NCBI GenBank assembly: GCA_030141605.1
Contig: JAQGDQ010000382.1
Span: 92,001-156,000, forward strand
Origin: Tubiluchus corallicola
Lineage: Eukaryota > Priapulida > Priapulimorpha > Priapulimorphida > Tubiluchidae
Direction of reading: 5' to 3'
Length of the DNA: 64,000 nt
Shown here: piece by piece, positions 1-64,000 of the stretch
Layout: every line of letters starts with the position of its first letter
Position numbering within the stretch: position 1 is the stretch's first letter
The notes under the pieces: model-generated
Seen by the model: the letters and a program-made list of their open reading frames with translations, nothing else
Told to the model about the DNA's origin: nothing
Database searches by the model: none
Position numbers and translations under genes: made by a program

Positions 1-1024
1 GCATATGAACCAAAATTCAACGACACAGGTAAAATTAATATATCTTTAGTGAGGTTGCAATGTCGAAGGGTTCACTTGAAAAACCAGCGGGTCTAAGGCT
101 TGATGTTACGTTTTACGGGGGTTTACTTAGGCGTTATGGTTTTCCATGTTGACCATGACATACATAGATTCCAAACATACCAACAACAAAATCTTATATG
201 AAATGGAGGAAAAGATTATGATTATGTTTACTATTTTTATTCACTTTTTACTCTGTTTAGATAAATTAGAACAGGTTAAATTATCAATAACAGTTTCGCA
301 TAAAAGCATAATAACAAAAATGACAAAGTGAAAAGAAAACAAAATGTCTACTTATCAGTTAACCCTTCCCCTGAGAGGACAAGGACATGGGAGAGGAGTC
401 CGCGGACGTAGCTCACTCCAGTCAGTCACAGCAACACATCAACGACTTCAAGTCTATGGCCATAACAATCAACGGTGATGACGCCGGCTGCAGCACCAAT
501 CAAATATGAACTTAGGAATGGCTCACAAGTCTCTGTGGTTGACTCAGGATACGTCCACAATCCACAACGTCTGGACACTGGTGGCTAGTCACGCATTTCC
601 ATGTAGTTTAGAATAAGACACATCGTAGAGAGTTCCAACATCTCATCAGTGTGAATAAAGCTCCATCCACAACATCAAAACTGAAGTAGTTTGGTATCAC
701 CACTGATAGTCTCTTTATGTTAGATCAGTCAAATAGTAGATGTGCACAAGTTTAGTGCTTCAGACTCTTATATAATCAAGTTTAGGATTTTAACCATTTT
801 CGTAAAGTAAAGTTAAAGTTAAGAGTTAAAGCATTTTTGGCTGCTTTCAGATTCAGCAGTCACACTGTACTCTCCTGGATATCTGTGTCATGCACTTTCC
901 AAGATCATGTTATACATGGATAGGTTATAGTATATTACGAAAGGAGGGGTGATAGGTAGGAAGCCCTTCCCACAGACTACTATACTACAGCAATATCTAG
1001 TTTAGCTATGTGTAAGAACCTTAC
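1..1024. other. Left-edge non-coding stretch
   Basis: No gene recognised. A short open stretch on the plus strand near 487-586 is closed by stops and has no clear homologue, so I do not call it. The DNA is AT-rich and no tandem repeat or terminal inverted repeat is obvious. Confidence 0.5.
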
Positions 1025-2290
1025 AATGACAATAAAAAAAGCAAAAAGAAGATAAGTAAGAAAAGAGACGGGGTGGCGAAAAGACCAATGGTCCACCAAG
1101 TAAGCCACCCTTATACAAAATTAGAGAAAATTGAATGACGACCTATCAAGTAGACATAGATAAATAAATATAAATCAACAATTTGAAAACAAAAATTAAA
1201 AATAAGGACAGTTTGACAAAAATTAACATAATGAGTTCAAATAAGGTTAAAATTAAAAACAGCAAATAATAAATATGTTAGATGAAGTGAAACAAAATTA
1301 AAATTAACAAACAGAACCAAATTTTAAAACGAAGAACCAGAAAAAGAATGAAAGAACGAAAGAAAAAATGAATGGCAAACAATAGATAAATATGCAAATG
1401 AGATGAAACAAAAAACAAAAATGGAATTTCAATTTAAAGAAACTCAATCCATCGGATGAACCAAAGAATAAACGCAAAATCAAACTGTTAAAACTGAAAA
1501 TCATTCAACTAAAAATAATTTTGGTGAGAAATAAATTAAACGAATTCAATGACAAGCAATAATAAAAGGGAAAGGCATAAAAACACATAAAGTTTAAGTT
1601 TAATTGTGCCCAAGTATTTTATTTATTTATTTTTTTTGGTAAATTGGAGTCCATGGAAGATAGTGATATGCCAAAGAAAAAAAGCTTAATGGCGAATATT
1701 ATTTATTTCAGAGTATGGGGATATATAAAGAATAGCTGTTCGACGAAAAAAATAAATAAAAAAGTAATTTAGAAACGAAGCAGACAAAATGGGATGGCAA
1801 AAATTTCTTTCTTACTGAATTTTGCTAGCTAAATAGCATAGTTTCCAATTAGATGCATACGATTCTTTTATTGCAGTGTGCTATGTTGGGAGTCTATGAT
1901 ATCAGAAGGGGGACTATTGTAAAGATTGACACCATTATGGTGGAGAGAGTTCAAACCATATTGGGTCTTGAACCTGTTTTGAAAATAATGGCCTTTATTT
2001 GAGGATCTCGTATACACCTGGTATACACCTGGCAAAGTATATTAATTTAAAGAGCTCCAGACTATATATATCGTAAGCTTTTACTATATTTAAGTGGTTA
2101 TATGAATGTATAGCATGTGCTGTGTAATGACAGAATATAATCAGTTTAATAATTATGTTTTGTACATTGATAAGTGGTTTAATATGTATTGCCTTGTTTT
2201 CCCCATCACAAAATTGCCATACTGTAAATAGGGATATGTCAAAGCGTAATATATCATTTTGAACATTGGTGTACTTTCACAAATGTGACT
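1025..2290 (-). mobile_element. LINE 3' half (end of RT ORF plus 3' UTR), decayed
   Basis: Read on the minus strand, 2290 to about 1850 matches, almost base for base in places, the C-terminal RT region of the plus-strand LINE at 45200-46395. Shared stretches include the TATGGTTTGAACTC / CACCATAATGGTGTCAA block near 1930-1965. The frame is broken by indels and stops. From 1850 down to 1025 lies an A-rich 3' UTR, with a block at about 1055-1112 (GGGTGGCTTACTTGG followed by CTTTTCGCC) that recurs in two other LINE copies in this window. The copy begins in the RT thumb region and abuts a plus-strand LINE 5' half at about 2300. It is a dead copy. Family: CR1/L2/jockey-like by its ORF2 relatives; the exact clade is not determined. 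Confidence 0.8.
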
Positions 2291-2299
2291 GCAGTCTTA

Positions 2300-3695
2300 C
2301 TTGGTTTTCTTGTTATAGGCCACAAAGGTCTGTTATGTAACATTTGTGGATTTTTCAACACTTGATATGTGCTAATCTAACGGCAGAGCAATACGGTGCT
2401 TTACTAATAGTGTAGATCAGTGGAACTGTACAAAATGTCTTACAGATATACTGCCCTTCAATAATATAGAGAATGAAATGCAATTTAAAAATGTTATTGA
2501 CCTGATTGATTTACCTGATTCAATTACATTACAACTTACTGAATTACATCTAAATCCATTTGATTATAATGAAAAATCATTGTCTTCACAGCATGCAGAT
2601 TTTGATCCAGACCTAAACTTCTATAACAGAATTAGTAGATTAAAGTGTGACTGTACCACAGATATCCATTTACATACTTCTATAATAAAAGCTAATACAA
2701 ACGCTATACTCAACTTTCGATATTTAATCATAATTGTAAAAGCATGTCCAAAAATTTTAATCAAATAACAGATTTACTATCCACGCTGAATGATCAATTT
2801 TCGATTCTAATCTTTACAGAAACCTGGCTTAATGATCAGAATAAAGATCAATTCTCAATAAAGCATTATAATCACTACTCAAAAACACACAAACAGAGAA
2901 CAGGTGGATGGGTTTCCCTGTATATAAAGGATGATTTAAACAGTAAACCTCGTAATGACTTAGACTGTTTCGATGAACAAACCTGTGTATCACTGTTTGT
3001 TGAAATTACCCAAGAACATACAAAAAATATCTTAGTTGAACTGTTATACAAACCTCCGGGTACCAGTATCCCAGTATTTCTTGATGAATCATTGATGAAA
3101 ACAAACACATCTTTATCTGAGGCGACTTCAACTTAAACTTGCTTAACTGTGACTCGCACGAAGGAACTGAATCTTTCATCAATTGCCTTCTTAGTCATTC
3201 ATTGTGTCCCTTAATCACCAAACCAACAGGATTATTAGTTAATCGGCAACTTTAATCGATAATAATTTGTGTGTTAAATGACCTGCGGCATTCTCTACAG
3301 CGATATATCTGACCATTTTCCTCGGTAACCAGTTTGAAAGTGACACTTCATTCAAAACCGTTAGTTTCAAACTTAAGAATCTTTCGTAATAACAACATCG
3401 CAGACGTTGTCTAAACTAGCATCTCATGACTGGTCCCAAATTTTTGCATACAAAATCCTGACTCGGCATTTCAATACTTCTTTAAAGATTACTACAATAT
3501 TTACAATGATAGCTTCCCACTAGTCACAAAAATACTAAAGCCACGGACGTTAAATAAACCTTGGCTAACAAGCGGGTTGATACACTCAATTAAACACAAA
3601 AATAAATTATATAAATTAAAATTAAAAAACCCTACTGATCTGAACATTGACCATTATAAAATATATAGAAATATTTCAACGTCAATACTAAGACA
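2300..3695 (+). mobile_element. LINE 5' half of ORF2 (PHD-like finger plus AP endonuclease), decayed
   Basis: Plus strand. Near 2320-2460 are cysteine pairs in broken frames (LLCNICG, then WNCTKCLTD), as in the N-terminal PHD-type finger of the full LINE at 55687. From about 2744 comes an apurinic endonuclease domain with FSILIFTETWLND (catalytic Glu), GGWVSLYIKDDL and YKPPGT. A GDFNLNLLN-like block sits at 3120-3150 after a frameshift. At 3540-3690 the endonuclease/RT linker reads KPWLTSGLIHSIKHKNKLYK. The RT core is absent. The piece starts where the opposite-strand LINE 3' half stops, so the two may be one insertion with an inverted 5' part. Confidence 0.78.
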
Positions 3696-3719
3696 TCTCC
3701 ATCCACCCTGCATTTTCCC

Positions 3720-4025
3720 ACCTTTTCTAAGACGTTGAACTAATACTTGGTCTCCAATCTCGTGACTCCTATCTCGTGACGCACGATCATGCCATTTCTT
3801 TTGGCTTCCCGAAGTGCTTTATGAGCCTCCTCAGTCGTAGGCGAGAAAGTATTAATAATACGTTCAAAATACTCGTCTATGCAACATACATTCCAGATTG
3901 GGAGGGTTGTTGCAGGACTTGGTGGAATGTTACCATTTAATCTGTCATGTATGCGTCTGATCATGCATATAGCCAAGATTTTCCTTAACAAAACTCAGCA
4001 GTATAATTGGTCGTAAATTTTTTAC
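3720..4025 (-). mobile_element. LINE reverse transcriptase fragment
   Basis: On the minus strand from about 4020 the translation gives LRPIILLS and then, after a frameshift, LRKILAICMIRRIHDRLNG. This is the conserved RT segment (PI-LLS...K---R-) of non-LTR elements. After NIPPSPATT the RT similarity stops and about 50 further residues (to 3740) stay open without a match I recognise. No catalytic YxDD box is present. It differs in sequence from the adjoining PHD-type LINE, so it is probably an independent relic. Confidence 0.6.
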
Positions 4026-5039
4026 TGGTCGAATGATCTACTGGATTTAAACATAACTTCAATGTGTTCTTGCAAAGTCCGTAGCAACTACCAGTTCGAC
4101 ATTGTTTAAAATATCTTATGAATTATTTTTTTAGTAATTTTGATGGTCTATTATTATTATTATTATTATTATTATCATCATTATCAGTGACAGCAGAATA
4201 GTTTTTTGTTTGTTTAAAATCTTCGCTTAAAGACATTTACTAACAGACATGCGACGAAAAACAATGGCTGACTTTAACAGCGTTTTTCTCAAGATTATGT
4301 TTTTCAAAGCGTAGCCTGCACTTCGACTTCAACGTGGATTATCTCAGCTCAGAAATAACATGGAGCGATGAGCTCGGTATCAAAATGAGCCTCATGAAAT
4401 GGAAATTCGGGATACATGTGAATAACTAGAAAACCCTAATTGTCGACCTATGGATGATTTTGCTATTTGCTTCTATTATCTTTCTTGTAAGTTCCAGTGG
4501 TGCCACGTTTTTCTTTTCACAGTACTAATCACTCAATTCAGTTCACTTAACAAACTAATCAACACTAAAGTCAGTATAGTGCTTGCTAACACCTAGTTTT
4601 GCTAATTACTTAAGCCCTACTCTCGAGTAAAAAACTCGAAAAGTCTTTAGACGAACATCCTCACAACGGCGATTCAAAACTTGAAAACACACAAGATATA
4701 TCGTTTCAGCAAGTTTTATTCGAAAAATAATCATTAAAGCTAACAAGTTAATCACTTTTATTTATTCAGCTGCTTCAATTGAACATGCAGATAAAGTGTA
4801 GATGTAGATGTAATCAGTAAATAAATAATGCGAATCTGTTTCGAATCACAAAAGAAAGCTCATGTCATCACCAGGTTTGTATTCTGTAGCAGGTTTTCCT
4901 CTGAAATGAAATACACACAGCTTAGTGAGCTTACTTTCAATGGTTTCATAGAGAAAAATATTTCTCAAAGCAATTCCGCGACAAAAAACCTTCTTGCTAC
5001 AGAAAAGTATCGTCCCCATTGTGCAATAGATTTAATGAA
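4026..5039. other. Non-coding stretch with a (TTA)n microsatellite
   Basis: A (TTA)n run at about 4149-4176 may be the tail of an old LINE. The open frame at 4828-5136 overlaps the MITE at 5042 and is not supported as a gene. Nothing else recognised. Confidence 0.5.
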
Positions 5040-5041
5040 TA

Positions 5042-5334
5042 CAGGGTGTTCGGAAAGTCACTATGCACTTATATATGTGTTAACAGACATGTTTCAATAT
5101 ACAATACAGGAGGTAAATATGAATGACAATTATTAAAAATGTTGAAAGTGACCCCCATTAGCATCAATACAGGCTTGGATCCTCCCCTATTAGCATCAAT
5201 ACAGGCGTGGATCCTCCCCATTAGCATCAATACAGGCGTGGATCCTTCTTATTTTGTTCGGATCAAAAGCATATTGGAATCAAATATAAAAAAACATGAT
5301 TAGAAAAGTGCACTGTGACTTTCCGAACACCCTG
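5042..5334. mobile_element. Tc1/mariner-like MITE with TA target duplication
   Basis: The ends form a terminal inverted repeat of roughly 28 bp: CAGGGTGTTCGGAAAGTCA on the left and TGACTTTCCGAACACCCTG on the right. It is flanked on both sides by TA (5040-5041 and 5335-5336), the target duplication typical of the Tc1/mariner/IS630 group. It is 293 bp long with no transposase. The interior carries about three copies of a 37-bp repeat (5154-5250) containing CATCAATACAGGC and GGATCC. Confidence 0.8.
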
Positions 5335-5336
5335 TA

Positions 5337-5884
5337 TAGTTATTATTGTGTAATAAATAGGTTGTGAAGACTTACTTAAGAAACAGTCGAGCATTGGTAC
5401 AACCCATTAGTGTGGCTTTTCTTCCTTCCACTAGAAGCATACAACCCTCACGTAATGCCTGAAATTCATACAACTTCTAAGAGGAACGTTTTAGTACAGG
5501 TCATATCTAGCTGGAGAGGTGGTAGAGATGTCCAGCTATTAGCAAAAAGTCAGCATAGCAAGCACAGTGCCTGACAGTCAACGACTGGGAAAGGGAGCTT
5601 AGCCTGTGTTACACCAAAGCGTCTAGCATCTGGAAGCGAGAAAGTGCGTGTGTAGCGCGAATGAGCGATGAAACAAACGATTTTGGCAGCGGATGCTGGA
5701 GTCTAGGCGACTGCCGCTGTTCCTCAACCTACTAATGATGCCTGGGCCTTCGAACTATGATACAAATAAAGAGCATCGAAAAAAGGAAGCATTGAAAAAT
5801 AAATTTGATATCGTCCATTTTGTTTTTCTACGAAGGATAAAGAGGCTGAACACCAAACGCTTAATGTTAAAAGTTTGTTGTGAA
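5337..5884. other. Non-coding stretch
   Basis: No gene, RNA or repeat recognised. The long open frames starting here (from 5693) owe their length to the minisatellite at 5885. Confidence 0.5.
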
Positions 5885-6772
5885 CGCAAGATACTCCACA
5901 CAGGAAACCAGTACACAGATACTGCACACTGGAAACCAGTACACAGATACTGCACACTGGAAACCAGTACACAGATACTGCACACTGGAAGCCAGTACAC
6001 AGATACTGCACACAGGAAACCAGTACACAGATACTGCACACTGGAAACCAGTACACGGATACTGCACACTGGAAACCAGTACACAGATACTGCACACTGG
6101 AAGCCAGTACACAGATACTGCACACTGGAAACCAGTACACAGATACTGCACACTGGAAACCAGTACACAGATACTGCACACAGGAAACCAGTACACAGAT
6201 ACTGCACACAGGAGACCAGTACACAGATACTGCACACGGAAACCAGTACACAGATACTGCACACTGGAAACCAGTACACAGATACTGCACACGGAACCAG
6301 TACACAGATACTGCACACTGGAAACCAGTACACAGATACTGCACACAGGAAACCAGTACACAGATACTGCACACAGGAAACCAGTACACAGATACTGCAT
6401 GCAGGAAACCAGTACACAGATACTGCACACTGGAAACCAGTACACAGATACTGCACACTGGAAGCCAGTACACAGATACTGCACACAGGAAACCAGTACA
6501 CAGATACTGCACACTGGTAGCCAGCAGCTAGACGCTGCACACTGGAAGCCAGCAGCTACGCGCTGCATACAAGAAGCCACGAACTACATGGTGCACACTG
6601 GAAGCCAGCAGCTAGACGCTGCACACTGGAAGCCAGCAGCTAGACGCTGCACACTGGAAGCCAGCAGCTACGCGCTGCATACGAGAAGCCACGAACTACA
6701 TGGCGCACACTGGAAGCCAGCAGCTAGACGCTGCACACTGAAAGCCAGCGCTACACGCTGCATACGAGAATA
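5885..6772. repeat. 28-bp minisatellite, about 31 copies, three unit types
   Basis: The units begin GGAAACCAGTACACAGATAC and end TGCACACT, with a period of 28 (for example starts at 5903 and 5931). Copies to about 6515 are nearly identical apart from single-base changes and a few 1-3 base deletions. From 6515 the core changes to CAGCAGCTAGACGC or CAGCTACGCGC, with interspersed AAGCCACGAACTACATGG units, giving a higher-order pattern. Because 28 is not divisible by 3 and the unit lacks stops, long frames stay open on both strands. They are repeat artefacts, not genes. Confidence 0.95.
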
Positions 6773-7353
6773 TAAAACATCACTTACGTAAATTAAATAC
6801 CTTAATGTTTATTAATGTTGTACCATTGAGTTTGTATATCAAAGTTTGATATTCCGTCTTTAGTTTGAATTATTGAATTTAGCTTGTATTATTGTATTGT
6901 TACTAATGTAATATATGTTTTTATAGCGCCATATAGGTATGTATTTATATCTTTATAAATTGTGTGAATGGGTAATTGTAATTACCCAATAAAAATTGTT
7001 AAAATATGTTAAATATTATTATTTTTAATTACTATTAATATTATTTATTCGTACATATATAGTACGTTAATGAACCTCACACACTACAGTTTTGATACTG
7101 TAAATAGGACAGTTATTGTCAAGTTCTCGTCGCTTCGCTGATCTGATATTAACTTACACAGTAGGCATGTTTGCATGACAAGATCATGAGAACACAACTT
7201 ACAGGTAACATAAGACATCTAGGAAGCTTGTCTTGAATCTCTAGCGGTTAAGTTAGTTTTCAACATAGCAGGTTGACTGTTTTAAAACACTTTTAAGATT
7301 GGTGCCCTGCAATTTTGATATGAGACATTCATGACTCTGCAAGATGTACCTAC
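6773..7353. other. AT-rich non-coding stretch
   Basis: No gene recognised. It includes AATAAA-like words and a short imperfect TTAATATTATT run near 7010-7050. Confidence 0.45.
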
Positions 7354-7413
7354 CAGGACAGTCCTAGCATGAGCTTCTTCATGATACTGTAATATTCTTT
7401 GTTCTCTTGTTTC
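7354..7413 (-). CDS. Possible 60-nt cytoplasmic-tail exon (speculative)
   Basis: On the minus strand a pyrimidine-rich tract ends in TTTTAAG, followed by 60 nt open in phase 0 and a GTAGGT donor. It would encode ETREQRILQYHEEAHARTVL, a charged, coding-like peptide. Its phase fits after the candidate exon at 9016-9185. I recognise no family. It may be chance. Confidence 0.22.
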
Positions 7414-7734
7414 CTTAAAATGCAAAAAATACTTCTGATTATTAAAAATTGACAATGTCAGCAGTGCAGCTTTTGTCAGCAAAGAGATGTACATAAATGT
7501 GAAGTTATGTTTAAAGGTACGACAGGTATTGTTAGCAGTAATATACAAAGATCGGCAGCGACTCAGTAAGCTCTAGTCTTAATGTTTTTGAAAGAGCATA
7601 ACATGCACAATGCCGTGACATCTGTTGACAACAAAAATAATTATAAGCTACCAAGCCTAGCATTCTCTCAGAGACTTTCAGTACGAATTTTTATTATAAT
7701 AAGTCAATTTGTATAACAGGCACTTAAAAACATT

Positions 7735-8390
7735 TATAGTTAAAACATCACAACTTTATTAAAACTTTTAATTTACATAGTTAAGATCATGTCAAACGTT
7801 TCGACAGTGCCACTGCTGTCATCATCAGTGGTAATTGTTTACAAACATACAACCAGTTTATGTAGGCAGAGCCTACAGTATAGAACACTATGCACTAATT
7901 ATGTATTTAACAGAAGCCAAATAGGTAATGAATAAGCAGACCAGTAGAAAGGGTATCGATACAGCAAATTACCCACTAATTATGTATTTAAAAAAGCCAA
8001 ATAGGAAATGATTAAGCAGACCAGTAGAAAAGAAATTGATACAGTAAATTATGCACTAATTATGTATTTAACAGAAGCCAAATAGGTAATGATTAAGCAG
8101 ACCAGTAGAAAAGAAATTGATACAGTAAATTAAGCACTAATTATGTATTTAAAAAAGCCAAATAGGAAATGATTAAGCAGACCAGTAGAAACGAAATGAT
8201 ACAGTAACAAATAGCTAAGTGCTTGAAAACAAAGTTAAAGGAATTGAAATGCTTTGTAGAATATAAGAACGCTTATAAGGGTTCATAGATAAACTTTCTT
8301 TTATTAATAAGTCCCAGTTATTAGTAGCCTTGCATACATAATTAGTGCATAATTTACTGTATCCATTTCTTTTGTTAAGGTGTTTTAACT
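7735..8390. mobile_element. Non-autonomous element with 81-bp internal tandem repeats
   Basis: The left end (AGTTAAAACATCACAAC, about 7739) and the right end (GTGTTTTAACTGT read inverted, near 8377-8391) form an imperfect inverted repeat. Inside are four tandem copies of an about 81-bp unit (7893-8210) marked by CACTAATTATGTATTTA, alternating between two variants. A partial inverted copy of the unit lies at 8330-8370. There is no coding capacity. The superfamily is not determined. Confidence 0.55.
7797..7832 (-). ncRNA. Hammerhead-like core motif (weak)
   Basis: The minus strand reads CTGATGA, then T, a GACAG...CTGTC stem with an 8-nt loop, then GAAAC. This is the order of the hammerhead ribozyme core boxes around stem II. 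I see no clean stem III/cleavage triplet, and there is an extra base beside stem II. It lies inside a non-autonomous element, a known setting for such ribozymes. Confidence 0.25.
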
Positions 8391-9015
8391 GTAAAAGTCA
8401 ACAAAACTTCACTGCAGTTCTCAAATTCAAGTAGTAATTAATTCAGCAACTGATAAATGTCTTGAAAATTTTAAATTAAAAATATACGACTAGACAAAGT
8501 ACAAAAATCCAAAAAAATTAAATTAATTTCTTTTATTTTCATATTTTGTCTAGTTGAGTATTCCAAGGGATCGTTCGTTTCCTTCTTGTCAAATAAATGG
8601 AACGCCAGCACTTGCATTAGCACGAATGCTGAAACATTAGGCAGATAAAGATGTTATCTCTCTATCTGTGGGTGCTGGTGCCTACTTTAGTGATAAAGAT
8701 TCGTTTTTCTTAGGCACAAATCTGTCTCTGCAATCAAATGGTTGATATGCAATCAGAAGTTTTGCATTGGAGTGACCTGATAGGCTCGCTATTGTGTCTC
8801 ATTAGATTATTACAAAAATTTCATTTTCCTTCACAGTGAAGTAGTATGACAGAAGAAACAGTCCAGAAGCGAGTGTCTGCATAGATGGACACCATTCACT
8901 TAATAATCAGGCTCAACGCTCCTTAACTTTACAGTTAAGGAGACCAGATCAACAGTTTAAAGTAGACCCCGTTTTTTTACATTTTTCTATTGTAGTAAAG
9001 AGCTGACTAACTTAC
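8391..9015. other. Non-coding stretch
   Basis: No gene or repeat recognised, apart from an A/T-rich inverted word pair (AGACAAAGTACAAAA / TTTTGTCTAGTTGAG) around 8490-8560. Confidence 0.4.
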
Positions 9016-9185
9016 CCCCATGTGTCTACTATTAGGATCAGTGTCGATATAATGAGGATTGATATTGAACGGTACTAAATCGAGAGCTTCGAATGACGGT
9101 GGACATACTATTGGCATGTCATTCGTGGTGTTGATGCTGACTGTGGCGACATTAGATCCTGCACTTGAACCGATATATGGCACAC
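9016..9185 (-). CDS. Candidate exon 15: cytoplasmic tail of betaglycan-like gene
   Basis: On the minus strand, acceptor AAG at 9186-9187 is followed by 170 nt open and donor GTAAGT at 9010-9015. Exon 14 ends in phase 1. Joining here restores Gly and continues [20 protein letters not shown], ending DPNSRHMG in phase 0. Betaglycan and endoglin tails are Ser/Thr-rich with an SIGSTQSTP element; the SINTTNDMP here is only loosely similar. An alternative acceptor 4 nt upstream (CAG) gives the same frame but the wrong phase for exon 14. The implied intron is 9.2 kb. It could belong to a neighbouring gene. Confidence 0.4.
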
Positions 9186-9410
9186 CTTCCTGTATTGCAA
9201 TAAACAGAACATGTGGTGAAACACGCTCAAGTAGCTGTATATTGATTACACAGCCAAGAATATCATTGGCTGAAATAAATACTTAATTAAGCATTTTGTC
9301 AAGGATTTAATTATCATTGGGAATTGATTAGTCTGAAATTTGAAGTTTTATTATTATGAACTAGTCAATGTTACTTTTAATATAACTTTTGCTGCCATTT
9401 TATTCTATGT

Positions 9411-9412
<2 letters not shown>

Positions 9413-9480
<68 letters not shown>
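9413..9480. repeat. (AC)n microsatellite
   Basis: About 34 uninterrupted AC dinucleotides. Confidence 0.98.
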
Positions 9481-9482
<2 letters not shown>

Positions 9483-10304
9483 TTTAGTATTCCTTTTAAA
9501 TTACTGTGTCTAATGCAAATGCGATTGTAATGTCCGGGGGAGGGGGGAGGGGGGTGATTGTACATGCTCTATAATAGTAGTGTTATTAATGTATGTAGAA
9601 TATTATGACTTTTATTTTATAATCTTTTAACAGTGTTTTATATGGAAGAAATTATGAAATACAGGTTTAAATTGAAATTCAGATATACTGATACAACATA
9701 GTAGACCACAAAGTCATTGCGAAAACGCTCATGAAGATGGTAAAAAATTCATATATTTGAGTCTCGTTGAATTTATAAGCAATTAGCAATTTGATATTGT
9801 TGTGGGTTTTAAGCAAATGCAACTTAAGATTAGCTTAAATTATATAAATGCCTGCATGCAAAAGTAAGTAATAATAGCATAACTAAGTTTCATAAACAAT
9901 TGTAGGTTACAATAAGTTTCATGTGCGCCATTATAATGTAGACTACATTTAATTGAAAATATTTTATCTTAAACAATAATAACTACAAACAAATCAAGAA
10001 GATTCTGCTATGTAGCAGTACGTTAATTATCTAAGTTAAATATGGTAAAGTACGTACCAGTAGGACCCTGCGCTTAATAACTGCTATCAACTTTTCGTCG
10101 TATAAAGTTTTCAACAGACGAAATGTATTTCCACCACCTAAAGTTTTGGGTAAATTCATGTTGTTGAGAATTACGTGATTGCACTAAAATAACGTTTAAG
10201 CAAAATATTAATAAGGCTTCTATAATAGTGCGTTAAACGTCGCCTGTACTGACTACAGAATGAAAAAAATCACGCAGTGATAAAGCAACCTAGATTGGTC
10301 GTCA
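9481..10304. other. AT-rich non-coding stretch
   Basis: Contains a G-rich run at 9535-9556. No gene or transposon recognised. Confidence 0.45.
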
Positions 10305-10498
10305 TTGTCGTCGTCGTCGTTGATGTTGTTGTTGTTGTTGTTGTTGCTGCTGCTGCTGCTACTGTTGCTGTTGTTGTCGTCGTCGTTGCTGCTGCTGCTA
10401 TTGTTGTTGTTGTTGACGTTGTTGTTGATGCTGCTGCTGCTGTTGCTGTTTTTGGTGCTATTGTGGTTGTTGTTGTTGCTGCCACCGCCGCTGTCAAT
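10305..10498. repeat. Interrupted trinucleotide repeat (GTT/GCT/GTC)
   Basis: About 190 bp of mixed GTT, GCT and GTC triplets, flanked by ordinary sequence. It opens long frames of Asn/Ser, Thr/Ala, Val/Ala or Leu. No start context, splice site or non-repetitive domain supports a gene. Confidence 0.9.
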
Positions 10499-11005
10499 AC
10501 TACTGCATTTCTCGCTGTTAACCTCACAAACACTCACCAATGAAAAAAGCTTCAGCACTATTCGCCGCTGTAACGGAATTACTGTACTCATGTATGCTGT
10601 CCAACTGAAAACCTGGTAAAATTGAACAATGTTGTCTTGATAAAATACATAATACAAAAACAATAAAGCAAAACTTTATTTGAAGCACATGAGATTAAAG
10701 ACAATGGGGCTTAACGTTTCTCAGTTTTGATTTAATGTTGATTTAATACCATTAAAATACCTACCCAGTTCATTAAACTTTTTTCTTGCTATCGAGGCGT
10801 ACTCATCATGATCTTTTAGCGCATAGGGTACAAATAAAACCTTTTTAACTTGTTTGCTGTAAAATTGATGAAATTACAAATTATGAGTGGGATATTAATA
10901 AAAGTAGTTGTTTGTATTACCACCCGTTATTACATTGTTGTCGATTAATTTATTACGACTCATTATCTGATCAAAGAGTATTTACTACTGCATATTATAA
11001 AATTA
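10499..11005. other. Non-coding stretch
   Basis: No gene or repeat recognised. Confidence 0.4.
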
Positions 11006-11297
11006 CCGGGGCATTCAAACTATCGAGTTTTCTAGCAAGCGTGTTCAGACTAGAGAACAAAATTTGCTGTGAGTTACTCTCGGACAGTAAGCAGGAGCTG
11101 ACACTTCTCTAATTACTGCGAGAAGCGTCGAGAGTAACTCGCAGAGGCGTTCACACTAGACAGTAAATCAACTCGCAGCAACTGTAAGAGAATTTGCAAT
11201 AACTTGCCGGTAGTAACTTGCAAAGCAGTTCACACTTGCGAGCTTGGTGTAAGAGAGAAAACTCGTGATAGAAAACTCCCTAGTGTGAATGTGCCCG
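11006..11297. mobile_element. MITE, about 292 bp
   Basis: The left end CCGGGGCATTCAAACTA..GAGTTTTCTA mirrors the right end TAGAAAACTC..TAGTGTGAATGTGCCCG, an inverted repeat of about 30 bp. Flanks TTA (left) and TAA (right) suggest a 3-bp target site, as for PIF/Harbinger elements. The inside has further self-complementary pieces (AACTCGCAG, CTGCGAG). No coding capacity. Confidence 0.65.
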
Positions 11298-11739
11298 TAA
11301 GTGGTATGGATACATTAATAAATGCCAGCTATCTTGTTCTACAATAGCCTACCTGTTAAGAAAATCCTGTATCTGTTTTCCACAGTGATCTAAGTAACCA
11401 CTACCATGCAGAGTAGAATTTGAAATCAAAAGGCACTGCCTGCAAGCTTGCGCCATAACGTAAACGTGTCTAGTCACCTGTCCTGGGATTTGTACACTAC
11501 ACAGACCTATGTTCAATAGCGCACATTTAAATGGCCTTCACCCACATTCGTGAACTTTATCCACTAGTAAAAACTCTGAACACGCTTGTAACTGATTGTC
11601 GTTTATCCATACAGGTTGTTGACACACTGATGTTATGATATTACATACAGCCTATATCATGTTACTGTCACTATATTAATTAAAGAAGGCCTACTCCCTG
11701 ATACTGAAATATCTAAATAAATCACAAGACAATAAAAAA
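11298..11739. other. Non-coding stretch
   Basis: No gene or repeat recognised. Confidence 0.4.
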
Positions 11740-12070
11740 CATCGCAAATGTAAAGAACGCCAAATTGAAAATTAAGCTGAATTTTTAATATTAATTTATA
11801 AAAATTAATAAATAAATCATTTTTTAACATTATTAAGTGATTTTTTTAATATTAATAAATAGATTATGAATATTCAAAATTTATTTACTGACATTCAAAA
11901 TTCGCACTGAATTTTTAATATTAATAAATCACTTAATTTATGAATATTATTGTTTTTTTAATAATGCATTATGAATATTCAAAATTGATTTATTAATATT
12001 AAAAAATTAATTACGAATATTCAAACCTGAATCATTAATATTCATAAATGATCTATTAAAAATAAAAATA
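11740..12070. repeat. AT-rich low-complexity repeat
   Basis: Runs of AATATTAATAAATCA and ATGAATATTCAAAATT recur in both orientations, giving an imperfect cruciform-prone tract. Possibly the core of an old AT-rich MITE. Confidence 0.65.
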
Positions 12071-13274
12071 AGCGTTAAATTCCACTTTGGTGTTCTATAC
12101 AAATAGGCCTTTAGAACTTGTATACGTATGTTGGTGATGTAATAATTTAAAATGGGTTGCGCGAATTTTAAAATTGAACACAAAACGGCAAGCACTTCCT
12201 GCTGTAAATCTTTACCCATTTATGACGTCATAGCTGGTTATGCTTCCGGTCACTAAATAATTTGACCATAAAAAACACTTTGATAATTACTACAAATACG
12301 TACAAAATATAGTTCAGACCGCACGCCAAAATGAGACAGTGTGAATTGATTGAAGGATTACTTTATTTGTCTCCTTCCATATGTATATATACTATTTAAT
12401 TACACACAATTAATTATGAAAAATCGTTCCTTTAACTTCGCTCTCCTGTTTTTGCTATGTCACTATTCCGCTTAGGAAAGATATTTTAATAACAACAATA
12501 GGGAGTTAACAGCCAACACGGGAACGTAAACAATAATAAAAACTCCAAACTACAAGCTAGCGTTCTGTGACAATTTATTGTCTGGATTTTCATAAACATA
12601 ATCAAACTGAGGTATTTGTCTGTGTGATACAGTAAAAACAAGAGCATATTAATAATTACAAGACAAGAATGAAATTGACAACTCACCGGGTATCATATAA
12701 TACTATTCACAATAATATTTACAAGTTTTACAGTAGTAAATGTAAAACAAGCTACAAATGAATTTTTAGTTCAAATATGGTCACATTTTAGTATGCTGCA
12801 TTGTGATTAACCACTTGCACTAACAGGTCGTTCACCCCACAAATAACTCAAGTTAGCACACAGCAGTACAGTTGAGATTGTGGTACATTTTATTTTCAAC
12901 AAAAATCTGATCAATATTTAAATAAAATTCCCTTTTCAGACAGTCAAACCCTACAAAATAATATTGAATGTACTGGTAGTAACAGCCTAACACTTCAAGA
13001 GTTTACATTTAAGCTTAGAAGGATTTTTAGCTTATACATTTTTAGAATTTTTGATGCCAACATTCCATCTACCAGCAAACATTGTAATTAGCATCTCCAT
13101 TCATGCTTTAGGAGACTTAAGCGATCAAAAAGGGAGAAAAATCAGGAAAATATCAGTGACCTTCCAGAATAATCAGTTCAGAACAAATTTGAAATGTTGC
13201 ACTTTCAATACAGAACTACAAATAGCTTTGTGGATGAAAGTCTGAAAAAGCTGAATGTGTATGAGTGTTATATT
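12071..13274. other. Non-coding stretch
   Basis: No gene or repeat recognised. The open frames here are short and lack splice-site or homology support. Confidence 0.45.
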
Positions 13275-14041
13275 TAGGATGCTGACACATTGGCCACGTT
13301 ATGGTCAATTTTCCAACTTTGATGCAAAGTAACGTAAAATAATATAAAATAATAGGTGTGCACACGTGCGTATCACTAAGAGTGTATTCAAATGTAGCAG
13401 ATAGGTGGCTCTGACTGATTGCAAACTGCTAGGGAGAGAGATCTCAGAGCAGCTCTGCCTGATTGAGTCAGTAGCATAAATGGTAGACAATGTGCTGCGA
13501 AAGCCACAGGTACTGAGTTCAAATCCTGGTTTACTCACAATTTTTAAAGCAAAGCCTTCTTCAATTAGGATTTATGATTTACTGGGTATAAAAGACATAG
13601 AGTTACAATCAAATGAAATATCAGAACAAACATGTATATGTTACAGATCAAGTGGATAAAAATCATAAAGGAAAATATTTATTAGGATTATTCCTATTTT
13701 GGAAAAAAAGTGTCCACTAGCCAACATACAGTAGCTAAGCTGCTACATAAGAATATAAACTGTTCAACTGTTTGTCACGTTTATAAAATCAGGACATATA
13801 CAATTTACAATTTTGAAGTTTTTAGTTTCTAACACTGTTTAGTACATTACATTGATATAAGTTTTTCGACCTTGGTTTCACTCTCCGATTTCTTCAATTA
13901 GTTAGCGGTGAAGGGTCACGGTAAGAGCGAAATCTTTCATAATAATGCATGCGTGTGTTATAGGTGTATCAACAGAAAGGGTTATTAAAAAGTTTGCACT
14001 GTTTCCTTTTGTAACAGGCCTGTGAATGTGTCAGCACCCTA
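13275..14041. mobile_element. TIR-bounded element containing a tRNA-like sequence
   Basis: The left end TAGGATGCTGACACATT and right end AATGTGTCAGCACCCTA match as inverted repeats (16 of 17). The 767-bp interior has no transposase frame. A 74-nt tRNA-like sequence lies at 13464-13537. The target duplication is unclear. Confidence 0.55.
13464..13537 (+). pseudogene. tRNA-like sequence (tRNA pseudogene or SINE head)
   Basis: Spacing fits a tRNA. A 7-nt acceptor strand TGAGTCA pairs (6 of 7) with TTACTCA at 13531-13537. An A-box-like TAGCATAAATGG lies at 13472-13483 and a B-box-like GAGTTCAAATCC at 13515-13526. The anticodon and T stems are poorly paired, so I do not assign an anticodon. Confidence 0.5.
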
Positions 14042-14843
14042 GGTAAATTAGAAAGTATCTTATACAAATCACAATAATAATAATTACAACATCCACATTG
14101 TATACAAACTACAACTACATTATTATGATGACATACTACAAACAATTCTACGTACGTAATTTCTATCTAAATCATTATGATATTTATATGTATTCGAGGT
14201 AATTAGCTGAACTACAAAGTTACAATAACACAGAGGTACTTCAACTGTTATACCGTACATCATCAGCTAGATCAACCATAGTACACGCTTAATCATATCA
14301 TATTACCAAACATTATCAAAAGTTATGTACACACAGCCTGCATTTAGTTAGGAAATGTTCCAGTTACAATGCATCTGAATAACCAAGCTGGACCTGAGAT
14401 CATGACAAATTAAACAAGAGACACATAGATAACTAGAATTATGAGACGTGCTTCCGAGGCCAATAAAATAAAGAAAGGATATCTTACCAATACTCGTTTG
14501 TAGTTTGATTTGAGCTTAGTATCAAATCGTACTGAAACTTACTACGTTATACTTGTTTTTGTTTGTTTATTATACAAGCTAGACGAACATTTTGTTACAC
14601 AAACACGCTAGACATAGCAGTAATAAAGGCTACAACATTCTACACTTACTACTCACACAAAATACAACTTTAAACTCTCATATTTATTAACTACAATGAA
14701 CATTTGCAGTAGAATACCAAATATGCTTAACTGCAAACATGAGCAATGCAGTTAGGAACCTCATGATTCAGTTTTAACATTTTTTGCAAAGTTTCTAAAT
14801 AAATGCAAAAGCATCAGAATCTTGTTGCCTGTTTAATCATATA
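14042..14843. other. Non-coding stretch
   Basis: AT-rich; no gene or repeat recognised. Confidence 0.45.
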
Positions 14844-14845
14844 TA

Positions 14846-15406
14846 CAATGTGTCCCAAAACTCCCTATATGCTTCGATTTCGAATTTTCTTTTTAAAGTT
14901 TTCTTCAATCTCAGCAAGCCATCACACAAATCAAAAGGGGCCTTTGACAAAATCTTTCTGTTTGTTCTTTTTTATCAGGAACCATGTTGCTCTGATGATG
15001 ACAGTAGTGTTAGAAATGAGTTGCAAAATCAGCCTGGCATGAAGACTTTAGATCACTAATGGAAGTTCAGGGCAAATTCAAAGCACCATATTTACCATTT
15101 TACTATCGCGTTGTAGCAATTTACTTCTTCAACAAGATGAAGCACTTCCTTACCACTCATGAGGTGTGAGAGACCGTCTCAGATGCTGAACTTGCTATTT
15201 GGGTTGATCTCCGAAGCTCTTTAAGACCATGAAGAAGGTAAAGTATTAAACCTACTAGTGCAGTAGCTACTTTCAGATTTTCGTCTAATTTCACTAAAAG
15301 AATTGCTCAAGGTTTTAGTTCATCTGTGTCAATTTTCCAACATTTTACTTTGCTTATTGAAAACTACAGAAAATGTAAAGCATATAGTAACTTATGAGAC
15401 ACCCTG
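14846..15406. mobile_element. Tc1/mariner-like non-autonomous element
   Basis: The left end CAATGTGTCCCAAAACTCCC and right end, read inverted, CAGGGTGTCTCATAAGTTAC align over about 28 bp through CTATATGCTT. Both ends are flanked by TA (14844-14845, 15407-15408). It is 561 bp with only short broken frames. The outer CARGGTGT resembles the MITE at 5042. Confidence 0.72.
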
Positions 15407-15408
15407 TA

Positions 15409-16764
15409 TGTGCGAAAAATTGCCTTGTTTCTTCAAGGCATGGGGTGTACTGGGTATAAGGGCATTTTACGATTTCTTTAGTAAGGCCCGCATCGCCTAT
15501 TTCCGTAAAGCTTAACGAGTCAGTTTATTTAGTGAATTGTCCTGTTCACTAACTCATAATCAATGTACTCAGCCATCTGAAAAACTGCTTGACAAATATT
15601 TTTAAAATAGTTTAAACAGATTTTATAAACTGTTTGGTATAAATGAATTACTTTCATAAAAGAGGTAAACAACAACACAACTGTGGACATAAATAATTAA
15701 ACCTGCTCATAATTATATTTACAATGCTTTGGTGATTATAATAATAATAATAAAAATTATAAACAATCAATGAGGTGAACACAATCAACCTGTTGAAACC
15801 TGTAATTGCAGGACATTGAAGATTTACCTGAGAGAAACAGCAGCTAAATATGGTTAAAACCCATTAGCAACTGATGTAGGAATGGTAAATTAAAAATCAT
15901 TGTACATTAAACTAAATAACATTGTACGTCTGTATATACATATTTATAAGTGGATGAATGAACTACACACATTTAAAAATTATTTGAATTAAACCATTAA
16001 AAAGTACTATACAGCATTTTACGGTACTCTTAATTATGTTAATATTAAAACACAATTTTTACTAGGTAAAAAAACAATATTTTCCAAAACTAAAAGCACG
16101 AGATAAACTTTAGTAGACATAACGTTACACCCAGTCAACTAAACTTCATCACTGACTATTAGTAATAGATTCTGATGTGCCCTCATCAGACCTAATTCAT
16201 CAGATTGGAAATTAACAATCAAATACATAGAAACTAAATCCCCTGCTCTTATGATTAGCTCTTTGTTAACAGATGTCATTGTTTTTGTTATTAAACCAGT
16301 AAGTCAAAACATTAACACCTATAATTGATCAGATGCCAATTTTTAAGTATAAAAATGTTAAGGCTGGTGACTGCTGGTGGTAAAAAAACATCCTTTGCTA
16401 TAGAATTTACCCGTAAAACATTAACCTCCGTGTAGATTTTGTGCTTCAATCCTATTCGAACAAAATCTGTGTCCAGTGTGCAAAAACAAAATGTCAACTT
16501 GAGTTCAGTACAATCCTGGATCTGTGCAGCTCATAATGGATCTACGCAGAGGAAATATGGAGACTACGCTGACAGGGTCATTGGGACGTGCGAGTTTGGA
16601 GTGGACGTCCCACTCTGATTAGATTGATTCGACAGCCCGTCAGTCGTACGCAATGGTTTAGCCTGCAGGCTGCGTCGTGGATCTGCAAAAATGTTAAGCT
16701 AATTATGAATCCTCAAAAATCCAAGCCTAACCAGTATCGAGTATGGCGTGTTCAGAATATTTAA
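15409..16764. other. Non-coding stretch
   Basis: Includes a short (AAT)n at about 15740-15752. No gene recognised. Confidence 0.45.
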
Positions 16765-17410
16765 GGCCCGTGTCACACAGAGAAAGCCGTAAGGAGCAAG
16801 CCGTAATCCATAATCCATAAGCTTAAGGCGTCTTCCATCTCCCGTAAGGTGCATGTCACAATCCACAGTATGAGCCTTGTTCTGTGTAACTAGCAAGGCG
16901 TTTTGCCAATGCAAGGCTAGACCCATTTATAGTATTCATAGGCGAAGTGAAGGAGAATTTGTGACATTATCTCAAATGGTCAAGAGTGATAAAGAAAAAT
17001 TTCCAACTACAATAGAATGTCAGTCAAATCATTTTAGTGGAGTAACAGATTGTCAGTCGCATACAATCGTATAATATGATTGACTTGTATGCTGCCTGCT
17101 GCATATAGTGTACATTTCTTACGTGCAACGTAGTAATACCGCTCTCGTAAATATGTGTTGAGGGTTAAAAATGTTTTTTAATGTTTATAGTACATCGGTG
17201 TTAAGAAATCTTATGATAATACGCTCATTATTCTGTTAGCAATGACCAAAATACGCCTTATGGCAAATGAAATGAATGGCCAAAATTCATTTCGCAATAA
17301 GGAACCTTATAAGCCGTTCAAAACATTTTGCATGGAATCTATAGCAGATTATGGGTGATGGCTTACGGTAGACAGAAGATAGCAAATGAATTATCTGTGT
17401 GACAGGGGCC
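16765..17410. mobile_element. TIR element, 646 bp
   Basis: The left GGCCCGTGTCACACAG and right CTGTGTGACAGGGGCC ends are inverted repeats (15 of 16). Sequence just outside the right end (17440-17485) repeats in inverse the CCGTAATCCATAATCC / AAGGCG block found inside the left end, so the element may be nested or larger. No transposase; superfamily undetermined. Confidence 0.55.
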
Positions 17411-18408
17411 ATTGCTTAGCAGACGTTCATTTTTCATAAGGCGGCTTTTTCTCCTAGAGGCTTACGCCGTATGGATTATGTCCAGTTCTGCCTGACATAG
17501 GTCTCTAGCGTAACTTGATGGATACTAATGGTTGCATTAATGTCAATCCTAGAAACGCTCAGTTCAAACTATTCAATGCAATATGTTTTTACAATAATTC
17601 TTTATTAAAAGCTTCAATTACACAGTGAATTCCCTCTAGGACTAACCTCGATAATCAAAAAGTTCAGATGCATTTTGCGTACTGTGTACTTGAAAATAGA
17701 AATATTTTTCATCTTTGATTTTGTGTTAATGTGTAATGAAACTAGTTGCTAATATCATGCTTATGTAAAATTATGCATTTTACCACTAGATGGCACCACG
17801 GTTGTATGCGTGACAGTTATCAGCCATGTTGTCAGCCTTTTTGGTTGATTAAAGCGAATTGCTTCTTTTCAACTTAATTACTGCGTTTACAGTTATATTT
17901 AATGACAACTTGTAACATAATGCACGCATGTAAATGCAATATTGTGGTTATAAAAAGTAAGTTTTGGCAGACTTCACGGCTTTTCACCCCAACAAGTAAA
18001 AATCATGAAATCAGCAGCTCTAATACTCAATATATACAGTCCAAGCACACTACATACTATTTGCAAACTTACAGTGATAATAAAAGAAACAACAAATCTG
18101 GATGTCTGCCGGGATTAATCACATAATTACTAATGCAACATTATAACCGTTGTCAGTCATAAGACATGAAAGATTTTTATCAGATGAGCTTTAAAATGTG
18201 CAAATAAGTGATATACAGAACAATTCCAAATGACTACTGACAAGGCATAAAACAAAAAAATACACTGTTTCAGTCTGTTCAAATTTTGTTCAAACTTCCA
18301 TTGAAAACAACTAGCACAGAACATAGTCAAATTGCCATAATGTTCATAATGAAGTGACCACTTGCTTGGTCATTTGAAATGAAAAACGTTTACTGCTCGG
18401 ATACTTAC
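17411..18408. other. Non-coding stretch beside exon 14
   Basis: Part of intron 14 if the exon at 9016 is real. Holds a CTCF-like motif at 17783. The plus-strand open frame 17902-18126 has no recognisable content. Confidence 0.4.
17783..17795 (+). promoter_or_regulatory. CTCF-type binding motif match
   Basis: CCACTAGATGGCA fits the bilaterian CTCF core consensus CCASYAGRKGGCR at every position. A single short match in AT-rich DNA is suggestive only. Confidence 0.3.
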
Positions 18409-18555
18409 CTGTACGGTAATGGATAAACCACAACATTGCTGTTAACAAGCAACCAACGACAAATGAAGTGAACGCAATGCCGACTACGGCTCCGGATTCT
18501 AGACCGATCACGCACGGCTTGCTAGTAACAGTGGGACAACCTCCTCCAACCGAAT
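18409..18555 (-). CDS. TGFBR3: Exon 14: juxtamembrane region and transmembrane helix
   Basis: Acceptor CTAG, donor GTAAGT; enters and leaves in phase 1. Encodes a short Cys-containing linker (GGGCPTVTSKPC) and then the membrane segment SGAVVGIAFTSFVVGCLLTA followed by MLWFIHYRTG. Vertebrate betaglycan has GIAFAAFVIGALLTGALWYI at the same place, and this unusually conserved helix is the strongest single identification of the gene. HYRTG starts the cytoplasmic side. Confidence 0.93.
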
Positions 18556-21500
18556 CTAGTGCAACAATTAAAAGCAATTAAATTAAATTTTAAAAAGTCG
18601 GTGTGAAATATAAAGGAATTAAAATTGGAAATACGTCGGTGGTATGATTTAACACAAATTTGAGATCTTAGCTCTAGAAAAACAGTAGGTTCGTGATGAG
18701 CAACTAAATACAAGAAAAAAATGCAGCACTTCATGCAATGCAGTTGGATTTTTGCTTAATTAAAGTTTGGTTAATCTTGCTAACCTTGGAAGAATGAAAC
18801 TTACATTTACACATGAACTAAGCACCAAACGACTGAGTATATAAATTTAATCAATGGATTATAGGACGCATTTACTGCATTGGCTAACTGGATAATTCAG
18901 AAAATGACAAAATAAACATATTTTTAAATTATGCAACATGTGATGATGCACTAATTTAAAAATCACATTACCCTCTCCTTTAATTACAGTATTTATAGAA
19001 ATTATGGTAAATGAACTTAAAGACATCCTTAAAATTTCAAAGTTGTTTGATAAAAAGTGAAAATATTTAGATGAATGTCACTTAACATTAGTACACCTTC
19101 TTTCACACAAAAATTAAAACTTCTAGAGGTACGTCACAACAAAGGACAATCATTCAAATGACAAATGTGAGGACGAAAGAAAAAGGAAGTCACAAAAAAA
19201 TCATGTTGCAAATCACGTGGAAGTCAAAGAGGCAAGATACTTTCTTGTAATTCGTGCAATGTTAACACATTCTCAAAAAGACAACTTTTTCATTGTTTGT
19301 TCATTGTCTTTTTGAGAATGTATTAACATTGCATGAATTACAAGAAAGCATTTTGCCACTTCGACTATCACGTGATTTTCTCGACTTCTTTTTTCTTTCG
19401 TATCCTCATATTTGTCACATGAATGATTGTCATTTGTTGTAATGCACTACTAGAAGTTTTAATTTTTGTGTGAAAGAAGGTGTACTAATGTTAAGTGACA
19501 TTCAACTCAATATTGTCACTTTTTATCAAACAACTTTGAAATATTAAGGATGTTTTTAAGTTCATTTACCATAATTTCTATAAATACTGTAATTAAAGGA
19601 GAGGGTAATGTGATTGTTAAATGAATGGCAACAAGCAAGCACCATTTTCCTCAAATTCAAAAAAGTGAAAAAGATTAACATTTCTGAAAAAAGTCAGTAC
19701 TTGGTATTGAATTTTTGTAAAATATTTCTTTCCTCGCCACCTCCAATCTTAGAAGTCTGATAATACTTTGACAATATAAACTGTAGGACATAGCCGTGGT
19801 ACAAGCTGATGCTAATCACATACAGTCCTTTTAACAACCAGTTTCAAGAATCAAATGTGGCACACTAGCCAGTAATAATTAAAATAAAAAATAAAAAGTT
19901 AACAGTTTTTTATATTTTAGTTGGTGATTAAAAACCTAATGCTGGTTTACGTTACACGTTTACTGTGCAAAATTCTTGTAAAATAAAAATATTTAAACAT
20001 TCGTTAAAATTAGTAATCCACTTTTAACTACAAAATGAAACATTAGACAACAAAAATGAAATACCTGGTAAGTCGACTTTCTGCATCATGTTTGAAAAAT
20101 GAATAGGTCCCCATACAATCCCGGAAAAGCTGTCCGCATTGCTCGACACTGTGTGTTGAGCTTTGCAGTACGAACCGAGATCAGCACACTAAGATTAAAA
20201 CAATGTAGCTAGCTAACAAAAACACGTAGACTAACGAATAAATAATCAACGAAAGAAAAATAAATATAGAATCATCAATTACGTCATCTGTTAGGAAAAT
20301 TAAAATGACTTACTGTGATTATTAGCTGATATTATTAAGTATTTAAATTCTGCAACTCTTGACATTATAGGCACGAAGTTTTTGCACATTCAGTCAATTC
20401 TAAGAAGTGAATTTGATAAATGCAAGCAATGCAATATCTACAAATTAAAGGCAAACTTGAGTATTTTTACCTATTATTGTATTTTTAGAAATGATTTATT
20501 ATTAAACTAGAAAATCCTACAGTAAATCCTTAAAAATCAGTATGCTTTCAGAGAAAGTCTTAGTAATCTGAGCCATTAATTCATTACCCTACAGGCAGAT
20601 GTCTCTGTAAGCAATGAACATCTGTGGTCTACAGGCATTCTATGCAATTCTTATCAGGCAAGCCACAGATGCTCTGGTGAACAAAGCAGAAACAGAATAT
20701 CGTAAAAATTCAGGCCTCGCATGCACATACATTTGTAAATTCGTCATAAAATGACATTCATACACACTGAGACAGGACCACTTTCTAAAATTCACTTCTT
20801 TATTGTCTCTTGTGAAGTGATTTGAAATATAATGCATGTAATACGTAAACAAGACTCAATATATTAAAACGAAAAGAAACAAAAAGTTTTCAATAATTCA
20901 GTGGTTGAACAAACAGTAAGATACATCAACAGAAGCAAATTTTGAAGAAAAAAAATGATAAGCTACCAACTTAAATGATTTGTGTTGCAATGGTATTAAA
21001 GAGACCAAGCTTGTAAAAATGCCCTGGCTGTGAAGTTTCAAGTAATAGGCCTATATACATTTGAATAAAAATGAAAGGAAAAGCTGGAAGTAAGGAAGTA
21101 AGAGTTGACGACATGATGAAATGAAAATAGAGACAATAATACAAAATCAGTAAAGTGAAATAATAATAATAATAAACGATTAACTAATAAATCAAGAGTG
21201 CAGACCATTCTTGCAAATATGTAACGTGTACACAATATGTAAACAAATTATCATTTACAGGGCACTGAATTAAAATGAAAATATTGTCCAAAGGTTCAAT
21301 GTTAAACAGATATGTTCATTGTTCAGCTACATCATTATTGCTTCACTCATTTGCTGAAGCATTTGTTTGTTTGTGCTGCACCACAATTTACCAGTTACTC
21401 AATTACTGCTTCACCATAACAGTCTGAAAACGTGCATTGACTTATGTTGTTTTAAAGAAAACAGTATAACTTGTGAAAACAGAAACTACTGTGTTATCAA

Positions 21501-24500
21501 GCTCAAGTCACGACATCTGTAAGTGGATGCCATTGCAAATTCCCATAACAATTATCACATTTCTCAAAAGAATGTCATTTAATCACATCCTTTTAATCAG
21601 CCTTGCACCGGAAGTATGAGACAAAACAGCAGTACAGTTCCTGCATGCTTTGTTAGTTAATTCTAGTCTCTTTGTACATAAACTTAACACGTATCTTACC
21701 CACGTTGTACATATATAATAAATGGTTATTCTTCGAGACTATACTGCTTAATTTCGGGTTGGATTGTTCATCGCGTTACACGTCTACAAATATTTCTAGG
21801 AGGAAAACCTTATAGTAAAGAAGCTAGCATTAACTCAAATGTCATACCTGTTCTACGGAATCTTGACTATGGGAATTATTTCCTGGATTACACACACTAA
21901 CTTGACAGTGAAGGTACACAGTAGCAGATCCAGGCATCCAGTATGGTGATAGTGTCAGTTTGAACTTTTGTGTTGCTGATGATGAAGACGTGTTAATCAG
22001 TTCAACCGTGTCATCCACAGGACACCTGTTTTAGATGTAGAAAATTTGTGCATGTCACTCAGAATTGACAAATACCTCTCAAGTAATGTTAAAATAACTA
22101 CAGCTTTTTAACATAATTTTACCTTTTTCTTATGATATAACGTCTATCCTGTCCATGCTGGTCATCTGCATGACTCAACCAACATTCCTGGGTTACAGCA
22201 CCCAAGCGACTGCCTGCAAAATTTAAAGAAATAATCAGTTAACTTTATATAATCAGTATATATCATTAAAATATACCTCGTTTACCAATTGTTATATCAA
22301 GTCAACTTAAGAACTACCACGTTTGCAAAATCAGATAGAGATAGCAACTGTGGTGACTATAGTGAGAATAGTATTATACTTCATCATTTTCTAATATTTG
22401 AGTGTATTAAATAAGTACGAATGACTGTTTGTCTAACAGACAAAATTACTTAGAAAAAAACAGAAAGCTTTTTAATTTTTTACTCACTACAGTAAAAGAG
22501 TCCTCTGAAGGCCTTAATAACAGCTAATTACAGTCTCCTTCTAATTATAGTTGTTACTAATTATAGATGTTACAAATTATAGCTGTTACTAGTTATAGCT
22601 GTGTTGTCAAACTTTCTGATGGCTTACGAATTTAATAGTTTAGTTAGCCAATGCTGCAAAACAAGGATTTGAAAGCACATGAAGCTTGTGTCTTATTGGT
22701 CAGTGATACAAAGTCATAAGGTGTTCTGACCAATTAGGACAATTGAAGGGAGAGAGGATGAATTTTCAATCCATACTTCAGTTGGCATGAATATTCAACT
22801 CATTAGATAGCAATCTCTTTCTAGTACAAACTCAATGCACATTGCACTGTGTCCCAACTTGCTATTCTATATTAAGAATACAGCAGAAGCATTTTTTCAG
22901 TGTAGGAGGTCAATATAAGTGGACATTCAAGGCACCATAAAATTAGTAAAATTAAATAAAAACCTGAATAAATTTGGCAACATTAATCTAGAAAATCTAA
23001 AATTATTTTAATTTTTATATTAAATTTGCCCATGGTAATCCAAGGTTCATGTTAAACACTTGATGCAAAACTTGGAAAATTTTGGCAGCAGTGCCAGGAC
23101 CAGAATCTAGTTCGTTAATCCTCAAGGCACAGACATTGAAGGGTATGGTCTCTTTCAATATATACACATCATCCAGAAACAAGAGAAGCAAACGAGGCAC
23201 ACAGCATTAATACTGTCCAGAACCATTTCTGCTAAGGTTATCCATTGATTTACTAGCCAGGTCCAGTGTTTATTATCTGCATACACATTCGATGAACAGC
23301 CATTGATCTTGTGGGCAAATGTCGGGCATCCAAAGAAAGTGTTAATAAACTGTTTTCTTTAAAGTGAGTTCTTCACAGCCGCAAGCAAAACACCATAACA
23401 CCAAATAGCATTTGAAAAAACATAAAGTTACAGGCAGAGCAGCTATTGCGCCAGACAACATCAATTTTCTGAATAACTGATAGACAGTAAAATAAAAGAC
23501 CAAGAAAAACCACAAGTACAAACCTTCACTAGTTGTAACTTCAACAAAAACTTCAGCTACATCCTCAATTGTGATTGGTGTTTCAAGTAGATTAATTGAC
23601 TCCAACTCATTATAAACATGTAGTTCAAATAGCCCAGCCTATAATCACATATAAAACTCATCATATAAATATAACTTGTCATATAAAAATTAAGATTATA
23701 AAAAACATTTATACTAAAATTACATAAGTATATGAACGCACAAAAAAATTATAAAATTCCCGGCCGGGTATGCGATGAAAAAATTCAACAAAAACAGAAG
23801 TATTTTTATTGTCTGCATTACCAACTTGCCATAATAACTTGATAATAACATAGCAACTTGTACTTGTATAACAATTTATCCATAGTAGATCTCAAAACAC
23901 ATGACACACCCAGCCGAGTTTTTTACATGATTAAGAAAGATTGAGTGCCATCACTAGACATTCGTTTTTTCAAAAATTTATTTCTGTCTGAGACATGATT
24001 GATTTTTTGACAATTTACATATTGCCTCAATAACAAAAACATTTCAGTGATGCAACATCAAAGTGATTAAATACAGAGTTGAAATTAGATATAGATGCTT
24101 TTGATGATAATTTCACGGTGCATAATTAAATGACGAGAATGAAAAGGAGAGTGAAAGAGTGTGTACGTGTGAGAGAAAGAGAAGAGAGAAACAGAGAGAA
24201 GAGGGGAGGAGTGAGCGAGGAGGGAGAGGGAAACAGGGAAAGCATGGGAAAGTCAAGAAAGAGCAACAAATACAGCGAGGATGAGAGAGAGAAAGAGAGA
24301 GATAGAGAGATGAGAGACGGAGGAAGGGAGGGAGGTAGGGAGGGAGAAAGGGAGAGAGACAGAGAGAGAGAGAGAACGAGAGAGAGACTGAGAGAGAGAG
24401 AGACAGCAAGTCTTATAAGCATAAGATCTTATAAAAGTAATTTGCAGCTACCAACTAAAATGAAATTATGTGAGTTTACGGCACGTGGGCTAGTATTTGC

Positions 24501-27500
24501 TTGCAGCAAGGTTCAAGAAATTGCACTTTATCATTTAGCAAGGCTCCATTTCACATACTGTCTAAAGTACAATTGCAAAATTCATATTTTCTAACCTGTT
24601 TTGTGCTCATTTCAGGTTTCAATAAACTGATTTTGCAGTAGTTATCAAATGAAACTTGCATGGTTGAGTCATCAATTACAGTCCATTCGTTGGACATAAA
24701 TTTAGCAGGTACTGCAACATCACGGGGCCAACGTAAGACAATCTGTGAAATAATAAAAGAATTCATGTTACTAGCAAAACCGATAAATGTTTTCAACAGC
24801 TTATTTAAATTCTTAATCATGGTTGCTTGTTAAATAATGCATTAAATATTCTTATAGTAAATAATGCACTGAAATATTATTATGCTAAACAATGCACAGA
24901 AATATTATTATGTTAAACAATGCACTGAAATATTATTATGTTAAACAATGCAATGAAATGTTGTTACGCTAAACAATGTACTGAAATATTCTTATGCTAA
25001 ACAATGCAGCGAAATATTATTATGTTAAACAATGCAATGAAATATTCTTATGTTAAACAATGCGGTGAAATATTATTATGTTAAACAATGTACTGAAATA
25101 TTATTACGTTAAACAATGCAATGAAATATTATTATGCTAAACAATGTACAGAAATATTATTATGCTAAACAATGCACTCAAATATTATTATGCATAATTT
25201 TCAATGTAAACAACACTGGCACATCAACATCAAGCCTCATGTAAATAAAATACTTGAGAGAAATACTGTTCTGGGATATTAGACTTACTTGAAAGTTCAC
25301 GAAAATGTTAGAAGGAATTAGTAATAAAAGTGGAATAAGTGTGATTAGTAAAATCACTTTAAAGCCAAGATCATTTCATTTGTGAGCTCCCAATTTGAAA
25401 GCCACTCTTCCAGCAAAGACAACGTGTATCGGGTGAAGAAAAGCAGAGCACTGTCAATTTAGGTCAGAAGTACAACAAGTTTTTACAAAAAATTAGATAG
25501 CCAATTGTGTGTTATTTTTTGTAAGAATATTAGTTAAACTACAGAAGTTTGAATTAGTTTAAGCAGCACGCTTATGGAAAGCCAGGATGTGCTTACAAAA
25601 ATTCGCGCAATCCGTCAATTATGTCATAATTTTCAACTGAACGGTAGCTAACACTGTGCCTGAGAATTTGTATACAGTGATAATATAAGTTAACTTAATG
25701 TGCTATAGACACAGTTTTTTTGCAAATTTCTTTGTTAAATTTTTCTATGTAAAAGTGATAACAATAAAATAAAACAAACCTGAACCACATAGACAGCTGC
25801 ATCATTGGTGGACAACTCCTGCATGCCACAACTGCCAACAGTTGCCGATAACACATAATGTGTCTGATTTTCGGTCGCTCCACAATCACGCACGCCACCC
25901 AGGGACAAATGACTCGCAGAAACGGCCAACTGACTGTTGACAACATCCTTCCTCAAAGCAAAAACCATCAATTCCAAACTGCAAACTTTTTCCAGAGCTT
26001 CTTTTAATAACTGAGAAAAAATATAAAATTTTCTACTTTTAGAAAACAGATTTTAACACAGTGATTTTAAACTTAGCTATTATACAGCACAATACAATGC
26101 ATTCAGTATAAATGCATTGTACCAGTCAGGAATCTAGAACCAATGGCTTTATCAACGTACAGGTAATCGTCGACTTACAACCTATGAAACTTACGTCTGT
26201 TCGGTGTTACGACCCGAACACAACTCAATTAATCAATTATGCAAAACCAACTATAACTCATATTTGCTTCTATATTTTGAAACAAATTATCTTCAGATCG
26301 CTGCCTGTTTTGATAAATTCACCGTAGGCACCAAGACGCTTAGTGAACGTACACACAACATCTTGCATGTAGGGGTGCATCACTTTAATAAACGGGTCCA
26401 AATCGTCTTAGGACCAATCAGACAGAACTAACTGTTGTCGTAAGTAGACAACTACCTACAAAGTACAGATATGTTTATGTTTTCCATTTATAAGGCAAAC
26501 AGACAAGTAACACAGTGGCAAGCACAGCTGCTGACAAGGAGCCGGATTCTTGATGGTCACCCATCTATTTGTTAGCTATGTCTAGCAATGCTCAACTTTA
26601 CAGCTAAACATGCCATGATCATTGAACTATTTTCCTTCACTTCAGTATTGGTTAAACCTCTCTCACAATTCTTCATATATTGGAATTTGGGACTCTTGAA
26701 TCATGATAACAAATTAATAAAACCAACTGTATTCAGTTGTCCAGAATCTTTTTATTCTACATTTTGTATCTGGGCAAATGATTATGAATTGAGACACTAG
26801 GCGGATGCACTGTGAAATATGCACAAACAATAAATCAGTGTAAATATTAAAATGCAAAATTGCAGAATGCAGATAATAATGACAGTGTTTCTGATAAAAT
26901 AGTAGTCTAAAAAGTTAATCAACGGCCTGCAAGCACAGCAAGTGGTGATGTTACAATTGAACATAATTCTGTAAGGCAGAAACTTTCTATAAGCTGAACT
27001 TTTGCACGTGTTCACAAAAGAGAAAATTGAAGTACAGTGCTATTGGTTAGCGCTGACAATAATTTACACCGATTAGGCAATCTTAAGTTTAAAAATTTAA
27101 ATTCCACGATTACGACTGTGCCAATACGCAATTTCATCACAAGTGTGTGCCACCTCATAACTGAACCGAGAGGTATGAAATGCAGCTGCTGTGGCCCATC
27201 TAACTAGCACATGTAACAGCGAAGAACTAACAGCGCAAACAAGAAACTTAACTTCTGCAGTAATAATTTTTTCACGTAATTAGTTCTTAAAAAAATAATG
27301 TTTTCCCTTTGAAAAGTTTATACGTCACAACACTTTGAGTTACGATTTTACGTTGGTTCCAGTTTTTCTTTAACATTCGTTTAATTTTGGGCTAGGTAAC
27401 AATTTTAAAGGGCTGCACGTGGCATATGAACATAGTGTCCAATCAGCAGCTATTTATCATTTTGATCTCATCTCATATAAAACACAAAGCCACACACAAT

Positions 27501-30500
27501 TAATAACAGTTTGCATTTATACAATAATTATACCATTACCTGCTTGACAGGAAAAGATGTTGAAGGTGGTCTACCAAATGGCAGACTAATGACCGGTCTC
27601 GGCGATGTTCTCACTGTCGATGATTGTTCTTGTTCTACATCAAATGCACTACTACCTGATACCAAATGCCGAAGTACATCTATAAGAAATGCGATCAATT
27701 ATTAATAATAAAAGAGATCATTTATTTTAATATTAACAGCGAACAAAGAGAAGCTCTGCTACAGCTTAGGCATTTCTCTATGTTTTCGCCAGAGCTGTGG
27801 AGTCGGAGTTGGCAGTAAATCCGTTGTTAAAATTGCACTTAGCTAGACTATACTCTACACATTGCTAGAGGAGTCGGCATTCGAGTCAGTGAAAATAAAC
27901 AAAGTCCGACTCCAGTTACTTTTAAAACAATTATACCTAATGCTAATGTACCTTAGGTCATGTTAAGTTAATTATATCAGCAAAAGTAAACTGCTGATTG
28001 TTATGGCTTAGGCAGCCTTTTTTACCCTGGGCAATTACAACCTGTTGGTAGATACTTATTCTTAAATATATTTACATTATGGTTTTATTTTTGCAAACAT
28101 CATTTGGTGAACATGAGCATAAGAAGTAGTCTGATGATTGACTTGGTAGTGATGAAATGCCACTGTAGCTGTACAATACAAAATATTATCTAAATGCAGG
28201 AGTCGGAATCAGAGTCGGAGTCAGAGTCGGAGTCAGAGTCGGAATCAGAGTCGGAGTTGGATCTTCTAAGATTTTAATAGTCGGAGCCGGCAGTTTAATG
28301 TACTGATTCCACAGCCCTGGTTTTCACTGATCGGGAAAGGAGTGTATGTCTAACTGTAGGCTGCACAGAAGTTTTTTAACTTAGCAATGTTGACAACATT
28401 GTATAGCGACTTGTCAGAAAATGGCAATACGAAGACATTGAAGACATAATAGACAGACTAGACAATGAAGAGATATCCCAAAAGCAACCAGACAACTCAC
28501 CACTATAATTTATTCCAAACGTAAATCAATACACAGTTTACATTGAGAGAATTCCACATGTAAAAGCTGGAGGAACAGCCAGATACGCAGGTTTAATAGA
28601 TAAAATTTAATACACAGTTTTAAACAAAAATAAATCGATAATAAAATACAGGAATTTTACAATGGTCACTAATCAAGTAGTTACAATAGGCATTTTTCTT
28701 GTCCATTAAAAATTTTGTACTTTAATAAAACTGATTAAGAGAAGAAAGCGAATCAATGTAATTACTAATTTAGTGGCTTCATATGCATACAGAAAACTCT
28801 ATTGTCTATTCAGATGCATCTCTCAGATAGAAGAAAAACTACAGCGAATACCACATTAAAAGAAAACAAGGTTTGGAGTACCTTGTCTATCCATGACAAA
28901 AGTTGGAGTGTACGCAGGCTCATTTTGTCGCTCTTTCACTAAAACATGAAAAGTGTTAGCTTCCTGAACAAGGGCATACGATCGTAATGTGCCGTACTGG
29001 TTAAAGATCCACTCGGTTAATCCACTGGTTGGCAGCTGCTCTGACCGCACACTCACTACAACTCCAGTTGCTTTGCTTGTATTCACCGCATTGTTAGTCT
29101 GAAAGTAGAACAAGTGAATCAAAAGTTAGAATGTGCACCATACGAACAAGAAAAAGGCTTTGCTCTCTTACACTATGTAAGGCGGTACGGTGCCACCATG
29201 TTTTTCATGAAAGAGGCAGAAGGCGGCAGACTGCCACCCAAGCTCAGCACTAGATGCAGTCACCTAGGTCTGATTATTTCACTGCCATGGCCATTCAAAA
29301 ACATGGTACAAAAGTTTAACAGCCGTGGGATTGGAGTTGCTTTGCAACAAGTAATGCTAACCAGTCAATCAGTATCAGAAGCCAGGTACATTCCACAATA
29401 CTGTATTGTATGGTACGTTCGCATGCTTTGCAACAAGTAATGCTAACCAGCCAATCAGTATCAGAAGCCAGGTACATTCCACAATACTGTATTGTATGGT
29501 ACGTTCCCATGCAAAATCACTTGCACAACTATTTGTTTATTTTTCAAGATTCTGATTTCTGTTTTAGTAACGCACCACGAGAAGTTATTGTCAAATGTTC
29601 AAAGGTCAGTGTGGCCCAGCTAAAAAGCATCAACATAGTGAAAGGGTTAAAGTGGCTTGGCAATGTTAAGCTTTCCTGACATGTTTCTATTGCTATCACT
29701 CATGTCAACCAGTGGCTGGCAATACTAGGAATGATGGCTGGCACCTTTCATAAGCCCAAATCACAAAATCATTCTTGTCAACCAGTGGCTGGCAATACTA
29801 GGAATGATGGCTGGCACCTTTCATAAGCCCAAATCACAAAATCATTCTTGTCAACCAGTGGCTGGCAATACTAGGAATGATGGCTGGCACCTTTCATAAG
29901 CCCAAATCACAATTCATTCTTGTCAACCAGTGGCTGGCAATACTAGGAATGATAGCTGGCACCTTTCATAAGCCCAAATCACAAAATCATTCTTGTCAAC
30001 CAGTGGCTGGCAATACTAGGAATGATGGCTGGCACCTTTCATAAGCCCAAATCACAAAATCATTCTTGTCAACCAGTGGCTGGCAATACTAGGAATGATG
30101 GCTGGCACCTTTCATAAGCCCAAATCACAATTCATTCTTGTCAACCAGTGGCTGGCAAAACTAGGAATGATGGCTGGCACCTTTCATAAGCCCAAATCAC
30201 AAAATCAATCTTGTCAACCAGTGGCTGGCAATACTAGGAATGATGGCTGGCACCTTTCATAAGTCCAAATCACAAAATCAATCTTGTCAACCAGTGGCTG
30301 GCAATACTAGGAATGATGGCTGGCACCTTTCATAAGTCCAAATCACAAAATCATTCTTGTCAACCAGTGGCTGGCAAAACTAGGAATGATGGTTGGCACC
30401 TTTCATAAGTCCAAATCACAAATTCATTGTTGTCAACTAGTAGGTGGTAATACTAGAATAGCCGCTTCTAAAATCAAAGTAAGCTAATATGTCAATAAGT

Positions 30501-33500
30501 GAAGGAAAAAAACAGCCAAGCAATTTAACTTGCTGTGGACACCCAAGAGTTATGAAAACTCATTTCCTTCTAGAAAATTTTCACTTTCCACCAAAAGAGG
30601 GCAGCAACTACACAGCAAAGGTCCTTCTGCTAGAACATTGTGACATTACTGATTCGATATCAGTAGATACTATGCCACATATTTTTTCTTGAAACAACTT
30701 TGTTGACAATTCTCATTCCTATCATTTCATATCAGTAAGTTAACCTTGAAACTTGTAGCCTATCTGAATACCAATATTATTGACAAAATAAACATTCGTG
30801 ATTATTGGGAATTTTATTACTTGTATTTTTATAACAACTGAAATGCTACATACATACAAGCTACATTACAAAAAACCCTCTTCAAAAAACTTTTTCCATT
30901 AGAGAAAGAGAAAGAAAACAAAGGGCTTACTCTCATGTATACTTAATTAAAGCTTCTATGTTTAATAGTCTAATCTTTTCATCTAAAGGACAACATTTAT
31001 AAAACCTACAACTTTTTTTCGCTTAACTACAGGCACTAATTGTCAGGAGATTTGAATGAGATGTGTGGCATGTCATTACAATGTTACTCTTAACGATTAA
31101 GATTAACCTTATCTAACTGCACCTTAGTTCAAATAAAGCTCAACTAATGAGTTTTTTTCATAATTACACACAAAGATGCTGATTATTTGTCAACTTACCA
31201 CAACAAGTAAAGAACCTGTCATGCCAGACGTAAGTACATTCCACTGTGAAGTGTTTGGAGGACCCATCAGTACCAAGACAACATCTTTTTCCACAGCATC
31301 CTCACTTGTCTTCAATTCTACTGTCAAGCTTGACGAAGGACTGACACGCAGCAGCTGAATAGCATACACCTCTCTGAAACGAGTTTACAAAATAACCGTT
31401 CATTCAATTTTTCAAAAAATTAGCTCCTAGTTGAACAGGATATGCAATTAGGAAAAGATTTACACTGTTCCTTGAAGCAGTATAAACTAGGGTGGTTCTA
31501 CTAGGGAATTGAAATGAAACAGCAAGACAGTCAACTAATTAATACAAGTGGCTAAAGTTTACAATACCCCACAAGAAATTAGGAATTAGTGAAGCAGATT
31601 AGGAATAGGGTTAGGGTCAAGGTAAGAGATGGGTTAGGGTTAGGGTCAGGGTTAGAGATGGGTTAGGGTTAGGGTCAGAGTTAGAGATGGGTTAAAGTTA
31701 GGGTTGGATTAGGGTTAATGTCAGGGTTAGAGTTGGGCTGGGTCAGGTTTAGAGTTGGGTTAGGGTTAGTGTTGGATTAGTGTTAATGTCAGAGTTAGGG
31801 TTGGGTTAGGGTTAGTGTTGGATTAGGGTTAATGTCAGGGTTAGGGTTAGGGTTAATGTCAGAGTTAGAGTTGGGTTAGGGTTAGTGTTGGATTAGGGTT
31901 AATGTCAGGGTTAGGGTTAGGGTTAATGTCAGAGTTAGAGTTAGGTTAGGGTTAGTGTTGGATTAGGGTTAATGTCAGGGTTAGGGTTAGGGTTAATGTC
32001 AGGGTTAGAGTTGTGTTAGGGTTAGGGTTAGAGTTAATGTAAGGGTTAGAGTTGGGTTAGGGTTAGGGTTAGAGTTAATGTAAGGGTTAGAGTTGGGTTA
32101 AGGTTAGCATTGGATTAGGGTTAATGTCAGGGTTAGAGTTGGGTTAGGGTCAGGTTTGAAGTTGGATTAGGGTTAGGGTGAGGTTTAGAGTTGGGTTAGG
32201 GTAGGGTTGGGTTAGGGTTAATGTCAGAGTTAGGGTTAGGGTTAATGTCAGGGTTAGAGTTGGGTTAGGGTTAGGTTTAGAGTTGGATTAGGGCTAGGTT
32301 CGGGTTTAGAATTGGGTTAGGGTTAGGGTTAGGGTCAGTTTAGAGTTAGGTTAGGGTAGGGTTGAGTTAGGGTTACGGTTAAAGTCGTGGTATTTAAATT
32401 GTATGACGAATTGTAAACTACTTCCATACAAGAAAATAATTGTGCTAAGCAAGTGAGTCGTAACAACATACCTTTCCATTTGTAAATCAGAATCACATCC
32501 CAAGTGATTCACGGATTGCAGTGATGCTACCTCTATGTTGCCGGGCCTACTTGTTTCTGTTAACAAACAGGTTTCTACTGCCGACGGATCTGAAAATAAA
32601 GTTATATCACATTAGATTTTATTTTAAATTAATTTGAAAGGTTGTGACTCCATTGCCAAATGGTAGCATTACACGTGAAACGGGAAGCCAGGTAATGCAT
32701 AGAATGCCAACTGCTTAGTAGGCATGAGCATCAAACGTTTTTTTCTTTCAGTCCGAATTCAATTTAAAATAAAAATTATAGATTTCAATAATTTTGCACT
32801 TCAACTATATACGTTCTTTATCATTAAAACGTTTGAAATGTGCATATCACATTTCATACATGCAATCAGCACAATTTACATGTGATTTCTGCGCACAATC
32901 TTCAAACAAATTATTAGTTTTTTTTACTAAAGAAGAAAAAGAAGTAACATGCATAATTTTTGTGGGACCATTTTTTTATTTTTTATTAGTAATTGGAAAA
33001 CTTCTTTAAAAACTTTGAAAAAGAATTCGAAATCTCAAAATTTGGTATGATTCGAGTTTGAATGTCGGAAATCTGATTGATTCGATTTTGCCTTCCAGTA
33101 GAAAATGCTCACCCCTACTGCCCACCACATACGCAACCAGGTTAGGTACCTGAAAATTTGTTTCTTCACTTTCAGTCAGCAAAACGTATAGCAAGAAAAC
33201 TGTGGCAGAGGTATGCGTTACACGTGCGCTGACTTACGCAGCAGAAACTTGGTTAACGTCAGACTTTGGAGCACTCGAGGCGTTATACGACAAAGTTCTG
33301 AAAGTGCTACTGGGAGTAAAATATTCCTCACCAAACGAGTTGTGTTACATAGAAGCAGATATGCCTCTTTTAAAAGAATTAATTTTGAAAAGGCGGAGAC
33401 AACTGCTATGATGGAAGAGATATCAGTGAAGACAAGCGCCCCTATCGATTGCCTGCAATCTGATTAATTCAACAAATTTAAACTCCTGTCGTTACAGAGC

Positions 33501-36500
33501 ATTTATGTCTTATTCTAATTATATCCCACAGGTGAGTAGAAGGAAGAGTTTAATAAAGACACATTTTCAAACTTATGTATCTCTCAATCCATTACTCAAA
33601 CAGCACCAGGTACATACTACTACTGTGGCTGGTTCGCTGCGTATCAATTTCAGCCGGTTTGTTATATCTGCACATCACTTGAAAGTTGAAACAGGAAGAT
33701 GGGTAAGACCTCCAATACTGCACCATAGGAGATTGTGTAATATTTGCGAAGATGAAGTACAAGATGAACAACACGTAGTAACAAGATGTAGGGTAACTGA
33801 AGAACTGCGAAGAAAATACAATATGACTTTTAATAATACAGACGATCTGTTTAATTTAGAGCGGGAAACATGTGCAAAAATAATTACAGATATACTAAAT
33901 TTATTCCTATGACAATCTCGCTAGAATACTATTGTACAGTATAAGCGTAAGGATGTATGTAGAATGAATATTTATTGTTATTATTATTTTGTTGTGAAGT
34001 GTTTGCTGGACTAATGTCAATAAACTACTACTACTACTACTACTACTATAGAGCAAACTTTTATTAGGCATTGCTCAGAATTAATTCTTAGTAACAAGTA
34101 TAAAAGAAAACAGGTTGTCAAAATTTTGTATTACATTGTTTTCCTCTACTTCATTTACTGAATTCATTATTACATGTGGTTGCACGTTAGTGCTATCATA
34201 ACATCTTCACATTTTCTTCTGTTCTTTTCTCATTTTAGCCATAGCATCGTTTTTCTTACTTATTGCATTTCTACATACTTTTGTACATAGATTCTCCTTC
34301 TTGTTTCTGTTTCACATTCAGCCGTTCTTACAAGCTATTATAAGCTTCTTGAATTGCTGCAGTAATATTATCACAAATAGATACTAATTGTTATTATTAA
34401 GCCTGTTAACTTGAACTAAAATTATGCAACGATGTACGTATATGTATGTAAAATGTATGTTACTTCGATATACTATTGATGTGAATAAAAGTGCCTGTAG
34501 AGTATTTTACTTACTGCAAAATTCATTTTAGCTAACATGCAGAATAAGGCATACATAAGGGTGAGCTGGGGTGCATTTGCATGTTCAAGCAAGGGAAGTA
34601 AGCATGTGTGCACACCTGCACGTGTGTCAGTGAGTGCGTATCTTATTCTGCACAACAAATAATTATAAGGTTTGAGTAACACTTTACAAATCAGTTTAAG
34701 AATTCTATACAACGTAGTACTAGTGCGGCTATATGGTGCGGTAAAGTGTAAATTCACCACACTACAGGGCCGTAGTCGGCTTTTGAAAAGTGGTCCGGGT
34801 ACAGATACGGAACAGGTAGAAAAAGAATACAGCAGCAACATATAGAAGAGTATATTATAATTTATAATACAGAGTTATAATATAATAGAGCACTACACAT
34901 ACTCAATGATGACATTATTGATTAAAACTTCCCAAACACACATCTGCGCCGCTCATTTCTAGCAGTAAACTCGTTCGCAATTTCCTTCAGGTCGAGAGCG
35001 TCTGTTCTATCCATATGTACATGCAAAGTCATGAGATTGTTCAGTCTAGTTTGAGTCATCGTACTCCGCAAATAAGTTTTTACTCTACGCAGGGCTGAGA
35101 ATGTCTAGGCACGTATGGCAGAAAAAGTGGTCCGGCCATGGCCGGACCGGCCGGACCGCCGACTACGGCCTTGCACTAACGAAGGTTTATTTTACACATT
35201 TTTAAAAACATGCCTGATTTTCACGTTTTTGCTAATAAAAATTACCACTTTTGCAATTTTGAATAGTTCTTTAAGGAATCTGAAATTTAGCCAGTTTAGT
35301 AATCTCTCTAGAGATTGTAAGAAGACTCTAATCATACTGTACAGGCACAGCATTAACAATTCTCATTAAATATCAAGTCTTGATGTGAATGACAGTCTGT
35401 TAGTAAGGTAACTGGTAAAAAGGTAAGCTTTCAGTTACATAATGTAGATCTTGGATAGTACACGAAAATAGCACAATTTAACATGTTTGTGGTGTTACAT
35501 CATTATTTGCTAAATTGGTGAACAATTGAACTGCATAGCCACTAATAATCATATCCTAGAACATTAGAGCATCGCTGAATAAGATGACAGATATCTGCAA
35601 TGCCAAACCTTAAAGGAAAACTGGATGATTGTGTAAACACGAGTTCAGAATAAAGAACGCTTTAAAATACTGAAAACTACTGTAGCTTATTTTAAATCAA
35701 AGCTAAGATTAAATAATAATTACCTCGGATACTCGAATTTTGTTAAACTTTCAAAACTTGAATCTACTAAGACTGGAAACTGCGCCTTTTTGTTACATTC
35801 ACGTGGCCGACAAATAGAAGGCGGTACCCCGATAACCATGATCATGAACTGCAGTGTTAGTTTCTGACGTCATATGACGTACAACCCATTTTCGCGACAT
35901 CACGTGTTTAAGCAGTAACTTACGCAAACGTGCCTGACATGCAAGGGAAGATGCCTGCCACTGCACAAACTGTGATTAATTTCTGACGTAACCAATAACT
36001 GTGTTCGGTTGCCATTGGTTAAGTTTCAAACTAAATATTGAAATATAAGAAACAATTGCTAACTTTTACAGGCCACAAAATGTGTATTTTGAACAGTAAA
36101 ATAAAATGAGATCGAGTCTAAACAATAGTCCAGTTTTCCTTTAAAATTACACATTAAAACATTAAAAGTTAGGTATAATAAACATACCATTGGCAACTGT
36201 TAAAATCATCTCCAGTCTGGGCTGCCGTAATTCTATCTCTGTTAAAGATGTCACATGACGATTTCTTTCACTCATCCAATCAACCAATTGTGCTGATTCC
36301 TTGGGAAGATATTTCTTGTGCGTCACTTTCACATTTTCCTCACTATGAATACTCACTCGAGAACCGTTGGACACCTGTTGCAACAAAAGAGAGTTAATTT
36401 CTCAAAGACGGTCTCAAAGTCTTTTTCCAGAACACCACAATTGTTCGAGTGCACGATTTCAAACATGAATATGACCATAACTGTGGTCACTAAAGTCTAG

Positions 36501-39500
36501 AGATGCTGGCATGGGCAACTCTCCTTTTACTGTCCCTTCTGTCCTTTCTGTACCAAAACACCAAATCCTACTAATTGTTGATGGTAAATGTTGGTACGCC
36601 AGTGTTGTTTATATGGTAAAGCATAATAATATTTCCGGGCATTCTTCAGTATAATAATATTTCAGTGCATTGTTTAGCATAATAATATTTTAGTACAGTG
36701 TTTAACATAATAATATTTCAGTGCACTGTTCAGCATAATAATATTTCAGTAAGATTGTTCAGCATAATAATAATTCAATGCATTGTTTAGCATAAGAATA
36801 TTTCGGTACATTGTTTAACATAATAATATTTCAGTACATTGCTTAACATAATAATATTTCAGTGCATTGTTTAGCATAATAATATTTCAGTGCATTGTTT
36901 AACAAGCAACCACAATTAGTGTTTCAATAAGCTGTTGAAAACATTAATTGGTTTCCCTAGTGACATATTTTTTCACTCACTTTTTTAATTCTTTAACTCG
37001 TTACTGGTTGCAAAGCACTTGACCTAGGCAAAGATTTTATTTTGCAAACGTACCATTTGAAATTAGTAAATACTTTGAAATTAAGATAACTCAGCACCAG
37101 CTTAAAACTTTTAAAGTTGTATTCCTTTAACTGCAATAACACATTCTGACCCATAGGCTCGGCACATACACCCTCAAAAAACCACAGGATTCTAAAAATT
37201 GGTCAACAAGTTTCTTTTTCGAAATTTGAATCAAAATTTTGCGTATAAATTATGGGTTGACTGTCGAAGACCAAAGTCAGACAACAAGTAAACAAAAAAG
37301 GCAGAAATAAACATCTTTGTTAGTTATTTTATTAGGATATGCCCTTAAACAGGCAAACATATCTGAGATAATTTATCAACTGATATGGTCTCTGTTACTA
37401 AAACTTAGCCTCAAGTTTACAGTTTGACATTTGGCACACTGACATCTAGCAGTCGGGATCTAATACACAATGGAGGCCCCAATGGTGCAGTCTTTTTAGT
37501 TCATCACACTTGAACAGATCCAAGACGGGGTACACGTTATTTCAGCATAGCATTTTTTAGAAAAAATATTTAAAGAGAAAACAAACTGGTATAACCACCC
37601 AGCATGTTAGCAGCTGCTGTGTTCAAATACTTTTCCTTAAAATACAGCACACACATTCACACATGGAAAAAATTGAGTGTAATAGATAAAATTTGTATTT
37701 GACTGTTTATGTCACTGACTAGTTGGTTGATTCTAAGATTATATATATATATATATATAATAATCTTTATTTGCCATAAAAATCGACATTCACAACTATA
37801 AAAGCATAAAAGGAACATCGCAGCATGAGAATAAAATTCACACAACTGTTAAAGGCAAATGCGTCCAGTGCAAACTAAAAACTACTGTGCCAAAAATTTA
37901 AAACAAAATATACATTATAATATTACACGGAAATTATAATAGACTATACACTATATATATATACATATAATTTAAAATGGACGTGGGTAAATAAAATTTG
38001 TGCATGAATATATATTATCGTTTACGTATGTAGGGTTTTCAAAACAATTTAATGTATGTATTTTTAATTTTGATTTGAATTCGTCAAAAGACTTGATTTG
38101 TTTTAAATTTGATGGCAGGGTATTCCAAAGTTGAACTCCTTGTTTAGTGATAGAATTGTTGCCGTATTTGTTATTAGTGTGTATTTGTCTAATATTGTGT
38201 GTTCTTGGATTTACTGTTGGCTCCAAGAGGAGTGGAAGCTTATTTTTGATGAAGGGCGTGTTAATATTGTTGATGTATTTACATAAAAACAAGATTGTGT
38301 AGAAGTCTTTATGTACTTGTAAAACTGGGATTTTAAACATTGTTCTTAATTCTGTTGCAGAGGTTTGATTTGTTATGAGGGACGTTTTATTTGAATAGCC
38401 AGCGACTAATCTTAATACATAATTTTGAAGACTATTTAGTTTGTTATAGCTGTCTCTTGAAACTTCATGAAAGTGTGCATGCGTATAAAAAGTACAGTAG
38501 AATGAGAGTTTTAAAAATTAATAACTTTGTCTGTTTAGTTAGTTGACCTTTTACCTGCCGTAAGTAACAGGTTCTGCATGTCATTTTATCATAAATTTTA
38601 TTAAAGTGGTTATCCCAAGAAAGTTTGTTATCTACACAGATACCAAGAAAACTTACATTGTTTTCCTGTTTTATTATGCTATTTTCAACTTTTATTGTTG
38701 TATTACTTATATTGTCATTTGAGAATTGGGAAAGGACCATGAAATCTGTTTTGGTGCTATTTAATTTGAGTTTCAAATGGGTAAATGCTATGTTAATGTT
38801 TGCGATGTCCTGTTCTAAAAGTCGTTGAGCTGTTGCTAGATTTTCGTGGCCTAAATATATAGTTGTGTTATATTACTGTGTTATATTACAATGTGTTAGT
38901 GTTTTAGATATATTGTTAATATAAAGACAGAAAAGTAAGGGACCCAAAAGTGTGCCTTGTGGTATGCCCTGCTGTAATGTTAGCCATTCTGAGACGGTAT
39001 TTGTAGATAATTTAACTCTTTGTTTTCTGTTTGTCAAGTAACTGTTAATGAGCTTTAATGAAGTTGTACTAAATCCTAATGATTTTAAATTGTCTTTCAA
39101 AATCAAAGGCTTTACTTAAGTCTAAAAATGTGGCTACAACATATTTATTTTCAATTAAATTTGATCTCCAGTTTTCAGTTGCATGTATAATGGCATCAGT
39201 AGTAGAGTGTTTTCGCCTAAAACCAAATTGATGTTTACTAAATATATTGTTAACGTTTATATATGAATTCATTTGTTCATATAGTACTTTTTCCAAAATT
39301 TTTCCAAAACAATGAACAATGGATATAGGCCGGTAATTAACAGGGTCAGTTGATGAGTCTTTTTTGTGGACTGGTGTTACATTGGCTAGCTTACAAATAC
39401 TGGGGAATTCACTGCACATGATCATTTGGTTTGTAATGTAGGCAAGATGAGGTGCTATTATATTGGCGCTGTCCTTTAATATCTTCATGGGTGTTTCAGA

Positions 39501-42500
39501 TGGGCCACTACCTTTGTTAATATCTAGTTTAACTAAGATTTTAAATATTTCATTTGTGGTAATGGTGAAAAACGAAAAAGTTGTGTTAGTATTTAATTTC
39601 ATTTTTAATTTTGAAATTATGTTGTTGTAGTTACTATTACGATTAGATGGCCAGCAGAAATTTCCCAAATTAATGAAAGTAGCATTAAGAGCATTTGCAA
39701 TGTCTTTAGTTTTCTTTATTACTTTATTGTCAATTATAAGTTCCATGATATGGGTTTGCTTGTTTTTATATCTGTTAATGACGTTATTAATTATTTCCCA
39801 TTTATCTTTAGAAGACGTCGCATTATTACACTGTTGCTGTATATATTTGTTTTTTAAAGATTTGTTTAGATTATTAAATGAATTTCTCGCTTTTTTATAA
39901 TTATTAGAATTATGTTTAGATTTGGTAGTTGTCCACAATTTATTTAAGCATTGTTTCGTTGTTCTTAGTGAATCCAGTTCTTGAGTAGTCCATGGACTTT
40001 TAGTATTTCGCTTACGTTCGGGTTGAGCAAAAGTTTTTATACGTTTACAGGGGGCGTGCAAATTAAGACAGTATTCAATATTATTTGTAATAAGTTCAAC
40101 TTGGGCATCAATATTAGTAGTGTAATAGATTTCTTTCCAACTCATTTTAGCTAAATCGGCAAGAAAATGTGTCTTATTGAATTGTCTGTAGTCTCTTATA
40201 AGTTTGTATGATTGATTAGAGTCAAAATTTGATGAGGGGGATTTTTGATCCGCTATAATAATAAAATTATGATCTGAATAATCACAAGGGCAGCTGTCGT
40301 GGGACACAAATTTTGTGTTGTCATTTGAGATGAAGTGGTCAATTAATGTAGATAAAGTTTTAGATATTCTTGTCGGTTTGTCATTTATCAGATTGATTGG
40401 TTGAATGATTGATAAATTGACAGACTATGATTTACTGACGGAATTGTAGATACATGCACTAAAAATCTCTCAACCCATACAACACAGCCAGGGATGTTAC
40501 ATTTCCATTTTGGTTTGCTGATAATTGCCCTGTTGAAAATTATTAAGTTTCGTTCGATAACATTTTTCAATGTTTTACTAGTATTTACTCAGCTTACATC
40601 TTTTTTTTCACCTAGACGTTAATAATTGCTGAAAATTTTGTCTAAAACAGTTCAAATAAAGTGTAAATATCATTTATTTAACTTTTTCTACCATTTGTAG
40701 TATTTTTTATACGGGAATATCTCCAGTGCTCACGGCTGAAAAGGTTTAGGGTCTCAAGACACAATCAACCGAAATATCAAAGCGTAATTTCAATGAAACC
40801 AAGTCTAATTTTATAATTTATGAAATATAGGTAACAAAATATTTACAAAATAAAATTTGTCAATTTTTTTGAAGTGTCATAATCTTTAACCATAAGCATT
40901 GTTCTACCTTTTTATTAAGGATTTTTTGCCTAGTTGCTTCATTAAGCTTGTATCAGCGCAAATAAAAGCAAACAAGCCGAAACAATGTATTTTTCTTATT
41001 GCATAATATTTTTTAGTTTTGAAATTACAATGTAGTTGGTTTTGCAAAAATGACGTCGGTTCAGTTTCGTATGTTTTACAAATTTCGCATTCGGTTTGTA
41101 ATTTGAGATTCTGTAACATCCCTGACCATAGCACCAAGTTTTTAGGGCATCAGAAAGAAGATAATCAAATACATCTTATCAGTGCTGACCAAACTTCAGC
41201 AGATTTCTACTAAAGCCAATTTTCTGTCTTTTTGTCATAAAATAGCTCAACGATTAATGAATATTAGTAATATTGTAAATATAAGTTTAGTAAAAGTTTA
41301 AAGTTATGTAAAAATAAACCCTAGAGATATGAAAAATGTGTTAGAAAAATAATGCTTAGAAAAAACCCAAGGGTTGCAAACAGAAGGCAAAGAAACATAA
41401 TTTCTTGAAACCTTGCTGTTGTTTTTCAAAATCAAAACGTCCATGTAGTCACATTTAGTACTTAAACTGCAATGTAAATTGACTATCTGCTTTTTGTCAT
41501 GGAAAATTTATTCCTTAAGAAAAAGCAATTACACATATTAGACAAAGAGTTACTTTCTAAACTTAATGAGATGAGCCTAGTTTAAGAAATGCTAAATACC
41601 AAGAAAGATGCAATCCTTCTGAGGTGTGTTTAATCTAAAGATACCTTCTCAAAATCGGCCAAGCAAGACATCAAACCTCATTCTTTCTGTTTTTTTTGAT
41701 TGTCAAAAGTTTGCTGAATGAATGTAACAAGTGGCTTTACAGTCAAAGGGGTTTATTCTACCAGGTGTGAAAGCTAGTAAAAACATCTAAAACACGTGTT
41801 TCCCTTGGCTAAAACTTATTGTCATAATTAAAAACAGAAACCCAAGCAGGCAAAAATCCAAAAACAATTTTATCGTCAACCAGCTTCTCTCTCTTGAAAT
41901 TCAGCTATTTTCAACTGTGATGCAAAAGACCGACCTCACAACAGGGTAACATTTGAAGCTAAGCTGGCTGCTTCAATCTAGAAAGTGCCAAGAACCTATT
42001 GCTGGAATTACTGTAAGCACAGGCCTGCTGAAAACATAAATTCTCTAAAATCAATACATTGTGTTAGTTGGAACTAAACCATGGCAGTGATAGCCATAGA
42101 ACAGCCATCTTAAAGTGAAGCCATACTAAAACTACTCCACGTGTGAAGCCAGGTCACAGTTGCAAGAGAATTAGATTTACTTTTACTAACAACAGGCAAC
42201 TACAAATATCGATTAGCTATAGCTATGAATGCATAATGACTTACAAATATTTAGTTATTATATCGTTATTCACAGAGCTCTGGACAGCTAAGTGCAAAAC
42301 TTGCAAATTGATATTAAACTGGTTGTTAGTGGTACAGATTTTCAATTGCACTTTAAGTAAATTGAAAGCCATAAGACTTTTGTCTGAACTGAAGAGCTCT
42401 GCTGAAAAGTCTTATGTCTTTCAATTTAGTTACTGTATGACTGCATAGACCTGTGCACTGTGTAATAAATGCTGAAACTTTACCATCATGGTCTTAGTAT

Positions 42501-42949
42501 TATTTAAAGCATTATTGAAATTGACATTAATAACTGGCCCTATTGTTGTAGTTAACGTATTTTAAAAAAAATTCGACTCAGCATAAACCTTCTCAGTAAA
42601 TATGACTCAAACTAATTTTCCAGTTCACAGTTTAAATAGGTTTCGCTCTTAAACTTGTTCTACTTGAACGTTTCACTAAACTTTAAGAAGTTTCATTTTT
42701 TTGAGCAGTCGTATTGTCTTATGAAATACATATCGTTAACAAAACATTTATACATCATTTTCTATACTTATCTAACCAAATGCCTATTTAGATATGTGCA
42801 GTGGAGCCACTTTTATTGGATAATTCAAATTTTTTTTGTTTGCAGGTGTCTTTTTGTTGTTTGGCATGAGGTAATTTCTAATAATTTTGGGGTTTGCATG
42901 TAATTTGCAGATTTAGTATTTTGTGTGTGTGTGTGTGTGCGTGCGTGTG

Positions 42950-42982
<33 letters not shown>

Positions 42983-45900
42983 CGTGTGTGCGTGCGTGCG
43001 TGTGTGTGCATGTATAGTAACTTGTTTTTAGTATGTTATACGGCAGTTTTATATAACACTGAAAATAAATGGTGAATTGAATTGAATTGCAAATTGAAAC
43101 TTTTTCACAGGGTGGCGAATAAAGAATACAATCACAATTCAATGAATACATTCCAAAATCACATAACGAGCTGTCAATTTGTCGAATCATTGTCAACTAG
43201 TCAGCATCTCATTTCGATCCATCATCACTTATAATAAAGATGTTCAAACTGCAAAGATTACGTTTAAGATGCTTTTAGATAAAAGCGATAAGTACCTTTT
43301 ACATCGAGCAGTAACAGTACCAGAGTAGAATAGAATAGAACAGTAATGCTTCTTTGGATATCATAAATACAAGTAACAACAACTGTCAAATATAACTTGT
43401 GAGACGGAATCACAGAAAGGCTATACAGTCATCGCTGCTGTCACCACATGTTAAGGTGGCTAATGCTACTGTGCACATTTATAAAGAAAAATTCGATATG
43501 AAAAAAATCGTAACAGTTGCATACTTAACAAAACTTAACTAAAAGAAATTTCAAGCAAAACAAAATCATAAGAAATCAAAATAACATCAACACAAAAAAA
43601 GCAAATGAAAACGTAATTGCAACAATAAATGCAAGCAATGAAAAAAAATAAGCAACTAAGATACCTTCCCCTTTCAATAGTTTACAAGTTAGATAATATT
43701 GTACCAGATATAAAGCACACAGAAGAAACAGAGAGACAAAAGCAGCTTTTGCCTATTAATACTATTTCTGAGATTTCAGAAAGTCAATAAGCATTGCAAA
43801 GTAGAAAAAACTTAGCTACTAAACACGGTTTAGCTACTTATGTTCGAATCATCAAAAACAAAAAAAAGGCAAACTTAGTAACTTTACGTCAAGTTTGGTT
43901 TGCACTACTTGGACACTACTTTACGGCAGTGGTTTGCAGAAAATTCAAGCTCCAATGTCTTGTACATGTCAAACAATTAACTTCTACCTAAACCAGCCAA
44001 ATACCAGTACTGTAACTCATTTAGAAATCAGTCAAAAAGACGAAACTTTTTTGGTCTCTACGACCTTTCAGATACCATTTGGTCGCAGGTTAACTGACAG
44101 TGTTAGCAACAGTTTCCAATATCTGACATGCAGGCACTGTTGCCAGTCTAAGTATGCACGGCTGAAAATGTACGTAAAGGAAAAACCAACGAAATTACAC
44201 CTGTTTTAACCTTTCATGTATGTCCATCTTTCGAACTATACCTTCCCCAATGCTTTACAGGTTAGATAATTTTGTGCAATCTAGGTCCTAAAACTGGATC
44301 CCGTTTCCACTAAACAGTATTCTCTACTCACCATGCATAGCAACTACATCCTCAGCATTTCAACTTCAGAAATTTTTTAGCCTGGTTCAAAATGTTAGTG
44401 CATGAATTGAGCCAGTCCCCTGATAAACCCCTGCATGCATTCAATACTCTATTAAATGCATCTAATAGCACAAGTGACAAACCGGGAACAAAAAAGAACA
44501 CTTACTATAAATTTAAGTGATTTATCTTCAAGACTGTGCACTTGAACATCCCACAACATAGGTACTTCTGCTGAATTCAACAGGATAAGCAGAGGATTCG
44601 CCAAGACATCAGACCAGCCTTCACCGACAATGGTCAGTTTAGCAGAAGCAGCTACAGCACTAGCAATCTCTGACGTGCGTAAAACGTTAACGATGTATAC
44701 TCCATGTCCTGAAGATGACGAGAGTGCGGAGCAGCCGTGCACAGGTACAGACTCTTTGTTGTACACGGATATGTAGAGGGACTTCAATGGCTGGATATCA
44801 CATCTGCTTTCACCACTGCCGGATGCTGCAATTAAACACAGACTTTTTATCTGCACTATGAAAGAAGAACCACACTGCAAATTATACATAGAATTCTACT
44901 TTCCAGTTAAACCTGTTGGTTTAGTACATACGGGAATAAACTACTGAACATTGCAACAGATTTTAGGGGAGACTGAAGGTAAACAATCGACTTGACTTAC
45001 ATACGATTACAATTTCATATCGTTATTGGATCATGATAATTACCAGAACAAGCTATCATTACTGTCATTGTACAGGTACTTTAGCTTCGCATCAACGTGG
45101 ATTTATTAAGCGAAGCATACTGTATTACACGTATTAATCATAATATATGTATGTCTAAAATCGCACAGGTTTATCAAAGGTCTAAACTGCACATAAAAAA
45201 ATAAATAAAAAACAGAATTTACCAAAATATAAAAATTCTGGAACTTAACTCCATACCACGTCACTTTATTAATATGCCAATCCTCATAGTGATATATTAT
45301 GCTTTAGTGTATCCATACTTACAGTACTGTGTGCAGGCTGGGGAAAAACTAAGCAATACATACTACAACCACTTACCACCTTACAAAACAAAATTGCTAA
45401 ATTAATTACATTCTCTCATTACAAAGCAAATGCTACACCTTCGTATAAACAGTTAGATATACTAAAAGTTTGCGATATATACAGTTTGGAACTCTTTAAG
45501 TTTATGTACAAGTATAAAACAGGCACTTTGCCAGGTATATATAAGAACTATTTTTTAAAAATAAACGAAGTCCATTCATACTCGACGAGATCCTCAAAAA
45601 AAGGTTTCTACTTTCAAAATAGGTACAAGACTCAATATGGCTTGAATTCTCTACACCATAATGGTGTCAAACTTTTTAATAGTCTCCCTCATGAAATCTT
45701 AGCATGCCAAACATTGCACACTGCAGTTAAAAAATTTCGCCTCTATTTAATCGGCAACTATTCAGTTAATTAATGGATTTAGGAAAAAAAAATTTAATCT
45801 TAGTTTCGAAATCTCTTAGTTATCTTTCGGTTCGACATCTATTTCACTGAATATTCACATAGTCTAGAAAAAAAGATTCAGCATTATCCTTATTGTTTAT

Positions 45901-46630
45901 CGCTGACCTACTTTCATTATTTTTACTGGAGTTATATTTTGTTCCATGTATCTGTAATTGACGTAACTTCGATATTGCTTTAGTTTTTTTTTTTATATTG
46001 TTTCTTATGTTGGGTTGAGTTCTTGATTTATATGTAATTATTAGTTTTGTTTTTAATGAGTTTAAATTTTCCGTTTTGTTTGCTAATTTAAATCTTGCCT
46101 CTTCTCATAGCCAAACTTATTTACTGTTTCTAAATTTAATCTTATTTGAACTTGTTGCCTCAATTATTTTCATTTTATTTATTTTTATTTATTTTGTTAA
46201 GTTGCTGATTATTTTCATTTGTACATACCTTACTTGACAGGTCATTTAATTTTCTTTAGTTTGAATAGGGGTGGTTGACTTGGTGACCCTTGGTCTTTTC
46301 GCCACAACGTCTCTTTTCCGTCTTTATTTCAGTTTTTACCTTTTGTTTATGCTTATTTTGTAAAATTCAGAGACAAATAAATTTTTTACTTACTTACCAT
46401 ATAAGGCTCAATGTAATCGTTTTGTCACAACAAACAATAGATAATGATTGTCATTATAAAAAGATTCACATTTTCTTGATAATGCACATATAAGCAATAG
46501 TGGCAATGTAATTTCGCACGCTCTAAGTTTAATTCATCAAAGTAACTATAAAGCAGGACTTACCTAATACAGAGCACCCATGCAGTAGATGTATAAACCA
46601 CACTAGAGGCACACGACTGGTGCTACCCAT
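18409..46630 (-). CDS. TGFBR3: Betaglycan/endoglin-like TGF-beta co-receptor gene, exons 1-14
   Basis: Fourteen exons, each with GT/AG boundaries and compatible phase, join to about 752 residues: signal peptide, orphan domain (exons 2-7), ZP-N (exons 8-9), ZP-C (exons 10-13) and transmembrane helix (exon 14). In vertebrates this family is the type III receptor, which binds TGF-beta superfamily ligands at the cell surface and presents them to signalling receptors; ligand binding here is inferred. The order and spacing follow human betaglycan (851 aa). One gene similar to both betaglycan and endoglin suggests a pre-duplication form. The introns hold a same-strand LINE (intron 2), plus-strand LINE pieces (introns 1 and 3), a hAT remnant and MITEs (intron 3), a TTAGGG-like array (intron 4), minisatellites (introns 5 and 8) and a foldback (intron 13). 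The C-terminus is not established. Confidence 0.9.
18961..19615. mobile_element. 655-bp foldback palindrome (intron 13)
   Basis: The left arm (AATCACATTACCCTCTCC at 18961) is matched in reverse by the right arm ending GGAGAGGGTAATGTGATT (19615). Arms of about 315 bp pair almost throughout, around a loop near 19280-19310. TTAA lies within a base or two of each end, as for piggyBac-type targets. No coding capacity. Transcribed through, it would form a very long hairpin. Confidence 0.88.
20065..20188 (-). CDS. TGFBR3: Exon 13: end of ZP-C and stalk
   Basis: Acceptor TTAG, donor GTATTT; phase 0 in, phase 1 out. Begins CADLGSYC, the last ZP-C cysteine pair, then a stalk (NADSFSGIVWGPIHFSNMMQ). 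No RxxR furin-type site is visible, so release would need another protease. Confidence 0.88.
20189..21847. other. TGFBR3: Intron 12
   Basis: 1.66 kb, AT-rich, no transposon or repeat recognised. The open frames at 20640 and 21038 lack support. Confidence 0.6.
21848..22025 (-). CDS. TGFBR3: Exon 12: ZP-C core
   Basis: Acceptor ACAG, donor GTATGA; phase 2 in, phase 0 out. Encodes RCPVDDTVELIN, then KFKLTLSPYWMPGSATVYLH and CQVSVCNPGNN. The F/YLHCxVxVC signature is diagnostic of ZP-C domains, and the same position in betaglycan reads LFLQCELTLC. An N-glycosylation sequon (NNS) follows. Confidence 0.93.
22123..22213 (-). CDS. TGFBR3: Exon 11: ZP-C
   Basis: Acceptor GCAG, donor GTAAAA; phase 1 in, phase 2 out. 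GSRLGAVTQECWLSHADD, then DRRYIIRKR. Betaglycan has FAIQTCFISPYSNP and YTIIENICP here, so the first ZP-C cysteine and the following strand align. Confidence 0.9.
22214..23523. other. TGFBR3: Intron 10
   Basis: 1.3 kb. Holds a short degenerate repeat of TTACTAATTATAGCTG-like units at about 22515-22600; nothing else recognised. Confidence 0.6.
23524..23638 (-). CDS. TGFBR3: Exon 10: ZP-C start
   Basis: Acceptor ATAG, donor GTTTGT; phase 0 in, phase 1 out. AGLFELHVYNELESINLLET followed by EDVAEVFVEVTTSEG. This aligns with betaglycan NMELYNTDLFL and HVYVEVSVT. Confidence 0.9.
24130..24415 (+). repeat. GA-rich (GAGA)n tract, intron 9
   Basis: About 285 bp of almost pure purine with (AG)n and GGGAGG runs. 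The long frames on both strands (Arg/Glu-rich, Ser/Leu-rich) are artefacts of the composition. Confidence 0.9.
24596..24742 (-). CDS. TGFBR3: Exon 9: ZP-N end and ZP linker
   Basis: Acceptor ACAG, donor GTTAGA; phase 0 both sides (49 codons). IVLRWPRDVAVPAKFMSNEW, then STMQVSFDNYCKISLLKPEM. The cysteine supplies the fourth ZP-N cysteine position. It lacks the long acidic glycosaminoglycan-bearing insert seen here in vertebrate betaglycan. Confidence 0.88.
24772..25200 (+). repeat. 28-29 bp minisatellite element (intron 8), copy 1
   Basis: About 12 tandem units of the type GTTAAACAATGCACTGAAATATTATTAT (variants in several bases), preceded by a unique flank with GTTTTCAACAGCTTAT and GGTTGCTTGTTAAA. 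The same flank and repeat occur inverted at 36600-36965. Confidence 0.9.
25780..26010 (-). CDS. TGFBR3: Exon 8: ZP-N domain
   Basis: Acceptor CTCAG, donor GTTTGT; phase 0 both sides (77 codons). Contains VCSLELMVFALRK, RDCGATENQTHYVLSATVGS and CGMQEL. In betaglycan the same module reads CDNEKMIVAVEKDSF, then NGTHFVLESPLNGCG, so the cysteine pattern and the THxVL strand match. One sequon (NQT). Confidence 0.93.
26160..26459. mobile_element. MITE, about 300 bp (intron 7)
   Basis: The left CAGGTAATCGTCGACTTACAAC and right end, read inverted, TAGGTAGTTGTCTACTTACGAC form an imperfect inverted repeat of about 23 bp. No transposase; interior frames are short. Confidence 0.6.
26460..27539. other. 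TGFBR3: Remainder of intron 7
   Basis: No gene or repeat recognised between the MITE and exon 7. Confidence 0.55.
27540..27679 (-). CDS. TGFBR3: Exon 7: orphan-to-ZP linker
   Basis: Acceptor ATAG, donor GTAATG; phase 1 in, phase 0 out. Begins DVLRHLVSGSSAF, aligning with betaglycan ELRILLDPGALPAL, then runs into a Ser/Thr/Pro-rich linker (EQSSTVRTSPRPVISLP). The SGSS is a conceivable but unproven glycosaminoglycan site. Confidence 0.85.
28195..28265 (+). repeat. 12-bp (GAGTCGGAGTCA) repeat, intron 6
   Basis: Five to six imperfect copies, with a related GGAGTCGG word also at 27795-27880 nearby. Confidence 0.85.
28882..29098 (-). CDS. TGFBR3: Exon 6: orphan domain part 2
   Basis: Acceptor TTCAG, donor GTACTC (non-ideal but phase-correct); phase 0 in, phase 1 out. 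EQLPTSGLTEWIFNQYGTLR, then SYALVQEANTFHVLVKER. Betaglycan has IPSTQGNLVKWALDNGYSPI and TSYTMAPVANRFHLRLE here. That repeated layout (W...GY..ITSYT) marks the second half of the duplicated orphan-domain fold. Confidence 0.9.
29341..29511. repeat. 86-bp tandem duplication, intron 5
   Basis: Two nearly identical copies beginning TTTGCAACAAGTAATGC (29341 and 29427), differing at about three positions, which indicates a recent duplication. Confidence 0.92.
29703..30455. repeat. 73-bp minisatellite, about 10-11 copies, intron 5
   Basis: The unit starts TGTCAACCAGTGGCTGGCAA and contains AGGAATGATGGCTGGCACC and CATAAGCCCAAATCAC. The period is 73 (starts 29703, 29776, 29849), with some 71-bp copies that lost two bases. 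The last copy is diverged. Neighbouring units differ by few bases, so homogenisation is recent. Confidence 0.95.
31199..31373 (-). CDS. TGFBR3: Exon 5: orphan domain
   Basis: Acceptor TTCAG, donor GTAAGT; phase 2 in, phase 0 out. EVYAIQLLRVSPSSSLTVEL, then VVLVLMGPPNTSQWNVLTSG. Betaglycan aligns as EVHIIELITPNS, then LILILKCKKSVNWVIKSFDV. One sequon (NTS). Confidence 0.9.
31596..32390 (+). repeat. Degenerate TTAGGG-like array (intron 4)
   Basis: About 800 bp of GGGTTAGGGTTA with variants GGGTTAATGTCA, GGGTTAGAGTTG and GGTTAGTGTTGGATTA recurring in a higher-order order. Pure telomeric stretches are short. The G-rich strand is the plus strand. Confidence 0.95.
32472..32589 (-). CDS. TGFBR3: Exon 4: orphan domain
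   Basis: Acceptor TTCAG, donor GTATGT; phase 1 in, phase 2 out. DPSAVETCLLTETSRPGNIE, then VASLQSVNHLGCDSDLQMER. The two cysteines match betaglycan KCNIGKNFLSLNY and AAEGC, between the two halves of the orphan domain. Confidence 0.9.
32719..33117. mobile_element. hAT-like MITE, copy 1 (intron 3)
   Basis: Ends TAGGCATGAGCAT and ATGCTCACCCCTA are inverted repeats of the hAT style (TAGNG...). The interior (TTCAAACAAATTATTAGT, AAGTAACATGCAT) is homologous to the inverted copy at 51010-51389. The flanking 8-bp target duplication is degenerate at best (CTGCTTAG, CTGCCCAC). Confidence 0.72.
33190..34050 (+). mobile_element. LINE 3' end with zinc knuckle and (CTA)n tail (intron 3)
   Basis: 5'-truncated. 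Frames at 33202-33467 (RALTYAAETWLTSDFG, then LEALYDKVLKVLLGVKYSSP) are RT C-terminal sequence. 33505-33912 ends with CNICEDEVQDEQHVVTRC, a C-x2-C...H-x4-C knuckle typical of some LINE ORF2 C-termini. The 3' end is a (CTA)n tail at 34021-34047. At least one frameshift. Oriented against the receptor gene. Confidence 0.8.
34765..35173 (-). mobile_element. hAT transposon remnant with hATC dimerisation domain (intron 3)
   Basis: Terminal inverted repeats CAGGGCCGTAGTCGGC (34765) and GCCGACTACGGCCTTG (35158-35173) are flanked by direct CACTA on both sides. The minus-strand frame 35104-34922 encodes FSALRRVKTYLRSTMTQTRL, then NNLMTLHVHMD. This is the C-terminal dimerisation region of hAT transposases (normally FS.L+R+K.YLR..M...RL). 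The rest of the transposase is gone. Near the right end there is a GGCCGGACCGG palindromic cluster. Confidence 0.85.
35614..36140. mobile_element. piggyBac-like MITE with TTAA duplication (intron 3)
   Basis: Inverted ends AGGAAAACTGGA and TCCAGTTTTCCT, with extended similarity (ATTGT.TA). Flanked by TTAA at 35610-35613 and 36141-36144, the piggyBac target site. It is 527 bp, non-coding, and ends 47 bp downstream of the exon 3 donor. Confidence 0.78.
36188..36374 (-). CDS. TGFBR3: Exon 3: orphan domain part 1
   Basis: Acceptor ACAG, donor GTATGT; phase 0 in, phase 1 out. VSNGSRVSIHSEENVKVTHK, then LPKESAQLVDWMSERNRHVT and SLTEIELRQPRLEM. Betaglycan reads VSEGSVVQFSSANFSLTAET, then HLLNWARKEYGAVTSFTELK, a clear colinear match. 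Confidence 0.93.
36600..36965 (-). repeat. 28-29 bp minisatellite element (intron 2), copy 2
   Basis: About ten units of CATAATAATATTTCAGTGCATTG, followed by GTTTAACAAGCAACC and ATAAGCTGTTGAAAAC. It is the reverse complement of the element at 24772-25200, including about 65 bp of non-repeat flank. Confidence 0.9.
37740..40400 (-). mobile_element. 5'-truncated LINE (intron 2), same strand as receptor
   Basis: Minus strand. The element starts within the end of the endonuclease (NDKPTRISKTLSTLIDHFIS; then CDYSDHNFII). RT domain 39069-40307: GSGPSETPMKIL, ANVTPVHKKDSSTDPVNYRP, FGFRRKHSTTDA, VVATFLDLSKAFD. After a frameshift, 38873-39106 has LQQGIPQGTLLGPLLFCLYI. The YADD catalytic box is lost at a frame break near 38873. 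C-terminal RT follows to 37972 (GVQLWNTLPSNLKQ). The 3' end is an AATAAA-containing tail and (TA)n at 37738-37762. Dead copy. Confidence 0.88.
40401..42920. other. TGFBR3: Intron 2, middle part
   Basis: No gene recognised. A 23-bp-arm hairpin lies at 42359-42427 (AAATTGAAAGCCATAAGAC and its inverse). Open frames at 40904, 42143 and 42655 have no homology or splice support. Confidence 0.5.
42921..43012. repeat. (TG)n microsatellite, intron 2
   Basis: About 90 bp of TG with CGTG interruptions. Confidence 0.97.
43013..44505. other. TGFBR3: Intron 2, proximal part
   Basis: AT-rich and A-rich (43490-43660). The plus-strand frames at 43794 and 43895 are not recognisable as genes. Confidence 0.5.
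44506..44825 (-). CDS. TGFBR3: Exon 2: N-terminus of orphan domain
   Basis: Acceptor TGCAG, donor GTAAGT; phase 1 in, phase 0 out. Begins ASGSGESRCDIQPL just after the predicted signal-peptide cleavage, then VPVHGCSALSSSSGHGVYIV, MLWDVQVHSLEDKSLKFI. Betaglycan has SGCASRGTTGLPQEVHVLNL and LVWHLKTE here. SGSGE at the mature N-terminus could accept glycosaminoglycan, which is inference only. Confidence 0.9.
45190..46395 (+). mobile_element. 5'-truncated LINE 3' end (intron 1)
   Basis: Plus strand, opposite to the receptor. Upstream frames carry VIYYALVYPYLQYCVQAGEK. 45486-45773 encodes ELFKFMYKYKTGTLPGIYKN, then GLNSLHHNGVKLFNSLPHEI, the RT C-terminus. The roughly 600-bp 3' UTR has the GGGTGGTTGACTTGG...CTTTTCGCC block (46268-46302) and ends AATAAATTTTTTACTTACTTAC. 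It is the best partner for the broken copy at 1025-2290. Confidence 0.85.
46564..46630 (-). CDS. TGFBR3: Exon 1: start codon and signal peptide
   Basis: ATG at 46628-46630; ATG at 46637 is out, because it meets a stop after four codons. MGSTSRVPLVWFIHLLHGCS, then VLG, with donor GTAAGT at 46558-46563; leaves in phase 1 and joins exon 2 to give VLG-ASGSGE. This is a typical short signal peptide. No CpG-rich or clear core promoter is visible upstream. TATATA runs near 46826-46840 are too far and too generic to call. Confidence 0.82.
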
Positions 46631-47369
46631 AGCCCATCTGTAGATAAGAAAGCCATTAAAGGCTTTCTGTTAACATGTAGACAAAGTTATATCCAGAGAA
46701 AATAGCAATTACCCTGCAAAGAAGTCAAAATTCTTACCTTAACCTGAAAAAAGATTTAGCTCTACAATGTTATATGTCTAAGCTAAATCTGAAAATGATG
46801 TACATTCAGCACTATAATATTACATATATATACACGTATATATGATTATTCGTGTAATCAGTATAGCTGATTGGCGTAATGGAAATTTCCTTCATACCAA
46901 AAGAGAGCTTATGATTATATCACTCAAACACTGGCAAAGCCTTGTAGCTTGTAGGTTATCAGCTTGCATAATCATGCAGTGCTCTCTGACAAAAGTTTTT
47001 AGTTATCAGATCAAAGTCACAATCTTTTCACTACGTGTTGTTGTAGAAAAATACACGTCTCTGACTGAAACAGATTGAACACTCAAATAAAATGGTTCCA
47101 GGGGTTCCACTGCCTGCACTTACAGAATAGAGAATTAATGCTTCCAATCTTATAAAGACTGTAGTTAAGTTAAGAATAACATTAATTGATATTTTTGAGA
47201 ACCGGAATTTTGAAGGAAATTTAAAGACCAAGAAAAGGCATACACTAAAGAAGAATCTAATACAATCATTAGGGGTATGATTCCACTGAAATTGCCATTT
47301 ATGAAATATAGTTTTTTGTATCTATACTAACACATTACAAGTAAAAGAATAGTATTCAATTCTTATCTG
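46631..47369. other. Upstream of receptor gene
   Basis: Probable 5' UTR and promoter region by position. No motif I can defend; open frames on both strands are short. Confidence 0.4.
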
Positions 47370-50300
47370 ATATTTATATTGAGTCAATTCTATACTATCT
47401 ATCCTAATCAATTCTAATCTAATCTATTCTACCAATTCTATTGATAATTGCCGATGACAATGTGAGGAATTTACAAGGTCAGCGACTTGTAATCCAAGAA
47501 ACCTCAAAACTTTAGCAATCAGCATGGCTAAACTAGATGCGTGCTAAAACAGGTGCGACATCATACTGAGAAGTTATACTAGACAATTTTGCGATTGCGA
47601 TACCCGACTCTCTCCACCTATCAGAGGCGGGCACCTTTATAGGGTGCAAAGTCTATTCTTCTTTAACGCTGATCTTTTATTTGTCTTTTCCAAGTTTAAT
47701 ATCTTTATTTGTCTTTATCCTGTATTCCATACATTCGTTCACTAGATTTCTAATTTCCAGCAATCCTTCCTTTTCACTGTTCATTAATACATCTGAGTTC
47801 AAAATTTTTTTCCATTCTCCATATCTGTAACATCTAAGCATATGTTCAGTAGTGTCATCATCTTCCTCACACACTGGGCATAATAACTGATCCTTAAACT
47901 CATTCTTGTAGTTCCCTTTAACTTTAATCATATTCAGTCTTATTTTCAATATATCTTTAACCTCTTCTGGCTTGCATGTGTCTATGTAATTTTGTCGTTT
48001 CCATTCGGTATGCCTTAAAAATCTTAATTTAGTGCTGCTCCTGCATTTTTCTGCACATTCACTCTTTATACAACATTCAATCTTATTCTTTATTTCTTTC
48101 TTCCATTCAGACTTTTTCATGACCTTCACCCTTTCTTTATTAGCATCTACGGTATATTTTTTTGCAGTCTCAACTACTTCATTATACCATGACCTTTTAT
48201 GTACACTGTTTATTTGCATTTCGAGTACCTCTGATGCTAATCTCTTTGGTTTACTAATCAGTAAATTCCGATAGAACATCAATCTCCTATAATTTACTTT
48301 ATGTTTTAGAGGCCATATGCCTATTTCAGTTACTAATCCCCAGTATGGCATTGATTCACTAAGATTAAATAATGTTTTTAAAGCATTTGCTTGAATCATT
48401 TCTAATTTCTCCCAATCAGTTGCTGTCAAATTTGACCATGTCTCAGAACTATTTAGCACTGCACTCACTGAAAGAAGTTCGTACAGCATTAGTTTTACCC
48501 CTATTGAGCAATCTCCCACTTTCAGCTCACCTCCTATTGTATTGATGTAACTAATTATCATTTTGTTTTTCCCGGTTCGTTTTCCAAACATTATTTCATA
48601 ACTACCTTTTGTATTTATCCAATCTCCCAAATATTGGTATTCCTCTACTTCCTTAACCTCTCTGTTCCTTAGTGTCTCACATAATTCTGGAATCCTTTTC
48701 TTTCGTGTCATGTTAATTCTCATATATTGTGTTTTCTGCATATTGAATGATAATCTTTTGGTTCTTTCAATTTCTTGACAGTTTTTAATCATCTGCTTGA
48801 TTATAGTTTCTTGTCCTATTCCGGCAATATCGTCAATGAATTATAACATACCCACATGTATATTCCTGCCCATTACAGTCCCTGTTGTCACCATCTCATT
48901 AATCCGGTTTATTGCAGCACAACATAGTAATGGTCCCAGCACTGTTCCCTGTCGGACTATTTCATTTATTTCTATCTGGTCTGTTTTACCCAATGGTGTT
49001 TCTATAACTATTTCTGCAATTTCATTCAGTTTCTCGTGGTGATATGCCCATCCTCCATAATTCTGTCAATGCATCCTTCAACCACAACTTATCAAAACAC
49101 TTTTCTATGTCACAAAAAATTATGTACACTTCATTTTTATAAGGTGTACAGATGGTCATAGACCCCTCTGTTTTTTCTTCCGCCACATTGATGAACTCCT
49201 ATGTTTTCTTCAAATTTAACTATTATTCTATTTTTGATCACTTTTTAGTTTACTATTAGTTTACTGAAAATATTTGTTATGAACAGCCCTCGTCTATTTT
49301 TCATCTCTTTCTTGTCACCTTTTCCCTTATAAATTGACTTTATTTTCATTTGGGCCCATTGTTTCGGTATTTTCTTTTGCTTCATTATTTCATTCAGCAT
49401 TGCTGCTATACTATCAGTAAATCCTTTCCCTGCTTGTTTGATCATTTCATTCTTCCATCCTTGCATGTCTGGAGCATTTTTATTTTTTAATGATCGAACT
49501 GCTTCATTCACTTCACTGTTAGTAATTTCTTTTACTTCCTCCTCACTTGCCATTTGTTCAACATGTTTGAAAATTTGTTCAACCCTTGATTCTATCATTT
49601 GCTCATATTCATCCTCTGTCGGGAGTTGGAGTTAACAATTCTTCATAATACTTTTTAAAAATCAACTTAATTTTTCCTGGATCCTCTTGGATCTCACCTT
49701 GTTTATCTCTCGTTGCTATAGCTTCTTCCATTTTAGGTTTATCGATGCACTTTTTGAATTCCCAAAACAACTGCTGGTTAAGTTTTCCATTTACTGTAAT
49801 TGTCTTAACAGTTTTATTTATTCTATTTATTTGTTCCTTCCTTTGCACATCCCTCATCATGTTTTCTATTAATTCAATTTTTTATTTTTATCATTCTTTT
49901 TCTTTCAGTGTCTTCTTCATCGCTCATTTCACGTTTTAACTTACGTCTTTCTTTATTTAGCTTCCTTGACATTTTACTTCCATATTTTTGTTTCCTTTTT
50001 CCTTTTACTGAAAGGCACCTGTCTCTTACTACTGCAACTTGATTAATCCAACCACCATGTTTGCTCTGAACTGATCTGTTACTGCTCCATACTTTACTAA
50101 ATATTTGATCATCAGTTTCTTTTTTTGTATCTGTTCATTTTATTTTTATTAGACACTACTAATTTTTTTATCTCATCACTTTTATCTCTTTTCATTTTGC
50201 TAATCTCAACCCAATCAAATTCACTATATATTGTGTTGTGGTCTGTATATACAATTTTTTCTCGCCACTACAAGTCACTCTGTACACTCCATACAGTTTT

Positions 50301-50480
50301 TGTTCATCAACAAGTGTAAACCTATGTGCATTTACATCATTTGCACTTATTATTATATAATCAATAACAGATTTTTTCCCAGCTTCTTCTCTTGTCCAAA
50401 TTCTTGACAATTGATGAAAATCGTCAAGCTTCTTCTCTTGACAATTGATGAAAATTTAATGGCAATTTACTTTATCAATG
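47370..50480 (-). mobile_element. LINE of a second clade, decayed, with C-terminal zinc knuckle
   Basis: Minus strand. 50410-50192: endonuclease end (WTREEAGKKSVIDYIIIS). 49860-49609: linker. 49598-49245: RT start (NAPDMQGWKNEMIKQAGKGF, WAQMKIKSIYKGKGDKKE). RT core to 48830 is frameshifted (EIVRQGTVLGPLLCCAAINR; FIDDIAGIG catalytic box intact but with a stop two residues upstream). 48792-47677 is a 371-residue open C-terminus with YQYLGDWINTKGSYE, AVLNSSETWSNLTATDWEKL and CPVCEEDDDTTEHMLRC (C-x2-C...H-x4-C). A pyrimidine-rich ATTCTAATCT run at 47380-47440 may be the tail. Sequence and motifs differ clearly from the PHD-type LINEs nearby. Confidence 0.85.
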
Positions 50481-51009
50481 TCTGACCGGAAAATTTAGCA
50501 AGTTTTACTGAGTTTTATTAAGAAATTGCCCGTTTGCAAGCATACATATTAATTTTTTAACTTTTTTGCCCATCTCTTACCTTTAGTTGCCACAAGCCTG
50601 TTTAGGACAATTTATAAATGTATAAAAGTTTTTAAGCTGTAATCCACGCTTAACGGTTGAGGATCTGCTAATTACCCAGCTTTGTAACAAACAACACGAT
50701 TGACACTGGATTGAAATTTACGAAAAACAACAATTTTTACGGTTTGGCAACGGGCCAAATTAGGTCACATGACCTTTACTATACTTCTGTCCTCTATCTT
50801 CCAAAATCATAACCAATTTGAAAGTACATTCTAGCGACCTGTATGAAGCAGCGCCTCAATTAAAAAACTTAGCAAAATAACACTGAATACTGATTAGCAC
50901 TCAGTCTGTGTACATAATCAAGCAAAAACATTAATGATAAAGACTAAAAACATCAGCTAATGCAGGGTCAGTTATGCTTACGGTGTAGAGTATACGATGT
51001 CATAATTAT
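50481..51009. other. Non-coding stretch
   Basis: Nothing recognised. Just left of it, 50398-50455 holds a short tandem duplication (TTGACAATTGATGAAAAT twice). Confidence 0.5.
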
Positions 51010-51389
51010 TAGGTGGATGATGATGATAGAGGAGGGGGTGTAAATGACGAGTTATTAATACGGTGACCATTCTTTACTAGAAATTGAATTCGAATCGAAT
51101 CGAATTTGAGACTTTCGAACTTTCGAATCAAACCGAACTTCAGTATGTCAAATTCGAATTGAGATTGAAAGACTTTTGAACAAGTTTTCGAACCACCAGT
51201 AAAAATGAGTCTTATGAAGATGATGCATGTTACTTGATTTTGTTCTGCAGTAAAACTACTAATAATTTGTTTGAAAATGTGCACAGAGTTCATAACTAAA
51301 TTATGCTGACTGCATGATGTTTCAATGATTAAAAAACTCGTCGAATCAAATTCGAACGTTCAAACTCGAATGTTCGATGCTCAAGCCTA
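51010..51389. mobile_element. hAT-like MITE, copy 2
   Basis: The right end GATGCTCAAGCCTA and left TAGGTGGATGATG are diverged ends of the same family as 32719-33117. The interior, read inverted, aligns well (TTCAAACAAATTATTAGTAG; AAGTAACATGCATCAT). Confidence 0.68.
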
Positions 51390-51692
51390 GTTATTAATAG
51401 TACAAAACAATTCATTGCACAATCAGTTGAGAAACTATCATGCCCTCAGTATTATTTTTGTGCAGCAGGCTTAATAAAATTATTGTGCATTTCGTTCTGC
51501 CTGCAATATTTATAAAGTCAAACGAAACCCTCACTATTATAAGCTTTCACAACTTAAAATCCTCCAGTCATTACGAATATTCAATTTATTTTAGCATCTA
51601 AAGCTTTTGACTTTTGATTTTGATATTTTGATTCACGTCCTTGTTAGCGGCATTATATTTGAAGAATCGATAGACGTAGACGAATGACATTA

Positions 51693-51696
51693 NNNN
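51693..51696. other. Assembly gap (NNNN)
   Basis: Four unresolved bases directly at the 3' end of the LINE that starts at 51697. Confidence 0.99.
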
Positions 51697-52444
51697 ATTC
51701 AATTATTTATTATCTCCGTTAGAACGATAAAAATACAGTATAAAGAATACATGAAATATTTTGAAACAAAGGAGAAGGGCAGCGAAGAACCCGTAGGTTA
51801 TCAAGTCAGCCACCCTTAAATAGTTATGATTAAATAAACTTAATTATGGCATCGTTATCCATTTAAATTTGTATTCGGTTGATGTGTGTTAATTTGGCAA
51901 TTGAATGATAGGTATCGTAATACTGTAGAACATATCGTTTAAATAACGAAAGATTTACAATTCTAAAATAGTGTGAATCATGCGAAGCAAACACAATAAA
52001 AATAACTTGAGATTTTTAAGATAACAGAAAATGCATAATTTGAGCATTAACTAAAAAATCCGGCAAAAAAACAAAAAACAGTAGAATGATCAACCAAAGC
52101 TGTCGAGAAAAAAATATAATAGATTAAACCAAGGAAAAATAAGCCAAATATAAATCATACAAAACAAAACAAGAAACAGAAGCAAATAAGAAAAAACAAA
52201 TCTGAAATGTTGTAATAATAACATCAATGACTGAATTTGTTGAGAAAGAAAATATAATAAATTAAACCATCGAAAAACTATTTCAACTGGAAATCAGACA
52301 AAATGAAATCAAAATATAACAAAAACTTATACAAAATCTTTAAGTGTCGTAGCAATGAAAAAAATATGTATAGTATTACAAGTATATAAGCAAAATGTCT
52401 CATTTATTTGTATCCTGCAATAAGTTGTTTTTTATAGTTTAAAA

Positions 52445-55400
52445 TTAACTTTTTGTAGTTACTGGACTTAACTGGTCTGGTAATGAATTCCACAGCAAAG
52501 ATCCTTGGTGTTTTAAAGAATTCTGGCCTTTAGATGAGTTAAATCTTTCAATAAAATAAGATTGGGTTGTAGCAAACCTAGTAGAGTGGTGATGCATGTG
52601 ACATGCCAAAGTATAATAATTGCTGAAGAGATCTGGAAGTGAATTATTTTTGAATTTATGTACAAACTTGAGCAATTCTAATTTATACAGATCATGTACT
52701 TTTAGTAGATTTAGCTGCAAATACAAAGGTGTTACATGTTCCCTTTTGCTAGTAAATGTTATAAGTTTGATAATCTTGTTTTGTTTAGAAACCAATGATT
52801 TTAAGACCGATGCTGAAGCACTACCCCAGGCGAGAATGCCAGGCCTCAGATATGGCATGACAAGAGAAAAATATAAGAACCGTAGTGCATCTACATTTAT
52901 GTAGTGTCGTATTCTAGCTAATACTCCACTTAATTTGCTAATTTTGTTGACTATATGCTGAACATGTGTTTTCCAAGTAATTCTACTATCTATAAATGTA
53001 CCAAGATATTTGATTTCTTGTGTAGATTGAATAGTACAACCTCCCATATTTATGTTTAAACTATTGTTATGTTGCTTGTTTCCAATTAACATATATTTTG
53101 TTTTTTTATAATTTATCGATAGCTTATTTGCTTGCATCCATTTTATTAATATTGTCCAGTTCCACATTTACTGAATGTTCTAATGTTTTGATATTTTGGT
53201 GTGATAAAAATAAGTTTGTATCGTCTGCAAACAATCTGGTGTTAAATTGCGAACAAGATGGCAGATCGTTAATATATAAAAGAAATAACAATGGACCCAA
53301 TGTAGAACCCAATGATGTTATATCAGCGAGTTTAGATTCCGATGAGTCAATAGACGTAAACTGTTTCCTATTAGTAAGGTAAGACGTGAAAAGCGCAAAA
53401 GGACGTCCCCTGATACCATAGTATGATAACTTATATAACAAAATGTCATGTTGTACCGTGTCGAATGCTTTCGATAAATCTAAAAATATAGCACAAGTAG
53501 TTTTCCCCTTATCAATATTCGCAAGAAAGTTTTCAATTATTTCTGACACAGCTAAAGATGTAGAATGATTTTTTCTGAATCCAAATTGGAATTTAGTTAA
53601 AATTTGTTCTTTTAAAAGAAATTTAGCTAGCCTAGAGTAAATTAATTTTTCAAAAATCTTTGATATGGGAAATAAGAGAGATATTGGCCTATAATTAGTG
53701 GGATTAATGGGAGAATCAGATTTGTAAATCGGGATTATTTTTGCAATTTTCAACACGTCAGGATAGATACCCTCTTCTACACATTTATTGAACAGCATAG
53801 TTAATAATGGAGTAATAATGGACTGTGAAATTTTAAAAAACTGATTCGAGATGTTTTCGGGTCCTGCTGATTTATTGGTTTTCAATGCAGCAATAGCAGA
53901 GGAAACTTCATACTCGATAATTGGCGCAAAAAAGAAGGAGTTCTGATTAGGCATTCTAAGGAAAGAATCAAATGTTATTGGAGTAGGTGGTACTTTTTTT
54001 ACCATATCAGAACCAACCGATGCAAAATAATTATTCATGAATTCACAGATAGCAGGGGGTTCCGTAATCTCAGCATGATTTATTACTAGTTTGGTTGGAG
54101 TTATGCGCTGCTTGTTTTGTCCATTGATCAAATCATTCAATGTTGCCCAAGTCTTTCTAATATTAGTTTTATTATCATGTAGTAAAGTACAATAATAATT
54201 TCTTTTGGCTAAATTTATGAGATGATTAAGTTTATTAGAAAATTGTTTATACTGATTAATTTTTAAGATACTAGTTGTAGTCTTACAGTCCTTGTATAAT
54301 CTACTTTTAGTTTTTATTGACACAAGAATACCTTTAGTTAACCATGGCTTGGAGAAAGTTACTTTTTCAGTTCTTGACAATGTCTTAAGTGGGGCATGTT
54401 TATTAAGAACTTCTTGATATATTTGGAAAAAGGTACAGAAGGCAGAATTAGTTGGCACCTCGGAAAAGTCAACAGCATCGATCTTATTTTGCAAATCCTC
54501 CAGAAATAAAATCATGTTAAAATTCCGTTTATCCCTGATTTTAATTTTCTTTTTAACCATTAAGTTACCAATATTTTTAATAATAGCAAACACTGGTAGA
54601 TGTTCCGACACTTCATAAAGTATAATACCAGCCAGATATAATTGGATTAGATAGATTATTTGTATATATATGGTCAATAAGTGTCTGAGAATGGTGTGTT
54701 ATTCGAGTTGGTCGTGTTACTAATGGAAAAAACTGATTAGAGTAAAGTAAATTCAAATAATTATGTTTTTTCTTCTATTTGCATAAGATTTAGATTAATA
54801 TCGCCACAGATATAACAAGTCTTTCCTGACTTGTTATTGGCTGATAATATAGAGTCCATCTCGCTGTGAAAATGATGGACATTGGTATTTGGGTGTCGAT
54901 AGATCACTCCAAATGTGATTGGTTTCTTTTTACCAGGTACTTCAACATCAAGCCACATATCCTCAACTTGTATACAGGATTTTTGAGTAATGCTATTACC
55001 ATTCTTACTTGTAGTTACTATTTCTGTATCACAATTAATTTTGTACTCGTCTTTTACTGTATACCTCAAGCCCGATTTAAGATAAATAGCTACGCCACCT
55101 GCGCAAGTTTTAGAATCAACATGCAAGAAAGTATAGTTAGGTAAACTCGTTATAAAAGATTGATTAATTTCCTTCAATCTTGTTTCCGATATTCCAATAA
55201 TATCGGGAGGAACAGTAAAGTGCATGAGTACATCTAGCATATTAGAAAATCTCTTCTGAATACTATTGAGATTAAAATGTACTATTAATAAATCATTGTT
55301 AGACTTTTTTAGATTAGAATTCGTCTCTAGTGCATGCAAACTATAGTATTTACTATCAAACCTGGTAAGATGTGCATCAGGATCAGCATCATCCCATTTT

Positions 55401-55687
55401 GGTTTTGCGAGTGAAGGAAAATCAAGTAAAGAAGACAGACAGTATACATTTGTTAGATTTGAAAACAATTCGCATAAATCAGCATCATCAATACACTGAA
55501 AAGGCAAAGATTCATTTATACATTTTAAACAAAAGTAATTATCAGAAGACACAGCATAGTGATTAAATTCATTCACATTCAGCATGGTACACTTGAGGTG
55601 TGCCCACATGTTACAAACGTCACAACAGATACATTTTTGGTTATTTTTACAAGGTTTACAACAGGTTACACATGGAAATTTTTCCAT
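52445..55687 (-). pseudogene. LINE ORF2 (PHD finger, AP endonuclease, reverse transcriptase)
   Basis: 55687-54761: CVTCCKPCKNNQKCICCDVC...HLKC...CLKC finger (residues about 5-55), then endonuclease with IVHFNLNSIQKRF, IIGISETRLKEI, VIYRHPN and CGDINLNL. A frameshift near 54765 and another near 54610 break the domain end. RT 54600-53124: KSAGPENISNQFF, IPIYKSDSPINPTNYRPISL, FQFGFRKNHSTS, CAIFLDLSKAFDTVQHDILL, RLFADDTNLF (catalytic Asp pair intact). The usual GVPQGS turn reads TSLGST, a damaging change. A further frameshift near 53135 leads to the C-terminus 53167-52445 (KQNKIIKLITFTSKREHVTP). Confidence 0.88.
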
Positions 55688-55743
55688 TAATTAATTATGC
55701 TAGAATATAAATTTTGTGATGCAATAACACCTTGTATTGAGTT

Positions 55744-56420
55744 TTAAAGTTTACCTAGGTCCTCCTCACATTGAATTTCAATGACTTGGCTTGAATCATC
55801 TCTTCGCAAGAACATTTTCCCGTATTTTGTCCAGCAGTACTTCATTTTGTGGTCCTTAGCATAGTCCCTACATTGTTTGTGTAGTTTTCTCCTTGTTGAA
55901 GTCAAGGATTCGTTGATGTAGATGCGGTTATCAGTATACGATGCATAGTCAAGATTTTTAGTGCTTCCGGCATTTCTTCTAGCACCATAAAGTTCATCCC
56001 GTTTGTCACGTCTTGCGAATTTTACAATAATTCGTGGAGGCCCTCCATTTTTAGGTGCTGCCAATCTATGTGATGTACTAATATCTTGCGGGTGCACTTC
56101 CACTCCCATATTTCTGGCTACACTTAGCACTATGTCATTTGTAACTTCATGAGGAAGTACAGGAATTCCAGCTATCTCCAATGTGTCTCTACGCTCATAT
56201 TGTTCTAGTTTGTCTAGTTCACTTTCGGTAGTTTTTATTCTGTTTTGTAATGTTTTAACAGTAGTTTTCAGTACCTTGTTTTCGTCTCTCAAATGTTCCA
56301 TGTCTTGTTGTTATTTGTTCAGTTGTTCTTGAAAACCATCAAATTTGTGGCTTAGAAAATCTTGCGATTTGGTTACCTCAGCAAGTTCTCCCATAAGGTC
56401 ATCATGTGTGCAGTCGGAGG
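55744..56420 (-). pseudogene. LINE ORF1 (coiled coil, nucleic-acid-binding domain), one stop
   Basis: Open from 56301 to 55744, 185 residues: coiled coil (NKVLKTTVKTLQNRIKTTES), then YERRDTLEIAGIP, HRLAAPKNGGPPRIIVKFAR and RDKRDELYGARR, the pattern of LINE ORF1 RNA-binding domains. In the same frame upstream, DDLMGELAEVTKSQDFLSHK precedes a single TAA at about 56310, so the true ORF1 was longer and is interrupted once. Confidence 0.82.
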
Positions 56421-56460
56421 CCACCAAAGATGAGAAAACAACGTAGAATTAGATGATGCG

Positions 56461-56879
56461 CCCTCATAGAGAGAATGCGGGCTCGGTGAGGTCTACCTTG
56501 CGTACTTCGCGTTGAGCGCACACAATTGTGGGCATGATTCGGATTTTGCGCACAGGGCTATGGTTACGCGCGAAATTCAACCAAGAACAGAAAATGGCTG
56601 CTGCATACAAGACTGTTGTAGTATCCGATGTGAATGATTGAGTTCGAGTGATCAAACAACATGAATTGGATACTACAACTCATTATGTAGTTGAGTCGCA
56701 GCAGAAGCGATGACGTCGGTAAGTGTCTATAGTCTTGGAGTACAATAGTGTCATGGCCAAGTGAGTTGTGGCACATGGCAGGCGTTTGCAAATTATATGT
56801 TAATAATAATTAGTAAAATATTTTGAAAAGAAAGGCAGTGTTGGCAATGAACTTCTCAAAATTAAAAAAAGACAGCTAG
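56461..56879. other. Leader/flank between opposed LINEs
   Basis: GC-richer at 56461-56600, possibly the LINE 5' UTR. A 12-bp inverted pair GTTGTAGTATCC/GGATACTACAAC lies at 56615-56679. No gene. Confidence 0.45.
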
Positions 56880-58385
56880 TATAATGCCAACTAAAGTTCG
56901 TTACCAAGACACAACTTCATGTGACCCGCACCATAAAGCTAATGCTTTTAACAGTTTTTTTTGCAAGCATTGGTATATCACTGGCATCACGCATAACACA
57001 ACCCGAAAACTGTAAGTATACAGACTATTTAATGCATGCCCAAGGAAATTCTTTCTATATCACACCAGTTAGCGAAATCGAGAATTCCCAAGATATCGAG
57101 ATATCTATTGATAGACTAGATCCCAATAAAGCAAAAGGCCCTTATGACATCCCGATTACATATTTCAAAATGTCAAAAAACATAATTTTAACTCCGCTTA
57201 CAAATCTATTTAATGCGTCAATTCTGACTGGGACATTCCCCGACACTTTAAAACTGGCAAAAGTGATCCCCATATATAAAAAAGATGATCCAAATGAGCT
57301 GAACAACTACCGACCCATCTCACTCATATCACCCATTGCCAAAATTTTTGAGTCAATCTTATATAAACGCCTGATGACATATCTAATCAAAAATGATACA
57401 TTATCGTGTTTTCAATTCGGTTTCCGCAAAAATCATTCCACAATATTAGCAACTGCTGAAATCATGGACAATCTTCTGACAAACCTAGACAATAAATTAC
57501 TTACCTGCTGCATCTTTCTTGATTTAACAAAAGCTTTTGACATCGTTCAACACGACATTTTACTCAACAAAATGGACTATTATGGTATCCATGGAATCGC
57601 GTAAAAACTATTCCAGTCATATCTTACGAACAGACACCAATTTACGGTAGTTGACAATTTTGCCTACGACCTATGCCCAATACAATGTGGTGTACCTCAA
57701 GGATCCACCTTGGGTCCACTTCTTTTCCTGATATATATAAATGACCTCTCTCTTTGTACTAACATGGCAACACGACTTTTTGCTAATGACACTAACCTCT
57801 TCTTAGCAGACAACGACATGCATAATCTTGAGCTTAGAAGTAATGAAGAACTGATCAAAATTAACACATGGATGCGTACAAATAAGTTAACAGTAAACTA
57901 TAATAAAACAAAATCTGTGATCATAGGAAATGTATTTGAAAACAATGAAAACTCCATTATAACAGTATCCATGCAAGACTGTTCATTAGACATAAAATAT
58001 CTGGGTGTCTACATAGATGACACCCTTAATTGGTCAATACACATAAAAATATTACCTACAAAGTAAGCAAAGTTACAGGTATATTTTTTAAATTGAGGCA
58101 TTACTTGAGCATGGATATACTAAAAATGATTTACTTTGCCATTGTGTACCCACACATTAACTATTGTATCTTATCGTGGGGCACAGCAAAAAAATCTACT
58201 CTGAAACCACTTACAGCAGCACATAACAAAATTATCAAAACAATGACTTTTGCTTGCTTCCGAGATCATGCTACCCCTTCCTATTATGCTTTGCAATTAT
58301 TAAAAATTAATGAAATTGATAAGCTTGAGTTAGCGAAATTCATGTTCAACGATAAAATGGGCATTCTACCTAAATTATACGTAGA
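56880..58385 (+). mobile_element. 5'-truncated LINE RT (plus strand), broken
   Basis: 56880-56960 encodes KANAFNSFF and, across a T8 run that shifts frame, ASIGISLASRIT. RT follows: DPNKAKGPYDIPITYF, AKVIPIYKKDDPNELNNYRP, FQFGFRKNHSTILATAEIMD, CIFLDLTKAFDIVQHDILL. Stop at 57602. Then CGVPQGSTLGPLLFLIYIND and RLFANDTNLF, where the usual FADD has Asp replaced by Asn. A frameshift near 58050 precedes the C-terminus in the 58030 frame (IYFAIVYPHINYCILSWGTA). It ends at about 58385 inside the thumb, joined to Gypsy pol. Confidence 0.88.
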
Positions 58386-59511
58386 AATTGTTGATGTGCT
58401 AGATGCACCATGTGCAAAGCCTGCAAGTATGAATGACTCGAAGCGGCACCAGAAATTGAAATCTGGTATAAATCTTGATCACCTTGATGATTCCAAATGT
58501 GCCGTGATGGAAAAGTTGTTGTTCAATGAATTTTCTGATGTGTTCTCTGTCGATGGTGAATTGGGACATGTGTCTCAGTGTGAACATGTGATAGAAACAG
58601 CTGGACCACCTATAAAACAGAAGCCTTACAGGTGTCCTGTGCACCTTCGAGCTGAAGTGCAAAATCAGATTGATACCATGCTTGAAAGAGGTATAATTTC
58701 TGAATCACAGTCGCCGTGGACAAGTCCAATTATTCTTGTTCGTAAAAAGAATAATGAATATAGATTTTGCGTGAATTACATTAAGTTGAATAGTGTAACG
58801 AAGAAGGACAGTCATCCTTTGCCCCGGATGGATGAATTGCTTGCAAAGTGTAGTGCTGGCAATTCTGGCTGGTTTACATTAATTGACCAAAAGTCTGGAT
58901 ATTTCCAGTTGCCCTTGGAAAAATCTTCAAGAGAAAAATCTGCATTTGTAGTTGAAGATGGGCTTTATGAATTTAAAGTCTGTCCGTTTGGTCTATCTAA
59001 TATGCCTGGAAGCTTTCAACGTATGCTGTACCGTATCTTGCAAGGGCTAGGTACAACTGCTTTGATCTATATTGATGATTGCTTAATTGTAAGCCCAACT
59101 TTTGAACAACATGTTGATGATTTGCAGAGATTTCAACAGTACAATTTAAAACTTGGTATGGACAAATGTAAATTTGCATGTGAAGAAGTGGATTTCCTTG
59201 GTCATCGTGTCAGTAGAAAGGATATCCAACCTACTGAAGACAAAGTGCTTGCTATTAAAAACTGGCCGGTCTCTGTAAATGTTCATGAAGTATGTCAATT
59301 TCATGGATTTTGCTCTTACTTTCGTCATTTTGTGAAGGACTTTGCTGTGATTGCAATGCTGCTTACTGATCTGACTCGCAAAGATGTGCCATTCTTGTGG
59401 AGTCTTGAATGCCAACATGCCTTCGATGAATTAAAGAGAAGATTGATGAGTGAGCCTATTTGTGAGAGACTACTACTTCATGATGCCCAAAGTCAAAAAA
59501 TTCATGTTTGA
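58030..59511 (+). CDS. 493-residue chimeric ORF: LINE RT C-terminus fused to Gypsy RT
   Basis: Residues 1-118 are LINE RT C-terminus (HNKIIKTMTFACFRDHATPS, then KFMFNDKMGILPK). From about residue 119 (58385) the frame continues as Gypsy pol: linker with CAVMEKLLFNEFSDVFS, KPYRCPVHLRAEVQNQID, SPWTSPIILVRKKNNEYRFC, TLIDQKSGYFQL, CPFGLSNMPGSFQRML and the catalytic YIDD (IYIDDCLIVS), LGHRVSRKDIQPTEDKV. It ends 15 residues into an inserted sequence at 59485. The fusion most simply reflects one element inserting into or recombining with another; no protein function is implied. Confidence 0.85.
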   Translation: MVNTHKNITYKVSKVTGIFFKLRHYLSMDILKMIYFAIVYPHINYCILSWGTAKKSTLKPLTAAHNKIIKTMTFACFRDHATPSYYALQLLKINEIDKLELAKFMFNDKMGILPKLYVEIVDVLDAPCAKPASMNDSKRHQKLKSGINLDHLDDSKCAVMEKLLFNEFSDVFSVDGELGHVSQCEHVIETAGPPIKQKPYRCPVHLRAEVQNQIDTMLERGIISESQSPWTSPIILVRKKNNEYRFCVNYIKLNSVTKKDSHPLPRMDELLAKCSAGNSGWFTLIDQKSGYFQLPLEKSSREKSAFVVEDGLYEFKVCPFGLSNMPGSFQRMLYRILQGLGTTALIYIDDCLIVSPTFEQHVDDLQRFQQYNLKLGMDKCKFACEEVDFLGHRVSRKDIQPTEDKVLAIKNWPVSVNVHEVCQFHGFCSYFRHFVKDFAVIAMLLTDLTRKDVPFLWSLECQHAFDELKRRLMSEPICERLLLHDAQSQKIHV

Positions 59512-59862
59512 GTAGCTTTATTACATTTTATCTGTAAAAAAAATCATAAGAAAATATAGCAAACTAATTTGAGCCAAAAAAGAAACAAGGAAATTAATAA
59601 TAAAGTCAGACTAATAACAATCAAAATAAACTTACATCATGGCTGTACTACTCTTGACAAATAAATGGTTTAACTGAGACAAAACAACAACAACAACTCT
59701 CTTAGCCAAGAACAGACTGCCAACTAGCCAGGTAAACTAGCTCTGTCAGTAGAGCATGACAGAAAGAAGCCAAGTCAAGACATACATATATGAATGCAGT
59801 TAAAAAGGACAGTATAGGTGGGTTTACAGAATGAAAGAACACTGAAGTACAACCTAAAATCC
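59486..59862. mobile_element. Insertion in Gypsy pol with tRNA-like promoter word (SINE-like)
   Basis: Gypsy coding stops after LMSEPIC and resumes at ILRHPNPDRMFILTTDA, so about 375 bp is foreign. It contains CTAGCTCTGTCAGTAGAGCA (59728-59747), very like the D-arm/A-box of a tRNA-Lys-type gene, with a weak B-box (AAGTCAAGACAT) about 35 bp downstream. An A-rich stretch lies at 59530-59640. A clear target duplication was not found. Confidence 0.55.
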
Positions 59863-60260
59863 TTCACATATTCTTAGACATCCTAATCCTGATAGAATGT
59901 TCATCTTGACAACTGATGCCTGCAAAACAGGATAGGGAGCTGTTTTGTCCCAAGGATCAGGTAAAGAAGAGTACGTTATCTCTTATGCTTCTGGAAAATA
60001 TTCTCCGTGCCAGCAGAAGTATTCAACTACGGAGCTTGAGCTCCTTGCTTTGAAAAATGGAATAGATAAATTTCGTCATTATTTGCTTGGGAAACCTTTC
60101 GTTGCTGTGACAGATCTTCAGGCTCTTTCGTGGTTGAAGCGCCAGAAAGACCCTCCTGACCGACTTGCTAGATGGTTGCTATGGCTGAATTAATATGACT
60201 TTGAGGTACGCCATAAACCTGGAAAAATGATTCCTCATGCAGACGCATTGAGTCATGTGC
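59863..60260 (+). pseudogene. Gypsy RNase H domain, with two in-frame stops
   Basis: FILTTDACKTG, stop, GAVLSQGSGKEEYVISYASG, YSTTELELLALKNGIDKFRH, AVTDLQALSWLKRQKDPPDR, then stop at 60193 and FEVRHKPGKMIPHADALSH. The catalytic acidic residues (DA, E in TELELL, TDLQAL, DALS) remain recognisable. Confidence 0.85.
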
Positions 60261-60416
60261 ATACGACTAAAGATGTGACTGAGTGCCAGTCAATTGCGGA
60301 AGCTGTGACTAATGATCTTGTGTTCGCCTGGCTTCGTGATGAGGTGCACGGTGTGAAGCACGTCTGACCAGCCTGACTCAGATGAACTGAGATATTATCT
60401 TCGTGAAAAAGATAAA

Positions 60417-61541
60417 TTGTCTGTAGTGAATGGTGAAATTATAAGACAATCAAGTGGGTATGCTTCGCCACAGAAACTTGTGCCACCAGTGCTTAGAAAT
60501 CGTGTTATTTCTCTTGCTCATGATCATGTATTATCTGCTCACTTTGGTGTAAGAAAAACGATAGGACGAATTACACCATTGTATTATTGGTATGGTTTAA
60601 CCAATAGTGTTCGTACGTTCATCAGAAATTGTCATGGATGTGCTTTAGTGAAGCGTGAAGCCAGACCACAACGTGAAGCTCGTGGAACTATTAAAGTACT
60701 AGGTGATAAGTTTGAACAGATATCTGCTGATATCTTGACTTTGCCTTTAAGTAGTAGTGGCTATAAGTATGTCTTAGTTGTTACTGACTTGTTCTCTAAA
60801 TTTGTAGAATTGTATCCTATTCGTAATCAGAGTGCTGAATCTGTTGCTAAATGTATTGTTGATTTTGTATGTCATTATGGAGTGCCTAAAACTTTGTTGA
60901 CTGATCAAGGTGCAAATTTTGAATCTGATTTGGTGAAGCAAATCAATGATAAGTTAGGTATACAAAAATTGAGGACTTCAGTGTACCATGCTTGTTGCAA
61001 TGGACAATGTGAACGGTTTAATTTGACTCTTTGTGAAGCATTAACACAGTATGTGAAAAGTAACTGTCGTGATTGGGACAAGTATTTACAAATGATTACT
61101 TTTGCCTATAATACTAGTGTCCATAGCACTACTCAAGTGACTCCATATAAACTTGTGTTTGGAAAGGAGGCTAGGCATCCTCTTGTTAGTGAGTTAAATT
61201 GTGAAGACCTTCTTGAAGTCCCTGATTATTCAGAATATGCAAACACTTTAGCTTCTGAGTTTGTTAGAGTATATAAAAATGTTAAGTCAAATATTGAAAA
61301 GTACCAAAATGCTTCAGTGACTAGTGTAACACCTCAAGGTTGCATTAAAGAGGGTGACAATGTTGCAATGATAAATTTTAGAGGTAGATCTGGACCAAAT
61401 AGGAAACTTGCGAAGCGTTATTTGGGCCTATGTAAGGTGATAAAATGTAAACCTCCTGATTACTGTATACAACGACCTCGTGCTCGTAATTCTTTGTGGG
61501 TGCATGGTAGTAACTTGAAGAAAATATTAAGGAAATCTTAA
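60417..61541 (+). CDS. Gypsy integrase, open frame
   Basis: 374 residues. HHCC zinc-binding domain (HDHVLSAHFGVRKTIGRI ... CHGCALVK, residues 34-79). DDE catalytic core: ISADILTLP, LLTDQGANFES and CCNGQCERFN give the D, D and E. C-terminal GPY/F-like module (GDNVAMINFRGRSGPNRKLA, GLCKVIKC). The start is only the first Met after a frameshift at about 60365; the real polyprotein begins upstream. Confidence 0.88.
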   Translation: MSVVNGEIIRQSSGYASPQKLVPPVLRNRVISLAHDHVLSAHFGVRKTIGRITPLYYWYGLTNSVRTFIRNCHGCALVKREARPQREARGTIKVLGDKFEQISADILTLPLSSSGYKYVLVVTDLFSKFVELYPIRNQSAESVAKCIVDFVCHYGVPKTLLTDQGANFESDLVKQINDKLGIQKLRTSVYHACCNGQCERFNLTLCEALTQYVKSNCRDWDKYLQMITFAYNTSVHSTTQVTPYKLVFGKEARHPLVSELNCEDLLEVPDYSEYANTLASEFVRVYKNVKSNIEKYQNASVTSVTPQGCIKEGDNVAMINFRGRSGPNRKLAKRYLGLCKVIKCKPPDYCIQRPRARNSLWVHGSNLKKILRKS

Positions 61542-61860
61542 TATCCGTGAAACCGCTAAATCCAAATCTTGTATTGATTGTGATAGTTATGATTCTGATG
61601 ATGATGATGACACTAATGCTCCTTTGCATGGATATCCCTGTTATGATCCAAATCAGTCTGAAGATGATGTGGATATGATAGAAGATGCTAATAATGCTAA
61701 TTTTAGTAGTGATGAACATGATAATGAATGTATTAATTCTGATGTCAGTAGCAGCAGTGCTGAAAGTCCAGATGATGATTTTGATGGACATGTTTTTAAT
61801 TTAAGACCTCGTAGAAGTTTGAGGTTGCCTAAAAGACTCACAGATTATTCTTTAGCTTGA
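61542..61860 (+). CDS. Acidic C-terminal tail of Gypsy pol
   Basis: Open 61624-61860 (78 residues), Asp/Ser-rich (SEDDVDMIEDANNAN), then basic LRPRRSLRLPKRLTDYS. It lies just after integrase, separated by a short stop-containing stretch; probably the polyprotein tail. Confidence 0.55.
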
Positions 61861-62119
61861 GTTTGACAAAATGGCTTGTTTCATTCTTGACTTTTGAAAA
61901 GTTTTGTTTGATTTTGGTGCATATAACTTGTATTGCACACTTCTGATTCTAGTTGTTCTTAGATTTCAACTTTAAAAGTTTGTTTGCTGTTTGTATTGCA
62001 TTCTGCCAGTTTGAATGTTAGTTATGCTATGCTAAATTATGTTAACATTGATGTTAGCCTGGTGATGCCTGAACAGAATTGTACATCATGTGAGGTCACA
62101 TGACTGGAGCATGGCCGAA

Positions 62120-62329
62120 TGTCAGGGCCAGCCCTGTTATTAAGCAAATGTGTGCTTGTCATTGCGCATTGAAAGCTTGCGCCACTAATTAGAAATGTCT
62201 TTGTCTAATGTCAGGACCACGTTTTAGGATAGCAGTTTGAGCTGTTTTGATTCCAATTTAATGTTAGGGTTAATAAACACGTTTAATTATGCCGTTAAAT
62301 GTTTGTTTGATGTTTCTGTGACCCTGACA
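62120..62329 (+). repeat. LTR-like terminal sequence, 210 bp
   Basis: Begins TGTCAGGG and ends CCCTGACA, a perfect 8-bp inverted TG...CA terminus of retroviral-type LTRs. An AATAAA lies at 62270-62275, as expected for R/U5 processing. A second TGTCAGGACC word lies at 62210. No convincing polypurine tract is directly upstream and no second LTR is in the window to compare. Confidence 0.65.
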
Positions 62330-62492
62330 GAAAGTTTGCAAATACCTGCTTTATGTATTATTCTATTTCTGGAGAAATATTTTTTTCTAAAAAACATTCC
62401 TATTTTGTGTATGTGTGTGCATGTGTGTATGTGTGTGTGTGTTCACATACAAACCTATGTAATATATGTGTTATTATATAGAATAATTGCAG

Positions 62493-62631
62493 AGCTCGTA
62501 AATGGGTGCAGAATGTCAGGCGATTAGACCTTATGAACAAAAGCAGCCAATATTTACACAGAAACTGGTACTTGTGCAGCGAGCACTTTGAAGATTCAGA
62601 ATTCATGAATGTAACTTTAAAAAACAAGTTA
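62493..62631 (+). pseudogene. THAP-domain exon of P-element-like transposase
   Basis: After acceptor TTGCAG the frame reads ARKWVQNVRRLDLMNKSSQY, then WYLCSEHFEDSEFMN. This is the second half of a C2CH THAP zinc finger (KW...NVRR, CSxHF, F). The first CxxC exon is not seen; an LTR lies just upstream. Donor GTATTG after KNKL is plausible; the exact end is uncertain. Confidence 0.8.
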
Positions 62632-62963
62632 GTATTGCCGTTATATTATCACATGTAATATAATATTATATGTATTATATTTAAATATAATATATTAGTG
62701 TACAGCTTCAAGAGTTGGATTATTATAAGTACCAAACAAACATTCAAATTTTTCGATACATTCGTAGTTACTTCGGTATGATATTTTTGCCATCTGAGAC
62801 CAGGCACAGAACGAGGCTCAAGACTGATCGGAATGAAGGGAAACATCCACATTTATGTTTGTCAGTTTTTTGTTTTTTGCCCAAAATAAATATATGGAAA
62901 AAAGAGATACAGCTGTGCAATTGTTTGTTAATCCTTGTACACCTTGTGATTTATTATCTTTAG

Positions 62964-63159
62964 GTTAATAATGAATTCTGAACGATTTGCCGTGCCTACA
63001 ATTTTTAGTGTGCCAAATCCGCCACCTCGCATTGGCATAAAACGACAAAGAAACAAGTGGCAGAACCTTCGACAAAAAGAAAACGAAGAACGTACAAAAA
63101 AGCCTATACTTTATCTTTCAGCCCAACAAAAGATCTGTCAACTACAGGGAAGCCATTAA
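62964..63159 (+). pseudogene. THAP C-terminus and linker exon
   Basis: Acceptor TTTAG. ERFAVPTIFSVPNPP contains the AVPTIF box that closes THAP domains, followed by a basic linker (KRQRNKWQNLRQKENEERTK) and a stop at 63159. The phase with the preceding exon is not clean, so one junction is damaged or misplaced. Confidence 0.78.
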
Positions 63160-63199
63160 GAGAACAAAATGTACAGTGTAACATTAGTTTTGCAACTTA

Positions 63200-64000
63200 G
63201 TAGATCAACTCTTTCAATATATTCAATAGCTCAGCTCATACGCCTGGGTACAAAGCAAAGGCTGAAAAGTCTATGCGCCTGCCGTTGTCACCCAACTCTC
63301 CCCATCTTGAAACTCTCGAACAGCTAACACCATTTGTTCAGAGTTGCAATTTTTTTAAAACTGAAGGTGTCAAAATAAAAGACATGACAAACTATATAGT
63401 TAGCAAGCGCGGATGGCTGAATAACATGGAAGCACTGAAATTATTATGGAAAGATCTTCAGAGTATAGGCTTCAAATACCTGATAACACGTCGCCTAAAC
63501 CAGGACGGGCTGGAACATTTTTTTGCTAAAATCAGGCAGAAGGGGGGATGGGCTGATAATCCCAGTCCCTCAAAATTCATGGATAGTTATAAGCAAGTGG
63601 CGATAAACAAGCTTTTAAGACCCGCCAGAAACGGGTAATTGTGCAACAGACAACATGGCAAACATATTATTAACTCTTGATGAACTTAGACCTAGTACGT
63701 CCAACTTAAGGGCCTCAACTCCTCTGACTAATGTGACATTTGACAACTCTGATTTTGAAATTGAATCAGTAGACCCATTACCAGGCGAAAATAATTTAGG
63801 CCTCCTTGACAGTAATGGCAGAAATTATGTAGCTGGGTATATAATACACGCATTTGATAAAAAACACATCCGTGGCTGTGATTTATGCTCTCTCCGGGAT
63901 ATACAAGACGAGTCCAAGATACGTGAAAATGAAAATTTATACATCTCACTGAAGTCTTTTCACGGTGATGACACGCGATTGCGTGTACCGACTGACCACT
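63200..64000 (+). pseudogene. P-element/THAP9-like transposase C-terminal region, runs off window
   Basis: NLVDQLF (63205) and, after a frameshift near 63225, FNSSAHTPGYKAKAEKSMRL. Then the open frame to 63638 with RGWLNNMEALKLLWKDLQSI, GFKYLITRRLNQDGLEHFFA and DNPSPSKFMDSY, hallmarks of P-element-family transposases. A frameshift at about 63635 leads to GNCATDNMANILLTLDELRP, RNYVAGYIIHAFDKKHIRGC, continuing past 64000. The RNase H-like catalytic core that should lie between the THAP linker and LVDQLF is missing, so this is an internally deleted copy. Confidence 0.85.

Follow-up and report, generated by a model that had tools for sequence, protein, structure and literature searches.

A predicted betaglycan/endoglin-type co-receptor gene in which most TGF-beta contact residues of betaglycan are missing

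In this work, we analyzed a stretch of 64,000 nucleotides (hereafter the window; C1950:92001-156000) and found on its minus strand, from 46630 to 16564, a gene of 15 in-phase exons that are separated by 14 GT-AG introns and code for a protein of 791 residues. The predicted protein comprises, in order, a signal peptide, an orphan domain, a ZP-N and a ZP-C domain, a transmembrane helix and a short tail. The best explanation, which we consider highly probable, is that the gene encodes a TGF-beta-superfamily co-receptor of the betaglycan/endoglin family (type III) from an animal that, judged by sequence divergence, ligand set and composition, is probably not a vertebrate. Judged from its sequence, it is a new member of this family and not betaglycan proper. 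An earlier note on this DNA had described 14 exons (46630 to 18409), all of which were present, joined in phase and bounded by GT-AG introns; however, that model was incomplete, as a fifteenth exon with the tail and the stop codon (16682-16564) lies beyond its end. The exons are as follows:

46564..46630, minus strand: exon 1, signal peptide, ending in phase 1; ATG with an in-frame stop upstream, donor gtaagt; set by eye
44506..44825, minus strand: exon 2, start of the orphan domain, with the predicted mature N-terminus SGSGE; spliced alignment, acceptor by hand
36188..36374, minus strand: exon 3, orphan domain; spliced alignment, boundaries by splice signals and frame
32472..32589, minus strand: exon 4, orphan domain with Cys199 and Cys223; 5' part by spliced alignment, 3' end by hand
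31199..31373, minus strand: exon 5, orphan domain with the shortened TGF-beta binding loop; spliced alignment
28882..29098, minus strand: exon 6, end of the orphan domain (EANTFHVLVKE vs VANRFHLRLEN in human betaglycan); spliced alignment, 3' end by hand at the weak donor gtactc
27540..27679, minus strand: exon 7, linker from the orphan domain to ZP-N; 3' part by alignment, 5' end by hand
25780..26010, minus strand: exon 8, ZP-N; spliced alignment
24596..24742, minus strand: exon 9, end of ZP-N and ZP linker without Ser-Gly; spliced alignment
23524..23638, minus strand: exon 10, start of ZP-C; 3' part by alignment, 5' end by hand
22123..22213, minus strand: exon 11, ZP-C; spliced alignment
21848..22025, minus strand: exon 12, core of ZP-C (Pfam ZP-C 4.2e-6 on the exon frame alone)
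20065..20188, minus strand: exon 13, 3' part of ZP-C with the FG-loop region (SGIVWGPI); start by eye
18409..18555, minus strand: exon 14, juxtamembrane part and transmembrane helix GIAFTSFVVGCLLTAMLWFI, the hydropathy maximum of the protein
16564..16682, minus strand: exon 15, cytoplasmic tail with an STP motif, and stop; by eye, acceptor tttttgcag

Together these exons add up to 2,376 coding bases with no stop codon before the terminal one, and the intron phases are, in order, 1,0,1,2,0,1,0,0,0,1,2,0,1,1. The model was built from DNA alone by spliced alignment with human betaglycan as the guide, which recovered most of the gene (about 44860 to 18400). Because the unaided alignment added spurious short exons and skipped exons 1 and 15 at both intron costs, the final boundaries were set manually, those of exons 1 and 15 by eye and the others by trimming according to splice signals and frame. 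The 3' end of exon 9 was set at a phase-0 donor, where the spliced alignment had placed it 37 bases further, and the 3' part of exon 13 was recovered at the lower intron cost only. Of the 851 residues in the human betaglycan sequence used here, 781 were verified as identical to PDB 7lbg_D. A plus-strand reading was rejected, the quoted transmembrane stretch GIAFTSFVVGCLLTA being missing from the plus strand and located on the minus strand at 18481-18437.

A retrotransposon piece inside intron 2 and several weak donors in the model (every donor from exon 6 through exon 13 scored 0.5 or less in a simple consensus score, with that of exon 6 at -3.0) could point to a decaying or mis-joined locus, where exons that are genuine remains of an ancient gene have ceased to yield a single protein. 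On the other hand, the frame stays in phase and free of stops across all 15 exons, the GC content of exons is well above that of introns (0.447 vs 0.335), and a signal peptide and a tail are both present. We thus regard such decay as very improbable and retain the reading of a co-receptor gene.

Apart from this gene, the following features were observed in the window:

5870-6790: long repeat; several frames of each strand are open and give peptides like TGNQYTDTAHWKPVHRYC
9007-9282, minus strand: peptidase S51 exon (Pfam 1.6e-20; nearest structure alpha-aspartyl dipeptidase 7c9b, 5.7e-28) of a downstream host gene
29700-30480, within intron 5: tandem repeat, its units spaced by about 73 bases, that yields a repeated peptide like NQWLAILGMMAGTFHKPKSQ whichever of the three frames is read
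39072-40424, minus strand: non-LTR-type reverse-transcriptase ORF (RVT_1 4.1e-12) in the 8.1-kb intron 2, on the strand of the gene; further element pieces, seen as ORFs only, extend down to 37975 in this intron
58030-59511: reverse-transcriptase-like ORF, judged by eye
60357-61541, plus strand: LTR-element ORF coding for integrase domains (zinc-binding and core)
63204-63638, plus strand: P-element-like transposase piece (TNP-like RNase H C-terminal domain, 6e-11)

In the flanks of contig C1950, inspection by eye revealed class I alpha-mannosidase-like frames upstream of the window and sulfatase-like frames downstream (L012, L009/L010).

Several lines of evidence placed the gene in the betaglycan/endoglin family. 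First, the spliced dynamic-programming score on the gene strand was 222 with human betaglycan and 177 with human endoglin, compared with 43.1-96.3 in 14 decoy runs, for which the DNA was reversed, read on the opposite strand or taken from elsewhere in the window, or the proteins were reversed or shuffled. Second, when the joined protein was searched against 177,635 distinct PDB sequences, betaglycan came first; the 12 sequences found at E values up to 10 included betaglycan chains at 7e-20 and 1.5e-12, uromodulin at 4.7e-8, eight chains of betaglycan, uromodulin and GP2 that matched in ZP-C with E values from 0.0049 to 0.044, and an unrelated chain at 1.2. As guided exon choice favours such PDB E-values, the decoys are the fairer control. 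Third, the HMM search of the joined protein that had been proposed in the earlier note found both ZP-N (3.7e-7) and ZP-C (3.2e-13) above their curated Pfam cut-offs; among nine open-frame peptides searched separately against Pfam, that of exon 12 was the one to pass its cut-off. Finally, the transmembrane helix was of the family type, with 13 of 21 residues identical to human betaglycan and 12 of 21 to human endoglin, and it is followed by a short non-kinase tail, of which about 39 residues are encoded in exon 15. Identities in the remaining domains were 69/310 (orphan), 25/75 (ZP-N) and 28/139 (ZP-C) with human betaglycan, and 59/290, 16/58 and 31/116, respectively, with human endoglin. Structure prediction for exon 8 alone was uninformative (mean pLDDT 46.5). 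The alignments, the Pfam matches and the decoys thus bore out the claim of a betaglycan/endoglin-type receptor in which an orphan domain and both ZP subdomains precede a transmembrane helix typical of the family; the orphan domain itself, previously assigned to exons 2-7, could be confirmed in exons 2-6, with exon 7 turning out to be a linker.

The ZP part is by itself insufficient to place the gene, since the ZP-C of uromodulin outscored that of betaglycan in the PDB search. It might be supposed, then, that the gene belongs to another ZP family and that an unrelated N-terminus came to resemble an orphan domain through guided exon choice, a reading for which the low identity of the orphan domain to human betaglycan and the lack of any PDB match for the 58-residue piece of exon 6 alone could also be cited. 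However, the joined orphan domain matched betaglycan 7lbg_D over 336 residues (phmmer 1.7e-12, residues 13-348), and no family other than betaglycan appeared for this region in the PDB list at E below 1. The conserved cysteine spacing of exon 4, three orphan-region introns at endoglin positions, the far lower scores of the decoys and the family-type helix also speak against such a resemblance. We consider this alternative extremely improbable, and membership in the betaglycan/endoglin family remains the reading adopted below.

The gene structure was also shared in part with endoglin. Fourteen intron positions were compared with human endoglin exon ends, a match being defined as a position within 4 alignment columns and an equal phase. 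The exon ends at 67, 219, 360, 523, 816, 991, 1134, 1272, 1311 and 1428 were taken from excerpts of the variant tables in PMC8647423, PMC8070971 and PMC4893224. Six of the 14 introns met this definition of a match, and random placement with the phases kept gave a mean of 0.87 matches and at least six in 1 of 20,000 draws; the tolerance was chosen after the alignment had been seen, and the test was not blind, because endoglin phases were known and the human betaglycan guide was used during exon choice. Four further endoglin exon ends were presumed to lie at 689, 1686, 1741 and 1852. Among the matches, the intron after exon 1 lies at most two columns from endoglin c.67 and that before exon 15 at most two columns from the presumed boundary c.1852, both in equal phase; the two introns of exon 3 lie 2 and 0 columns from c.360 and c.523 in the same phase, and the 3' intron of exon 5 is identical to c.816 in column and phase. 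The other eight introns were unmatched: four, which fall in poorly aligned linkers or at the equally poorly aligned end of ZP-N, lay 19 to 39 columns away from an endoglin intron; for two in ZP-C, no endoglin intron of equal phase was close by; the one that follows residue 662 missed by a single column; and one in the orphan domain was displaced by 18 columns.

With regard to the position of the gene relative to the two vertebrate paralogues, overall identity was 180/743 (24.2%) to human betaglycan and 168/638 (26.3%) to human endoglin, and betaglycan and endoglin shared 176/639, so that the distance between the gene and either paralogue is approximately that between the two paralogues. Near-equal identity to both is what would be expected for a lineage older than their split. 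The earlier note had further taken the presence of orphan and ZP modules in a single gene as a possible sign of the ancestral state. However, human betaglycan and human endoglin each carry both modules, and a two-module gene does not by itself show this state; the earlier interpretation was borne out in part, for family and domain identity. One could also argue that the gene is orthologous to just one of the vertebrate paralogues, with a split older than the animal itself and the other paralogue lying elsewhere or lost, particularly as the PDB search up to E 10 listed betaglycan and not endoglin. The almost equal identities do not favor such an assignment, nor does the single betaglycan gene of sea urchin, as described in excerpts of PMC11239237. 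In addition, flanks of about 1.5 kb on each side of eight of the ten other genomic ZP-C matches, compared with this protein, human betaglycan and human endoglin, contained no convincing betaglycan/endoglin-like partner, the best match in the fetched flanks being to human betaglycan ZP-N on L004 (E 0.007). Orthology to a single paralogue thus appears unlikely.

The gene also departs from betaglycan in its ligand contacts. It is known that the ligand-binding mode of endoglin differs from that of betaglycan. The residues through which the orphan domain and ZP-C of betaglycan touch TGF-beta were taken from excerpts of PMC11865472, in which orphan-domain mutations at F49, L210, L213, F250 and D253 are given as abolishing TGF-beta binding. 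Based on these residues, one of the ten listed orphan-domain contacts was kept here (S247), compared with nine of ten in human betaglycan and none of ten in human endoglin, and none of the five hot spots was retained. In exon 4, the TGF-beta-contacting leucines 208, 210 and 213 are replaced by R, G and E, respectively; four of the ten contacts (A249, F250, Q251 and D253) fall in the gap of the shortened binding loop and are missing or misaligned. In ZP-C, at most 2 of the 14 listed contacts were kept (D88 and W162, the latter matching in the ZP-C alignment and lost in the full-length alignment), compared with 12 of 14 in human betaglycan; changes included I161 to V, M165 to I, A158 to S and N82 to K. 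The hydrophobic pattern of the FG loop in ZP-C may be partly kept. Taken over both domains, most of the TGF-beta contacts that characterize betaglycan proper were not found.

In human betaglycan, the acidic glycosaminoglycan sites lie in the linker between ZP-N and ZP-C. The corresponding linker here (residues 485-534) contains no Ser-Gly, and the acidic attachment sites of betaglycan proper are absent from it. Elsewhere, Ser-Gly occurs at residues 24, 26, 61, 280, 314, 369, 684, 724 and 776, and candidate sites suggested by sequence only are SGSGE at the predicted mature N-terminus, which we take to be a candidate attachment motif, and VSGSSAFDVEQE in exon 7. The earlier statement that the acidic glycosaminoglycan insert is absent is therefore correct for the homologous linker and does not extend to the rest of the protein, whose mature form opens with the SGSGE candidate.

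TGF-beta sensu stricto is not known outside deuterostomes. A search of the gene's own assembly (343.5 Mb, 2,344 contigs) with the TGF-beta Pfam family gave at least 15 matches, which were reduced to at least 12 ligands because three matches were one sequence on three contigs and two looked like pieces of one gene. The ligands were compared with eight human sequences (TGFB1, TGFB2, INHBA, GDF8, BMP2, BMP7, BMP3 and NODAL), and among the matches listed none of the 12 was nearest by identity to TGFB1 or TGFB2, although a TGF-beta gene may have been missed. Clear neighbours were found for BMP2 (L013, 72%; L014, 63%), BMP7 (L016, 60%), GDF8 (L019, 61%) and BMP3 (L025/26, 62%; L015, 55%). Weaker placements were L017 with activin A (40%), L018 with Nodal (41%, vs 40% for BMP7), L021 with BMP3 and Nodal (34% each), and L023 and L024 with BMP7 (33% and 35%, respectively); the very divergent L027 was too close to call (GDF8 25% vs TGFB2 24%). 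In the PDB, L017 matched an activin A/BMP2 chimera first and then inhibin beta B and beta A chains, and L021, presumably a maverick-like ligand as judged by eye, was nearest to GDF5; TGF-beta chains ranked low for both. Given the distribution of TGF-beta stated above, the failure to find such a ligand makes a non-deuterostome animal probable, which fits, and does not prove, the missing contacts.

Two further observations were made on these ligands. The same maverick-like ORF end was present in L020, L021 and L022 on contigs C1787, C2138 and C2264, at a nearly equal coordinate in two of them, perhaps due to duplicated assembly scaffolds. L023 and L024 are related and very divergent, with a single cysteine where the other printed ligands have a pair, a feature that might keep their products from dimerizing through the usual disulfide.

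What is known of betaglycan relates mainly to its role as the vertebrate co-receptor for TGF-beta2 and inhibin. The protein described here would reside in the plasma membrane as a non-signalling co-receptor, where its orphan and ZP-C domains could bind a dimeric TGF-beta-superfamily ligand, perhaps docked on ZP-C. It may thereby concentrate or withhold the dimer at the cell surface, presenting it to type I/II kinase receptors or keeping it from them, while the short tail could steer trafficking via adaptor proteins. The growth factor handled would probably be other than TGF-beta, and, because the protein lacks most TGF-beta contacts and the genome search found no TGF-beta sensu stricto, the ligand would most likely be an activin-, maverick- or BMP-type factor. 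A broader suggestion, which we offer tentatively and rate a little short of evenly balanced, is that the co-receptor predates TGF-beta: a non-deuterostome would possess one such gene and no TGF-beta sensu stricto, the first ligands would have been of activin, maverick or BMP type, and the orphan-domain grip of vertebrates would have been added later. A relative with so few of the TGF-beta contacts, in a genome where the search found no TGF-beta sensu stricto, offers a direct test of the first role of the family and of when the TGF-beta interface arose.

Finally, we compared the gene with known systems. Human and zebrafish betaglycan (TGFBR3) are similar in module order, in the short Ser/Thr-rich tail and in the cysteine spacing of exon 4, where Cys199 and Cys223 are spaced as in human betaglycan; an N-glycosylation sequon in ZP-N is also aligned, as is perhaps, depending on the alignment, the FG-loop tryptophan of ZP-C. 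Unlike betaglycan, the protein lacks Ser-Gly in the ZP linker, has a shortened TGF-beta loop, misses the contact leucines of the orphan domain and differs in the last residues of the tail. Human endoglin (ENG) resembles it in modules, in six of the 14 introns and in its departure from betaglycan at the TGF-beta contacts, whereas identity is 26.3%, endoglin chains were not among the PDB matches of the joined protein, and the ZP-C cysteines 648 and 663 lack a counterpart in the aligned endoglin sequence. Uromodulin is alike in ZP-C (4.7e-8), with the significant match confined to residues 544-652 and no match to the orphan domain. Panda, a ligand studied in sea urchin, has reportedly been termed Maverick/GDF15-like in a paper title. 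Among the matches listed from open-licence full texts (titles and abstract starts), none reported a betaglycan gene for any animal group other than vertebrates and echinoderms. For echinoderms, an invertebrate betaglycan is already published: excerpts of PMC10381214 give one betaglycan gene per echinoderm, and according to those of PMC11239237 the single sea urchin betaglycan co-precipitates with Panda. By description, sea urchin betaglycan (TBR3; PMC11239237, PMC10381214) is likewise a non-vertebrate member of the family, present there as one gene.
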